Below the pieces are notes generated by a model, which was not told the DNA's origin, did no database searches, and was given only the letters and a program-made list of their open reading frames with translations. DNA of 64,000 nucleotides from Astropecten irregularis (lineage: Eukaryota > Echinodermata > Asteroidea > Paxillosida > Astropectinidae): the NCBI GenBank assembly GCA_963971285.1, contig OZ020258.1:8638614-8702613 (forward strand), in the 5' to 3' direction. The number at the start of each line of letters is the position of its first letter. The stretch's first letter is position 1. A program made the translations under genes and the position numbers. Positions 1 to 64,000 of this stretch are shown here, piece after piece.

Positions 1-241
1 TTCAGGGCCGAAAATCCAAGTATAGCACCATACGCTATGGGACAAAACGGCAGAGCACGCGGCAAAAAAAACCCTGCACTTAGACTATGAGACACTTTTT
101 TCTGTTAGAGTTTGAAATTTCTCCCTTAATACAGAGGCAATCGAGCTGAAACTTGCACGAAATGTAGCCCCAGATGTACTCTAAATGAAAGTATGAGCTG
201 TGCCAAATTCCAAAGTCATGTTCATGGCCGAAAATCCAAGT

Positions 242-257
242 ATAGCACCACACGCTA
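242..257 (+). repeat. Short hairpin in the monomer (example copy)
   Basis: The monomer contains ATAGC-ACCACAC-GCTAT, a 5-bp inverted repeat with a 7-nt loop. In the common linker it also contains GCAGT-CGGCAGAAAA-ACTGC (5-bp arms, 10-nt loop). Both recur in most copies. The stems are short, so folding relevance is uncertain. Exceptions such as CGCTTCGCG at about 46,393 break the arm. Confidence 0.5.
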
Positions 258-649
258 TGCGACAAAACGGCAGAGCAGGCGGCAAAAAAACTGTACTTAG
301 ACTATGAGACACTTGTTTCTGCTAGAGTTTGAAATTTCTCCCTCAATACTTAGGCAATCGAGCTGAAACTTGCACGAAATGTAGCCCCAGATGTACTCTA
401 AATGACAGTATGAGCTGTGCCAAATTCCAAAGTCATGTTCATGGCCGAAAATCCAAGTATAGCACCACACGCTATGCAACAAAACGGCACTGCAGGCGGC
501 AAAAAAAACCCTGCACTTAGACTATGAGACACTTTTTTCTGTTAGAGTTTGAAATTTCTCCCTTAATACAGAGGCAATCGAGCTGAAACTTGCACGAAAT
601 GTAGCCCCAGATGTACTCTAAATGAAAGTATGAGCTGTGCCAAATTCCA

Positions 650-1585
650 AAGTCATGTTCATGGCCGAAAATCCAAGTATAGCACCACACGCTATGCGAC
701 AAACGGCAGAGCAGGCGGCAAAAAAACTGCGCTTAGACTAGGAGACACTTTTTTCTGCTAGAGTTTCAAATTTCACACTCAATACTGAGGCAATCGAGCT
801 GAAACTTGCACGAAATGTAGCCCCAGATGTACTCTACAGGAAAGTATGAGCTGTGCCAAATTCCAAAGTCATGTTCATGGCCGAAAATCCAAGTATAGTA
901 CCACACGCTATGCGACAAACGGCAGAGCAGGCGGCAAAAAAACTGCGCTTAGACTAGTAGACACTTTTTTCTGATAGAGTTTGAAATTTCTCCCTCAATA
1001 CAGAGGCAATCGAGCTGAAACTTGCACGAAATGTAGCCCCAGATGTACTCTAAATAAAAGTATGAGCTGTGCAAAATTCCAAAGTCATGTTCATGGCCGA
1101 AAATCCAAGTTTAGCACCACACGCTATGCGACAAAACGGCAGAGCAGTCGGCAGAAAAACTGCACTTAGACTATGAGACACTTGTTTCTGCTAGAGTTTG
1201 AAATTTCTCCCTCAATACTTAGGCAATCAAGCTTAAACTTGCACGAAATGTAGCCCCAGATGTACTCTAAATGAAAGTATGAGCTGTGCCAAATTCCAAA
1301 GTCATGTTCATGGCCGAAAATCCAAGTATAGCACCACACGCTATGCGACAAAACGGCAGAGCAGGCGGCAAAAAAACTGCACTTAGACTATGAGACACTT
1401 GTTTCTGCTAGAGTTTGAAATTTCTCCCTCAATACTTAGGCAATCGAGCTGAAACTTGCACGAAATGTAGCCCCAGATGTACTCTAAATGACAGTATGAG
1501 CTGTGCCAAATTCCAAAGTCATGTTCATGGCCGAAAATCCAAGTATAGCACCACACGCTATGCAACAAAACGGCAGAGCACGCGG
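650..1585 (+). repeat. HOR block, copy 1 of a 3,263-bp (15-monomer) displacement
   Basis: This segment recurs almost base for base 3,263 bp downstream (about 3,913-4,848). Both copies share the CAAATTTCACACTC monomer, AGTATAGTACCACACGC, AGACTAGTAGACAC, TCTAAATAAAAG, AAGTTTAGCACC and CAATCAAGCTTAAAC. Flanks diverge at GAGCTGTGCC versus GAGCAGTTCT on the left and at the linker on the right. A single-base difference is TAGCCCCAG versus TAGCCCTAG. Confidence 0.85.
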
Positions 1586-1589
1586 CAAA

Positions 1590-3299
1590 AAAAACCCTGC
1601 ACTTAGACTATGAGACACTTTTTTCTGCTAGAGTTTGAAATTTCTCCCTCAATACTTAGGCAATCGAGCTGAAACTTGCACGAAATGTAGCCCCAGATGT
1701 ACTCTAAATGACAGCATGAGCTGTGCCAAATTCCAAAGTCATGTTCATGGCCGAAAATCCAAGTATAGCACCACACGCTATGCAACAAAACGGCAGAGCA
1801 CGCGGCAAAAAAAACCCTGCACTTAGACTATGAGACACTTTTTTCTGTTAGAGTTTGAAATTTCTCCCTTAATACAGAGGCAATCGAGCTGAAACTTGCA
1901 CGAAATGTAGCCCCAGATGTACTCTAAATGAAAGTATGAGCTGTGCCAAATTCCAATGTCATGTTCATGGCCGAAAATCCAAGTATAGCACCACACGCTA
2001 TGCGACAAACGGCAGAGCAGGCGGCAAAAAAACTGCGCTTAGACTAGGAGACACTTTTTTCTGCTAGAGTTTCAAATTTCACACTCAATACTGAGGCAAT
2101 CGAGCTGAAACTTGCACGAAATGTAGCCCCAGATGTACTCTACAGGAAAGTATGAGCAGTGCCAAATTCCAAAGTCATGTTCAGGGCCGAAAATCCAAGT
2201 ATAGCACCACACGCAATGGGAGAAAACGGCAGAGCACGCGGCAAAAAAACTGCGCTTAGACTAGGAGACACTTTTTTTTGCTAGAGTTTGAAATTTCTCC
2301 CTTAATACAGAGGCAATCGAGCTGAAACTTGCACGAAATGTAGCCCCAGATGTACTCTAAATGAAAGTATGAGCTGTGCCAAATTCCAAAGTCATGTTCA
2401 TGGCCGAAAATCCAAGTATAGCACCACACGCTATGCAACAAAACGGCAGAGCAGGCGGCAAAAAAACTGTACTTAGACTATGAGACACTTTTTTCTGCTA
2501 GAGTTTGAAATTTCTCCCTCAATACTTAGGCAATCGAGCTGAAACTTGCACGAAATGTAGCCCCAGATGTACTCTAAATGACAGCATGAGCTGTGCCAAA
2601 TTCCAAAGTCATGTTCATGGCCGAAAATCCAAGTATAGCACCACACGCTATGCAACAAAACGGCAGAGCACGCGGCAAAAAAAACCCTGCACTTAGACTA
2701 TGAGACACTTTTTTCTGTTAGAGTTTGAAATTTCTCCCTTAATACAGAGGCAATCGAGCTGAAACTTGCACGAAATGTAGCCCCAGATGTACTCTAAATG
2801 AAAGTATGAGCTGTGCCAAATTCCAATGTCATGTTCATGGCCGAAAATCCAAGTATAGCACCACACGCTATGCGACAAACGGCAGAGCAGGCGGCAAAAA
2901 AACTGCGCTTAGACTAGGAGACACTTTTTTCTGCTAGAGTTTCAAATTTCACACTCAATACTGAGGCAATCGAGCTGAAACTTGCACGAAATGTAGCCCC
3001 AGATGTACTCTACAGGAAAGTATGAGCAGTGCCAAATTCCAAAGTCATGTTCAGGGCCGAAAATCCAAGTATAGCACCACACGCAATGGGAGAAAACGGC
3101 AGAGCACGCGGCAAAAAAACTGCGCTTAGACTAGGAGACACTTTTTTTTGCTAGAGTTTGAAATTTCTCCCTTAATACAGAGGCAATCGAGCTGAAACTT
3201 GCACGAAATGTAGCCCCAGATGTACTCTAAATGAAAGTATGAGCTGTGCCAAATTCCAAAGTCATGTTCATGGCCGAAAATCCAAGTATAGCACCACAC
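1590..3299 (+). repeat. Tandem 4-monomer (870 bp) HOR, two copies
   Basis: About 1,590-2,429 matches about 2,460-3,299 at an offset of 870 bp. Shared private variants are TCTAAATGACAGCATG, TTCCAATGTCATG, the CAAATTTCACACTC monomer, ACACGCAATGGGAGAAAACG and CTTTTTTTTGCTAGAG. The first differences at the right end are GCTATGCAACAAAAC versus GCTATGCGACAAAAC and then CTTTTTTC versus CTTGTTTC. This is a recent tandem duplication by register shift of four monomers. Confidence 0.88.
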
Positions 3300-3912
3300 G
3301 CTATGCGACAAAACGGCAGAGCAGGCGGCAAAAAAACTGTACTTAGACTATGAGACACTTGTTTCTGCTAGAGTTTGAAATTTCTCCCTCAATACTTAGG
3401 CAATCGAGCTGAAACTTGCACGAAATGTAGCCCCAGATGTACTCTAAATGACAGTATGAGCTGTGCCAAATTCCAAAGTCATGTTCATGGCCGAAAATCC
3501 AAGTATAGCACCACACGCTATGCAACAAAACGGCAGAGCAGGCGGCAAAAAAAACCCTGCACTTAGACTATGAGACACTTTTTTCTGTTAGAGTTTGACA
3601 TTTCTCCCTTAATACAGAGGCAATCGAGCTGAAACTTGCACGAAATGTAGCCCCAGATGTACTCTAAATGAAAGTATGAGCTGTGCCAAATTCCAAAGTC
3701 ATGTTCATGGCCGAAAATCCAAGTATAGCACCACACGCTATGCGACAAAACGGCAGAGCAGTCGGCAGAAAAACTGCACTTAGACTATGAGACACTTTTT
3801 TCTGCTAGAGTTTGAAATTTCTCCCTCAATACTTAGGCAATCGAGCTGAAACTTCCACAAAATGTAGCCCCAGATGTACTCTACAGGAAAGTATGAGCAG
3901 TTCTAAATTCCA

Positions 3913-4848
3913 AAGTCATGTTCATGGCCGAAAATCCAAGTATAGCACCACACGCTATGCGACAAACGGCAGAGCAGGCGGCAAAAAAACTGCGCTTAGA
4001 CTAGGAGACACTTTTTTCTGCTAGAGTTTCAAATTTCACACTCAATACTGAGGCAATCGAGCTGAAACTTGCACGAAATGTAGCCCTAGATGTACTCTAC
4101 AGGAAAGTATGAGCTGTGCCAAATTCCAAAGTCATGTTCATGGCCGAAAATCCAAGTATAGTACCACACGCTATGCGACAAACGGCAGAGCAGGCGGCAA
4201 AAAAACTGCGCTTAGACTAGTAGACACTTTTTTCTGATAGAGTTTGAAATTTCTCCCTCAATACAGAGGCAATCGAGCTGAAACTTGCACGAAATGTAGC
4301 CCCAGATGTACTCTAAATAAAAGTATGAGCTGTGCAAAATTCCAAAGTCATGTTCATGGCCGAAAATCCAAGTTTAGCACCACACGCTATGCGACAAAAC
4401 GGCAGAGCAGTCGGCAGAAAAACTGCACTTAGACTATGAGACACTTGTTTCTGCTAGAGTTTGAAATTTCTCCCTCAATACTTAGGCAATCAAGCTTAAA
4501 CTTGCACGAAATGTAGCCCCAGATGTACTCTAAATGAAAGTATGAGCTGTGCCAAATTCCAAAGTCATGTTCATGGCCGAAAATCCAAGTATAGCACCAC
4601 ACGCTATGCGACAAAACGGCAGAGCAGGCGGCAAAAAAACTGCACTTAGACTATGAGACACTTGTTTCTGCTAGAGTTTGAAATTTCTCCCTCAATACTT
4701 AGGCAATCGAGCTGAAACTTGCACGAAATGTAGCCCCAGATGTACTCTAAATGACAGTATGAGCTGTGCCAAATTCCAAAGTCATGTTCATGGCCGAAAA
4801 TCCAAGTATAGCACCACACGCTATGCAACAAAACGGCAGAGCAGTCGG
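3913..4848 (+). repeat. HOR block, copy 2 of the 3,263-bp displacement
   Basis: Partner of the block at about 650-1,585, sharing the same rare variants in the same order over about 935 bp. The displacement equals 15 monomers, the same multiple seen in the 7.74/11.02 kb pair. Confidence 0.85.
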
Positions 4849-7739
4849 CAGAAAAACTGCGCTTAGACTAGGAGACACTTTTTTCTGCTAGAGTTTCAAA
4901 TTTCACACTCAATACTGAGGCAATCGAGCTGAAACTTGCACGAAATGTAGCCCCAGATGTACTCTACAGGAAAGTATGAGCTGTGCCAAATTCCAAAGTC
5001 ATGTTCATGGCCGAAAATCCAAGTATAGTACCACACGCTATGCGACAAACGGCAGAGCAGGCGGCAAAAAAACTGCGCTTAGACTAGTAGACACTTTTTT
5101 CTGCTAGAGTTTGAAATTTCTCCCTCAATACTGAGGCAATCGAGCTGAAACTTGCACGAAATGTAGCCCCAGATGTACTGTACAGAAGAGTATGAGCAGT
5201 GCCAAATTCCAAAGTCATGTTCATGGCCGAAAATCCAAGTATAGCACCACACGCTATGCGACAAAACGGCAGAGCACGCGGCAAAAAAAACCCTGCACTT
5301 AGACTATGACACACTTTTTTCTGTTAGAGTTTGAAATTTCTCCCTCAATACAGAGGCAATCGAGCTTAAACTTGCACGAAATGTAGCCCCAGATGTACTC
5401 TACAGGAAAGTATGAGCTGTGCCAAATTCCAAACTCATGTTCATGGCCGAAAATCCAAGTATAGCACCACACGCTATGCGACAAAACGGCAGAGCAGTCG
5501 GCAGAAAAACTGCACTTAGACTATGAGACACTTTTTTCTGCTAGAGTTTGAAATTTCTCCCTCAATACTTAGGCAATCGAGCTGAAACTTCCACAAAATG
5601 TAGCCCCAGATGTACTCTACAGGAAAGTATTAGCAGTGCTAAATTCCAAAGTCATGTTCATGGCCGAAGATTCAAGTATAGCACCACACGCTATGCAACA
5701 AACGGCAGAGCAGGCGGCAAACAAACTGCGCTTAGACTAGGAGACACTTTTTTCTGCTAGAGTTTGAAATTTCTCCCTCAATACTGAGGCAATCGAGCTG
5801 AAACTTGCACGAAATGTAGCCCCAGATGTACTCTACAGGAAAGTATGAGCAGTGCCAAATTCCAAAGTCATGTTCATGGCCGAAAATCCAAGTATAGCAC
5901 CACACGCTATGCGACAAAACGGCAGAGCACGCGGCAAAAAAACCCTTGCACTTAGACTATGAGACACTTTTTTCTGTTAGAGTTTGAAATATCTCCCTCA
6001 ATACAGAGGCAATCGAGCTGAAACTTGCACGAAATGTAGCCCCAGATGTACTCTACAGGAAAGTATGAGCAGTGCCAAATTCCAAAGTCAGGTTCATGGC
6101 CGAAAATCCAAGTATAGCACCACACGCTATGCGACAAAACGGCAGAGCACGCGGCAAAAAAAGAACCTGCACTTAGACTATGACACACTTTTTTCTGTTA
6201 AAGTTTGAAATTTTTCCCTCAATACAGAGGCAATCGAGCTGAAACTTGCACGAAATGTAGCCCCAGATGTTCTCTACAGGAAAGTATGAGCTCTGCCAAA
6301 TTCCAAAGTCATGTTCATGGCCGAAAATCCAAGTATAGCACCACACGCTATGCGACAAAACGGCAGAGCACGCGGCAAAAAAAACCCTGCACTTAGACTA
6401 TGAGACACTTTTTTCTGTTAGAGTTTGAAATTTCTCCCTCAATACTTAGGCAATCGAGCTGAAACTTGCACGAAATGTAGCCCCAGATGTACTCTACAGG
6501 AAAGTATGAGCAGTGCTAAATTCCAAAGTCATGTTCATGGCCGAAAATCCAAGTATAGCACCACACGCTATGCGACAAAACGGCAGAGCACGCGGCAAAA
6601 AAAAAACCTGCACTTAGACTATGAGACACTTTTTTCTGTTAGAGTTTGAAATTTCTCCCTCAATACTTAGGCAATCGAGCTGAAACTTGCACGAAATGTA
6701 GCCCCAGATGTACTCTACAGGAAAGTATGAGCAGTGCCAAATTCCAAAGTCATGTTCATGGCCGAAAATCCAAGTATAGCACCACACGCTATGCGACAAA
6801 ACGGCAGAGCACGCGGCAAAAAAAAACCTGCACTTAGACTATGAGACACTTTTTTCTGTTAGAGTTTGAAATTTCTCCCTCAATACTTAGGCAATCGAGC
6901 TGAAACTTGCACGAAATGTAGCCCCAGATGTACTCTACAGGAAAGTATGAGCAGTGCCAAATTCCAAAGTCATGTTCATGGCCGAAAATCCAAGTATAGC
7001 ACCACACGCTATGCAACAAACGGCAGAGCAGGCGGCAAACAAACTGCGCTTAGACTAGGAGACACTTTTTTCTGCTAGAGTTTGAAATTTCTCCCTCAAT
7101 ACTGAGGCAATCGAGCTGAAACTTGCACGAAATGTAGCCCCAGATGTACTCTACAGGAAAGTATGAGCAGTGCCAAATTCCAAAGTCATGTTCATGGCCG
7201 AAAATCCAAGTATAGCACCACACGCTATGCGACAAAACGGCAGAGCACGCGGCAAAAAAAAAACCTGCACTTAGACTATGACACACTTTTTTCTGTTAAA
7301 GTTTGAAATTTCTCCCTCAATACAGAGGCAATCGAGCTGAAACTTGCACGAAATGTAGCCCCAGATGTTCTCTACAGGAAAGTATGAGCTCTGCCAAATT
7401 CCAAAGTCATGTTCATGGCCGAAAATCCAAGTATAGCACCACACGCTATGCGACAAAACGGCAGAGCAGTCGGCAGAAAAACTGCACTTAGACTATGAGA
7501 CACTTTTTTCTGCTAGAGTTTGAAATTTCTCCCTCAATACTTAGGCAATCGAGCTGAAACTTCCACAAAATGTAGCCCCAGATGTACTCTACAGGAAAGT
7601 ATGAGCAGTGCCAAATTCCAAAGTCATGTTCATGGCCGAAAATCCAAGTATAGCACCACACGCTATGCGACAAAACGGCAGAGCACGCGGCAAAAAAAAA
7701 CCTGCACTTAGACTATGACACACTTTTTTCTGTTAGAGT

Positions 7740-10700
7740 TTGAAATTTCTCCCTCAATACTTAGGCAATCGAGCTGAAACTTGCACGAAATGTAGCCCCG
7801 GATGTACTCTACAGGAAAGTAAGAGCAGTGCTAAATTCCAAAGTCATGTTCATGGCCGAAAATCCAAGTATAGCACCACACGCTATGCAACAAACGGCAG
7901 AGCAGGCGGCAGAACAAACTGCGCTTAGACTAGGAGACACTTTTTTCTGCTAGAGTTTGAAATTTCTCCCTCAATACTGAGGCAATCGAGCTGAAACTTG
8001 CACGAAATGTAGCCCCAGATGTACTCTACAGGAAAGTATGAGCAGTGCCAAATTCCAAAGTCATGTTCATGGCCGAAAATCCAAGTATAGCACCACACGC
8101 TATGCGACAAAACGGCAGAGCACGCGGCAAAAAAACCCCTGCACTTAGACTATGAGACACTTTTTTCTGTTAGAGTTTGAAATATCTCCCTCAATACAGA
8201 GGCAATCGAGCTGAAACTTGCACGAAATGTAGCCCCAGATGTACTCTACAGGAAAGTATGAGCAGTGCCAAATTCCAAAGTCATGTTCATGGCCGAAAAT
8301 CCAAGTATAGCACCACACGCTATGCGACAAAACGGCAGAGCACGCGGCAAAAAAACCCCTGCACTTAGACTATGAGACACTTTTTTCTGTTAGAGTTTGA
8401 AATATCTCCCTCAATACAGAGGCAATCGAGCTGAAACTTGCACGAAATGTAGCCCCAGATGTACTCTACAGGAAAGTATGAGCAGTGCCAAATTCCAAAG
8501 TCATGTTCATGGCCGAAAATCCAAGTATAGCACCACACGCTATGCGACAAAACGGCAGAGCAGTCGGCAGAAAAACTGCACTTAGACTATGAGACACTTT
8601 TTTCTGTTAGAGTTTGAAATTTCTCCCTCAATACTTAGGCAATCGAGCTGAAACTTGCACGAAATGTAGGCCCAGATGTACTCTACAGAAGAGTATGAGC
8701 AGTGCCAAATTCCAAAGTCATGTTCATGGCCGAAAATCCAAGTATAGCACCACACGCTATGCGACAAAACGGCAGAGCACGCGGCAAAAAAAAACCCTGC
8801 ACTTAGACTATGAGACACTTTTTTCTGTTAGAGTTTGAAATTTCTCCCTCAATACTTAGGCAATCGAGCTAAAACTTGCACGAAATGTAGGCCCAGATGT
8901 ACTCTACAGAAGAGTATGAGCAGTGCCAAATTCCAAAGTCATGTTCATGGCCGAAAATCCAAGTATAGCACCACACGCTATGCAACAAACGGCAGAGCAG
9001 GCGGCAAACAAACTGCGCTTAGACTAGGAGACACTTTTTTCTGCTAGAGTTTGAAATTTCTCCCTCAATACTGAGGCAATCGAGCTGAAACTTGCACGAA
9101 ATGTAGCCCCAGATGTACTCTACAGGAAAGTATGAGCAGTGCCAAATTCCAAAGTCATGTTCATGGCCGAAAATCCAAGTATAGCACCACACGCTATGCG
9201 ACAAAACGGCAGAGCACGCGGCAAAAAAAAAACCTGCACTTAGACTATGACACACTTTTTTCTGTTAAAGTTTGAAATTTCTCCCTCAATACAGAGGCAA
9301 TCGAGCTGAAACTTGCAAGAAATGTAGCCCCAGATGTTCTCTACAGGAAAGTATGAGCTCTGCCAAATTCCAAAGTCATGTTCATGGCCGAAAATCCAAG
9401 TATAGCACCACACGCTATGCGACAAAACGGCAGAGCAGTCGGCAGAAAAACTGCACTTAGACTATGAGACACTTTTTTCTGCTAGAGTTTGAAATTTCTC
9501 CCTCAATACTTAGGCAATCGAGCTGAAACTTCCACAAAATGTAGCCCCAGATGTACTCTACAGGAAAGTATGAGCAGTGCCAAATTCCAAAGTCATGTTC
9601 ATGGCCGAAAATCCAAGTATAGCACCACACGCTATGCGACAAAACGGCAGAGCACGCGGCAAAAAAAACCCTGCACTTAGACTATGACACACTTTTTTCT
9701 GTTAAAGTTTGAAATTTCTCCCTCAATATAGAGGCAATCGAGCTGAAACTTCCACAAAATGTAGCCCCAGATGTACTCTACAGGAAAGTATGAGCAGTAC
9801 CAAATTCCAAAGTCATGTTCATGGCCGAAAATCCAAGTATAGCACCACACGCTATGCGACAAAACGGCAGAGCAGTCGGCAGAAAAACTGCACTTAGACT
9901 ATGAGACACTTTTTTCTGTTAGAGTTTGAAATTTCTCCCTCAATACTTAGGCAATCGAGCTGAAACTTGCACGAAATGTAGGCCCAGATGTACTCTACAG
10001 AAGAGTATGAGCAGTGCCAAATTCCAAAGTCATGTTCATGGCCGAAAATCCAAGTATAGCACCACACGCTATGCGACAAAACGGCAGAGCACGCGGCAAA
10101 AAAAAACCTGCACTTAGACTATGAGACACTTTTTTCTGTTAGAGTTTGAAATTTCTCCCTCAATACTTAGGCAATCGAGCTGAAACTTGCACGAAATGTA
10201 GCCCCAGATGTACTCTACAGGAAAGTATGAGCAGTGCTAAATTCCAAAGTCATGTTCATGGCCGAAAATCCAAGTATAGCACCACACGCTATGCAACAAA
10301 CGGCAGAGCAGGCGGCAAACAAACTGCGCTTAGACTAGGAGACACTTTTTTCTGCTAGAGTTTGAAATTTCTCCCTCAATACTGAGGCAATCGAGCTGAA
10401 ACTTGCACGAAATGTAGCCCCAGATGTACTCTACAGGAAAGTATGAGCAGTGCCAAATTCCAAAGTCATGTTCATGGCCGAAAATCCAAGTATAGCACCA
10501 CACGCTATGCGACAAAACGGCAGAGCACGCGGCAAAAAAAAAACCTGCACTTAGACTATGACACACTTTTTTCTGTTAAAGTTTGAAATTTCTCCCTCAA
10601 TACAGAGGCAATCGAGCTGAAACTTGCACGAAATGTAGCCCCAGATGTTCTCTACAGGAAAGTATGAGCTCTGCCAAATTCCAAAGTCATGTTCATGGCC

Positions 10701-12960
10701 GAAAATCCAAGTATAGCACCACACGCTATGCGACAAAACGGCAGAGCACGCGGCAAAAAAAACCCTGCACTTAGACTATGACACACTTTTTTCTGTTAGA
10801 GCTTGAAATTTCTCCCTCAATACTTAGGCAATCGAGCTGAAACTTCCACAAAATGTAGCCCCAGATGTACTCTACAGGAAAGTATGAGCAGTGCCAAATT
10901 CCAAAGTCATGTTCATGGCCGAAAATCCAAGTATAGCACCACACGCTATGCGACAAAACGGCAGAGCACGCGGCAAAAAAAAACCTGCACTTAGACTATG
11001 ACACACTTTTTTCTGTTAGAGTTTGAAATTTCTCCCTCAATACTTAGGCAATCGAGCTGAAACTTGCACGAAATGTAGCCCCAGATGTACTCTACAGGAA
11101 AGTATGAGCAGTGCTAAATTCCAAAGTCATGTTCATGGCCGAAAATCCAAGTATAGCACCACACGCTATGCAACAAACGGCAGAGCAGGCGGCAAACAAA
11201 CTGCGCTTAGACTAGGAGACACTTTTTTCTGCTAGAGTTTGAAATTTCTCCCTCAATACTGAGGCAATCGAGCTGAAACTTGCACGAAATGTAGCCCCAG
11301 ATGTACTCTACAGGAAAGTATGAGCAGTGCCAAATTCCAAAGTCATGTTCATGGCCGAAAATCCAAGTATAGCACCACACGCTATGCGACAAAACGGCAG
11401 AGCACGCGGCAAAAAAACCCCTGCACTTAGACTATGAGACACTTTTTTCTGTTAGAGTTTGAAATATCTCCCTCAATACAGAGGCAATCGAGCTGAAACT
11501 TGCACGAAATGTAGCCCCAGATGTACTCTACAGGAAAGTATGAGCAGTGCCAAATTCCAAAGTCATGTTCATGGCCGAAAATCCAAGTATAGCACCACAC
11601 GCTATGCGACAAAACGGCAGAGCACGCGGCAAAAAAACCCCTGCACTTAGACTATGAGACACTTTTTTCTGTTAGAGTTTGAAATATCTCCCTCAATACA
11701 GAGGCAATCGAGCTGAAACTTGCACGAAATGTAGCCCCAGATGTACTCTACAGGAAAGTATGAGCAGTGCCAAATTCCAAAGTCATGTTCATGGCCGAAA
11801 ATCCAAGTATAGCACCACACGCTATGCGACAAAACGGCAGAGCAGTCGGCAGAAAAACTGCACTTAGACTATGAGACACTTTTTTCTGTTAGAGTTTGAA
11901 ATTTCTCCCTCAATACTTGGGCAATCGAGCTGAAACTTGCACGAAATGTAGGCCCAGATGTACTCTACAGAAGAGTATGAGCAGTGCCAAATTCCAAAGT
12001 CATGTTCATGGCCGAAAATCCAAGTATAGCACCACACGCTATGCGACAAAACGGCAGAGCACGCGGCAAAAAAAAACCTGCACTTAGACTATGAGACACT
12101 TTTTTCTGTTAGAGTTTGAAATTTCTCCCCCAATACTTAGGCAATCGAGCTGAAACTTGCACGAAATGTAGGCCCAGATGTACTCTACAGAAGAGTATGA
12201 GCAGTGCCAAATTCCAAAGTCATGTTCATGGCCGAAAATCCAAGTATAGCACCACACGCTATGCAACAAACGGCAGAGCAGGCGGCAAACAAACTGCGCT
12301 TAGACTAGGAGACACTTTTTTCTGCTAGAGTTTGAAATTTCTCCCTCAATACTGAGGCAATCGAGCTGAAACTTGCACGAAATGTAGCCCCAGATGTACT
12401 CTACAGGAAAGTATGAGCAGTGCCAAATTCCAAAGTCATGTTCATGGCCGAAAATCCAAGTATAGCACCACACGCTATGCGACAAAACGGCAGAGCACGC
12501 GGCAAAAAAAAAACCTGCACTTAGAATATGACACACTTTTTTCTGTTAAAGTTTGAAATTTCTCCCTCAATACAGAGGCAATCGAGCTGAAACTTGCACG
12601 AAATGTAGCCCCAGATGTTCTCTACAGGAAAGTATGAGCTCTGCCAAATTCCAAAGTCATGTTCATGGCCGAAAATCCAAGTATAGCACCACACGCTATG
12701 CGACAAAACGGCAGAGCAGTCGGCAGAAAAACTGCACTTAGACTATGAGACACTTTTTTCTGCTAGAGTTTGAAATTTCTCCCTCAATACTTAGGCAATC
12801 GAGCTGAAACTTCCACAAAATGTAGCCCCAGATGTACTCTACAGGAAAGTATGAGCAGTGCCAAATTCCAAAGTCATGTTCATGGCCGAAAATCCAAGTA
12901 TAGCACCACACGCTATGCGACAAAACGGCAGAGCACGCGGCAAAAAAAAACCTGCACTTA
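7740..12960 (+). repeat. 3,282-bp (15-monomer) HOR pair: about 7.74-9.68 and 11.02-12.96 kb
   Basis: Monomers starting near 7,740, 7,925, 8,145, 8,365, 8,582, 8,835, 9,019, 9,240 and 9,457 each have a closest counterpart 3,281-3,283 bp downstream, in the same order, with the same linker type and diagnostic variants. Between them, shorter relationships occur: a 6-monomer shift (9,019 to 10,330) and 9-monomer shifts (7,050 to 9,019; 10,330 to 12,300). The block is therefore a mosaic of nested duplications. Confidence 0.8.
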
Positions 12961-13829
12961 GACTATGACACACTTTTTTCTGTTAGAGTTTGAAATTTCT
13001 CCCTCAATACTTAGGCAATCGAGCTGAAACTTGCACGAAATGTAGCCCCAGATGTACTCTACAGGAAAGTATGAGCAGTGCTAAATTCCAAAGTCATGTT
13101 CATGGCCGAAAATCCAAGTATAGCACCACACGCTATGCAACAAACGGCAGAGCAGGCGGCAAACAAACTGCGCTTAGACTAGGAGACACTTTTTTCTGCT
13201 AGAGTTTGAAATTTCTCCCTCAATACTGAGGCAATCGAGCTGAAACTTGCACGAAATGTAGCCCCAGATGTACTCTACAGGGAAGTATGAGCAGTGCCAA
13301 ATTCCAAAGTCATGTTCATGGCCGAAAATCCAAGTATAGCACCACACGCTATGCGACAAAACGGCAGAGCACGCGGAAAAAAAAAACCTGCACTTAGACT
13401 ATGACACACTTTTTTCTGTTAAAGTTTGAAATTTCTCCCTCAATACAGAGGCAATCGAGCTGAAACTTGCACGAAATGTAGCCCCAGATGTTCTCTACAG
13501 GAAAGTATGAGCTCTGCCAAATTCCAAAGTCATGTTCATGGCCGAAAATCCAAGTATAGCACCACACGCTATGCGACAAAACGGCAGAGCACGCGGCAAA
13601 AAAAAACCTGCACTTAGACTATGAGACACTTTTTTCTGTTAGAGTTTGAAATTTCTCCCTCAATACTTAGGCAATCGAGCTGAAGCTTGCACGAAATGTA
13701 GCCCCAGATGTACTCTACAGGAAAGTATGAGCAGTGCTAAATTCCAAAGTCATGTTCATGGCCGAAAATCCAAGTATAGCACCACACGCTATGCAACAAA
13801 CGGCAGAGCAGGCGGCAAACAAACTGCGC

Positions 13830-16800
13830 TTAGACTAGGAGACACTTTTTTCTGCTAGAGTTTGAAATGTCTCCCTCAATACTGAGGCAATCGAGCTGAA
13901 ACTTGCACGAAATGTAGCCCCAGATGTACTCTACAGGAAAGTATGAGCAGTGCCAAATTCCAAAGTCATGTTCATGGCCGAAAATCCAAGTATAGCACCA
14001 CACGCTATGCGACAAAACGGCAGAGCACGCGGCAAAAAAACCCCTGCACTTAGACTATGAGACACTTTTTTCTGTTAGAGTTTGGAATATCTCCCTCAAT
14101 ACAGAGGCAATCGAGCTGAAACTTGCACGAAATGTAGCCCCAGATGTACTTTACAGGAAAGTATGAGCAGTGCCAAATTCCAAAGTCATGTTCATGGCCG
14201 AAAATCCAAGTATAGCACCACACGCTATGCGACAAAACGGCAGAGCACGCGGCAAAAAAAACCCTGCACTTAGACTATAACACACTTTTTTCTGTTAAAG
14301 TTTGAAATTTCTCCCTCAATACAGAGGCAATCGAGCTGAAACTTGCACGAAATGTAGCCCCAGATGTTCTCTACAGGAAAGTATGAGCTCTGCCAAATTC
14401 CAAAGTCATGTTCATGGCCGAAAATCCAAGTATAGCACCACACGCTATGCGACAAAACGGCAGAGCAGTCGGCAGAAAAACTGCACTTAGACTATGAGAC
14501 ACTTTTTTCTGTTAGAGTTTGAAATTTCTCCCTCAATACTTAGGCAATCGAGCTGAAACTTGCACGAAATGTAGGCCCAGATGTACTCTACAGAAGAGTA
14601 TGAGCAGTGCCAAATTCCAAAGTCATGTTCATGGCCGAAAATCCAAGTATAGCACCACACGATATGCGACAAAACGGCAGAGCACGCGGCAAAAAAAAAC
14701 CTGCACTTAGACTATGACACACTTTTTTCTGTTAGAGTTTGAAATTTCTCCCTCAATACTTAGGCAATCGAGCTGAAACTTGCACGAAATGTAGCCCCAG
14801 ATGTACTCTACAGGAAAGTATGAGCAGTGCTAAATTCCAAAGTCATGTTCATGGCCGAAAATCCAAGTATAGCACCACACGCTATGCAACAAACGGCAGA
14901 GCAGGCGGCAAACAAACTGCGCTTAGACTAGGAGACACTTTTTTCTGCTAGAGTTTGAAATTTCTCCCTCAATACTGAGGCAATCGAGCTAAAACTTGCA
15001 CGAAATGTAGCCCCAGATGTACTCTACAGGGAAGTATGAGCAGTGCCAAATTCCAAAGTCATGTTCATGGCCGAAAATCCAAGTATAGCACCACACGTTA
15101 TGCGACAAAACGGCAGAGCACGCGGCAAAAAAACCCCTGCACTTAGACTATGAGACACTTTTTTCTGTTAGAGTTTGAAATATCTCCCTCAATACAGAGG
15201 CAATCGAGCTGAAACTTGCACGAAATGTAGGCCCAGATGTACTCTACCGAAGAGTATGAGCAGTGCCAAATTCCAAAGTCATGTTCATGGCCGAAAATCC
15301 AAGTATAGCACCACACGCTATGCGACAAAACGGCAGAGCACGCGGCAAAAAAAAACCTGCACTTAGACTATGACACACTTTTTTCTGTTAAAGTTTAAAA
15401 TTTCTCCCTCAATACAGAGGCAATCGAGCTGAAACTTGCACGAAATGTAGCCCAAGATGTTCTCTACAGGAAAGTATGAGCTTTGCCAAATTCCAAAGTC
15501 ATGTTCATGGCCGAAAATCCAAGTATAGCACCACACGCTATGCGACAAAACGGCAGAGCACGCGGCAAAAAAAACCCTGCACTTAGACTATGAGACACTT
15601 TTTTCTGTTAGAGTTTGAAATTTCTCCCTCAATACTTAGGCAATCGAGCTGAAGCTTGCACGAAATGTAGCCCCAGATGTACTCTACAGGAAAGTATGAG
15701 CAGTGCTAAATTCCAAAGTCATGTTCATGGCCGAAAATCCAAGTATAGCACCACACGCTATGCCACAAAACGGCAGAGCAGTCGGAAGAAAAACTGCACT
15801 TAGACTATGAAACACTTTATTGTGGTAAAGTTTGAAATTTCTCCCTCAATACTGAGGAAATCGAGCTGAAACTTGCACGAAATGTAGCCCCAGATGTACT
15901 CTACAGGAAAGTATGAGCAGTGCCAAATTCCAAAGTCATGTTCATGGCCGAAAATCCAAGTATAGCACCACACGCTATGCGACAAAACGGCAGAGCACGC
16001 GGCAAAAAAACCCCTGCACTTAGACTATGAGACACTTTTTTCTGTTAGAGTTTGAAATATCTCCCTCAATACAGAGGCAATCGAGCTGAAACTTGCACGA
16101 AATGTAGCCCCAGATGTACTTTACAGGAAAGTATGAGCAGTGCCAAATTCCAAAGTCATGTTCATGGCCGAAAATCCAAGTATAGCACCACACGCTATGC
16201 GACAAAACGGCAGAGCACGCGGCAAAAAAAACCCTGCACTTAGACTATAACACACTTTTTTCTGTTAAAGTTTGAAATTTCTCCCTCAATACAGAGGCAA
16301 TCGAGCTGAAACTTGCACGAAATGTAGCCCCAGATGTTCTCTACAGGAAAGTATGAGCAGTGCCAAATTCCAAAGTCATGTTCATGGCCGAAAATCCAAG
16401 TATAGCACCACACGCTATGCAACAAACGGCAGAGCAGGCGGCAAACAAACTGCGCTTAGACTAGGAGACACTTTTTTCTGCTAGAGTTTAAAATTTCTCC
16501 CTCAATACTGAGGCAATCGAGCTGAAACTTGCACGAAATGTAGCCCCAGATGTACTCTACAGGAAAGTATGAGCAGTGCCAAATTCCAAAGTCATGTTCA
16601 TGGCCGAAAATCCAAGTATAGCACCACACGCTATGCGACAAAACGGCAGAGCACGCGGCAAAAAAAACCCTGCACTTAGACTATGAGACACTTTTTTCTG
16701 TTAGAGTTTGAAATATCTCCCTCAATACAGAGGCAATCGAGCTGAAACTTGCACGAAATGTAGCCCCAGATGTACTTTACAGGAAAGTATGAGCAGTGCC

Positions 16801-19800
16801 AAATTCCAAAGTCATGTTCATGGCCGAAAATCCAAGTATAGCACCACACGCTATGCGACAAAACGGCAGAGCACGCGGCAAAAAAAACCCTGCACTTAGA
16901 CTATAACACACTTTTTTCTGTTAAAGTTTGAAATTTCTCCCTCAATACAGAGGCAATCGAGCTGAAACTTGCACGAAATGTAGCCCCAGATGTTCTCTAC
17001 AGGAAAGTATGAGCTCTGCCAAATTCCAAAGTCATGTTCATGGCCGAAAATCCAAGTATAGCACCACACGTTATGCGACAAAACGGCAGAGCAGTCGGCA
17101 GAAAAACTGCACTTAGACTATGAGACACTTTTTTCTGTTAGAGTTTGAAATTTCTCCCTCAATACTTAGGCAATCGAGCTGAAACTTGCACGAAATGTAG
17201 GCCCAGATGTACTCTACAGAAGAGTATGAGCAGTGCCAAATTCCAAAGTCATGTTCATGGCCGAAAATCCAAGTATAGCACCACACGCTATGCGACAAAA
17301 CGGCAGAGCACGCGGCAAAAAAAAACCTGCACTTAGACTATGACACACTTTTTTCTGTTAGAGTTTGAAATTTCTCCCTCAATACTTAGGCAATCGAGCT
17401 GAAACTTGCACGAAATGTAGCCCCAGATGTACTCTACAGGAAAGTATGAGCAGTGCTAAATTCCAAAGTCATGTTCATGGCCGAAAATCCAAGTATAGCA
17501 CCACACGCTATGCAACAAACGGCAGAGCAGGCGGCAAACAAACTGCGCTTAGACTAGGAGACACTTTTTTCTGCTAGAGTTTGAAATTTCTCCCTCAATA
17601 CTGAGGCAATCGAGCTGAAACTTGCACGAAATGTAGCCCCAGATGTACTCTACAGGGAAGTATGAGCAGTGCCAAATTCCAAAGTCATGTTCATGGCCGA
17701 AAATCCAAGTATAGCACCACACGCTATGCGACAAAACGGCAGAGCACGCGGCAAAAAAACCCCTGCACTTAGACTATGAGACACTTTTTTCTGTTAGAGT
17801 TTGAAATATCTCCCTCAATACAGAGGCAATCGAGCTGAAACTTGCACGAAATGTAGCCCCAGATGTACTCTACAGGAAAGTATGAGCAGTGCCAAATTCC
17901 AAAGTCATGTTCATGGCCGAAAATCCAAGTATAGCACCACACGCTATGCGACAAAACGGCAGAGCACGCGGAAAAAAAAAACCTGCACTTAGACTATGAC
18001 ACACTTTTTTCTGTTAAAGTTTGAAATTTCTCCCTCAATACAGAGGCAATCGAGCTGAAACTTGCACGAAATGTAGCCCCAGATGTTCTCTACAGGAAAG
18101 TATGAGCTCTGCCAAATTCCAAAGTCATGTTCATGGCCGAAAATCCAAGTATAGCACCACACGCTATGCGACAAAACGGCAGAGCAGTCGGCAGAAAAAC
18201 TGCACTTAGACTATAAGACACTTTTTTCTGCTAGAGTTTGAAATTTCTCCCTCAATACTTAGGCAATCGAGCTGAAACTTCCACAAAATGAAGCCCCAGA
18301 TGTACTCTACAGGAAAGTATGAGCAGTGCCAAATTCCAAAGTCATGTTCATGGCCGAAAATCCAAGTATAGCACCACACGCTATGCGACAAAACGGCAGA
18401 GCAGTCGGCAGAAAAACTGCAGTTAGACTATGAGACACTTTTTTCTGTTAGAGTTTGAAATTTCTCCCTCAATACTTAGGCAATCGAGCTGAAACTTGCA
18501 CGAAATGTAGGCCCAGATGTACTCTACAGGAAAGTATGAGCAGTGCCAAATTCCAAAGTCATGTTCATGGCCGAAAATCCAAGTATAGCACCACACGCTA
18601 TGCGACAAAACGGCAGAGCACGCGGCAAAAAAACCCCTGCACTTAGACTATGAGACACTTTTTTCTGTTAGAGTTTGAAATATCTCCCTCAATACAGAGG
18701 CAATCGAGCTGAAACTTGCACGAAATGTAGCCCCAGATGTACTTTACAGGAAAGTATGAGCAGTGCCAAATTCCAAAGTCATGTTCATGGCCGAAAATCC
18801 AAGTATAGCACCACACGCTATGCGACAAAACGGCAGAGCACGCGGCAAAAAAAACCCTGCACTTAGACTATAACACACTTTTTTCTGTTAAAGTTTGAAA
18901 TTTCTCCCTCAATACAGAGGCAATCGAGCTGAAACTTGCACGAAATGTAGCCCCAGATGTTCTCTACAGGAAAGTATGAGCAGTGCCAAATTCCAAAGTC
19001 ATGTTCATGGCCGAAAATCCAAGTATAGCACCACACGCTATGCAACAAACGGCAGAGCAGGCGGCAAACAAACTGCGCTTAGACTAGGAGACACTTTTTT
19101 CTGCTAGAGTTTGAAATTTCTCCCTCAATACTGAGGCAATCGAGCTGAAACTTGCACGAAATGTAGCCCCAGATGTACTCTACAGGAAAGTATGAGCAGT
19201 GCCAAATTCCAAAGTCATGTTCATGGCCGAAAATCCAAGTATAGCACCACACGCTATGCGACAAAACGGCAGAGCACGCGGCAAAAAAAACCCTGCACTT
19301 AGACTATGAGACACTTTTTTCTGTTAGAGTTTGAAATATCTCCCTCAATACAGAGGCAATCGAGCTGAAACTTGCACGAAATGTAGCCCCAGATGTACTT
19401 TACAGGAAAGTATGAGCAGTGCCAAATTCCAAAGTCATGTTCATGGCCGAAAATCCAAGTATAGCACCACACGCTATGCGACAAAACGGCAGAGCACGCG
19501 GCAAAAAAAACCCTGCACTTAGACTATAACACACTTTTTTCTGTTAAAGTTTGAAATTTCTCCCTCAATACAGAGGCAATCGAGCTGAAACTTGCACGAA
19601 ATGTAGCCCCAGATGTTCTCTACAGGAAAGTATGAGCTCTGCCAAATTCCAAAGTCATGTTCATGGCCGAAAATCCAAGTATAGCACCACACGCTATGCG
19701 ACAAAACGGCAGAGCAGTCGGCAGAAAAACTGCACTTAGACTATGAGACACTTTTTTCTGTTAGAGTTTGAAATTTCTCCCTCAATACTTAGGCAATCGA

Positions 19801-22800
19801 GCTGAAACTTGCACGAAATGTAGGCCCAGATGTACTCTACAGAAGAGTATGAGCAGTGCCAAATTCCAAAGTCATGTTCATGGCCGAAAATCCAAGTATA
19901 GCACCACACGCTATGCGACAAAACGGCAGAGCACGCGGCAAAAAAAAACCTGCACTTAGACTATGACACACTTTTTTCTGTTAGAGTTTGAAATTTCTCC
20001 CTCAATACTTAGGCAATCGAGCTGAAACTTGCACGAAATGTAGCCCCAGATGTACTCTACAGGAAAGTATGAGCAGTGCTAAATTCCAAAGTCATGTTCA
20101 TGGCCGAAAATCCAAGTATAGCACCACACGCTATGCAACAAACGGCAGAGCAGGCGGCAAACAAACTGCGCTTAGACTAGGAGACACTTTTTTCTGCTAG
20201 AGTTTGAAATTTCTCCCTCAATACTGAGGCAATCGAGCTGAAACTTGCACGAAATGTAGCCCCAGATGTACTCTACAGGGAAGTATGAGCAGTGCCAAAT
20301 TCCAAAGTCATGTTCATGGCCGAAAATCCAAGTATAGCACCACACGCTATGCGACAAAACGGCAGAGCACGCGGCAAAAAAACCCCTGCACTTAGACTAT
20401 GAGACACTTTTTTCTGTTAGAGTTTGAAATATCTCCCTCAATACAGAGGCAATCGAGCTGAAACTTGCACGAAATGTAGCCCCAGATGTACTCTACAGGA
20501 AAGTATGAGCAGTGCCAAATTCCAAAGTCATGTTCATGACCGAAAATCCAAGTATAGCACCACACGCTATGCGACAAAACGGCAGAGCACGCGGAAAAAA
20601 AAAACCTGCACTTAGACTATGACACACTTTTTTCTGTTAAAGTTTGAAATTTCTCCCTCAATACAGAGGCAATCGAGCTGAAACTTGCACGAAATGTAGC
20701 CCCAGATGTTCTCTACAGGAAAGTATGAGCTCTGCCAAATTCCAAAGTCATGTTCATGGCCGAAAATCCAAGTATAGCACCACACGCTATGCGACAAAAC
20801 GGCAGAGCAGTCGGCAGAAAAACTGCACTTAGACTATGAGACACTTTTTTCTGCTAGAGTTTGAAATTTCTCCCTCAATACTTAGGCAATCGAGCTGAAA
20901 CTTCCACAAAATGAAGCCCCAGATGTACTCTACAGGAAAGTATGAGCAGTGCCAAATTCCAAAGTCATGTTCATGGCCGAAAATCCAAGTATAGCACCAC
21001 ACGCTATGCGACAAAACGGCAGAGCAGTCGGCAGAAAAACTGCAGTTAGACTATGAGACACTTTTTTCTGTTAGAGTTTGAAATTTCTCCCTCAATACTT
21101 AGGCAATCGAGCTGAAACTTGCACGAAATGTAGGCCCAGATGTACTCTACAGAAGAGTATGAGCAGTGCCAAATTCCAAAGTCATGTTCATGGCCGAAAA
21201 TCCAAGTATAGCACCACACGCTATGCGACAAAACGGCAGAGCACGCGGCAAAAAAAAACCTGCACTTAGACTATGACACACTTTTTTCTGTTAAAGTTTG
21301 AAATTTCTCCCTCAATACAGAGGCAATCGAGCTGAAACTTGCACGAAATGTAGCCCCAGATGTTCTCTACAGGAAAGTATGAGCTCTGCCAAATTCCAAA
21401 GTCATGTTCATGGCCGAAAATCCAAGTATAGCACCACACGCTATGCGACAAAACGGCAGAGCACGCGGCAAAAAAAAACCTGCACTTAGACTATGAGACA
21501 CTTTTTTCTGTTAGAGTTTAAAATTTCTCCCTCAATACTTAGGCAATCGAGCTGAAGCTTGCACGAAATGTAGCCCCAGATGTACTCTACAGGAAAGTAT
21601 GAGCAGTGCTAAATTCCAAAGTCATGTTCATGGCCGAAAATCCAAGTATAGCACCACACGCTATGCAACAAACGGCAGAGCAGGCGGCAAACAAACTGCG
21701 CTTAGACTAGGAGACACTTTTTTCTGCTAGAGTTTGAAATTTCTCCCTCAATACTGAGGCAATCGAGCTGAAACTTGCACGAAATGTAGCCCCAGATGTA
21801 CTCTACAGGAAAGTATGAGCAGTGCCAAATTCCAAAGTCATGTTCATGGCCGAAAATCCAAGTATAGCACCACACGCTATGCGACAAAACGGCAGAGCAC
21901 GCGGCAAAAAAACCCCTGCACTTAGACTATGAGACACTTTTTTCTGTTAGAGTTTGAAATATCTCCCTCAATACAGAGGCAATCGAGCTGAAACTTGCAC
22001 GAAATGTAGCCCCAGATGTACTCTACAGGAAAGTATGAGCAGTGCCAAATTCAAAAGTCATGTTCATGGCCGAAAATCCAAGTATAGCACCACACGCTAT
22101 GCGACAAAACGGCAGAGCACGCGGCAAAAAAAACCCTGCACTTAGACTATAACACACTTTTTTCTGTTAAAGTTTGAAATTTCTCCCTCAATACAGAGGC
22201 AATCGAGCTGAAACTTGCACGAAATGTAGCCCCAGATGTTCTCTACAGGAAAGTATGAGCTCTGCCAAATTCCAAAGTCATGTTCATGGCCGAAAATCCA
22301 AGTATAGCACCACACGCTATGCGACAAAACGGCAGAGCAGTCGGCAGAAAAACTGCACTTAGACTATGAGACACTTTTTTCTGTTAGAGTTTGAAATTTC
22401 TCCCTCAATACTTAGGCAATCGAGCTGAAACTTGCACGAAATGTAGGCCCAGATGTACTCTACAGAAGAGTATGAGCAGTGCCAAATTCCAAAGTCATGT
22501 TCATGGCCGAAAATCCAAGTATAGCACCACACGCTATGCGACAAAACGGCAGAGCATGCGGCAAAAAAAACCCTGCACTTAGACTATAACACACTTTTTT
22601 CTGTTAAAGTTTGAAATTTCTCCCTCAATACAGAGGCAATCGAGCTGAAACTTGCACGAAATGTAGCCCCAGATGTTCTCTACAGGAAAGTATGAGCTCT
22701 GCCAAATTCCAAAGTCATGTTCATGGCCGAAAATCCAAGTATAGCACCACACGCTATGCGACAAAACGGCAGAGCAGTCGGCAGAAAAACTGCACTTAGA

Positions 22801-25160
22801 CTATGAGACACTTTTTTCTGCTAGAGTTTGAAATTTCTCCCTCAATACTTAGGCAATCGAGCTGAAACTTCTACAAAATGTAGCCCCAGATGTACTCTAC
22901 AGGAAAGTATGAGCAGTGCCAAATTCCAAAGTCATGTTCATGGCCGAAAATCCAAGTATAGCACCACACGCTATGCGACAAAACGGCAGAGCAGTCGGCA
23001 GAAAAACTGCACTTAGACTATGAGACACTTTTTTCTGTTAGAGTTTGAAATTTCTCCCTCAATACTTAGGCAATCGAGCTAAAACTTGCACGAAATGTAG
23101 CCCCAGATGTACTCTACAGAAGAGTATGAGCAGTGCCAAATTCCAAAGTCATGTTCATGGCCGAAAATCCAAGTATAGCACCACACGCTATGCGACAAAA
23201 CGGCAGAGCACGCGGCAAAAAAAAACCTGCACTTAGACTATGAGACACTTTTTTCTGTTAGAGTTTGAAATTTCTCCCTCAATACTTAGGCAATCGAGCT
23301 GAAACTTGCACGAAATGTAGCCCCAGATGTACTCTACAGAAGAGTATGAGCAGTGCCAAATTCCAAAGTCATGTTCATGGCCGAAAATCCAAGTATAGCA
23401 CCACACGCTATGCGACAAAACGGCAGAGCACGCGGCAAAAAAAACCCTGCACTTAGACTATGACACACTTTTTTCTGTTAGAGTTTGAAATTTCTCCCTC
23501 AATACAGAGGCAATCGAGCTGAAACTTGCACGAAATGTAGCCCCAGATGTACTCTACAGGAAAGTATGAGCTGTGCCAAATTCCAAAGTCATGTTCATGG
23601 CCGAAAATCCAAGTATAGCACCACACACTATGCGACAAAACGGCAGAGCAGTCGGCAGAAAAACTGCACTTAGACTATGAGACACTTTTTTCTGCTAGAG
23701 TTTGAAATTTCTCCCTCAATACTTAGGCAATCGAGCTGAAGCTTGCACGAAATGTAGCCCCAGATGTACTCTACAGGAAAGTATGAGCAGTGCTAAATTC
23801 CAAAGTCATGTTCATGGCCGAAAATCCAAGTATAGCACCACACGCTATGCAACAAACGGCAGAGCAGGCGGCAAACAAACTGCGCTTAGACTAGGAGACA
23901 CTTTTTTCTGCTAGAGTTTGAAATTTCTCCCTCAATACTGAGGCAATCGAGCTGAAACTTGCACGAAATGTAGCCCCAGATGTACTCTACAGGAAAGTAT
24001 GAGCAGTGCCAAATTCCAAAGTCATGTTCATGGCCGAAAATCCAAGTATAGCACCACACGCTATGCGACAAAACGGCAGAGCACGCGGCAAAAAAACCCC
24101 TGCACTTAGACTATGAGACACTTTTTTCTGTTAGAGTTTGAAATATCTCCCTCAAAACAGAGGCAATCGAGCTGAAACTTGCACGAAATGTAGCCCCAGA
24201 TGTACTTTACAGGAAAGTATGAGCAGTGCCAAATTCCAAAGTCATGTTCATGGCCGAAAATCCAAGTATAGCACCACACGCTATGCGACAAAACGGCAGA
24301 GCAGTCGGCAAAAAAACCCTGCACTTAGACTATAACACACTTTTTTCTGTTAAAGTTTGAAATTTCTCCCTCAATACAGAGGCAATCGAGCTGAAACTTG
24401 CACGAAATGTAGCCCCAGATGTTCTCTACAGGAAAGTATGAGCTCTGCCAAATTCCAAAGTCATGTTCATGGCCGAAAATCCAAGTATAGCACCACACGC
24501 TATGCGACAAAACGGCAGAGCAGTCGGCAGAAAAACTGCACTTAGACTATGAGACACTTTTTTCTGTTAGAGTTTGAAATTTCTCCCTCAATACTTAGGC
24601 AATCGAGCTGAAACTTGCACGAAATGTAAGCCCAGATGTACTCTACAGAAGAGTATGAGCAGTGCCAAATTCCAAAGTCATGTTCATGGCCGAAAATCCA
24701 AGTATAGCACCACACGCTATGCGACAAAACGGCAGAGCACGCGGCAAAAAAAAACCTGCACTTAGACTATGACACACTTTTTTCTGTTAGAGTTTGAAAT
24801 TTCTCCCTCAATACTTAGGCAATCGAGCTGAAACTTGCACGAAATGTAGCCCCAGATGTACTCTACAGGAAAGTATGAGCAGTGCTAAATTCCAAAGTCA
24901 TGTTCATGGCCGAAAATCCAAGTATAGCACCACACGCTATGCAACAAACGGCAGAGCAGGCGGCAAACAAACTGCGCTTAGACTAGGAGACACTTTTTTC
25001 TGCTAGAGTTTGAAATTTCTCCCTCAATACTGAGGCAATCGAGCTGAAACTTGCACGAAATGTAGCCCCAGATGTACTCTACAGGGAAGTATGAGCAGTG
25101 CCAAATTCCAAAGTCATGTTCATGGCCGAAAATCCAAGTATAGCACCACACGCTATGCGA
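13830..25160 (+). repeat. 12-monomer HOR (about 2,623-2,626 bp) with a recurring cassette
   Basis: A cassette of about five monomers begins at 13,830, 16,456, 19,079, 21,702 and 23,886. Its order is a monomer following the AAACAAACTGCG short linker, an AATATCTCC/CTTTACAGG type, a GATGTTCTCTAC type, a GTAGGCCCAG/CAGAAGAG type, then again the short-linker type. The first four starts are spaced 12 monomers apart and the last 10. Between 16.0 and 21.0 kb the full 12-monomer period is nearly intact: 16,020-18,420 matches 18,643-21,043 at exactly 2,623 bp. Confidence 0.83.
15800..15835 (+). repeat. Edge-type variant monomer start inside the array
   Basis: TATGAAACACTTTATTGTGG replaces the usual TATGAGACACTTTTTTCTG, and GTCGGAAGAAAAACTGC precedes it. 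The same variant occurs at about 51,873-51,897 and at the diverged edge (55,141-55,164 and 56,229-56,253). Finding an edge haplotype 40 kb inside a homogenised array points to long-range exchange or to very old variants surviving. Confidence 0.8.
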
Positions 25161-26939
25161 CAAAACGGCAGAGCACGCGGCAAAAAAAAACCTGCACTTA
25201 GACTATGACACACTTTTTTCTGTTAGAGTTTGAAATTTCTCCCTCAATACAGAGGCAATCGAGCTGAAACTTGCACGAAATGTAGCCCCAGATGTTTTCT
25301 ACAGGAAAGTATGAGCTCTGCCAAATTCCAAAGTCATGTTCATGGCCGAAAATCCAAGTATAGCACCACACGCTATGCGACAAAACGGCAGAGCAGTCGG
25401 CAGAAAAACTGCACTTAGACTATGAGACACTTTTTTCTGCTAGAGTTTGAAATTTCTCCCTCAATACTTAGGCAATCGAGCTGAAACTTCCACAAAATGT
25501 AGCCCCAGATGTACTCTAAAGGAAAGTATGAGCTCTGCCAAATTCCAAAGTCATGTTCATGGCCGAAAATCCAAGTATAGCACCACACGCTATGCGACAA
25601 AACGGCAGAGCAGTCGGCAGAAAAACTGCACTTAGACTATGAGACACTTTTTTCTGCTAGAGTTTGAAATTTCTCCCTCAATACTTAGGCAATCGAGCTG
25701 AAACTTGCACGAAATGTAGCCCCAGATGTACTCTACAGAAAAGTATGAGCAGTGCCAAATTCCAAAGTCATGTTCATGGCCGAAAATCCAAGTATAGCAC
25801 CACACGCTATGCGACAAAACGGCAGAGCACGCGGCAAAAAAAACCCTGCACTTAGACTATGAGACACTTTTTTCTGTTAGAGTTTGAAATTTCTCCCTCA
25901 ATACAGAGGCAATCGAGCTGAAACTTGCACGAAATGTAGCCCCAGATGTACTCTACAGGAAAGTATGAGCAGTGCCAAATTCCAAAGTCATGTTCATTGC
26001 CGAAAATCCAAGTATAGCACCACACGCTATGCGACAAAACGGCAGAGCACGCGGCAAAAAAAAACCTGCACTTAGACTATGACACACTTTTTTCTGTTAG
26101 AGTTTGAAATTTCTCCCTCAATACAGAGGCAATCGAGCTGAAACTTGCACGAAATGTAGCCCCAGATGTTTTCTACAGGAAAGTATGAGCTCTGCCAAAT
26201 TCCAAAGTCATGTTCATGGCCGAAAATCCAAGTATTGCACCACACGCTATGCGACAAAACGGCAGAGCAGTCGGCAGAAAAACTGCACTTAGACTATGAG
26301 ACACTTTTTTCTGCTAGAGTTTGAAATTTCTCCCTCAATACTTAGGCAATCGAGCTGAAACTTCCATAAAATGTAGCCCCAGATGTACTCTAAAGGAAAG
26401 TATGAGCAGTGCCAAATTCCAAAGTCATGTTCATGGCCGGAAATCCAAGTATAGCACCACACGCTATGCGACAAAACAGCAGAGCAGTCGGCAGAAAAAC
26501 TGCACTTCGACTATGAGACACTTTTTTCTGTTAGAGTTTGACATTTCTCCCTCAATACAGAGGCAATCGAGCTGAAACTTGCACGAAATGTAGCCCCAGA
26601 TGTTCTCTACAGGAAAGTATGAGCTCTGCCAAATTCCAAAGTCATGTTCATGGCCGAAAATCCAAGTATAGCACCACACGCTATGCGACAAAACGGCAGA
26701 GCAGTCGGCAGAAAAACTGCACTTAGACTATGAGACACTTTTTTCTGCTAGAGTTTGAAATTTCTCCCTCAATACTTAGGCAATCGAGCTGAAACTTCCA
26801 CAAAATGTAGCCCCAGATGTACTCTACAGGAAAGTATGAGCAGTGCCAAATTCCAAAGTCATGTTCATGGCCGAAAATCCAAGTATAGCACCACACGCTA
26901 TGCGACAAAACGGCAGAGCAGTCGGCAGAAAAACTGCAC

Positions 26940-27000
26940 TTAGACTATGAGACACTTTTTTCTGTTAGAGTTTGAAATTTCTCCAAAAAAACTGCGCTTA
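26940..27000 (+). repeat. Truncated satellite monomer (about 58 bp)
   Basis: After TTTGAAATTTCTCC the sequence jumps straight to AAAAAAACTGCGCTTAG, the linker of a short-type monomer. About 160 bp of the unit are missing. The same structure occurs at about 29,398-29,457 and 32,075-32,130, where the joint reads TTTCTCCCAAAAAACTGCGC. The three share one deletion with a slightly different joint, so it arose once and spread with the larger repeat. Confidence 0.9.
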
Positions 27001-29397
27001 GACTAGGAGACACTTTTTTCTGCTAGAGTTTGAAATTTCTCCCTCAATACTGAGGCAATCGAGCTGAAACTTGCAGGAAATGTAGCCCCAGATGTACTCT
27101 ACAGGAAAGTATGAGCTTTGCCAAATTCCAAAGTCATGTTCATGGCCGAAAATCCAAGTATAGCACCACACGCTATGCGACAAAACGGCAGAGCACGCGG
27201 CAAAAAAAACCCTGCACTTAGACTATGACACACTTTTTTCTGTTAGAGTTTGAAATTTCTCCCTCAATACAGAGGCAATCGAGCTGAAACTTGCACGAAA
27301 TGTAGCCCTAGATGTAATCTACAGGAAAGTATGAGCTCCGCCAAATTCCAAAGTCATGTTCATGGCCGAAAATCCAAGTATAGCACCACACGCTATGCGA
27401 CAAAACGGCAGAGCAGTCGGCAGAAAAACTGCACTTAGACTATGAGACACTTTTTTCTGCTAGAGTTTGAAATTTCTCCCTCAATACTTAGGCAATCGAG
27501 CTGAAACTTGCACGAAATGTAGCCCCAGATGTACTCTACAGAAAAGTATGAGCAGTGCCAAATTCCAAAGTCATGTTCATGGCCGAAAATCCAAGTATAG
27601 CACCACACGCTATGCGACAAAACGGCAGAGCACGCGGCAAAAAAAACCCTGCACTTAGACTATGAGACACTTTTTTCTGTTAGAGTTTGAAATTTCTCCC
27701 TCAATACAGAGGCAATCGAGCTGAAACTTGCACGAAATGTAGCCCCAGATGTACTCTACAGGAAAGTATGAGCAGTGCCAAATTCCAAAGTCATGTTCAT
27801 TGCCGAAAATCCAAGTATAGCACCACACGCTATGCGACAAAACAGCAGAGCAGTCGGCAGAAAAACTGCACTTCGACTATGAGACACTTTTTTCTGTTAG
27901 AGTTTGACATTTCTCCCTCAATACAGAGGCAATCGAGCTGAAACTTGCACGAAATGTAGCCCCAGATGTTCTCTACAGGAAAGTATGAGCTCTGCCAAAT
28001 TCCAAAGTCATGTTCATGGCCGAAAATCCAAGTATAGCACCACACGCTATGCGACAAAACGGCAGAGCAGTCGGCAGAAAAACTGCACTTAGACTATGAG
28101 ACACTTTTTTCTGCTAGAGTTTGAAATTTCTCCCTCAATACTTAGGCAATCGAGCTGAAACTTGCACGAAATGTAGCCCCAGATGTACTCTACAGAAAAG
28201 TATGAGCAGTGCCAAATTCCAAAGTCATGTTCATGGCCGAAAATCCAAGTATAGCACCACACGCTATGCGACAAAACGGCAGAGCACGCGGCAAAAAAAA
28301 CCCTGCACTTAGACTATGAGACACTTTTTTCTGTTAGAGTTTGAAATTTCTCCCTCAATACAGAGGCAATCGAGCTGAAACTTGCACGAAATGTAGCCCC
28401 AGATGTACTCTTCAGGAAAGTATGAGCAGTGCCAAATTCCAAAGTCATGTTCATTGCCGAAAATCCAAGTATAGCACCACACGCTATGCGACAAAACGGC
28501 AGAGCACGCGGCAAAAAAAAACCTGCACTTAGACTATGACACACTTTTTTCTGTTAGAGTTTGAAATTTCTCCCTCAATACAGAGGCAATCGAGCTGAAA
28601 CTTGCACGAAATGTAGCCCCAGATGTTTTCTACAGGAAAGTATGAGCTCTGCCAAATTCCAAAGTCATGTTCATGGCCGAAAATCCAAGTATAGCACCAC
28701 ACGCTATGCGACAAAACGGCAGAGCAGTCGGCAGAAAAACTGCACTTAGACTATGAGACACTTTTTTCTGCTAGAGTTTGAAATTTCTCCCTCAATACTT
28801 AGGCAATCGAGCTGAAACTTCCATAAAATGTAGCCCCAGATGTACTCTAAAGGAAAGTATGAGCAGTGCCAAATTCCAAAGTCATGTTCATGGCCGGAAA
28901 TCCAAGTATAGCACCACACGCTATGCGACAAAACAGCAGAGCAGTCGGCAGAAAAACTGCACTTCGACTATGAGACACTTTTTTCTGTTAGAGTTTGACA
29001 TTTCTCCCTCAATACAGAGGCAATCGAGCTGAAACTTGCACGAAATGTAGCCCCAGATGTTCTCTACAGGAAAGTATGAGCTCTGCCAAATTCCAAAGTC
29101 ATGTTCATGGCCGAAAATCCAAGTATAGCACCACACGCTATGCGACAAAACGGCAGAGCAGTCGGCAGAAAAACTGCACTTAGACTATGAGACACTTTTT
29201 TCTGCTAGAGTTTGAAATTTCTCCCTCAATACTTAGGCAATCGAGCTGAAACTTCCACAAAATGTAGCCCCAGATGTACTCTACAGGAAAGTATGAGCAG
29301 TGCCAAATTCCAAAGTCATGTTCATGGCCGAAAATCCAAGTATAACACCACACGCTATGCGACAAAACGGCAGAGCAGTCGGCAGAAAAACTGCACT

Positions 29398-29457
29398 TAG
29401 ACTATGAGACACTTTTTTCTGTTAGAGTTTGAAATTTCTCCCAAAAAACTGCGCTTA
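29398..29457 (+). repeat. Truncated satellite monomer, second copy
   Basis: Same internal deletion as at 26,940-27,000 and 2,457 bp from it. The joint carries one more C and fewer A residues. Confidence 0.9.
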
Positions 29458-32074
29458 GACTAGGAGACACTTTTTTCTGCTAGAGTTTGAAATTTCTCCC
29501 TCAATACTGAGGCAATCGAGCTGAAACTTGCAGGAAATGTAGCCCCAGATGTACTCTACAGGAAAGTATGAGCTCTGCCAAATTCCAAAGTCATGTTCAT
29601 GGCCGAAAATCCAAGTATAGCACCACACGCTATGCGACAAAACGGCAGAGCACGCGGCAAAAAAAAACCTGCACTTAGACTATGACACACTTTTTTCTGT
29701 TAGAGTTTGAAATTTCTCCCTCAATACAGAGGCAATCGAGCTGAAACTTGCACGAAATGTAGCCCTAGATGTACTCTACAGGAAAGTATGAGCTCTGCCA
29801 AATTCCAAAGTCATGTTCATGGCCGAAAATCCAAGTATAGCACCACACGCTATGCGACAAAACGGCAGAGCAGTCGGCAGAAAAACTGCACTTAGAGTAT
29901 GAGACACTTTTTTCTGCTAGAGTTTGAAATTTCTCCCTCAATACTTAGGCAATCGAGCTGAAACTTGCACGAAATGTAGCCCCAGATGTACTCTACAGAA
30001 AAGTATGAGCAGTGCCAAATTCCAAAGTCATGTTCATGGCCGAAAATCCAAGTATAGCACCACACGCTATGCGACAAAACGGCAGAGCACGCGGCAAAAA
30101 AAACCCTGCACTTAGACTATGAGACACTTTTTTCTGTTAGAGTTTGAAATTTCTCCCTCAATACAGAGGCAATCGAGCTGAAACTTGCACGAAATGTAGC
30201 CCCAGATGTACTCTACAGGAAAGTATGAGCAGTGCCAAATTCCAAAGTCATGTTCATTGCCGAAAATCCAAGTATAGCACCACACGCTATGCGACAAAAC
30301 GGCAGAGCACGCGGCAAAAAAAAACCTGCACTTAGACTATGAGACACTTTTTTCTGTTAGAGTTTGAAATTTCTCCCTCAATACAGAGGCAATCGAGCTG
30401 AAACTTCCACAAAATGTAGCCCCAGATGTACTCTAAAGGAAAGTATGAGCAGTGCCAAATTCCAAAGTCATGTTCATGGCCGGAAATCCAAGTATAGCAC
30501 CACACGCTATGCGACAAAACAGCAGAGCAGTCGGCAGAAAAACTGCACTTAGACTATGAGACACTTTTTTCTGTTAGAGTTTGACATTTCTCCCTCAATA
30601 CAGAGGCAATCGAGCTGAAACTTGCACGAAATGTAGCCCCAAATGTTCTCTACAGGAAAGTATGAGCTCTGCCAAATTCCAAAGTCATGTTCATGGCCGA
30701 AAATCCAAGTATAGCACCACACGCTATGCGACAAAACGGCAGAGCAGTCGGCAGAAAAACTGCACTTAGACTATGAGACACTTTTTTCTGCTAGAGTTTG
30801 AAATTTCTCCCTCAATACTTAGGCAATCGAGCTGAAACTTGCACGAAATGTAGCCCCAGATGTACTCTACAGAAAAGTATGAGCAGTGCCAAATTCCAAA
30901 GTCATGTTCATGGCCGAAAATCCAAGTATAGCACCACACGCTATGCGACAAAACGGCAGAGCACGCGGCAAAAAAAACCCTGCACTTAGACTATGAGACA
31001 CTTTTTTCTGTTAGAGTTTGAAATTTCTCCCTCAATACAGAGGCAATCGAGCTGAAACTTGCACGAAATGTAGCCCCAGATGTACTCTACAGGAAAGTAT
31101 GAGCAGTGCCAAATTCCAAAGTCATGTTCATGGCCAGAAATCCAAGTATAGCACCACACGCTATGCGACAAAACAGCAGAGCAGTCGGCAGAAAAACTGC
31201 ACTTAGACTATGAGACACTTTTTTCTGTTAGAGTTTGACATTTCTCCCTCAATACAGAGGCAATCGAGCTGAAACTTGCACGAAATGTAGCCCCAGATGT
31301 TCTCTACAGGAAAGTATGAGCAGTGCCAAATTCCAAAGTCATGTTCATGGCCAAAAATCCAAGTATAGCACCACACGCTATGCGACAAAACGGCAGAGCA
31401 GTCGGCAGAAAAACTGCACTTAGACTATGAGACACTTTTTTCTGCTAGAGTTTGAAATTTCTCCCTCAATACTGAGGCAATCGAGCTGAAACTTCCACAA
31501 CATGTAGCCCCAGATGTACTCTACAGGAAAGTATGAGCAGTGCCAAATTCCAAAGTCATGTTCATGGCCGAAAATCCAAGTATAGCACCACACGCTATGC
31601 GACAAAACGGCAGAGCAGTCGGCAGAAAAACTGCACTTAGACTATGAGACACTTTTTTCTGTTAGAGTTTGAAATTTCTCCCTCAATACAGAGGCAATCG
31701 AGCTGAAACTTGCACGAAATGTAGCCCCACATGTACTCTACAGGAAAGTATGAGCTGTGCCAAATTCCAAAGTCATGTTCATGGCCGAAAATCCAAGTAT
31801 AGCACCACACGCTATGCGACAAAACGGCAGAGCAGTCGGCAGAAAAACTGCACTTAGACTATGGGACACTTTTTTCTGCTAGAGTTTGAAATTTCTCCCT
31901 CAATACTTAGGCAATCGAGCTGAAACTTGCACAAAATGTAGCCCCAGATGTACTCTACAGGAAAGTATGAGCAGTGCCAAATTCCAAAGTCATGTTCATG
32001 GCCGAAAATCCAAGTATAGCACCACACGCTATGCGACAAAACGGCAGAGCACGCGGCAGAAAAACTGCACTTAG

Positions 32075-32130
32075 ACTAGGAGACACTTTTTTCTGTAAGA
32101 GTTTGAAATTTCTCCCAAAAAACTGCGCTT
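32075..32130 (+). repeat. Truncated satellite monomer, third copy
   Basis: Third example of the fragment joint, preceded by the private variant TTTTTTCTGTAAGAG. It lies 2,674 bp from the second copy, so an extra monomer separates this repeat from the preceding 2,457-bp period. Confidence 0.88.
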
Positions 32131-34039
32131 AGACTAGGAGACACTTTTTTCTGCTAGAGTTTGAAATTTCTCCCTCAATACTGAGGCATTCGAGCTGAAA
32201 CTTGCAGGAAATGTAGCCCCAGATGTACTCTACAGGAAAGTATGAGCAGTGCCAAATTCCAAAGTCATGTTCATTGCCGAAAATCCAAGTATAGCACCAC
32301 ACGCTATGCGACAAAACGGCAGAGCACGCGGCAAAAAAAAACCTGCACTTAGACTATGACACACTTTTTTCTGTTAGAGTTTGAAATTTCTCCCTCAATA
32401 CAGAGGCAATCGAGCTGAAACTTGCACGAAATGTAGCCCCAGATGTACTCTACAGGAAAGTATGAGCAGTGCCAAATTCCAAAGTCATGTTCATTGCCGA
32501 AAATCCAAGTATAGCACCACACGCTATGCGACAAAACGGCAGAGCACGCGGCAAAAAAAAACCTGCACTTAGACTATGACACACTTTTTTCTGTTAGAGT
32601 TTGAAATTTCTCCCTCAATACAGAGGCAATCGAGCTGAAACTTGCACGAAATGTAGCCCCAGATGTTTTCTACAGGAAAGTATGAGCTCTGCCAAATTCC
32701 AAAGTCATGTTCATGGCCGAAAATCCAAGTATAGCACCACACGCTATGCGACAAAACGGCAGAGCAGTCGGCAGAAAAACTGCACTTAGACTATGAGACA
32801 CTTTTTTCTGCTAGAGTTTGAAATTTCTCCCTCAATACTTAGGCAATCGAGCTGAAACTTCCACAAAATGTAGCCCCAGATGTACTCTAAAGGAAAGTAT
32901 GAGCAGTGCCAAATTCCAAAGTCATGTTCATGGCCGGAAATCCAAGTATAGCACCACACGCTATGCGACAAAACGGCAGAGCAGTCGGCAGAAAAACTGC
33001 ACTTAGACTATGAGACACTTTTTTCTGTTAGAGTTTGACATTTCTCCCTCAATACTTAGGCAATCGAGCTGAAACTTGCACGAAATGTAGCCCCAGATGT
33101 TCTCTACAGGAAAGTATGAGCTCTGCCAAATTCCAAAGTCATGTTCATGGCCGAAAATCCAAGTATAGCACCACACGCTATGCGACAAAACGGCAGAGCA
33201 GTCGGCAGAAAAACTGCACTTAGACTATGAGACACTTTTTTCTGCTAGAGTTTGAAATTTCTCCCTCAATACTTAGGCAATCGAGCAGAAACTTCCACAA
33301 AATGTAGCCCCAGATGTACTCTAAAGGAAAGTATGAGCAGTGCCAAATTCCAAAGTCATGTTCATGGCCGAAAATCCAAGTATAGCACCACACGCTATGC
33401 AACAAACGGCAGAGCAGGCGGCAAAAAACTGCGCTTAGACTGAGACACTTTTTTCTGCTAGAGTTTGAAATTTCTCCCTCAATACAGAGGCAATCGAGCT
33501 GAAACTTGCAGGAAATGTAGCCCCAGATGTACTCTACAGGAAAGTATGAGCAGTGCCAAATTCCAAAGTCATGTTCATTGCCGAAAATCCAAGTATAGCA
33601 CCACACGCTATGCGACAAAACGGCAGAGCACGCGGCAAAAAAAACCTGCACTTAGACTATGACACACTTTTTTCTGTTAGAGTTTGAAATTTCTCCCTCA
33701 ATACAGAGGCAATCGAGCTGAAACTTGCACGAAATGTAGCCCCAGATGTTTTCTACAGGAAAGTATGAGCTCTGCCAAATTCCAAAGTCATGTTCATGGC
33801 CGAAAATCCAAGTATAGCACCACACGCTATTCGACAAAACGGCAGAGCAGTCGGCAGAAAAATTGCACTTAGACTATGAGACACTTTTTTCTGCTAGAGT
33901 TTGAAATTTCTCCCTCAATACTTAGGCAATCGAGCTGAAACTTCCACAAAATGTAGCCCCAGATGTACTCTAAAGGAAAGTATGAGCAGTGCCAAATTCC
34001 AAAGTCATGTTCATGGCCGGAAATCCAAGTATAGCACCA

Positions 34040-34075
34040 CACGCTATGCGACAAAACTTTTTTCTGTTAGAGTTT
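34040..34075 (+). repeat. Monomer junction with a 44-bp deletion
   Basis: GCTATGCGACAAAAC is followed directly by TTTTTTCTGTTAGAG. The usual linker and first bases of the next unit are missing, and the unit is 173 bp instead of 217. I saw no second copy, so this deletion appears private and recent. It fuses the short open frames of adjacent monomers on the minus strand. Confidence 0.85.
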
Positions 34076-35819
34076 GACATTTCTCCCTCAATACTTAGGC
34101 AATCGAGCTGAAACTTGCACGAAATGTAGCCCCAGATGTTCTCTACAGGAAAGTATGAGCTCTGCCAAATTCCAAAGTCATGTTCATGGCCGAAAATCCA
34201 AGTATAGCACCACACGCTATGCGACAAAACGGCAGAGCAGTCGGCAGAAAAACTGCACTTAGACTATGAGACACTTTTTTCTGCTAGAGTTTGAAATTTC
34301 TCCCTCAATACTTAGGCAATCGAGCTGAAACTTCCACAAAATGTAGCCCCAGATGTACTCTAAAGGAAAGTATGAGCAGTGCCAAATTCCAAAGTCATGT
34401 TCATGGCCGAAAATCCAAGTATAGCACCACACGCTATGCGACAAAACAGCAGAGCAGTCGGCAGAAAAACTGCACTTAGACTATGAGACACTTTTTTCTG
34501 CTACAGTTTGAAATTTCTCCCTCAATACTTAGGCAATCGAGCTGAAACTTCCACAAAATGTAGCCCCAGATGTACTCTAAAGGAAAGTATGAGCAGTGCC
34601 AAATTCCAAAGTCATGTTCATGGCCGAAAATCCAAGTATAGCATCACACGCTATGCGACAAAACGGCAGAGCAGTCGGCAGAAAAACTGCACTTAGACTA
34701 TGAGACACTTTTTTTCTGTTAGAGTTTGAAATTTCTCCCTCAATACTTAGGCAATCGAGCTGAAACTTCCACAAAATGTAGCCTTAGATGTACTCTACAG
34801 GAAAGTATGAGCAGTGCCAAATTCCAAAGTCATGTTCATGGCCGAAAATCCAAGTATAGCACCACACGCTATGCGACAAAACGGCAGAGCACGCGGCAAA
34901 AAAAAACCTGCACTTAGACTATGACACACTTTTTTCTGTTAGAGTTTGAAATTTCTCCCTCAATACAGAGGCAATCGAGCTGAAACTTGCACGAAATGTA
35001 GCCCCAGATGTTTTCTACAGGAAAGTATGAGCTCTGCCAAATTCCAAAGTCATGTTCATGGCCGAAAATCCAAGTATAGCACCACACGCTATGCGACAAA
35101 ACGGCAGAGCAGTCGGCAGAAAAACTGCACTTAGACTATGAGACACTTTTTTCTGCTAGAGTTTGAAATTTCTCCCTCAATACTTAGGCAATCGAGCTGA
35201 AACTTGCACGAAATGTAGCCCCAGATGTACTCTACAGAAAAGTATGAGCAGTGCCAAATTCCAAAGTCATGTTCATGGCCGAAAATCCAAGTATAGCACC
35301 ACACGCTATGCGACAAAACGGCAGAGCACGCGGCAAAAAAAAACCTGCACTTAGACTATGACACACTTTTTTCTGTTAGAGTTTGAAATTTCTCCCTCAA
35401 TACAGAGGCAATCGAGCTGAAACTTGCACGAAATGTAGCCCCAGATGTACTCTAAAGGAAAGTATGAGCAGTGCCAAATTCCAAAGTCATGTTCATGGCC
35501 GAAAATCCAAGTATAGCACCACACGCTATGCGACAAAACGGCAGAGCAGTCGGCAGAAAAACTGCACTTAGACTATGAGACACTTTTTTCTGCTAGAGTT
35601 TGAAATTTCTCCCTCAATACTTAGGCAATCGAGCTGAAACTTGCAGAAAATGTAGCCCCAGATGTACTCTACAGGAAAGTATGAGCAGTGCCAAATTCCA
35701 AAGTCATGTTCATGGCCGAAAATCCAAGTATAGCACCACACGCTATGCGACAAAACGGCAGAGCACGCGGCAAAAAAAAACCTGCACTTAGACTATGACA
35801 CACTTTTTTCTGTTAGAGT

Positions 35820-38800
35820 TTGAAATTTCTCCCTCAATACTTAGGCAATCGAGCTAAAACTTGCACGAAATGTAGCCCCAGATGTACTCTACAGAAAAGT
35901 ATGAGCAGTGCCAAATTCCAAAGTCATGTTCATGGCCGAAAATCCAAGTATAGCACCACACGCTATGCGACAAAACGGCAGAGCACGCGGCAAAAAAAAA
36001 CCTGCACTTAGACTATGACACACTTTTTTCTGTTAGAGTTTGAAATTTCTCCCTCAATACTTAGGCAATCGAGCTGAAACTTGCACGAAATGTAGCCCCA
36101 GATGTTTTCTACAGGAAAGTATGAGCTCTGCCAAATTCCAAAGTCATGTTCATGGCCGAAAATCCAAGTATAGCACCACACGCTATGCGACAAAACGGCA
36201 GAGCAGTCGGCAGAAAAACTGCACTTAGACTATGAGACACTTTTTTCTGTTAGAGTTTGACATTTCTCCCTCAATACTGAGGCAATCGAGCTGAAACTTC
36301 CACAAAATGTAGCCCCAGATGTACTCTACAGGAAGGTATGAGCAGTTCTAAATTCCAAAGTCATGTTCATGGCCGAAAATCCAAGTATAGCACCACACGC
36401 TATGCAACAAACGGCAGAGCAGGCGGCCAAAAAACTGCGCTTAGACTAGGAGACACTTTTTTCTGCTAGAGTTTGAAATTTCTCCCTCAATACTGAGGCA
36501 ATCGAGCTGAAACTTGCAGAAAATGTAGCCCCAGATGTACTCTACAGGAAAGTATGAGCAGTGCCAAATTCCAAAGTCATGTTCATGGCCGAAAATCCAA
36601 GTATAGCACCACACGCTATGCGACAAAACGGCAGAGCACGCGGCAAAAAAACCCTGCACTTAGACTATGAGACACTTTTTCTGTTAGAGTTTGGAATTTC
36701 TCCCTCAATACTTAGGCAATCGAGCTGAAACTTGCACGAAATGTAGCCCCAGATGTACTCTACAGGAAAGTATGAGCAGTGCCAAATTCCAAAGTCATGT
36801 TCATGGCCGAAAATCCAAGTATAGCACCACACGCTAGGCGACAAAACGGCAGAGCACGCGGCAAAAAAAAACCTGCACACTTTTTTCTGTTAGAGTTTGA
36901 AATTTCTCCCTCAATACAGAGGCAATCGAGCTGAAACTTGCACGAAATGTAGCCCCAGATGTTTTCTACAGGAAAGTATGAGCTCTGCCAAATTCCAAAG
37001 TCATGTTCATGGCCGAAAATCCAAGTATAGCACCACACGCTATGCGACAAAACGGCAGAGCAGTCGGCAGAAAAACTGCACTTAGACTATGAGACACTTT
37101 TTTCTGCTAGAGTTTGAAATTTCTCCCTCAATACTTAAGCAATCGAGCTGAAACTTCCACAAAATGTAGCCCCAGATGTACTCTAAAGGAAAGTATGAGC
37201 AGTGCCAAATTCCAAAGTCATGTTCATGGCCGAAAATCCAAGTATAGCATCACACGCTATGCGACAAAACGGCAGAGCAGTCGGCAGAAAAACTGCACTT
37301 AGACTATGAGACACTTTTTTCTGTTAGAGTTTGAAATTTCTCCCTCAATACTTAGGCAATCGAGCTGAAACTTGCAGAAAATGTAGCCCCAGATGTACTC
37401 TACAGGAAAGTATGAGCAGTTCTTAATTCCAAAGTCATGTTCATGGCCGAAAATCCAAGTATAGCACCACACGCTATGCAACAAACGGCAGAGCAGGCGG
37501 CAAAAAACTGCGCTTAGACTAGGAGACACTTTTTTCTGTTAGAGTTTGAAATTTCTCCCTCAATACTTAGGCAATCGAGCTAAAACTTGCACGAAATGTA
37601 GCCCCAGATGTACTCTACAGAAAAGTATGAGCAGTGCCAAATTCCAAAGTCATGTTCATGGCCGAAAATCCAAGTATAGCACCACACGCTATGCGACAAA
37701 ACGGCAGAGCACGCGGCAAAAAAAAAACCTGCACTTAGACTATGACACACTTTTTTCTGTTAGAGTTTGAAATTTCTCCCTCAATACTTAGGCAATCGAG
37801 CTGAAACTTGCACGAAATGTAGCCCCAGATGTTTTCTACAGGAAAGTATGAGCTCTGCCAAATTCCAAAGTCATGTTCATGGCCGAAAATCCAAGTATAG
37901 CACCACACGCTATGCGACAAAACGGCAGAGCAGTCGGCAGAAAAACTGCACTTAGACTATGAGACACTTTTTTCTGTTAGAGTTTGACATTTCTCCCTCA
38001 ATACTGAGGCAATCGAGCTGAAACTTCCACAAAATGTAGCCCCAGATGTACTCTACAGGAAGGTATGAGCAGTTCTAAATTCCAAAGTCATGTTCATGGC
38101 CGAAAATCCAAGTATAGCACCACACGCTATGCAACAAACGGCAGAGCAGGCGGCCAAAAAACTGCGCTTAGACTAGGAGACACTTTTTTCTGCTAGAGTT
38201 TGAAATTTCTCCCTCAATACTGAGGCAATCGAGCTGAAACTTGCAGAAAATGTAGCCCCAGATGTACTCTACAGGAAAGTATGAGCAGTGCCAAATTCCA
38301 AAGTCATGTTCATGGCCGAAAATCCAAGTATAGCACCACACGCTATGCGACAAAACGGCAGAGCACGCGGCAAAAAAACCCTGCACTTAGACTATGAGAC
38401 ACTTTTTCTGTTAGAGTTTGGAATTTCTCCCTCAATACTTAGGCAATCGAGCTGAAACTTGCACGAAATGTAGCCCCAGATGTACTCTACAGGAAAGTAT
38501 GAGCAGTGCCAAATTCCAAAGTCATGTTCATGGCCGAAAATCCAAGTATAGCACCACACGCTATGCGACAAAACGGCAGAGCACGCGGCAAAAAAAACCC
38601 TGCACACTTTTTTCTGTTAGAGTTTGAAATTTCTCCCTCAATACAAAGGCAATCGAGCTGAAACTTGCACGAAATGTAGCCCTAGATGTTTTCTACAGGA
38701 AAGTATGAGCTCTGCCAAATTCCAAAGTCATGTTCATGGCCGAAAATCCAAGTATAGCACCACACGCTATGCGACAAAACGGCAGAGCAGTCGGCAGAAA

Positions 38801-39040
38801 AACTGCACTTAGACTATGAGACACTTTTTTCTGCTAGAGTTTGAAATTTCTCCCTCAATACTTAGGCAATCGAGCTGAAACTTCCACAAAATGTAGCCCC
38901 AGATGTACTCTAAAGGAAAGTATGAGCAGTGCCAAATTCCAAAGTCATGTTCATGGCCGAAAATCCAAGAATAGCATCACACGCTATGCGACAAAACGGC
39001 AGAGCAGTCGGCAGAAAAACTGCACTTAGACTATGAGACA
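35820..39040 (+). repeat. 1,727-bp HOR (8 monomers with a 14-bp deletion), two copies
   Basis: About 35,820-37,300 matches about 37,546-39,028 at an offset of 1,726-1,727 bp. Both copies share GGAAGGTATGAGCAGTTCTA, GGCGGCCAAAAAACTGCG, GAGACACTTTTTCTG (one T short), GAGTTTGGAATTTC and the deleted linker CCTGCACACTTTTTTCTG at about 36,873-36,890 and 38,600-38,615. That deletion removes CTTAGACTATGACA, bounded by a short repeated CAC, and explains why the period is shorter than eight full units. Confidence 0.85.
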
Positions 39041-40219
39041 CTTTTTTCTGTTAGAGTTTGAAATTTCTCCCTCAATACTTAGGCAATCGAGCTGAAACTT
39101 CCACAAAATGTAGCCCCAGATGTACTCTACAGGAAAGTATGAGCAGTTCTAAATTCCAAAGTCATGTTCATGGCCGAAAATCCAAGTATAGCACCACACG
39201 CTATGCAACAAACGGCAGAGCAGGCGGCAAAAAACTGCGCTTAGACTAGGAGACACTTTTTTCTGCTAGAGTTTGAAATTTCTCCCTCAATACAGAGGCA
39301 ATCGAGCTGAAACTTGCACGAAATGTAGCCCCAGATGTACTCTACAGGAAAGTATGAGCAGTGCCAAATTCCAAAGTCATGTTCATGGCCGAAAATCCAA
39401 GTATAGCACCACACGCTATGCGACAAAACGGCAGAGCACGCGGCAAAAAAAAACCTGCACTTAGACTATGACACACTTTTTTCTGTTAGAGTTTGAAATT
39501 TCTCCCTCAATACAGAGGCAATCGAGCTGAAACTTGCACGAAATGTAGCCCCAGATGTTTTCTACAGGAAAGTATGAGCTCTGCCAAATTCCAAAGTCAT
39601 GTTCATGGCCGAAAATCCAAGTATAGCACCACACGCTATGCGACAAAACGGCAGAGCAGTCGGCAGAAAAACTGCACTTAGACTATGAGACACTTTTTTC
39701 TGCTAGAGTTTAAAATTTCTCCCTCAATACTTAGGCAATCGAGCTGAAACTTCCACAAAATGTAGCCCCAGATGTACTCTACAGGAAAGTATGAGCAGTG
39801 CCAAATTCCAAAGTCATGTTCATGGCCGGAAATCCAAGTATAGCACCACACGCTATGCGAAAAAACGGCAGAGCAGTCGGCAGAAAAACTGCACTTAGAC
39901 TATGAGACACTTTTTTCTGTTAGAGTTTGACATTTCTCCCTCAATACAGAGGCAATCGAGCTGAAACTTGCACGAAATGTAGCCCCAGATGTTTTCTACA
40001 GGAAAGTATGAGCTCTGCCAAATTCCAAAGTCATGTTCATGGCCCAAAATCCAAGTATAGCACCACACGCTATGCGACAAAACGGCAGAGCAGTCGGCAG
40101 AAAAACTGCATTTAGACTATGAGACACTTTTTTCTGCTAGAGTTTAAAATTTCTCCCTCAATACAGAGGCAATCGAGCTGAAACTTGCACGAAATGTAGC
40201 CCCAGATGTACTCTACAGA

Positions 40220-41644
40220 AAAGTATGAGCAGTGCCAAATTCCAAAGTCATGTTCATGGCCGAAAATCCAAGTATAGCACCACACGCTATGCGACAAAAC
40301 GGCAGAGCACGCGGCAAAAAAAAAACCTGCACTTAGACTATGACACACTTTTTTCTGCTAGAGTTTGAAATTTCTCCCTCAATACTTACGCAATCGAGCT
40401 GAAACTTGCACGAAATGTAGCCCCAGATGTTTTCTACAGGAAAGTATGAGCTCTGCCAAATTCCAAAGTCATGTTCATGGCCGAAAATCCAAGTATAGCA
40501 CCACACGCTATGCGACAAAACGGCAGAGCACGCGGCAAAAAAAACCCCTGCACTTAGACTATGAGACACTTTTTTCTGTTAGAGTTTGAAATTTCTCCCT
40601 CAATACAGAGGCAATCGAGCTGAAACTTGCACGAAATGTAGCCCCAGATGTACTCTACAGGAAAGTATGAGCAGTGCCAAATTCCAAAGTCATGTTCATG
40701 GCCGAAAATCCAAGTATAGCACCACACGCTATGCGACAAAACGGCAGAGCACGCGGCAAAAAAACCCTGCACTTAGACTATGAGACACTTTTTCTGTTAG
40801 AGTTTGAAATTTCTCCCTCAATACTTAGGAAATCGAGCTGAAACTTGCACGAAATGTAGCCCCAGATGTACTCTACAGGAAAGTATGAGCAGTGCCAAAT
40901 TCCAAAGTCATGTTCATGGCCGAAAATCCAAGTATAGCACCACACGCTATGCGACAAAACGGCAGAGCACGCGGCAAAAAAAAAACCTGCACTTAGACTA
41001 TGACACACTTTTTTCTGCTAGAGTTTGAAATTTCTCCCTCAATACTTACGCAATCGAGCTGAAACTTGCACGAAATGTAGCCCCAGATGTTTTCTACAGG
41101 AAAGTATGAGCTCTGCCAAATTCCAAAGTCATGTTCATGGCCGAAAATCCAAGTATAGCACCACACGCTATGCGACAAAACGGCAGAGCACGCGGCAAAA
41201 AAAACCCCTGCACTTAGACTATGAGACACTTTTTTCTGTTAGAGTTTGAAATTTCTCCCTCAATACAGAGGCAATCGAGCTGAAACTTGCACGAAATGTA
41301 GCCCCAGATGTACTCTACAGGAAAGTATGAGCAGTGCCAAATTCCAAAGTCATGTTCATGGCCGAAAATCCAAGTATAGCACCACACGCTATGCGACAAA
41401 ACGGCAGAGCACGCGGCAAAAAAACCCTGCACTTAGACTATGAGACACTTTTTCTGTTAGAGTTTGAAATTTCTCCCTCAATACTTAGGAAATCGAGCTG
41501 AAACTTGCACGAAATGTAGCCCCAGATGTACTCTACAGGAAAGTATGAGCAGTGCCAAATTCCAAAGTCATGTTCATGGCCGAAAATCCAAGTATAGCAC
41601 CACACGCTATGCGACAAAACGGCAGAGCACGCGGCAAAAAAAAA
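40220..41644 (+). repeat. 660-bp (3-monomer) HOR with perfect identity
   Basis: Bases 40,220-40,984 are identical to 40,880-41,644 (765 bp, offset 660) by line-by-line comparison. The first mismatch on the left is at 40,219 (A versus G) and on the right the A run differs in length. The block includes rare variants CAATACTTACGCAATCG and CTTAGGAAATCGAG. This is the youngest duplication I could find, or else an assembly duplication. Confidence 0.93.
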
Positions 41645-41651
41645 CCTGCAC

Positions 41652-42310
41652 TTAGACTATGAGACACTTTTTTCTGTTAGAGTTTGAAATTTCTCCCTCA
41701 ATACTTAGGCAATCGAGCTGAAACTTCCACAAAATGTAGCCCCAGATGTACTCTACAGGAAAGTATGAGCAGTCCCAAATTCCAAAGTCATGTTCATGGC
41801 CGAAAATCCAAGTATAGCACCACACGCTATGCGACAAAACGGCAGAGCAGTCGGCAGAAAAACTGCACTTAGACTATGAGACACTTTTTTCTGTTAGAGT
41901 TTGAAATTTCTCCCTCAATACAGAGGCAATCGAGCTGAAACTTGCACGAAATGTAGCCCCAGATGTACTCTACAGGAAAGTATGAGCAGTGCCAAATTCC
42001 AAAGTCAGGTTCATGGCCGAAAATCCAAGTATAGCACCACACGCTATGCGACAAAACGGCAGAGCACGCGGCAAAAAAAAACCTGCACTTAGACTATGAC
42101 ACACTTTTTTCTGTTAGAGTTTGAAATTTCTCCCTCAATACTTAGGCAATCGAGCTGAAACTTCCACAAAATGTAGCCCCAGATGTACTCTACAGGAAAG
42201 TATGAGCAGTCCCAAATTCCAAAGTCATGTTCATGGCCGAAAATCCAAGTATAGCACCACACGCTATGCGACAAAACGGCAGAGCAGTCGGCAGAAAAAC
42301 TGCACTTAGA
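41652..42310 (+). repeat. 437-bp (2-monomer) repeat
   Basis: The unit with GAGCAGTCCCAAATTCC at about 41,652-41,870 recurs at 42,089-42,307. The intervening monomer carries AAAGTCAGGTTCATGG. Offset is 437 bp, two monomers of different linker class. Confidence 0.75.
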
Positions 42311-42739
42311 CTATGAGACACTTTTTTCTGTTAGAGTTTGAAATTTCTCCCTCAATACAGAGGCAATCGAGCTGAAACTTGCACGAAATGTAGCCCCACA
42401 TGTACTCTACAGGAAAGTATGAGCTGTGCCAAATTCCAAAGTCATGTTCATGGCCGAAAATCCAAGTATAGCACCACACGCTATGCGACAAAACGGCAGA
42501 GCAGTCGGCAGAAAAACTGTACTTAGACTATGAGACACTTTTTTCTGCTAGAGTTTGAAATTTCTCCCTCAATACTTAGGCAATCGAGCTGAAACTTCCA
42601 CAAAATGTAGCCCCAGATGTACTCTACAGGAAAGTATGAGCAGTGTTAAATTCCAAAGTCATGTTCATGGCCGAAAATCCAAGTATAGCACCACACGCTA
42701 TGCGACAAAACGGCAGAGCAGTCGGAAGAAAAACTGCAC

Positions 42740-44700
42740 TTAGACTATGAGACACTTTTTTCTGCTAGAGTTTGAAATTTCTCCCTCAATACTTAGGCAA
42801 TCGAGCTGAAACTTCCACAAAATGTAGCCCCAGATGTACTCTACAGGAAAGTATGAGCAGTGCCAAATTCCAAAGTCATGTTCATGGCCGAAAATCCAAG
42901 TATAGCACCACACGCTATGCGACAAAACGGCAGAGCACGCGGCAGAAAAACTGCACTTAGACTAGGAGACACTTTTTTCTGTTAGAGTTTGAAATTTCTC
43001 CCTCAATACAGAGGCAATCGAGCTGAAACTTGCACGAAATGTAGCCCCAGATGTTCTCTACAGGAAAGTATGAGCTGTGCCAAATTCCAAAGTCATGTTC
43101 ATGGCCGAAAATCCAAGTATAGCACCACACGCTATGCGACAAAACGGCAGAGCAGTCGGCAGAAAAACTGCACTTAGACTATGAGACACTTTTTTCTGCT
43201 AGAGTTTGAAATTTCTCCCTCAATACTTAGGCAATCGAGCTGGAACTTCCACGAAATGTGGCCCCAGATGTATTCTACAGGAAAGTATGAGCAGTGCCAA
43301 ATTCCAAAGTCATGTTCATGGTCGAAAATCCAAGTATAGCACCACACGCTATGCAACAAACGGCAGAGCACGCGGCAAAAAAAAACTGCACTTAGACTAT
43401 GAGACACTTTTTTCTGCTAGAGTTTGACATTTCTCCCTCGATACTGAGGCAATCGTGCTGAAACTTGCACGAAATGTATCCCCAGATGTACTCTACAGGA
43501 AAGTATGAGCTCTGCCAAATTCCAAAGTCATGTTCATGGCAGAAAATCCAAGTATAGCACCACACGCTATGCGACAAAACGGCAGAGCAGTCGGCAGAAA
43601 AACTGCACTTAGACTATGAGACACTTTTTTCTGCTAGAGTTTGAAATTTCTCCCTCAATACTTAGGCAATCGAGCTGAAACTTCCACAAAATGTAGCCCC
43701 AGATGTACTCTACAGGAAAGTATGAGCAGTGCCAAATTCCAAAGTCATGTTCATGGCCGAAAATCCAAGTATAGCACCACACGCTATGCGACAAAACGGC
43801 AGAGCACGCGGCAGAAAAACTGCACTTAGACTAGGAGACACTTTTTTCTGTTAGAGTTTGAAATTTCTCCCTCAATACAGAGGCAATCGAGCTGAAACTT
43901 GCACGAAATGTAGCCCCAGATGTTCTCTACAGGAAAGTATGAGCTGTGCCAAATTCCAAAGTCATGTTCATGGCCGAAAATCCAAGTATAGCACCAAACG
44001 CTATGCGACAAAACGGCAGAGCATGCGGCAAAAAAACTGCACTTAGACTATGAGACACTTTTTTCTGCTAGAGTTTGAAATTTCTCCCTCGATACTGAGG
44101 CAATCGTGCTGAAACTTGCACGAAATGTAGCCCCAGATGTATTCTACAGGAAAGTATGAGCAGTGCCAAATTCCAAAGTCATGTTCATGGTCGAAAATCC
44201 AAGTATAGCACCACACGCTATGCAACAAACGGCAGAGCACGCGGCAAAAAAAAACTGCACTTAGACTATGAGACACTTTTTTCTGCTAGAGTTTGACATT
44301 TCTCCCTCGATACTGAGGCAATCGTGCTGAAACTTGCACGAAATGTATCCCCAGATGTACTCTACAGGAAAGTATGAGCTCTGCCAAATTCCAAAGTCAT
44401 GTTCATGGCAGAAAATCCAAGTATAGCACCACGAGCTATGCGACAAAACGGCAGAGCAGTCGGCAGAAAAACTGCACTTAGACTATGAGACACTTTTTTC
44501 TGCTAGAGTTTGAAATTTCTCCCTCAATACTTAGGCAATCGAGCTGAAACTTCCACAAAATGTAGCCCCAGATGTACTCTACAGGAAAGTATGAGCAGTG
44601 CCAAATTCCAAAGTCATGTTCATGGCCGAAAATCCAAGTATAGCACCACACGCTATGCGACAAAACGGCAGAGCACGCGGCAAAAAAAACCCTGCACTTA
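42740..44700 (+). repeat. 869-bp (4-monomer) HOR, about 2.25 copies
   Basis: Monomers at 42,740, 42,957, 43,174 and 43,392 recur at 43,609, 43,826, 44,043 and 44,261, and the first type again at 44,478. Shared rare states include GATGTTCTCTACAGG with GAGCTGTGCC, CATGGTCGAAAATCC with ACAAACGGCAGAGCACG, and AATGTATCCCCAG with CATGGCAGAAAATCC. Small differences (CACCAAACGC, CACGAGCTATG, GGAACTTCCACG) show independent mutation afterwards. Confidence 0.85.
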
Positions 44701-45188
44701 GACTATGAGACACTTTTTCTGTTAGAGTTTGAAATTTCTCCCTCAATACTGAGGCAATCGAGCTGAAACTTCCACAAAATGTAGCCCCAGATGTACTCTA
44801 CAGGAAAGTATGAGCAGTGCCGAATTCCAAAGTCATGTTCATGGCCGAAAATCCAAGTATAGCACCAAACGCTATGCGACAAAACGGCAGAGCATGCGGC
44901 AAAAAAACTGCACTTAGACTATGAGACACTTTTTTCTGCTAGAGTTTGAAATTTCTCCCTCGATACTGAGGCAATCGTGCTGAAACTTGCACGAAATGTA
45001 GCCCCAGATGTACTCTACAGGAAAGTATGAGCTGTGCCAAATTCCAAAGTCATGTTCATGGCCGAAAATCCAAGTATAGCACCACACGCTATGCGACAAA
45101 ACGGCAGAGCACGCGGCAAAAAAAAACTGCACTTAGACTATGAGAAACTTTTTTCTGCTAGAGTTTGAAATTTCTTCCTCAATACAGA

Positions 45189-48100
45189 GGCAATCGAGCT
45201 GAAACTTGCACGAAATGTAGCCCCAGATGTACTCTACAGGAAAGTATGAGCAGTGCCAAATTCCAAAGTCATGTTCATGGCCGAAAATCCAAGTATAGCA
45301 CCACACGCTATGCGACAAAACGGCAGAGCAGTCGGCAGAAAAACTGCACTTAGACTATGAGACACTTTTTTCTGCTAGAGTTTGAAATTTCTCCCTCAAT
45401 ACTTAGGCAATCGAGCTGAAACTTCCACAACATGTAGCCCCAGATGTACTCTACAGGAAAGTATGAGCAGTGCCAAATTCCAAAGTCATGTTCATGGCCG
45501 AAAATCCAAGTATAGCACCACACGCTATGCGACAAACGGCAGAGCAGGCGGCAAAAAAACTGCGCTTAGACTAGGAGACACTTTTTTCTGCTAGAGTTTG
45601 AAATTTCTCCCTCAATACAGAGGAAATCGAGCTGAAACATGCACGAAATGTGGCCCCAGATGTACTCTACAGGAAAGTATGAGCAGTGCCAAATTCCAAA
45701 GTCATGTTCATGGTCGAAAATCCAAGTATAGCACCACACGCTATGCAACAAACGGCAGAGCAGGCGGCAAAAAAACTGCGCTTAGACTAGGAGACACTTT
45801 TTTCTGCTAGAGTTTGAAATTTCTCCCTCAATACTGAGGCAATCGAGCTGAAACTTCCACAAAATGTAGCCCCAGATGTACTCTACAGGAAAGTATGAGC
45901 TCTGCCAAATTCCAAAGTCATGTTCATGGCCGAAAATCCAAGTATAGCACCACACGCTATGCGACAAAACGGCAGAGCAGTCGGCAGAAAAACTGCACTT
46001 AGACTATGAGACACTTTTTTCTGCTAGAGTTTGAAATTTCTCCCTCAATACTTAGGCAATCGAGCTGAAACTTGCACAAAATGTAGCCCCAGATGTACTC
46101 TACAGGAAAGTATGAGCAGTGCCAAATTCCAAAGTCATGTTCATGGCCGAAAATCCAAGTATAGCACCACACGCTATGCGACAAAACGGCAGAGCACGCG
46201 GCAAAAAAAACCCTGCACTTAGACTATGAGACACTTTTTTCTGTTAGAGTTTGAAATTTCTCCCTCAATACAGAGGCAATCGAGCTGAAACTTGCATGAA
46301 ATGTAGCCCCAGATGTTCTCTACAGGAAAGTATGAGCTGTGCCAAATTCCAAAGTCATGTTCATGGCCGAAAATCCAAGTATAGCACCACACGCTTCGCG
46401 ACAAAACGGCAGAGCACGCGGCAAAAAAAACCCTGCACTTAGACTATGAGACACTTTTTTCTGTTAGAGTTTGAAATTTCTCCCTCAATACAGAGGCAAT
46501 CGAGCTGAAACTTGCACGAAATGTATCCCCAGATGTACTCTACAGGAAAGTATGAGCTCTGCCAAATTCCAAAGTCATGTTCATGGTCGAAAATCCAAGT
46601 ATAGCACCACACGCTATGCGACAAAACGGCAGAGCAGTCGGCAGAAAAACTGCACTTAGACTAGGAGACACTTTTTTCTGCTAGAGTTTGAAATTTCTCC
46701 CTCAATACTTAGGCAATCGAGCTGAAACTTCCACAAAATGTAGCCCCAGATGTACTCTACAGGAAAGTATGAGCAGTGCCAAATTCCAAAGTCATGTTCA
46801 TGGCCGAAAATCCAAGTATAGCACCACACGCTATGCGACAAAACGGCAGAGCACGCGGCAAAAAAAACCCTGCACTTAGACTATGAGACACTTTTTCTGT
46901 TAGAGTTTGAAATTTCTCCCTCAATACTTAGGCAATCGAGCTGAAACTTGCACGAAATGTAGCCCCAGATGTACTCTACAGGAAAGTATGAGCAGTGCCA
47001 AATTCCAAAGTCATGTTCATGGCCGAAAATCCAAGTATAGCACCACACGCTATGCGACAAAACGGCAGAGCAGTCGGCAGAAAAACTGCACTTAGACTAT
47101 GAGACACTTTTTTCTGCTAGAGTTTGAAATTTCTCCCTCAATACTTAGGCAATCGAGCTGAAACTTCCACAACATGTAGCCCCAGATGTACTCTACAGGA
47201 AAGTATGAGCAGTGCCAAATTCCAAAGTCATGTTCATGGCCGAAAATCCAAGTATAGCACCACACGCTATGCGACAAACGGCAGAGCAGGCGGCAAAAAA
47301 ACTGCGCTTAGACTAGGAGACACTTTTTTCTGCTAGAGTTTGAAATTTCTCCCTCAATACAGAGGAAATCGAGCTGAAACATGCACGAAATGTGGCCCCA
47401 GATGTACTCTACAGGAAAGTATGAGCAGTGCCAAATTCCAAAGTCATGTTCATGGTCGAAAATCCAAGTATAGCACCACACGCTATGCAACAAACGGCAG
47501 AGCAGGCGGCAAAAAAACTGCGCTTAGACTAGGAGACACTTTTTTCTGCTAGAGTTTGAAATTTCTCCCTCAATACTGAGGCAATCGAGCTGAAACTTCC
47601 ACAAAATGTAGCCCCAGATGTACTCTACAGGAAAGTATGAGCTCTGCCAAATTCCAAAGTCATGTTCATGGCCGAAAATCCAAGTATAGCACCACACGCT
47701 ATGCGACAAAACGGCAGAGCAGTCGGCAGAAAAACTGCACTTAGACTATGAGACACTTTTTTCTGCTAGAGTTTGAAATTTCTCCCTCAATACTTAGGCA
47801 ATCGAGCTGAAACTTGCACAAAATGTAGCCCCAGATGTACTCTACAGGAAAGTATGAGCAGTGCCAAATTCCAAAGTCATGTTCATGGCCGAAAATCCAA
47901 GTATAGCACCACACGCTATGCGACAAAACGGCAGAGCACGCGGCAAAAAAAACCCTGCACTTAGACTATGAGACACTTTTTTCTGTTAGAGTTTGAAATT
48001 TCTCCCTCAATACAGAGGCAATCGAGCTGAAACTTGCATGAAATGTAGCCCCAGATGTTCTCTACAGGAAAGTATGAGCTGTGCCAAATTCCAAAGTCAT

Positions 48101-48266
48101 GTTCATGGCCGAAAATCCAAGTATAGCACCACACGCTTCGCGACAAAACGGCAGAGCACGCGGCAAAAAAAACCCTGCACTTAGACTATGAGACACTTTT
48201 TTCTGTTAGAGTTTGAAATTTCTCCCTCAATACAGAGGCAATCGAGCTGAAACTTGCACGAAATGT
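45189..48266 (+). repeat. 1,742-bp (8-monomer) HOR, two copies
   Basis: About 45,189-46,524 matches 46,931-48,266 at an offset of 1,742 bp. Shared markers are CTTCCACAACATG, GAAACATGCACG with AATGTGGCCCC, AAACTTGCATGAAATG and the unusual CACACGCTTCGCGAC. The left boundary is ATACAGAGG versus ATACTTAGG. The right boundary is the AATGTATCCCC versus AATGTAGCCCC change. Confidence 0.85.
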
Positions 48267-49389
48267 AGCCCCAGATGTTCTCTACAGGAAAGTATGAGCT
48301 GTGCCAAATTCCAAAGTCATGTTCATGGCCGAAAATCCAAGTATAGCACCACACGCTTTGCGACAAAACGGCAGAGCAGTCGGCAGAAAAACTGCACTTA
48401 GACTATGAGACACTTTTTTCTGCTAGAGTTTGAAATTTCTCCCTCAATACTAAAGCAATCGAGCTGAAACTTCCACAAAATGTAGCCCCAGATGTACTCT
48501 ACAGGAAAGTATGAGCAGTGCCAAATTCCAAAGTCATGTTCATGGCCGAAAATCCAAGTATAGCACCACACGCTATGCGACAAAACGGCAGAGCAGTCGG
48601 AAGAAAAACTGCACTTAGACTATGAGACACTTTTTTCTGCTAGAGTTTGAAATTTCTCCCTCAATACTTAGGCAATCGAGCTGAAACTTCCACAAAATGT
48701 AGCCCCAGATGTACTCTACAGGAAAGTATGAGCAGTGCCAAATTCCAAAGTCATGTTCATGGCCGAAAATCCAAGTATAGCACCACACGCTTTGCGACAA
48801 AACGGCAGAGCAGTCGGCAGAAAAACTGCACTTAGACTATGAGACACTTTTTTCTGCTAGAGTTTGAAATTTCTCCCTCAATACTTAGGCAATCGAGCTG
48901 AAACTTCCACAAAATGTAGCCCCAGATGTACTCTACAGGAAAGTATGAGCAGTGCCAAATTCCAAAGTCATGTTCATGGCCGAAAATCCAAGTATAGCAC
49001 CACACGCTATGCGACAAACGGCAGAGCAGGCGGCAAAAAAACTGCGCTTAGACTAGGAGACACTTTTTTTCTGCTAGAGTTTGAAATTTCTCCCTCAATA
49101 CAGGGGAAATCGAGCTGAAACATGCACGAAATGTGGCCCCAGATGTACTCTACAGGAAAGTATGAGCAGTGCCAAATTCCAAAGTCATGTTCATGGTCGA
49201 AAATCCAAGTATAGCACCACACGCTATGCAACAAACGGCAGAGCAGGCGGCAAAAAAACTGCGCTTAGACTAGGAGACACTTTTTTCTGCTAGAGTTTGA
49301 AATTTCTCCCTCAATACAGAGGAAATCGAGCTGAAACATGCACGAAATGTGGCCCCAGATGTACTCTACAGGAAAGTATGAGCTGTGCC

Positions 49390-51265
49390 AAATTCCAAAG
49401 TCATGTTCATGGCCGAAAAAAACAAGTATAGCACCACACGCTATGCGACAAAACGGCAGAGCAGTCGGCAGAAAAACTGCACTTAGACTATGAGACACTT
49501 TTTTCTGCTAGAGTTTGAAATTTCTCCCTCAATACTTAGGCAATCGAGCTGAAACTTCCACAACATGTAGCCCCAGATGTACTCTACAGGAAAGTATGAG
49601 CAGTGCCAAATTCCAAAGTCATGTTCATGGCCGAAAATCCAAGTATAGCACCACACGCTATGCGACAAACGGCAGAGCAGGCGGCAAAAAAACTGCGCTT
49701 AGACTAGGAGACACTTTTTTCTGCTAGAGTTTGAAATTTCTCCCTCAATACAGAGGAAATCGAGCTGAAACATGCACGAAATGTGGCCCCAGATGTACTC
49801 TACAGGAAAGTATGAGCAGTGCCAAATTCCAAAGTCATGTTCATGGTCGAAAATCCAAGTATAGCACCACACGCTATGCAACAAACGGCAGAGCAGGCGG
49901 CAAAAAAACTGCGCTTAGACTAGGAGACACTTTTTTCTGCTAGAGTTTGAAATTTCTCCCTCAATACAGAGGAAATCGAGCTGAAACATGCACGAAATGT
50001 GGCCCCAGATGTACTCTACAGGAAAGTATGAGCTGTGCCAAATTCCAAAGTCATGTTCATGGCCGAAAATCCAAGTATAGCACCACACGCTTTGCGACAA
50101 AACGGCAGAGCAGTCGGCAGAAAAACTGCACTTAGACTATGAGACACTTTTTTCTGCTAGAGTTTGAAATTTCTCCCTCAATATTAAGGCAATCGAGCTG
50201 AAACTTCCACAAAATGTAGCCCCAGATGTACTCTACAGGAAAGTATGAGCAGTGCCAAATTCCAAAGTCATGTTCATGGCCGAAAATCCAAGTATAGCAC
50301 CACACGCTATGCGACAAAACGGCAGAGCAGTCGGAAGAAAAACTGCACTTAGACTATGAGACACTTTTTTCTGCTAGAGTTTGAAATTTCTCCCTCAATA
50401 CTTAGGCAATCGAGCTGAAACTTCCACAAAATGTAGCCCCAGATGTACTCTACAGGAAACTATGAGCAGTGCCAAATTCCAAAGTCATGTTCATGGCCGA
50501 AAAAAACAAGTATAGCACCACACGCTATGCGACAAAACGGCAGAGCAGTCGGCAGAAGAACTGCACTTAGACTATGAGACACTTTTTTCTGCTAGAGTTT
50601 GAAATTTCTCCCTCAATACTTAGGCAATCGAGCTGAAACTTCCACAACATGTAGCCCCAGATGTACTCTACAGGAAAGTATGAGCAGTGCCAAATTCCAA
50701 AGTCATGTTCATGGCCGAAAATCCAAGTATAGCACCACACGCTATGCGACAAACGGCAGAGCAGGCGGCAAAAAAACTGCGCTTAGACTAGGAGACACTT
50801 TTTTCTGCTAGAGTTTGAAATTTCTCCCTCAATACAGAGGAAATCGAGCTGAAACATGCACGAAATGTGGCCCCAGATGTACTCTACAGGAAAGTATGAG
50901 CAGTGCCAAATTCCAAAGTCATGTTCATGGTCGAAAATCCAAGTATAGCACCACACGCTATGCAACAAACGGCAGAGCAGGCGGCAAAAAAACTGCGCTT
51001 AGACTAGGAGACACTTTTTTCTGCTAGAGTTTGAAATTTCTCCCTCAATACAGAGGAAATCGAGCTGAAACATGCACGAAATGTGGCCCCAGATGTACTC
51101 TACAGGAAAGTATGAGCTGTGCCAAATTCCAAAGTCATGTTCATGGCCGAAAATCCAAGTATAGCACCACACGCTTTGCGACAAAACGGCAGAGCAGTCG
51201 GCAGAAAAACTGCACTTAGACTATGAGACACTTTTTTCTGCTAGAGTTTGAAATTTCTCCCTCAA
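49390..51265 (+). repeat. 1,084-bp (5-monomer) HOR, two copies
   Basis: Monomers at 49,483, 49,699, 49,915 and 50,132 recur at 50,567, 50,783, 50,999 and 51,216. Each set is preceded by the GAAAAAAACAAGTATAGC monomer (about 49,415 and 50,499). The order is the CTTCCACAACATG unit, two CATGCACGAAATGTGG units, then the CACACGCTTTGCGAC junction. A third occurrence of the leading pair lies at about 52,234-52,550. Confidence 0.82.
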
Positions 51266-51872
51266 TACTAAGGCAATCGAGCTGAAACTTCCACAAAATG
51301 TAGCCCCAGATGTACTCTACAGGAAAGTATGAGCAGTGCCAAATTCCAAAGTCATGTTCATGGCCGAAAATCCAAGTATAGCACCACACGCTATGCGACA
51401 AAACGGCAGAGCAGTCGGAAGAAAAACTGCACTTAGACTATGAGACACTTTTTTCTGCTAGAGTTTGAAATTTCTCCCTCAATACTTAGGCAATCGAGCT
51501 GAAACTTCCACAAAATGTAGCCCCAGATGTACTCTACAGGAAAGTATGAGCAGTGCCAAATTCCAAAGTCATGTTCATGGCCGAAAATCCAAGTATAGCA
51601 CCACACGCTTTGCGACAAAACGGCAGAGCAGTCGGCAGAAAAACTGCACTTAGACTATGAGACACTTTTTTCTGCTAGAGTTTGAAATTTCTCCCTCAAT
51701 ACTTAGGCAATCGAGCTGAAACTTCCACAAAATGTAGCCCCAGATGTACTCTACAGGAAAGTATGAGCAGTGCCAAATTCCAAAGTCATGTTCATGGCCG
51801 AAAATCCAAGTATAGCACCACACGCTATGCCACAAAACGGCAGAGCAGTCGGAAGAAAAACTGCACTTAGAC

Positions 51873-51900
51873 TATGAAACACTTTATTGTGGTAAAGTTT
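51873..51900 (+). repeat. Edge-type variant monomer start, second interior copy
   Basis: Same ACTTTATTGTGGTAAAG variant as at 15.8 kb. It is also preceded by TATGCCACAAAACGG and GTCGGAAGAAAAAC, so the whole local haplotype is shared between two sites 36 kb apart. Confidence 0.8.
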
Positions 51901-53819
51901 GAAATTTCTCCCTCAATACTGAGGAAATCGAGCTGAAACTTGCACGAAATGTATCCCCAGATGTACTCTACAGGAAAGTATGAGCTCTGCCAAATTCCAA
52001 AGTCATGTTCATGGCCGAAAATCCAAGTATAGCACCACACGCTATGCGACAAAACGGCAGAGCAGTCGGCAGAAAAACTGCAGTTAGACTATGAGACACT
52101 TTTTTCTGCTAGAGTTTGAAATTTCTCCCTCAATACTTAGGCAATCGAGCTGAAACTTCCACAAAATGTAGCCCCAGATGTACTCTACAGGAAAGTATGA
52201 GCAGTGCCAAATTCCAAAGTCATGTTCATGGCCGAAAAAAACAAGTATAGCACCACACGCTATGCGACAAAACGGCAGAGCAGTCGGCAGAAAAACTGCA
52301 CTTAGACTATGAGACACTTTTTTCTGCTAGAGTTTGAAATTTCTCCCTCAATACTTAGGCAATCGAGCTGAAACTTCCACAACATGTAGCCCCAGATGTA
52401 CTCTACAGGAAAGTATGAGCAGTGCCAAATTCCAAAGTCATGTTCATGGCCGAAAATCCAAGTATAGCACCACACGCTATGCGACAAACGGCAGAGCAGG
52501 CGGCAGAAAAACTGCGCTTAGACTAGGAGACACTTTTTTCTGCTAGAGTTTGAAATTTCTCCCTCAATACTGAGGCAATCGAGCTGAAACTTCCACAAAA
52601 TGTAGCCCCAGATGTACTCTACAGGAAAGTATGAGCAGTGCCGAATTCCAAAGTCATGTTCATGGCCGAAAATCCAAGTATAGCACCAAACGCTATGCGA
52701 CAAAACGGCAGAGCATGCGGCAAAAAAAACTGCACTTAGACTATGAGACACTTTTTTCTGCTAGAGTTTGAAATTTCTCCCTCAATACTTAGGCAATCGA
52801 GCTGAAACTTCCACAAAATGTAGCCCCAGATGTACTCTACAGGAAAGTATGAGCAGTGCCAAATTCCAAAGTCATGTTCATGGCCGAAAATCCAAGTATA
52901 GCACCACACGCTTTGCGACAAAACGGCAGAGCAGTCGGCAGAAAAACTGCACTTAGACTATGAGACACTTTTTTCTGCTAGAGTTTGAAATTTCTCCCTC
53001 AATACTTAGGAAATCGAGCTGAAACTTGCACGAAATGTATCCCCAGATGTACTCTACAGGAAAGTATGAGCTCTGCCAAATTCCAAAGTCATGTTCATGG
53101 CCGAAAATCCAAGTATAGCACCACACGCTATGCGACAAAACGGCAGAGCACGCGGCAAAAAAAACCCTGCACTTAGACTATGAGACACTTTTTCTGTTAG
53201 AGTTTGAAATTTCTCCCTCAATACTTAGGCAATCGAGCTGAAACTTGCACGAAATGTAGCCCCAGATGTACTCTACAGGAAAGTATGAGCAGTGCCAAAT
53301 TCCAAAGTCATGTTCATGGCCGAAAATCCAAGTATATCACCACACGCTATGCGACAAACGGCAGAGCAGTCGGCAAAAAAACTGCGCTTAGACTAGGAGA
53401 CACTTTTTTCTGCTAGAGTTTGAAATTTCTCCCTCAATACAGAGGAAATCGAGCTGAAACATGCACGAAATGTGGCCCCAGATGTACTCTACAGGAAAGT
53501 ATGAGCAGTGCCAAATTCCAAAGTCATGTTCATGGTCGAAAATCCAAGTATAGCACCACACGCTATGCAACAAACGGCAGAGCAGGCGGCAAAAAAACTG
53601 CGCTTAGACTAGGAGACACTTTTTTCTGCTAGAGTTTGAAATTTCTCCCTCAATACTGAGGCAATCGAGCTGAAACTTCCACAAAATGTAGCCCCAGATG
53701 TACTCTACAGGAAAGTATGAGCAGTGCCGAATTCCCAAGTCATGTTCATGGCCGAAAATCCAAGTATAGCACCAAACGCTATGCGACAAAACGGCAGAGC
53801 ATGCGGCAAAAAAAACTGC

Positions 53820-56280
53820 ACTTAGACTATGAGACACTTTTTTCTGCTAGAGTTTGAAATTTCTCCCTCGATACTGAGGCAATCGTGCTGAAACTTGCAC
53901 GAAATGTAGCCCCAGATGTACTCTACAGGAAAGTATGAGCTGTGCCAAATTCCAAAGTCATGTTCATGGCCGAAAATCCAAGTATAGCACCACACGCTAT
54001 GCGACAAAACGGCAGAGCACGCGGCAAAAAAAAACTGCACTTAGACTATGAGAAACTTTTTTCTGCTAGAGTTTGAAATTTCTTCCTCAATACTGAGGCA
54101 ATCGAGCTGAAACTTGCACGAAATGTAGCCCCAGATGTACTCTACAGGAAAGTATGAGCTCTGCCAAATTCCAAAGTCATGTTCATGGCCGAAAATCCAA
54201 GTATAGCACCACACGCTATGCGACAAAACGGCAGAGCACGCGGCAAAAAAAAACTGCACTTAGACTATGAGACACTTTTTTCTGCTAGAGTTTGAAATTT
54301 CTCCCTCGATACTGAGGCAATCGTGCTGAAACTTGCACGAAATGTAGCCCCAGATGTACTCTACAGGGAAGTATGAGCTGTGCCAAATTACAAAGTCATG
54401 TTCATTGCCGAAAATCCAAGTATAGCACCACACGCTATGCCACAAAACGGCAGAGCACGCGGCAAAAAAAAACTGCAATTAGACTATGAGAAACTTTTTT
54501 CTGCTAGAGTTTGAAATTTCTCCCTCGATACTGAGGCAATCGTCCTGAAACTTGCACGAAATGTAGTCCCAGATGTACTCTACAGGGAAGTATGAGCTGT
54601 GCCAAATTCCAAAGTCATGTTCATGGCCGAAAATCCAAGTATAGCACCACACGCTATGCCACAAAACGACAGAGCACGCGGCAAAAAAAAACTGCACTAA
54701 GACTATGAGACACTTTTTTTCGGCTACAGTTTGAAATTTCTCCCTCAATACTGAGGCAATCGTGCTGAAACTTGCATGAAATGTAGCCCCAGATATACTT
54801 TACAGGAAAGTATGAGCTCTGCCAAATTCCAAAGTCATCTTCATGGCGGAAAATCCATTTATAGCACCACACGCTATGCGACAAAACGGCAGAGCACCAG
54901 GCAAAAAAAAATGCACTAAGACTATGAGACACTTTTTTCTGCTAGAGTTTGAAATTTCTCCCTCGATACTGAGGCAATCGAGCTGAAACTTGCATGAAAT
55001 GTAGCCCCAGATGTACTCTACAGGAAAGTATGAGCTGTGTCAAATTCCAAAGTCATGTTCATGGCCGAAAATCCAAGTATACCACCACACGCTATGCGAC
55101 AAAACGGCAGAGCAGTCGGCAGAAAAACTGCACTTAGACTATGAAACACTTTATTGTGGTAGAGTTTTAAATTTCTCCCTCAATACAGAGGAAATCGAGC
55201 TGAAACTTGCACGAAATGTATCCCCAGATGTACTCTACAGGAAAGTATGAGCTCTGCAAATTCCAAAGTCATGTTCATGGCCGAAAATCCAAGTATAGCA
55301 CCACACGCTATGCGACAAAACGGCAGAGCATGCGGCAAAAAAAACTGCACTTAGACTATGAGACACTTTTTTCTGCTAGAGTTTGAAATTTCTCCCTCGA
55401 TACTGAGGCAATCGTGCTGAAACTTGCACGAAATGTAGCCCCAGATGTACTCTACAGGGAAGTATGAGCTGTGCCAAATTCCAAAGTCATGTTCATGGCC
55501 GAAAATCCAAGTATAGCACCACACGCTATGCCACAAAACGACAGAGCACGCGGCAAAAAAAAACTGCACTAAGACTATGAGACACTTTTTTCTGCTACAG
55601 TTTGAACTTTCTCCCTCAATACTGAGGCAATCGTGCTGAAACTTGCATGAAATGTAGCCCCAGATATACTCTACAGGAAAGTATGAGCTCTGCTAAATTC
55701 CAAAGTCATGTTCATGGCGGAAAATCCATTTATAGCACCACACGCTATGCGACAAAACGGCAGAGCACCAGGCAAAAAAAAATGCACTAAGACTATGAGA
55801 CACTTTTTTCTGCTAGAGTTTGAAATTTCTCCCTCGATACTGAGGCAATCGAGCTGAAACTTGCATGAAATGTAGCCCCAGATGTACTCTACAGGAAAGT
55901 ATGAGCTGTGTCAAATTCCAAGGTCATGTTCATGGCCGAAAATCCAAGTATACCACCCCACGCTATGCGACAAAACGGCAGTGCAGTCGGCAGAAAAACT
56001 GCACTTGGACTATGAGACACTTTTTTCTGCTAGAGTTTGAAATTTCTCCCTCAATACAGAGGAAATCGAGCTGAAACTTGCACGAAATGTAGCCCCACAT
56101 GTACTCTACAGAAAAGTATGAGCTCTGCCAAATTCCAAAGTCATGTTCATGGCTGAAAATCTGAACTATAGCACCACACGCTATGCGACAAAACGGCAGA
56201 GCAGTCGGAAGAAAAACTGCACTTAGACCATGAAACACTTTATTGTGGTAGAGTATATCACCACAGGCTACACGCACCAC
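53820..56280 (+). repeat. Satellite domain E, diverging array edge
   Basis: Monomers become progressively irregular toward the right boundary. CTCCCTCGATACTGAGG with CAATCGTGCTGAAAC is common. Private changes accumulate, such as GGAAAATCCATTTATAGC (54.85 and 55.73 kb), GAGAAACTT and CCAGGCAAAAAAAAATGC. Near 56,230-56,290 a monomer stops after about 50 bp, with unrelated sequence ATATCACCACAGGCTACACG before the next copy. Loss of homogeneity at an array edge is the pattern expected when unequal exchange acts mainly in the interior. Confidence 0.88.
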
Positions 56281-56575
56281 ACTGCACTAACAACATGAGA
56301 CACTTTTGTAAGCTATTGTTTGAAATTTCTCCTTCAATACTGAAGCTATCGAGCCGAAACATGTACGAAAACGTAGACCTGCAGATGTTCTCTTCAAGAC
56401 TATATGGATTGTGCCAGATTCCAAAGCCATTTTCATGGCTGAAAATCCAAGTAAACATGTATAGTACGACACGCTATGTGAGAAAATAGCCGAGCTGGCG
56501 TCATAAAGAATGCACTAGGAGCAGACATTTTTTTTACACTAGAGTTTAAAATTTTGTCTTTAATTTTTATTCTCT
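56281..56575 (+). repeat. Outermost, highly diverged satellite monomer plus partial unit
   Basis: The monomer landmarks persist in order but with many substitutions and small insertions: TTTGAAATTTCTCCTTCAAT, CTATCGAGCCGAAACATGTA, TGTGCCAGATTCCAAAGCC, GGCTGAAAATCCAAG and ACACGCTATGTGAGAAAA. A further partial start (GACATTTTTTTTACACTAGAG, TTTAAAATTTTGTC) follows at about 56,520-56,560, after which homology is lost. This is probably the oldest surviving copy in view and fixes the array boundary. Confidence 0.85.
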
Positions 56576-56730
56576 GTAACAGTTTCAGAAGTAAGCATTA
56601 CACGTAGTCGACGAGTTATCCGCAAATAAACATGCTATCGAGCTGCAGGTTACACCCAAATGTAGCTGATGAAGATGCTCCAAATCGAGTGACGTAAAAG
56701 CAACTCAACTGTTCTTCCCATTGTTGTGCT
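56576..56730. other. Unique spacer after the satellite edge
   Basis: AT-rich sequence without a supported gene, repeat or RNA. It separates the last satellite fragment from the duplicated unit that starts at 56,731. Confidence 0.5.
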
Positions 56731-56882
56731 ATGACGGTTGTAGTCTGGCCGGCTCCTGCACAAAACTCGTCCAATACATTTAAACATTACAACGTACTTT
56801 ACATTTACTGTTTGCACTTTCTGATTCATTATTTCCAGTGTGCAAACAATAATGTAGAAGATTAATTGTGGATGTCACTTAC

Positions 56883-57008
56883 TCATTTGTACCTCAAGGA
56901 GTTCCTTCAATTTGTCAGCACAAGTCAGAATGAGCCAGGGAAGGGAATTGCAAGTAATTCAACCTCATCTGGAGTCAGATACAGTGGTGAAAGGATGGTC
57001 TGCAGAAT
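56883..57008 (-). pseudogene. Decayed exon, possible Dbl-homology (RhoGEF) fragment, copy A
   Basis: On the minus strand a 126-bp segment lies between a plausible acceptor (TTTGTGGGGACAG) and a strong donor (GTAAGT at 56,882-56,877). It translates as ILQTILSPLYLTPDEVELL in one frame. After a one-base shift near that point it continues CNSLPWLILTCADKL followed by KELLEVQM. The joined pattern (PL, then LTPDEV, then an aromatic/Asn, LI.C...KL..LL.V) resembles the first helices of DH domains such as that of intersectin. The resemblance is from memory. The shift and the lack of neighbouring exons argue for a pseudo-exon. Alternative: chance coding-like sequence inside a repeat. Confidence 0.35.
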
Positions 57009-57103
57009 CTGTCCCCACAAAAAATACACAAATACAACATAATAAATGAAATTATAAAAATAATCATCTATTCAAATTCGGTATGACTTCATTGCAAAAT
57101 GAT

Positions 57104-57546
57104 GACCCAAGCCGACTCAGACCCAAGCCAACTCAGACCCAAGCCAACTCAGACCCAAGCCAACTCAGACCCAAGCCGACTCAGACCCAAGCCGACTAAG
57201 ACCCAAGCCGACTCAGACCCAAGCCAACTCAGACAAAAGCCTACTCAGACACAAGCCGACTCAGACCCAAGCCGACTCAGACCCAAGCCGACTCAGACCC
57301 AAGCCAACTCAGACAAAAGCCTACTCAGACACAAGCCGACTCAGACCCAAGCCGACTCAGACCCAAGCCGACTCAGACCCAAGCCGACTCAGACACAAGC
57401 TGACTCAGACCCAAGCCAACTCAGATCCAAGCCAACTCAGACCCAAGACAACTCAGACCCAAGCATACTGACAGACCCAAGCCAACTCAGACCCAAGCCA
57501 ACTCAGACCAAAGCCAACTCAGACCAAAGCCAATTCAGACCCAACA
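57104..57546. repeat. 16-bp minisatellite in copy A
   Basis: Units of ACCCAAGCCGACTCAG repeat about 27-28 times. Variants are ACCCAAGCCAACTCAG, ACAAAAGCCTACTCAG and ACACAAGCCGACTCAG, with one interrupted unit (AAGCATACTGACAGACCC). A block of several variant units is itself repeated (57,232-57,300 versus 57,312-57,380), a small HOR. The unit length is not a multiple of 3 and has no forward stop codon, so all three forward frames stay open and give the same 16-residue peptide repeat. That explains the 168-residue open frame here, which I do not call a gene. Confidence 0.95.
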
Positions 57547-57660
57547 ACAGCCATCTGAGAAAATTTCAGTCCCATAATGGTGCCCAATTTTTGAGAAAAC
57601 AATGAAAAAACACCCACAGTATTTTAAAAATCTTTTCACTTTTAATTTTGATCTTTAAAA
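57547..57660. repeat. Dispersed module 2, first copy
   Basis: CAGCCATCTGAGAAAATTTC, AGTCCCATAATGGTGCCCA, then GAGAAAACAATGAAAAAAC, CACAGTATTTT and TTTTAATTTTGATCTT. A related series occurs at 59,566-59,698. The module is present in duplicated unit A but absent from unit B. Confidence 0.75.
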
Positions 57661-57876
57661 GGGAAAGAATTTCACTGACGGCCATCACTTGTGTTGTGTT
57701 GTTAATTCTATTCATGACGGTTGTAGTCTGGCCGACTCCTGTCCAAAACTTGTGGCATCTATCTGGTGAAATACATTTTCACATTACAACGAACTTATTT
57801 ACTGTTTGCACTTTCTGATTCATTATTTCCAGTGTGCAAACAATAATGTAGAATATTAATTGTAGATGTCACTTAC

Positions 57877-58005
57877 TCATTTGTACCGCAAAGAGTTCCT
57901 TCAATTTGTTAGCACAAGTCAGAATGAGCCAGGGAAGGGAATTGCAAGTAATTAAACCTCGTCTGGAATCAGATACAGTGGTGAAAGGATCATGGTCCGT
58001 AGAAT
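57877..58005 (-). pseudogene. Decayed exon, possible Dbl-homology fragment, copy B
   Basis: Duplicate of the segment at 56,883-57,008, with the same acceptor and GTAAGT donor flanks. It has a 3-bp in-frame insertion (an extra Met codon after the LRT equivalent of LQT) and a TAA stop directly after the DEV motif. The frameshift of copy A is also present, so the damage predates the duplication. The insertion being a codon multiple is weak evidence of a coding past. Confidence 0.35.
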
Positions 58006-58104
58006 CTGTCCCCACAAAGAAATACACAAATACAACATAATTAATGAAATTATAAAAAAAAAATCATCTATTCAAATTCGGTATGACTTCATCGCAATTT
58101 GATG

Positions 58105-58414
58105 ACCCAAGCGGACTCAGACCCAAGCCGACTCAGACCCAAGCGGACTCAGACCCAAGCGGACTCAGACCCAAGCCGACTCAGACCCAAGCCGACTAAG
58201 ACCCAAGCCGACTCAGACCCAAGCCGACTCAGACAAAAGCCTACTCAGACACAAGCCGACTCAGACCCAAGCCGACTCAGACCCAAGCCGACTCAGACCC
58301 AAGCCGACTCAGACCCAAGCCGACTCAGACCCAAGCCGACTCAGACCCAAGCCAAATCAAACCCAAGCCGACTCAGACCCAAGCCGACTCAGACCCAAGC
58401 CGACTCAGACCCAA
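58105..58414. repeat. 16-bp minisatellite in copy B
   Basis: The same 16-bp unit as in copy A, about 19 copies, with AAGCGGACTCAG variants at the left end and the same ACAAAAGCCTACTCAG, ACACAAGCCGACTCAG pair in the middle. The shared variant order shows the array existed before the 1-kb duplication and then changed length in each copy. A 107-residue open frame across it is a consequence of the repeat. Confidence 0.95.
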
Positions 58415-58691
58415 AATGTTAATGGTATACGGTAACAGTACATGTATGGGAAAGAATTTCACTGACGGCCATCACTTGTGCACAAACCAATGGGACCGAC
58501 AGCTAGAGGGCGTTATGTGAAAAATGGCTATCGCTGCATTCGAAGTGTATTATTGTAGGACAAAAAACACTGAAAATCTCACTTTTCAGATATGCTACCC
58601 CAGTATACACACCTGAGATTGAAGTTTCTCATGACCTGCATCCAATAAGCTAGCTCTTGGAGTAAATAATCCTGTTTCCGTAATCATGGTA

Positions 58692-58716
58692 ATGGCCGTC
58701 AGTGGAATTCTTTCCA
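58692..58716. repeat. Extra inverted copy of the GGAAAGAATTTCACTGACGG motif
   Basis: ATGGCCGTCAGTGGAATTCT followed by TTCC is the reverse complement, with one mismatch, of the motif at 57,661-57,693 and 58,448-58,480. Four versions of this motif lie within 1.4 kb, the fourth at about 59,043-59,065, suggesting it is an element end. Confidence 0.75.
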
Positions 58717-58719
58717 CAG

Positions 58720-58806
58720 TATGTTTCTACCATCACCATCTTTATACCCAGGTGTAAGTTATAGGTAAATTTTTGAAGATTTCTGTTTTGGTATGCTACC
58801 ACAAGT
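58720..58806. repeat. Dispersed module 1, first copy
   Basis: ATGTTTCTACCATCACCATC, TTTATACCC, AAGTTATAGGTAAA, GATTTCTGTTTTGGTATGCT and ACC follow in order. The same series recurs at 59,764-59,846 with about 15% change by eye. The direct copies are about 1.04 kb apart and in the same orientation. Confidence 0.78.
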
Positions 58807-59065
58807 ACCAGTAACAAAGTTACTTATACATGTGTGTACATGTAGGCCATCAACCTTAAGAAAAAAGGGTTATCCTTACTGAAGTTATGATAAACTTCAA
58901 TCTCAGCTGTGTAACACTGGGATAGCTTCTAAAAAGTGAGTTTTACATGGATTTTCAGACCTGCAATGATACACTTTGAATGCAGCAGGGGCAATTTATC
59001 TCAAAACGCCCTCTGCTGGTTCCATAGAGTTGTACACAAATGATGGTCGTCAGTGCAATTCTTGT

Positions 59066-59565
59066 ACAAGTTGAAGTGCCATTTAAAATTTGCTGCAAAA
59101 AAGCCACAAAAATACCTCGTTTTTGAGCTAAAGGTGTATTTGAGATAATCTCTAGTAAACCTCAGACCAAGACTCACCTGGGAAATGCATCTTCTGCTTA
59201 GGACTCGGGCAGGAAAGCAGACAAAAATCTCCTCAAATCGTTCAATGCAGCAACCGGCTGATGTAGGCTACACATGGTCTCTCATGAATGCGTGTGTGTT
59301 TACAACAATAGCGCCCTCATGCGTCGGATGTTCGCTATCAGTTTAGGTCGTTTTTACTTGAGAATATAATATTATACATAGTATAGGATCAGCAGTGCCA
59401 ATTACTAATATACTGCCAATTCAACTTATAAAACAAATAAATCACACAAAAATAAACAAACGATAGGATCAACAATTATACGAATACTTAAAGGTAATAT
59501 CAGACTTAGGTTTTTGTCAAAGAAATGCAGATTTATGGGCAAAAATATCAAAAAAGATGCAAAAA
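59066..59565. other. Non-coding stretch
   Basis: No supported coding sequence or RNA gene. It contains AT-rich sequence and no further copy of the neighbouring modules that I could recognise. Confidence 0.4.
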
Positions 59566-59698
59566 CAGTCATCTGTGAAAGTTTCAGTCACATACGGTGC
59601 CCACTTTTGAAAAAAAACATTGAGAAACGGCCACAGTATTTTTTTTTTTCATTTTTGTACCGCTTTTAATTTTTTCCATTTTTAATCTTCAAAAGATC
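59566..59698. repeat. Dispersed module 2, second copy
   Basis: CAGTCATCTGTGAAAGTTTC, AGTCACATACGGTGCCCACT, AACATTGAGAAACGGCCACA and GTATTT, followed by a T-rich tract and TTTTTAATCTTCAAAAG, match 57,547-57,660. The T run at 59,639-59,650 is expanded relative to the first copy. Confidence 0.75.
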
Positions 59699-59763
59699 AA
59701 AAATCATTTTAGTCACTGGATGAATACAAGTTCAGGCAGAAAAATTATAAGTTTTTATAACAC

Positions 59764-59846
59764 TACGTTTCTACCAACACCATCTTTATACCCTGCAAGT
59801 TATAAGTAAACCTTGCAGATTTCTGTTTCGGTATATGCTACCGAAG
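59764..59846. repeat. Dispersed module 1, second copy
   Basis: CGTTTCTACCAACACCATCT, TTATACCC, AAGTTATAAGTAAA and GATTTCTGTTTCGGTATATG match the 58,720-58,806 module. This copy stands outside the large inverted repeat, so the module is mobile or was part of a larger duplicated unit. Confidence 0.78.
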
Positions 59847-60312
59847 TATGATACTACCTTTGCATCAATAATTAAAAAAATACATAGATGGGGAAGAAGA
59901 AAATTGATAAAATTTGGCCTAAACAATTAAAATGAACTCTCCAATGAAACCATGCAAGCTATTACAAGCTGGGGTCTTCATATCAAATTAATTGTCTTTG
60001 GAAACTTTCATAGAGTCAACAGTGATGTTGAATGAAACTTTCAATCTACAAAATGATTCCTATTATATTAAAATGTGTGGGTGTGTGCATGGGGGGTTGG
60101 GCGTGAGGTCTCTCGCTTGGATCAATTATTGATGAAGTCATAATGATGTAATCTTCGATTTGGATTGACATCACATTTCATTAGCAACAGACACTGAGAT
60201 TTAGGTTTTTAAATAAAAATTGCCCCACGATTCCATTATTTATCGTAGTATTGGAGACCAACAGACATTAAACCCAGTTTTATGTTAAATGGAAGGTGTT
60301 TAGGTTGTGACT
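59847..60312. other. AT-rich non-coding stretch
   Basis: No supported gene. A short G/T-rich patch (GTGTGGGTGTGTGCATGGGG, about 60,077-60,096) is the only compositional feature. If the exon at 60,810 is real, this sequence is probably intronic. Confidence 0.45.
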
Positions 60313-60745
60313 TAGTAGTTCCCCCAGTATGAAGTAGTGCCCCCAGGTAGTTCCCCCAGTAGTTCCCCCAGTATGAAGTAGTGCCCCCGGTAGTTCCCCC
60401 AGTATGAAGTAGTGCCCCCGGTAGTTCCCCCAGTATGGAGTAGTTCCCCCAGGTAGTTCCCCAAGTAGTGCCCCCAGTATGGAGTAGTGCCCCCAGGTAG
60501 TGCCCCCAGGTAGTTCCCCAAGTATGAAGTAGTGCCCCCTGGTAGTTCCCCCAGTATGGAGTAGTGCCCCCAGGTAGTTCCCCAGGTAGTTCCCCAGGTA
60601 GTTCCCCCAGTAGTTCCCCCAGTACATGTATGAAGTAGTGCCCCCCCCCCCCCGGTAGTTCCCCCAGTGTGGTAGTTCCCCCAGTATGGGAGTAGTTCCC
60701 CCAGTATGGAGTATTTCAACCAGTATGGAGTAGTACCCCCAGTAT
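60313..60745. repeat. C-rich minisatellite (TAGTTCCCCCAGTATGAAG / TAGTGCCCCCAGG units)
   Basis: Two short units alternate: AGTATGAAGTAGTGCCCCC (or GTATGGAG) and GGTAGTTCCCCC, making composite units of about 30 bp with half-unit duplications and a run of 13 C at 60,641-60,653. The minus strand has many GGGGG runs separated by 7-17 nt, so G-quadruplex formation is possible. Two minus-strand open frames of 115 and 135 codons (rich in Trp-Gly-Asn-Tyr) come from the repeat and are not called as genes. It ends about 65 bp before the splice acceptor at 60,808. Confidence 0.93.
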
Positions 60746-60769
60746 GTTTGTCATTGTAATATGGCAGGC

Positions 60770-60809
60770 CTAATTCTGATCGGCTGTTCTCTTGTTTTCT
60801 GTCTCCTAG
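60770..60809 (+). promoter_or_regulatory. Branch-point-like sequence, polypyrimidine tract and 3' splice site
   Basis: CTAATTCTGAT (60,770-60,780) offers branch-point-like CTAAT and CTGAT motifs. A pyrimidine-rich tract, CTGTTCTCTTGTTTTCTGTC, follows, then TCCTAG. The AG is at 60,808-60,809. Distance from branch motif to AG is about 30 nt, typical of animal introns. This is the main evidence that the following segment is an internal or terminal exon. Confidence 0.75.
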
Positions 60810-60943
60810 TGTTGGCAGAGCATCCGGCCATGAGGCAGATCATGGCCAACGTAGCCAGGGAAAGACTACAGAAGATCATTGAGAGCAGTGCCGAGAAGGT
60901 CGGGTACCAGACCGCCGATGACGAAAACGATGAGTCCAATTAA
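60810..60943 (+). CDS. Last coding exon of an unidentified protein (C-terminal 44 residues)
   Basis: The exon is read in the frame whose first two bases complete a codon begun upstream. It encodes LAEHPAMRQIMANVARERLQ, then a basic/acidic helix-like stretch KIIESSAEKVGYQTADD and the acidic end ENDESN, with stop TAA at 60,941-60,943. Codons are more GC-rich than the surroundings and the tract before it is a good acceptor, both fitting a real exon. The upstream exons lie left of the minisatellite or outside the window, and I found none. I do not recognise the family. Alternative: a 60-residue stand-alone frame starting at ATG 60,761, whose hydrophobic start mimics a signal peptide. That hydrophobicity is simply what a polypyrimidine tract encodes, so I prefer the exon. 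Confidence 0.6.
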
Positions 60944-61740
60944 AACCCAGATGAACTTAGTCCAAAATAGTCCAAAAGCTTGGTTAAACGCAAGAATCCA
61001 AAACTTGAGCTAGTATAACTTAATATTTGACGACTCCAAACAAAGAACAGACAATTATATTGTTCTTTCCAAAGAAACAAGGCACTGAAATAAGAACACA
61101 GTTACAAATGAATTCATTCCAATATTATTTCTTTATTGGAGAAAAAAAAAAATCACAATATTTATGTACAATTGACGTGCCAAGATCTGATGAATGTTTT
61201 CATGTTTTATGCCCTATAATTGGAGAAAAATCTCGACAAAAAATATTCTGTCCTGTAAACGAAGAATTTGATGTGCTCTAGCCATGACACGTCCCTCGAT
61301 AAGTTTTTCAGATTGTCACTCAGTTTAGGACTTGATTTCATCGAAATGACACTTTTTGCTTTCCAACCCCCCTGTTTTCTGAAGGCTAAATCTGCCCTAA
61401 CTGTTCGCCTGCACAGAGCCAAACAGTTGCTATCCTGTGACAATGGTTTCTTCTCTCAAATTGTTCATGTAATCCCATTAACATCAAACCAATCTGTATT
61501 CCACTGGCAATTGAATAGGTACTTAACCACAAAACCACAAAGCATTACCTTGAAGTTTGTAAGTCTAGCATTCTGTACCAAATGCTCGTTTTATGAATAT
61601 GGTATCAAGTATAAGCTTCACCTTCTGCTAAATACTTAGAGAAAAAAGTACTTACTAGAAGTATTTACTTGGAAGCACCTGCTAGTTTTTATGAATACGA
61701 GCCCAGGCCTTATCTATGATTGGACTAATCTATGAATAAA
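60944..61740 (+). other. Probable 3' untranslated region with AATAAA at 61,735
   Basis: Sequence after the stop is AT-rich with no supported coding content. The first canonical AATAAA on the plus strand after the stop is at 61,735-61,740. Further ones are at 62,122-62,127, 62,205-62,210 and 62,952-62,957, so the true end is uncertain. Open frames of 84 and 123 codons here have no recognisable motif and one has an overlapping minus-strand frame, so I treat them as chance. Confidence 0.4.
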
Positions 61741-62676
61741 TTAGTGCCAGAATCCTTCTCAGAATTTCAACTTGTGAACAACACCAATTTTCAAAATGTT
61801 TGATTGAATTTGAATTATGAATATCATAATGAAAGCTACCAAATACAGCATAGATTTTAACATAGAAGAGTGTAATCCATGGGGAGCTAACTTTGCCAAG
61901 CATAAAGGATTCTGTCAAAACATGCATTATGACCAAATTTCATAACTGAATATGCCACACCTGTATGGAATGGCTATTTAAATGTCAAAGTTATTTGTTT
62001 GAAAGAATTCAAAAGAAAGTGTTGAGAATAATACTTGAGCCTGAATATTCACAGGGTGTCCCAGATAAAACGAAACTGAGATTTGTCAATGTTTAATCCT
62101 ATTTTAATTTCACTTTTGAATAATAAATGACACATATCTGGAAAGCTTAATTCCTCAGCTTTCATTTGATATTATTCATATGATACGTACCTCATGCATG
62201 AATGAATAAAGACAATATGAATCAAGGCTATCAAAAATGTATTTGCACAACGATAATTTAATTTTAAAGAATCAATCGCATTTCTGTAGACTCTGACATG
62301 ATAAATATTGTCGATGGTGGACGAGGTTATATTGACTAAAGCAGGATGCCAACCTGATCAAATGGTGCATTGCAATTCAGTCAGTTGAAAAACCTGACAT
62401 ACACACTGATAATGATGTATATTGAAGTCAATCTTAATACATATACATTAAAATATATGAGTGATAAAATGCTGCAAACTGCTCATCAACCACAAGAATG
62501 ACCTGAAATATATCAAGGCAACTGACATTTCCATCAAACCATGATCTTTCTCAAAGCCTAAAGCATACACAATATGTCAATGTTCAGTAATAGATACTGA
62601 TGTGTCTAAAGCTGTACATGAACATTATACATGTAACTTATTGAGTTTATACAATGTAGACAAAAAAAGTACAGTA
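61741..62676. other. AT-rich non-coding stretch
   Basis: No supported gene. A motif CAGGGTGTCCCAGATAAAAC at 62,052-62,071 resembles ends of some DNA transposons, but I found no inverted partner nearby. Confidence 0.4.
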
Positions 62677-62810
62677 CAGTGGAACGCTGCTACAATGAAC
62701 ATTGGGCTATACTGAACATCATCCTTGGCTCCCAATTGTGTGTACAAATGACCACTATAATGGACAATTTATGTGAATCCTGCCGTGTTGGTTGTAGTGA
62801 CATTCCACTG
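62677..62810. mobile_element. pogo/Tigger-like MITE, 134 bp, TA target duplication
   Basis: The left end is CAGTGGAACGCTGCTACAAT followed by GAAC. The right end is GTTGGTTGTAGTGACATTCC followed by ACTG, its inverted complement with a few mismatches over about 24 bp. TA lies directly outside both ends (62,675-62,676 and 62,811-62,812). Ends of the form CAGTGGAACCTCGCTATAA with TA duplications are typical of pogo/Tigger-type elements. The element is far too short to encode a transposase, so it is non-autonomous. Confidence 0.85.
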
Positions 62811-62812
62811 TA

Positions 62813-63076
62813 TTGTATTTAACCATTTCTGCAAGATTTGTGGTCATCATTCATATTGGCGCACATCATTGTTACATATTTTGATACTTTCTTCAGCTAT
62901 AATAATGTTGTGATAGATTTATATCAATTTCTATACAGCCAGTAAGAAAAGAATAAATAGGATTATAGATTCTTGATCCACTTCAAATTGTGCATTTGTA
63001 CAAATTAATTTCTTTGGTTCAGGCACTTTGACAATCGTAATAAATACAGTTTTAGAAATGTAAATGTATGGAACCC
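62813..63076. other. AT-rich non-coding stretch between MITEs
   Basis: No open frame, repeat or RNA gene that I can support. Confidence 0.4.
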
Positions 63077-63292
63077 TAGAGGTGCCATCCGACTTGTTGA
63101 GATCTTGAGACTAAGCATCTTGGGATGATGATATCTTGATTTTAGGATGTCGTCATCCCGTGATAAATTATCTCAAGAAGTCGTCATCTTGATTTTAGGA
63201 TGTCAACGTCCCGTAATAAATTATCTCAAGATGTCGTCATATTGATTTTAGGATGTCGTCATCATCTGATAATTTATTGGATTGCACCTCTA
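63077..63292. mobile_element. MITE-like element, 216 bp, with internal 53-bp tandem repeat
   Basis: TAGAGGTGCCATCC at 63,077-63,090 is matched by GGATTGCACCTCTA at 63,279-63,292, a 14-bp terminal inverted repeat with one mismatch. Inside, CTTGATTTTAGGATGT recurs at about 63,135, 63,188 and (as ATTGATTTTAGGATGT) 63,241, a 53-bp period, with GATAAATTATCTCAAGA between. No coding sequence. The terminal TA could be part of the repeat or a target duplication. Confidence 0.68.
63135..63275 (+). repeat. 53-bp tandem repeat inside the MITE-like element
   Basis: Three starts at 53-bp spacing: TTTTAGGATGTCGTCATCCC, TTTTAGGATGTCAACGTCCC and TTTTAGGATGTCGTCATCAT. The core GATGTCGTCATC is close to self-complementary (GATG and CATC), so each unit can form a small hairpin. 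Confidence 0.8.
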
Positions 63293-63633
63293 GAGCTCTA
63301 GAGCACAAAACAGGAGCAGACCGGCTGGTGCAACAGTGGAAGACTCAACCCAGCCACAAGCACATCAGTAGGAGAAAGATGACGAATGAGGACATGAGGT
63401 ACTAGACATGCTGTTCCTCAATGACCAGGTTGAAATTATTGATATACAGAAGGATTTCCAGTAGCCAGAGAGATGCTCCTCCTCGTTGCCTGAAACGTTG
63501 GATCCTAGACCTACAGTATTCAGTCAAAGAAATAATAACAGAGAAATATGAACAACCAAAAAACTTGTTTCTGAAAACACTGTGTATTGGCTGTACACCA
63601 ATACTTCTCAACCTTGCCACTATTAGCAATAAA
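63293..63633. other. Spacer with coding-like frames of uncertain status
   Basis: Between two MITE-like elements. Overlapping frames run on both strands (63,421-63,786 plus; 63,402-63,779 minus), but their 3' or 5' halves lie in the next MITE, so neither is a gene as it stands. On the minus strand a frame after CGTTTCAG (an acceptor-like end) reads QRGGASLWLLEILLYINNF and stops at the TAG at 63,402-63,404. It could be a short exon relic. I do not recognise it. Confidence 0.25.
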
Positions 63634-63870
63634 CAGGGGCCAATTTTACGGCGCTGCTTAGCACAAACATTTGCTAAGCATGACATTTCTGTCTTAATAA
63701 AAAAACATTTGAATGTGTTGTGTATCACTTGTGATTGTTCTTTAGCACATTGTTCATTGACCATGAATATCAAATGCAACTTTTAATGGTTGTTTGCTTT
63801 TGTATTGGGCAAGACATTTTTGTGCTAAGCAAATGTTTGTGCTTAGCATTTAAATGAAATTGGATCCAGG
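63634..63870. mobile_element. MITE with GCTTAGCACAAA terminal repeats, about 237 bp
   Basis: TGCTTAGCACAAACATTTGC at 63,656-63,675 is inverted at 63,829-63,848 (19 of 20 positions). The outer parts pair as GGGGCCAATTTTACGG (left) with AAATGAAATTGGATCC (right), less perfectly. Arms total about 45 bp; the centre is AT-rich and has no transposase. Ends of this style are, from memory, common in marine invertebrate genomes. Exact borders and target duplication are not clear. It supplies half of two overlapping open frames, which are therefore rejected. Confidence 0.75.
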
Positions 63871-64000
63871 TTATTTCACTCACTCAATGCTCAATTTTCA
63901 ATCTTGATTGAACACTTTGACAATATTCACTGCAGGTCATGATTGCAATAAATATTGAAATAATTATACACAATAAAACCATAAAACAGGTTTACATAGT
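63871..64000. other. AT-rich end of window
   Basis: No feature supported. Two AATAAA-type hexamers occur (CAATAAATATTG near 63,948 and CAATAAAACC near 63,972) without an associated gene in view. Confidence 0.4.

What the first reader, a model, noticed from the sequence alone, without database searches (positions are those of the whole stretch)
1..56280. A 56-kb satellite array with mosaic higher-order structure
The array has no single higher-order period. Blocks repeat at 437, 660, 869-870, 1,084, 1,311, 1,727, 1,742, 1,969, 2,457, 2,623-2,626 and 3,263-3,282 bp, in different domains. This resembles the layered HOR evolution known for primate alpha satellite, in what is probably a marine invertebrate. 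The monomer sequence is not one I recognise.
Basis: partly seen in the sequence, partly recalled or inferred. Interest (0 to 1): 0.7.

Follow-up and report, generated by a model that had tools for sequence, protein, structure and literature searches.

The report
Starfish satellite array, irregularly block-duplicated
A starfish chromosome carries in its middle a very long run of one short repeated DNA unit that has been copied over and over in blocks of varying size; it is probably the chromosome's centromere, of a generally known type.

Summary
Block order exceeds chance: 94 block pairs against a mean of 15 in 50 shuffles. Contig lengths identify the genome as Astropecten irregularis (sand star); the window lies in chromosome 15. 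SatA spans about 988 kb mid-chromosome (both ends read, interior sampled). An unrelated 197-bp satellite (SatB) lies beside it. SatA was also hit on five other chromosome-size contigs; one SatA 34-mer has 20,726 exact hits.

It does not pass as a primate-type higher-order array: units are 93% alike, recent tandem runs have about 2 copies, the array has no CENP-B-box-like site, and samples show no central young layer. New point: variant sites inside one unit are nearly unlinked beyond 120 bp (window r2 0.18 to 0.02). So exchanges break inside units; simulation shows that one process can give both levels of mosaic, though not every setting fits. Centromere identity is likely but untested. A new satellite family of a known, Arabidopsis-like irregular kind.

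The parts
1..56250 (+). SatA array: head-to-tail 217/220-bp units (258 anchor hits in the window), mean pairwise identity about 93%, one strand; part of a ~988-kb tract
   Evidence: extent
1580..3756 (+). 870-bp (4-unit) tandem block, about 2.4 copies
6597..13138 (+). 3,280-3,282-bp (15-unit) related blocks
10803..22702 (+). largest regular domain: 2,623-2,626-bp (12-unit) period, about 4.5 periods with interruptions, shorter blocks nested in it; one unbroken 2-copy run 15,889-21,256
25388..30328 (+). 2,457-bp block pair; carries a unit with a 58-bp internal duplication (26,929-27,042; again 29,386-29,500 and, outside this pair, 32,060-32,174), a marker of block copying
35982..39458 (+). 1,727-bp (8-unit) two-copy block
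40126..41655 (+). 660-bp (3-unit) tandem block
42588..44695 (+). 869-bp (4-unit) two-copy block with one 10-mismatch island (43,128-43,260)
45144..48608 (+). 1,742-bp (8-unit) two-copy block; 1,338 bp of it identical
49319..51596 (+). 1,084-bp (5-unit) tandem pair
51800..56250 (+). right border of this SatA tract: more diverged units, only short weak block copies (e.g. 54,402 and 55,274, three units, 0.963-0.995)
56281..56554 (+). decayed relic SatA unit; no further SatA likeness found in the three right-hand stretches tested (56,561-57,100; 57,541-60,000; 60,701-64,000)

Best explanation
[quoted passage not shown] Shown: the array is on one strand where read, nucleosome-scale and about 1 Mb long, stands beside a second unrelated satellite (SatB), recurs at internal sites of several other chromosome-size contigs, and is a mosaic at two levels. 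Inferred mechanism: frequent small exchanges in register but shifted by whole units (unequal sister exchange, or break-induced replication restarting on a neighbouring unit) duplicate or delete runs of about 4-16 units. The break falls anywhere inside a unit, so each event also makes one chimeric unit. Repeated many times this gives many block sizes, mostly about two copies of each, similarity that fades over tens of kb, and units that are themselves recombinants. Inferred role: the array is the place where CENP-A chromatin and the kinetochore form; no particular block period is needed.
For: Array and block structure. Recent tandem duplications (blocks of >=4 units at >=98.5%) of 4, 12, 11 and 5 units in the window and 12, 8, 16, 5, 6, 8, 7, 10, 4, 7, 7, 6 and 5 units at the left end: no favoured size. 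Identical unit pairs: 3.1% at 1-3 kb, 0.3% at 25-50 kb, under 0.1% in every bin beyond 50 kb. Inside the unit, r2 between common variant sites falls from 0.212 (<10 bp) to 0.014 (>120 bp) over 1,085 units; in the window alone from 0.176 to 0.023, and with duplicate units removed from 0.179 to 0.018. Simulation with breaks anywhere (2,500 units, mean 12 units per event, 2 runs) gives r2 0.186 to 0.034 and a near-identity curve by lag close to that observed; with breaks only at unit borders r2 stays flat at 0.13-0.21. Position: tract 7.707-8.695 Mb of a 16.46-Mb chromosome. SatB at 7.662-7.704, 8.521-8.524 and 8.745-8.748 Mb. SatA hits on C8, C9, C15, C18, C19 and C22, in one internal region each as far as the truncated lists show. 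20,726 exact 34-mer hits, reversed-pattern control 0.
Against: No CENP-A, chromatin, Hi-C or FISH data were available; the centromere role rests on position, abundance and form. The place list starts at C8, so the exact 34-mer appears absent from C1 (chromosome 1). On C18 the listed SatB hits (6.62 Mb) and the one listed SatA hit (8.51 Mb) are 1.9 Mb apart, and on C19 a 600-bp point between SatB hits (7.20 Mb) is neither satellite. Similarity does not fade all the way: pairs 700-1,000 kb apart (the two ends) are >=98.5% alike in 1.25%, more than at 50-700 kb (0.46-1.05%). The interior is only sampled. The best-matching simulation has mean identity 0.82, not 0.93, and its parameters were chosen by hand. 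Other break-anywhere settings decayed less: r2 0.113 to 0.085 (mean 3 units) and 0.141 to 0.091 (mean 6) with too much near-identity; 0.146 to 0.077 (mean 8). Unit-border breaks plus short-tract conversion also lower r2 (0.093 to 0.063). PMC11062924 and PMC11579429 (passages) argue against simple unequal (meiotic) crossover as the general mechanism in humans and Arabidopsis.
Confidence: 0.66

Rival explanations
1. A primate-like higher-order-repeat centromere: a few multi-unit HORs amplified to many copies, in layers, youngest in the middle.
For: Blocks of several units at 98.5-100% identity exist; one domain shows about 4.5 interrupted periods of 2.62 kb; the window's last 4.5 kb is more diverged. 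A marked variant on C8 often recurs at 871/1,089-bp steps, so that array may be more regular.
Against: 17 recent tandem runs, 16 of about 1.8-2.3 copies and one of 3.0. Unit identity 93%, not 50-70%. CENP-B-box core: 0 in the array at <=1 mismatch. Share of units with a >=99% copy within about 5 kb: seven central samples 0.50-0.86, left end mean 0.58, window end mean 0.70, so no central peak.
Confidence: 0.1
2. The two-level mosaic is made chiefly by short-tract gene conversion between units, not by exchanges that duplicate or delete blocks.
For: 17 multi-mismatch islands flanked by >=250 bp identity on both sides, 6 of them with >=3 mismatches. Gene conversion at maize centromeres is reported (PMC2834710, start of abstract seen in the search listing). 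Border-only breaks plus conversion lower within-unit r2 in simulation.
Against: Single mismatches are commoner than islands (37 against 17). Of the 4 distinct islands with >=3 mismatches only 1 has both versions seen at least twice in the held SatA DNA. In-register whole-block copies are plain. The conversion simulation's r2 curve was nearly flat (0.093 to 0.063).
Confidence: 0.15
3. A heterochromatic (pericentromeric or knob-like) satellite with no kinetochore role; the true centromere lies in another sequence or is not sequence-marked.
For: The exact SatA 34-mer seems absent from chromosome 1; SatB is also on several chromosomes, so either could be the flank; a probable coding exon lies 4.3 kb from the relic unit at the border.
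Against: Mid-chromosome place on chromosome 15, hits on six chromosome-size contigs, very high copy number.
Confidence: 0.25
4. Assembly artefact: block structure produced by collapsed or mis-joined repeats.
For: A 200-N gap lies in the tract at 7,832,036-7,832,235; the assembly has 786 gaps and contig N50 0.9 Mb.
Against: The window has no N; the block copies of >=700 bp listed in the window are at most 2.7 kb, under the mean HiFi read of about 9.9 kb (22.66 Gb / 2.30 million reads); QV 56.8. The order of distant pieces of the tract is less sure.
Confidence: 0.04

Closest known systems
Arabidopsis thaliana CEN178 centromere arrays (TRASH paper PMC10199239 and review PMC11579429; passages of both seen)
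   Same: Nucleosome-scale unit, megabase-scale array, higher-order structure taken as pairs of duplicated blocks, homogenisation within arrays.
   Different: Unrelated organism; unit 217/220 bp. My block statistics come from 56- and 125-kb stretches and are not compared number by number with Arabidopsis. CENH3 occupancy is known there and unknown here.
Primate alpha satellite HOR arrays (PMC11062924, PMC8122249, PMC8997354; passages seen)
   Same: Tandem nucleosome-scale units, blocks of several units nearly identical, divergence at one border.
   Different: No dominating HOR in the stretches read, about 2 copies per recent block, units 93% alike, no CENP-B-box-like site in the array, no central young layer in the samples.
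SatB, the 197-bp satellite beside it on the same chromosome
   Same: Tandem, nucleosome-scale, on several chromosomes, same region.
   Different: No detectable sequence likeness to SatA (best local score 21; 60 of 300 shuffles do as well).

Membership tests
Primate-type alpha-satellite HOR array | One multi-unit HOR repeated many times in tandem | tested here: not met
   17 tandem runs in the window tract and 125 kb of the left end, 16 of 1.8-2.3 copies and one of 3.0; one domain of about 4.5 interrupted periods. Most of the tract's interior not read
Primate-type alpha-satellite HOR array | Units within a HOR much more diverged (about 50-70%) than HOR copies | tested here: not met
   mean unit identity 0.931 (left) and 0.934 (window tract); block copies 0.985-1.0
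Primate-type alpha-satellite HOR array | CENP-B box in part of the units | tested here: not met
   core pattern (recalled) with <=1 mismatch, 0 matches in the array, 1 in the flank, 4.25 expected by chance in the window
Primate-type alpha-satellite HOR array | Youngest, most uniform layer at the centre | tested here: inconclusive
   no central peak, but only seven 5-kb central samples
Primate-type alpha-satellite HOR array | Sequence relation to alpha satellite | not tested
   No repeat library held; Rfam gave no match at gathering scores in the window
Irregular (CEN178-like) satellite array | Multi-unit block duplications by the TRASH definition, above chance | tested here: met
   94 pairs against 15.1 (sd 4.3) in the window's 258 units; 350 against 39.4 (sd 9.0) in 573 units of the left end; 50 shuffles each
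Irregular (CEN178-like) satellite array | Chromosome-private variants | tested here: inconclusive
   2 of 2 C19 units have best matches of only 91.6 and 94.9% in the held C22 DNA; a variant found once in the held C22 DNA has 122 genomic copies, the 100 listed all on C8, 22 not listed
Centromeric satellite | Shared by the chromosomes, clustered at one internal site each | tested here: inconclusive
   Hits on C8, C9, C15, C18 (one hit), C19, C22; apparently absent from C1; other chromosomes unresolved because hit lists are truncated
Centromeric satellite | CENP-A chromatin / primary constriction | not testable with these tools
   No chromatin or cytological data

The most novel reading that the evidence does not exclude
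The starfish centromere has no unit of selection above tens of base pairs: its repeat units behave like a freely recombining population (variants within one 217-bp unit nearly unlinked beyond 120 bp), so any kinetochore specificity must lie in motifs shorter than the unit or in no sequence at all. Within-unit linkage decay would then be a quantitative clock for exchange in any centromere.
Probability: 0.3. Interest if true: 0.6.

Novelty: new member of a known kind. Interest (0 to 1): 0.42.

Why it matters
My searches of the open-access library showed no description of a starfish centromeric satellite: 'Astropecten' with 'satellite dna' gave 0 papers, and in the broader searches (212, 133, 544 and 471 papers, of which 15, 20, 12 and 10 were listed) no listed title is about one; the unlisted papers were not seen. 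If SatA is the centromere, an echinoderm shows the irregular, block-duplicating architecture known from Arabidopsis, which would suggest that it is the generic outcome of unequal exchange and the regular primate HOR a special case. The within-unit linkage curve is a cheap way to test exchange models in other centromeres.

Tried and rejected
Junction position within the unit: the histograms peak where variant sites cluster, so they reflect detectability; no conclusion drawn. Common origin of SatA and SatB: no support. Hairpin or dyad structure: one unit (26,987-27,203) folds no better than shuffles (z 0.42; 129 of 200 shuffles fold as well). Coding potential: the array's open frames repeat with the unit, whose length shifts the frame; not pursued. 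Flank exon: no Pfam family, only weak matches to designed armadillo-repeat proteins in the PDB (best E 0.0008 for the whole sequence, no single stretch significant); gene not named. Points near the middle of eight other chromosomes (801 bp each) held no SatA or SatB; later hits show that clusters need not be at midpoints, so this test was weak. Size search '475.7' found no paper; the chromosome-length search did. Rfam and tRNA scans of the window: nothing. The first SatA search showed only C22 and C37 because only 40 of 698 candidates were scored; my early idea that SatA is specific to chromosome 15 was wrong.
Full report
What is there. Window bases 1-56,250 are a head-to-tail array of one unit of 217 or 220 bp (SatA): TRF periods 217/220/437, 258 anchor hits, no N. 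Units are on average 93% alike. Order is not random: searches give shuffle controls. At 23 of 40 lags at least one of 200 shuffles reached the observed share; at one and two units the near-identical share (3.2% and 4.0%) is like the shuffles (3.8% and 3.7%).

Where it is. The genome tool places the window at contig C22:8,638,614-8,702,613 of a 475.7-Mb genome. Small differences remain: 475,729,200 against 475,837,774 bp, 168 contigs against 186 scaffolds, and some chromosomes shorter by about 0.01 Mb (e.g. 27.22 against 27.23). The piece of C168 read has long open frames under the echinoderm mitochondrial code that look like NADH dehydrogenase genes (names by eye).

The tract. SatA begins at C22:7,706,906 and this tract ends in the window at about 8,694,870, some 988 kb. 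I read 7.66-7.85 Mb and the window, and sampled 5 kb at 7.94, 8.04, 8.14, 8.24, 8.34, 8.44 and 8.54 Mb and just left of the window; all eight samples are SatA on the same strand (anchor counts). A 200-N gap lies at 7,832,036-7,832,235. On the left stands a 197-bp satellite, SatB, from 7,661,604 to 7,704,359, with no detectable likeness to SatA and 2.5 kb of other DNA between. SatB also occurs at 8.521-8.524 Mb, between SatA samples, and at 8.745-8.748 Mb, right of the window. SatA recurs at 8.830-8.832 Mb (two 34-mer variant hits). So the window's non-satellite right end appears to be an island in a satellite-rich region of at least 1.17 Mb around the middle of the chromosome.

Elsewhere in the genome. 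A 34-mer of SatA has 20,726 exact matches, with 0 for the reversed control. It is exact in 466 of 1,085 held C22 units, so the genome may hold about 48,000 units or 10 Mb, an extrapolation. SatA hits lie on C8/chromosome 2 (21.506-21.753 Mb listed), C9/chromosome 3 (11.625-12.073), C15 (14.179-14.193), C18/chromosome 11 (8.515, one hit), C19/chromosome 12 (6.986-7.034, SatB on both sides) and on C26, C37, C53, C89 and C121. Listings are in contig order and cut off; that starts at C8, so chromosome 1 seems to lack the exact 34-mer. Listed SatB hits lie on C12, C18, C19 and C22 (only 14 of 779 candidates scored). A C19 point at 7.20 Mb and points on C18 at 6.612 and 6.640 Mb hold neither satellite.

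Structure. Block copies of at least 700 bp cover 63% of the window array and 93% of 125 kb at the left end. Seventeen tandem-type runs (4 in the window tract of 280 units, 13 in the left tract of 573 units; blocks of at least 4 units at >=98.5%) involve 4 to 16 units and 1.8 to 3.0 copies. The longest distant copy is 27 units, 99.97% alike, 48.7 kb apart. Identical unit pairs peak at 1-3 kb (3.1%) and are under 0.1% beyond 50 kb, but near-identical pairs (>=98.5%) rise again between the tract's two ends (1.25% at 700-1,000 kb), which I cannot explain. Homogeneity shows no central peak.

Inside the unit. Among 23 common substitution sites in 1,085 units, mean r2 falls from 0.212 under 10 bp to 0.014 beyond 120 bp, with shuffled columns at 0.001. 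The window alone (28 sites) gives 0.176 to 0.023; its 175 distinct units give 0.179 to 0.018. The fall is not quite smooth: 80-120 bp lies slightly above 50-80 bp in the pooled set. A first version with alignment-gap sites gave a similar shape. Units are thus chimeras of a few variant segments.

Mechanism. A neutral model of in-register tandem duplication and deletion was simulated. With breaks anywhere, 2,500 units, mean 12 units per event and one mutation per event (2 runs), r2 by distance is 0.186, 0.128, 0.065, 0.048, 0.040, 0.034 (observed 0.212, 0.112, 0.064, 0.033, 0.042, 0.014). The near-identical share by unit lag is 0.0125, 0.071, 0.079, 0.073, 0.052, 0.035, 0.018, 0.007 (observed, in roughly matching distance bins, 0.022, 0.054, 0.084, 0.072, 0.047, 0.031, 0.015, 0.009). 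Breaks only at unit borders, without conversion, give no decay (between 0.13 and 0.27 throughout). Not all break-anywhere settings fit: mean identity in the best run is 0.82 against 0.93; with 1,000 units and means of 3 or 6 units the decay is weak (0.113 to 0.085; 0.141 to 0.091), while mean 12 decays strongly (0.32 to 0.03) but is too uniform. Parameters were chosen by hand, so this shows sufficiency, not an estimate. Unequal sister exchange and break-induced replication (both in PMC8997354, passages) would look alike here. [quoted passage not shown] Gene conversion leaves few clear traces.

Function. Mid-chromosome position, copy number, recurrence at internal sites of several chromosome-size contigs and a flanking second satellite make a centromere the likeliest role; nothing here measures it. 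Reasons for doubt are given under evidence against.

Known or new. By the features tested it is not a primate-type HOR array, and it works like the irregular CEN178 kind. I found no earlier description of it among listed titles (open-access library only).

Noticed in passing
56,720-58,420: About 1-kb segment present twice in tandem by eye (shared text near 56,730-57,100 and 57,717-58,110), each copy ending in an array of a 16-bp minisatellite (57,104-57,544 and 58,104-58,414).
   Followed up: no
60,810-60,943: Probable last coding exon of a host gene by eye (AG acceptor, open to a stop, acidic tail), 4.3 kb from the relic SatA unit; no Pfam family.
   Followed up: partly
60,314-60,746 and 63,133-63,257: GTAGTTCCCCC-type C-rich minisatellite and a 53-bp tandem repeat.
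   Followed up: no
L014:6,470-6,906 (C22:7,706,470-7,706,906): Perfect 109-bp inverted repeat with a tRNA-Thr-like sequence (6,765-6,837) whose right arm ends where TRF starts the SatA tract; may be a tRNA-derived mobile element at the border.
   Followed up: partly
C22 left end against window: The two ends of the tract, 0.7-1.0 Mb apart, share near-identical units more often (1.25% of pairs >=98.5%) than pairs 400-700 kb apart (0.46%); scaffold order or an older duplication could explain it.
   Followed up: no
C8:21.65-21.75 Mb: A SatA variant found once in the held chromosome 15 DNA has 122 genomic copies, the 100 listed all on chromosome 2, often at 871- and 1,089-bp steps: a local amplification, perhaps more regular than here.
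   Followed up: partly
C1 (chromosome 1): No exact SatA 34-mer appears to be on the largest chromosome, judging by listing order; an 801-bp piece at C1:19.5 Mb, near its middle, is a GATGCCTC-type minisatellite for most of its length, by eye.
   Followed up: no
L010 (C22:7,661,604-7,670,000): The outer end of SatB also shows a 391-bp dimer period, so SatB too may have some higher-order structure.
   Followed up: no
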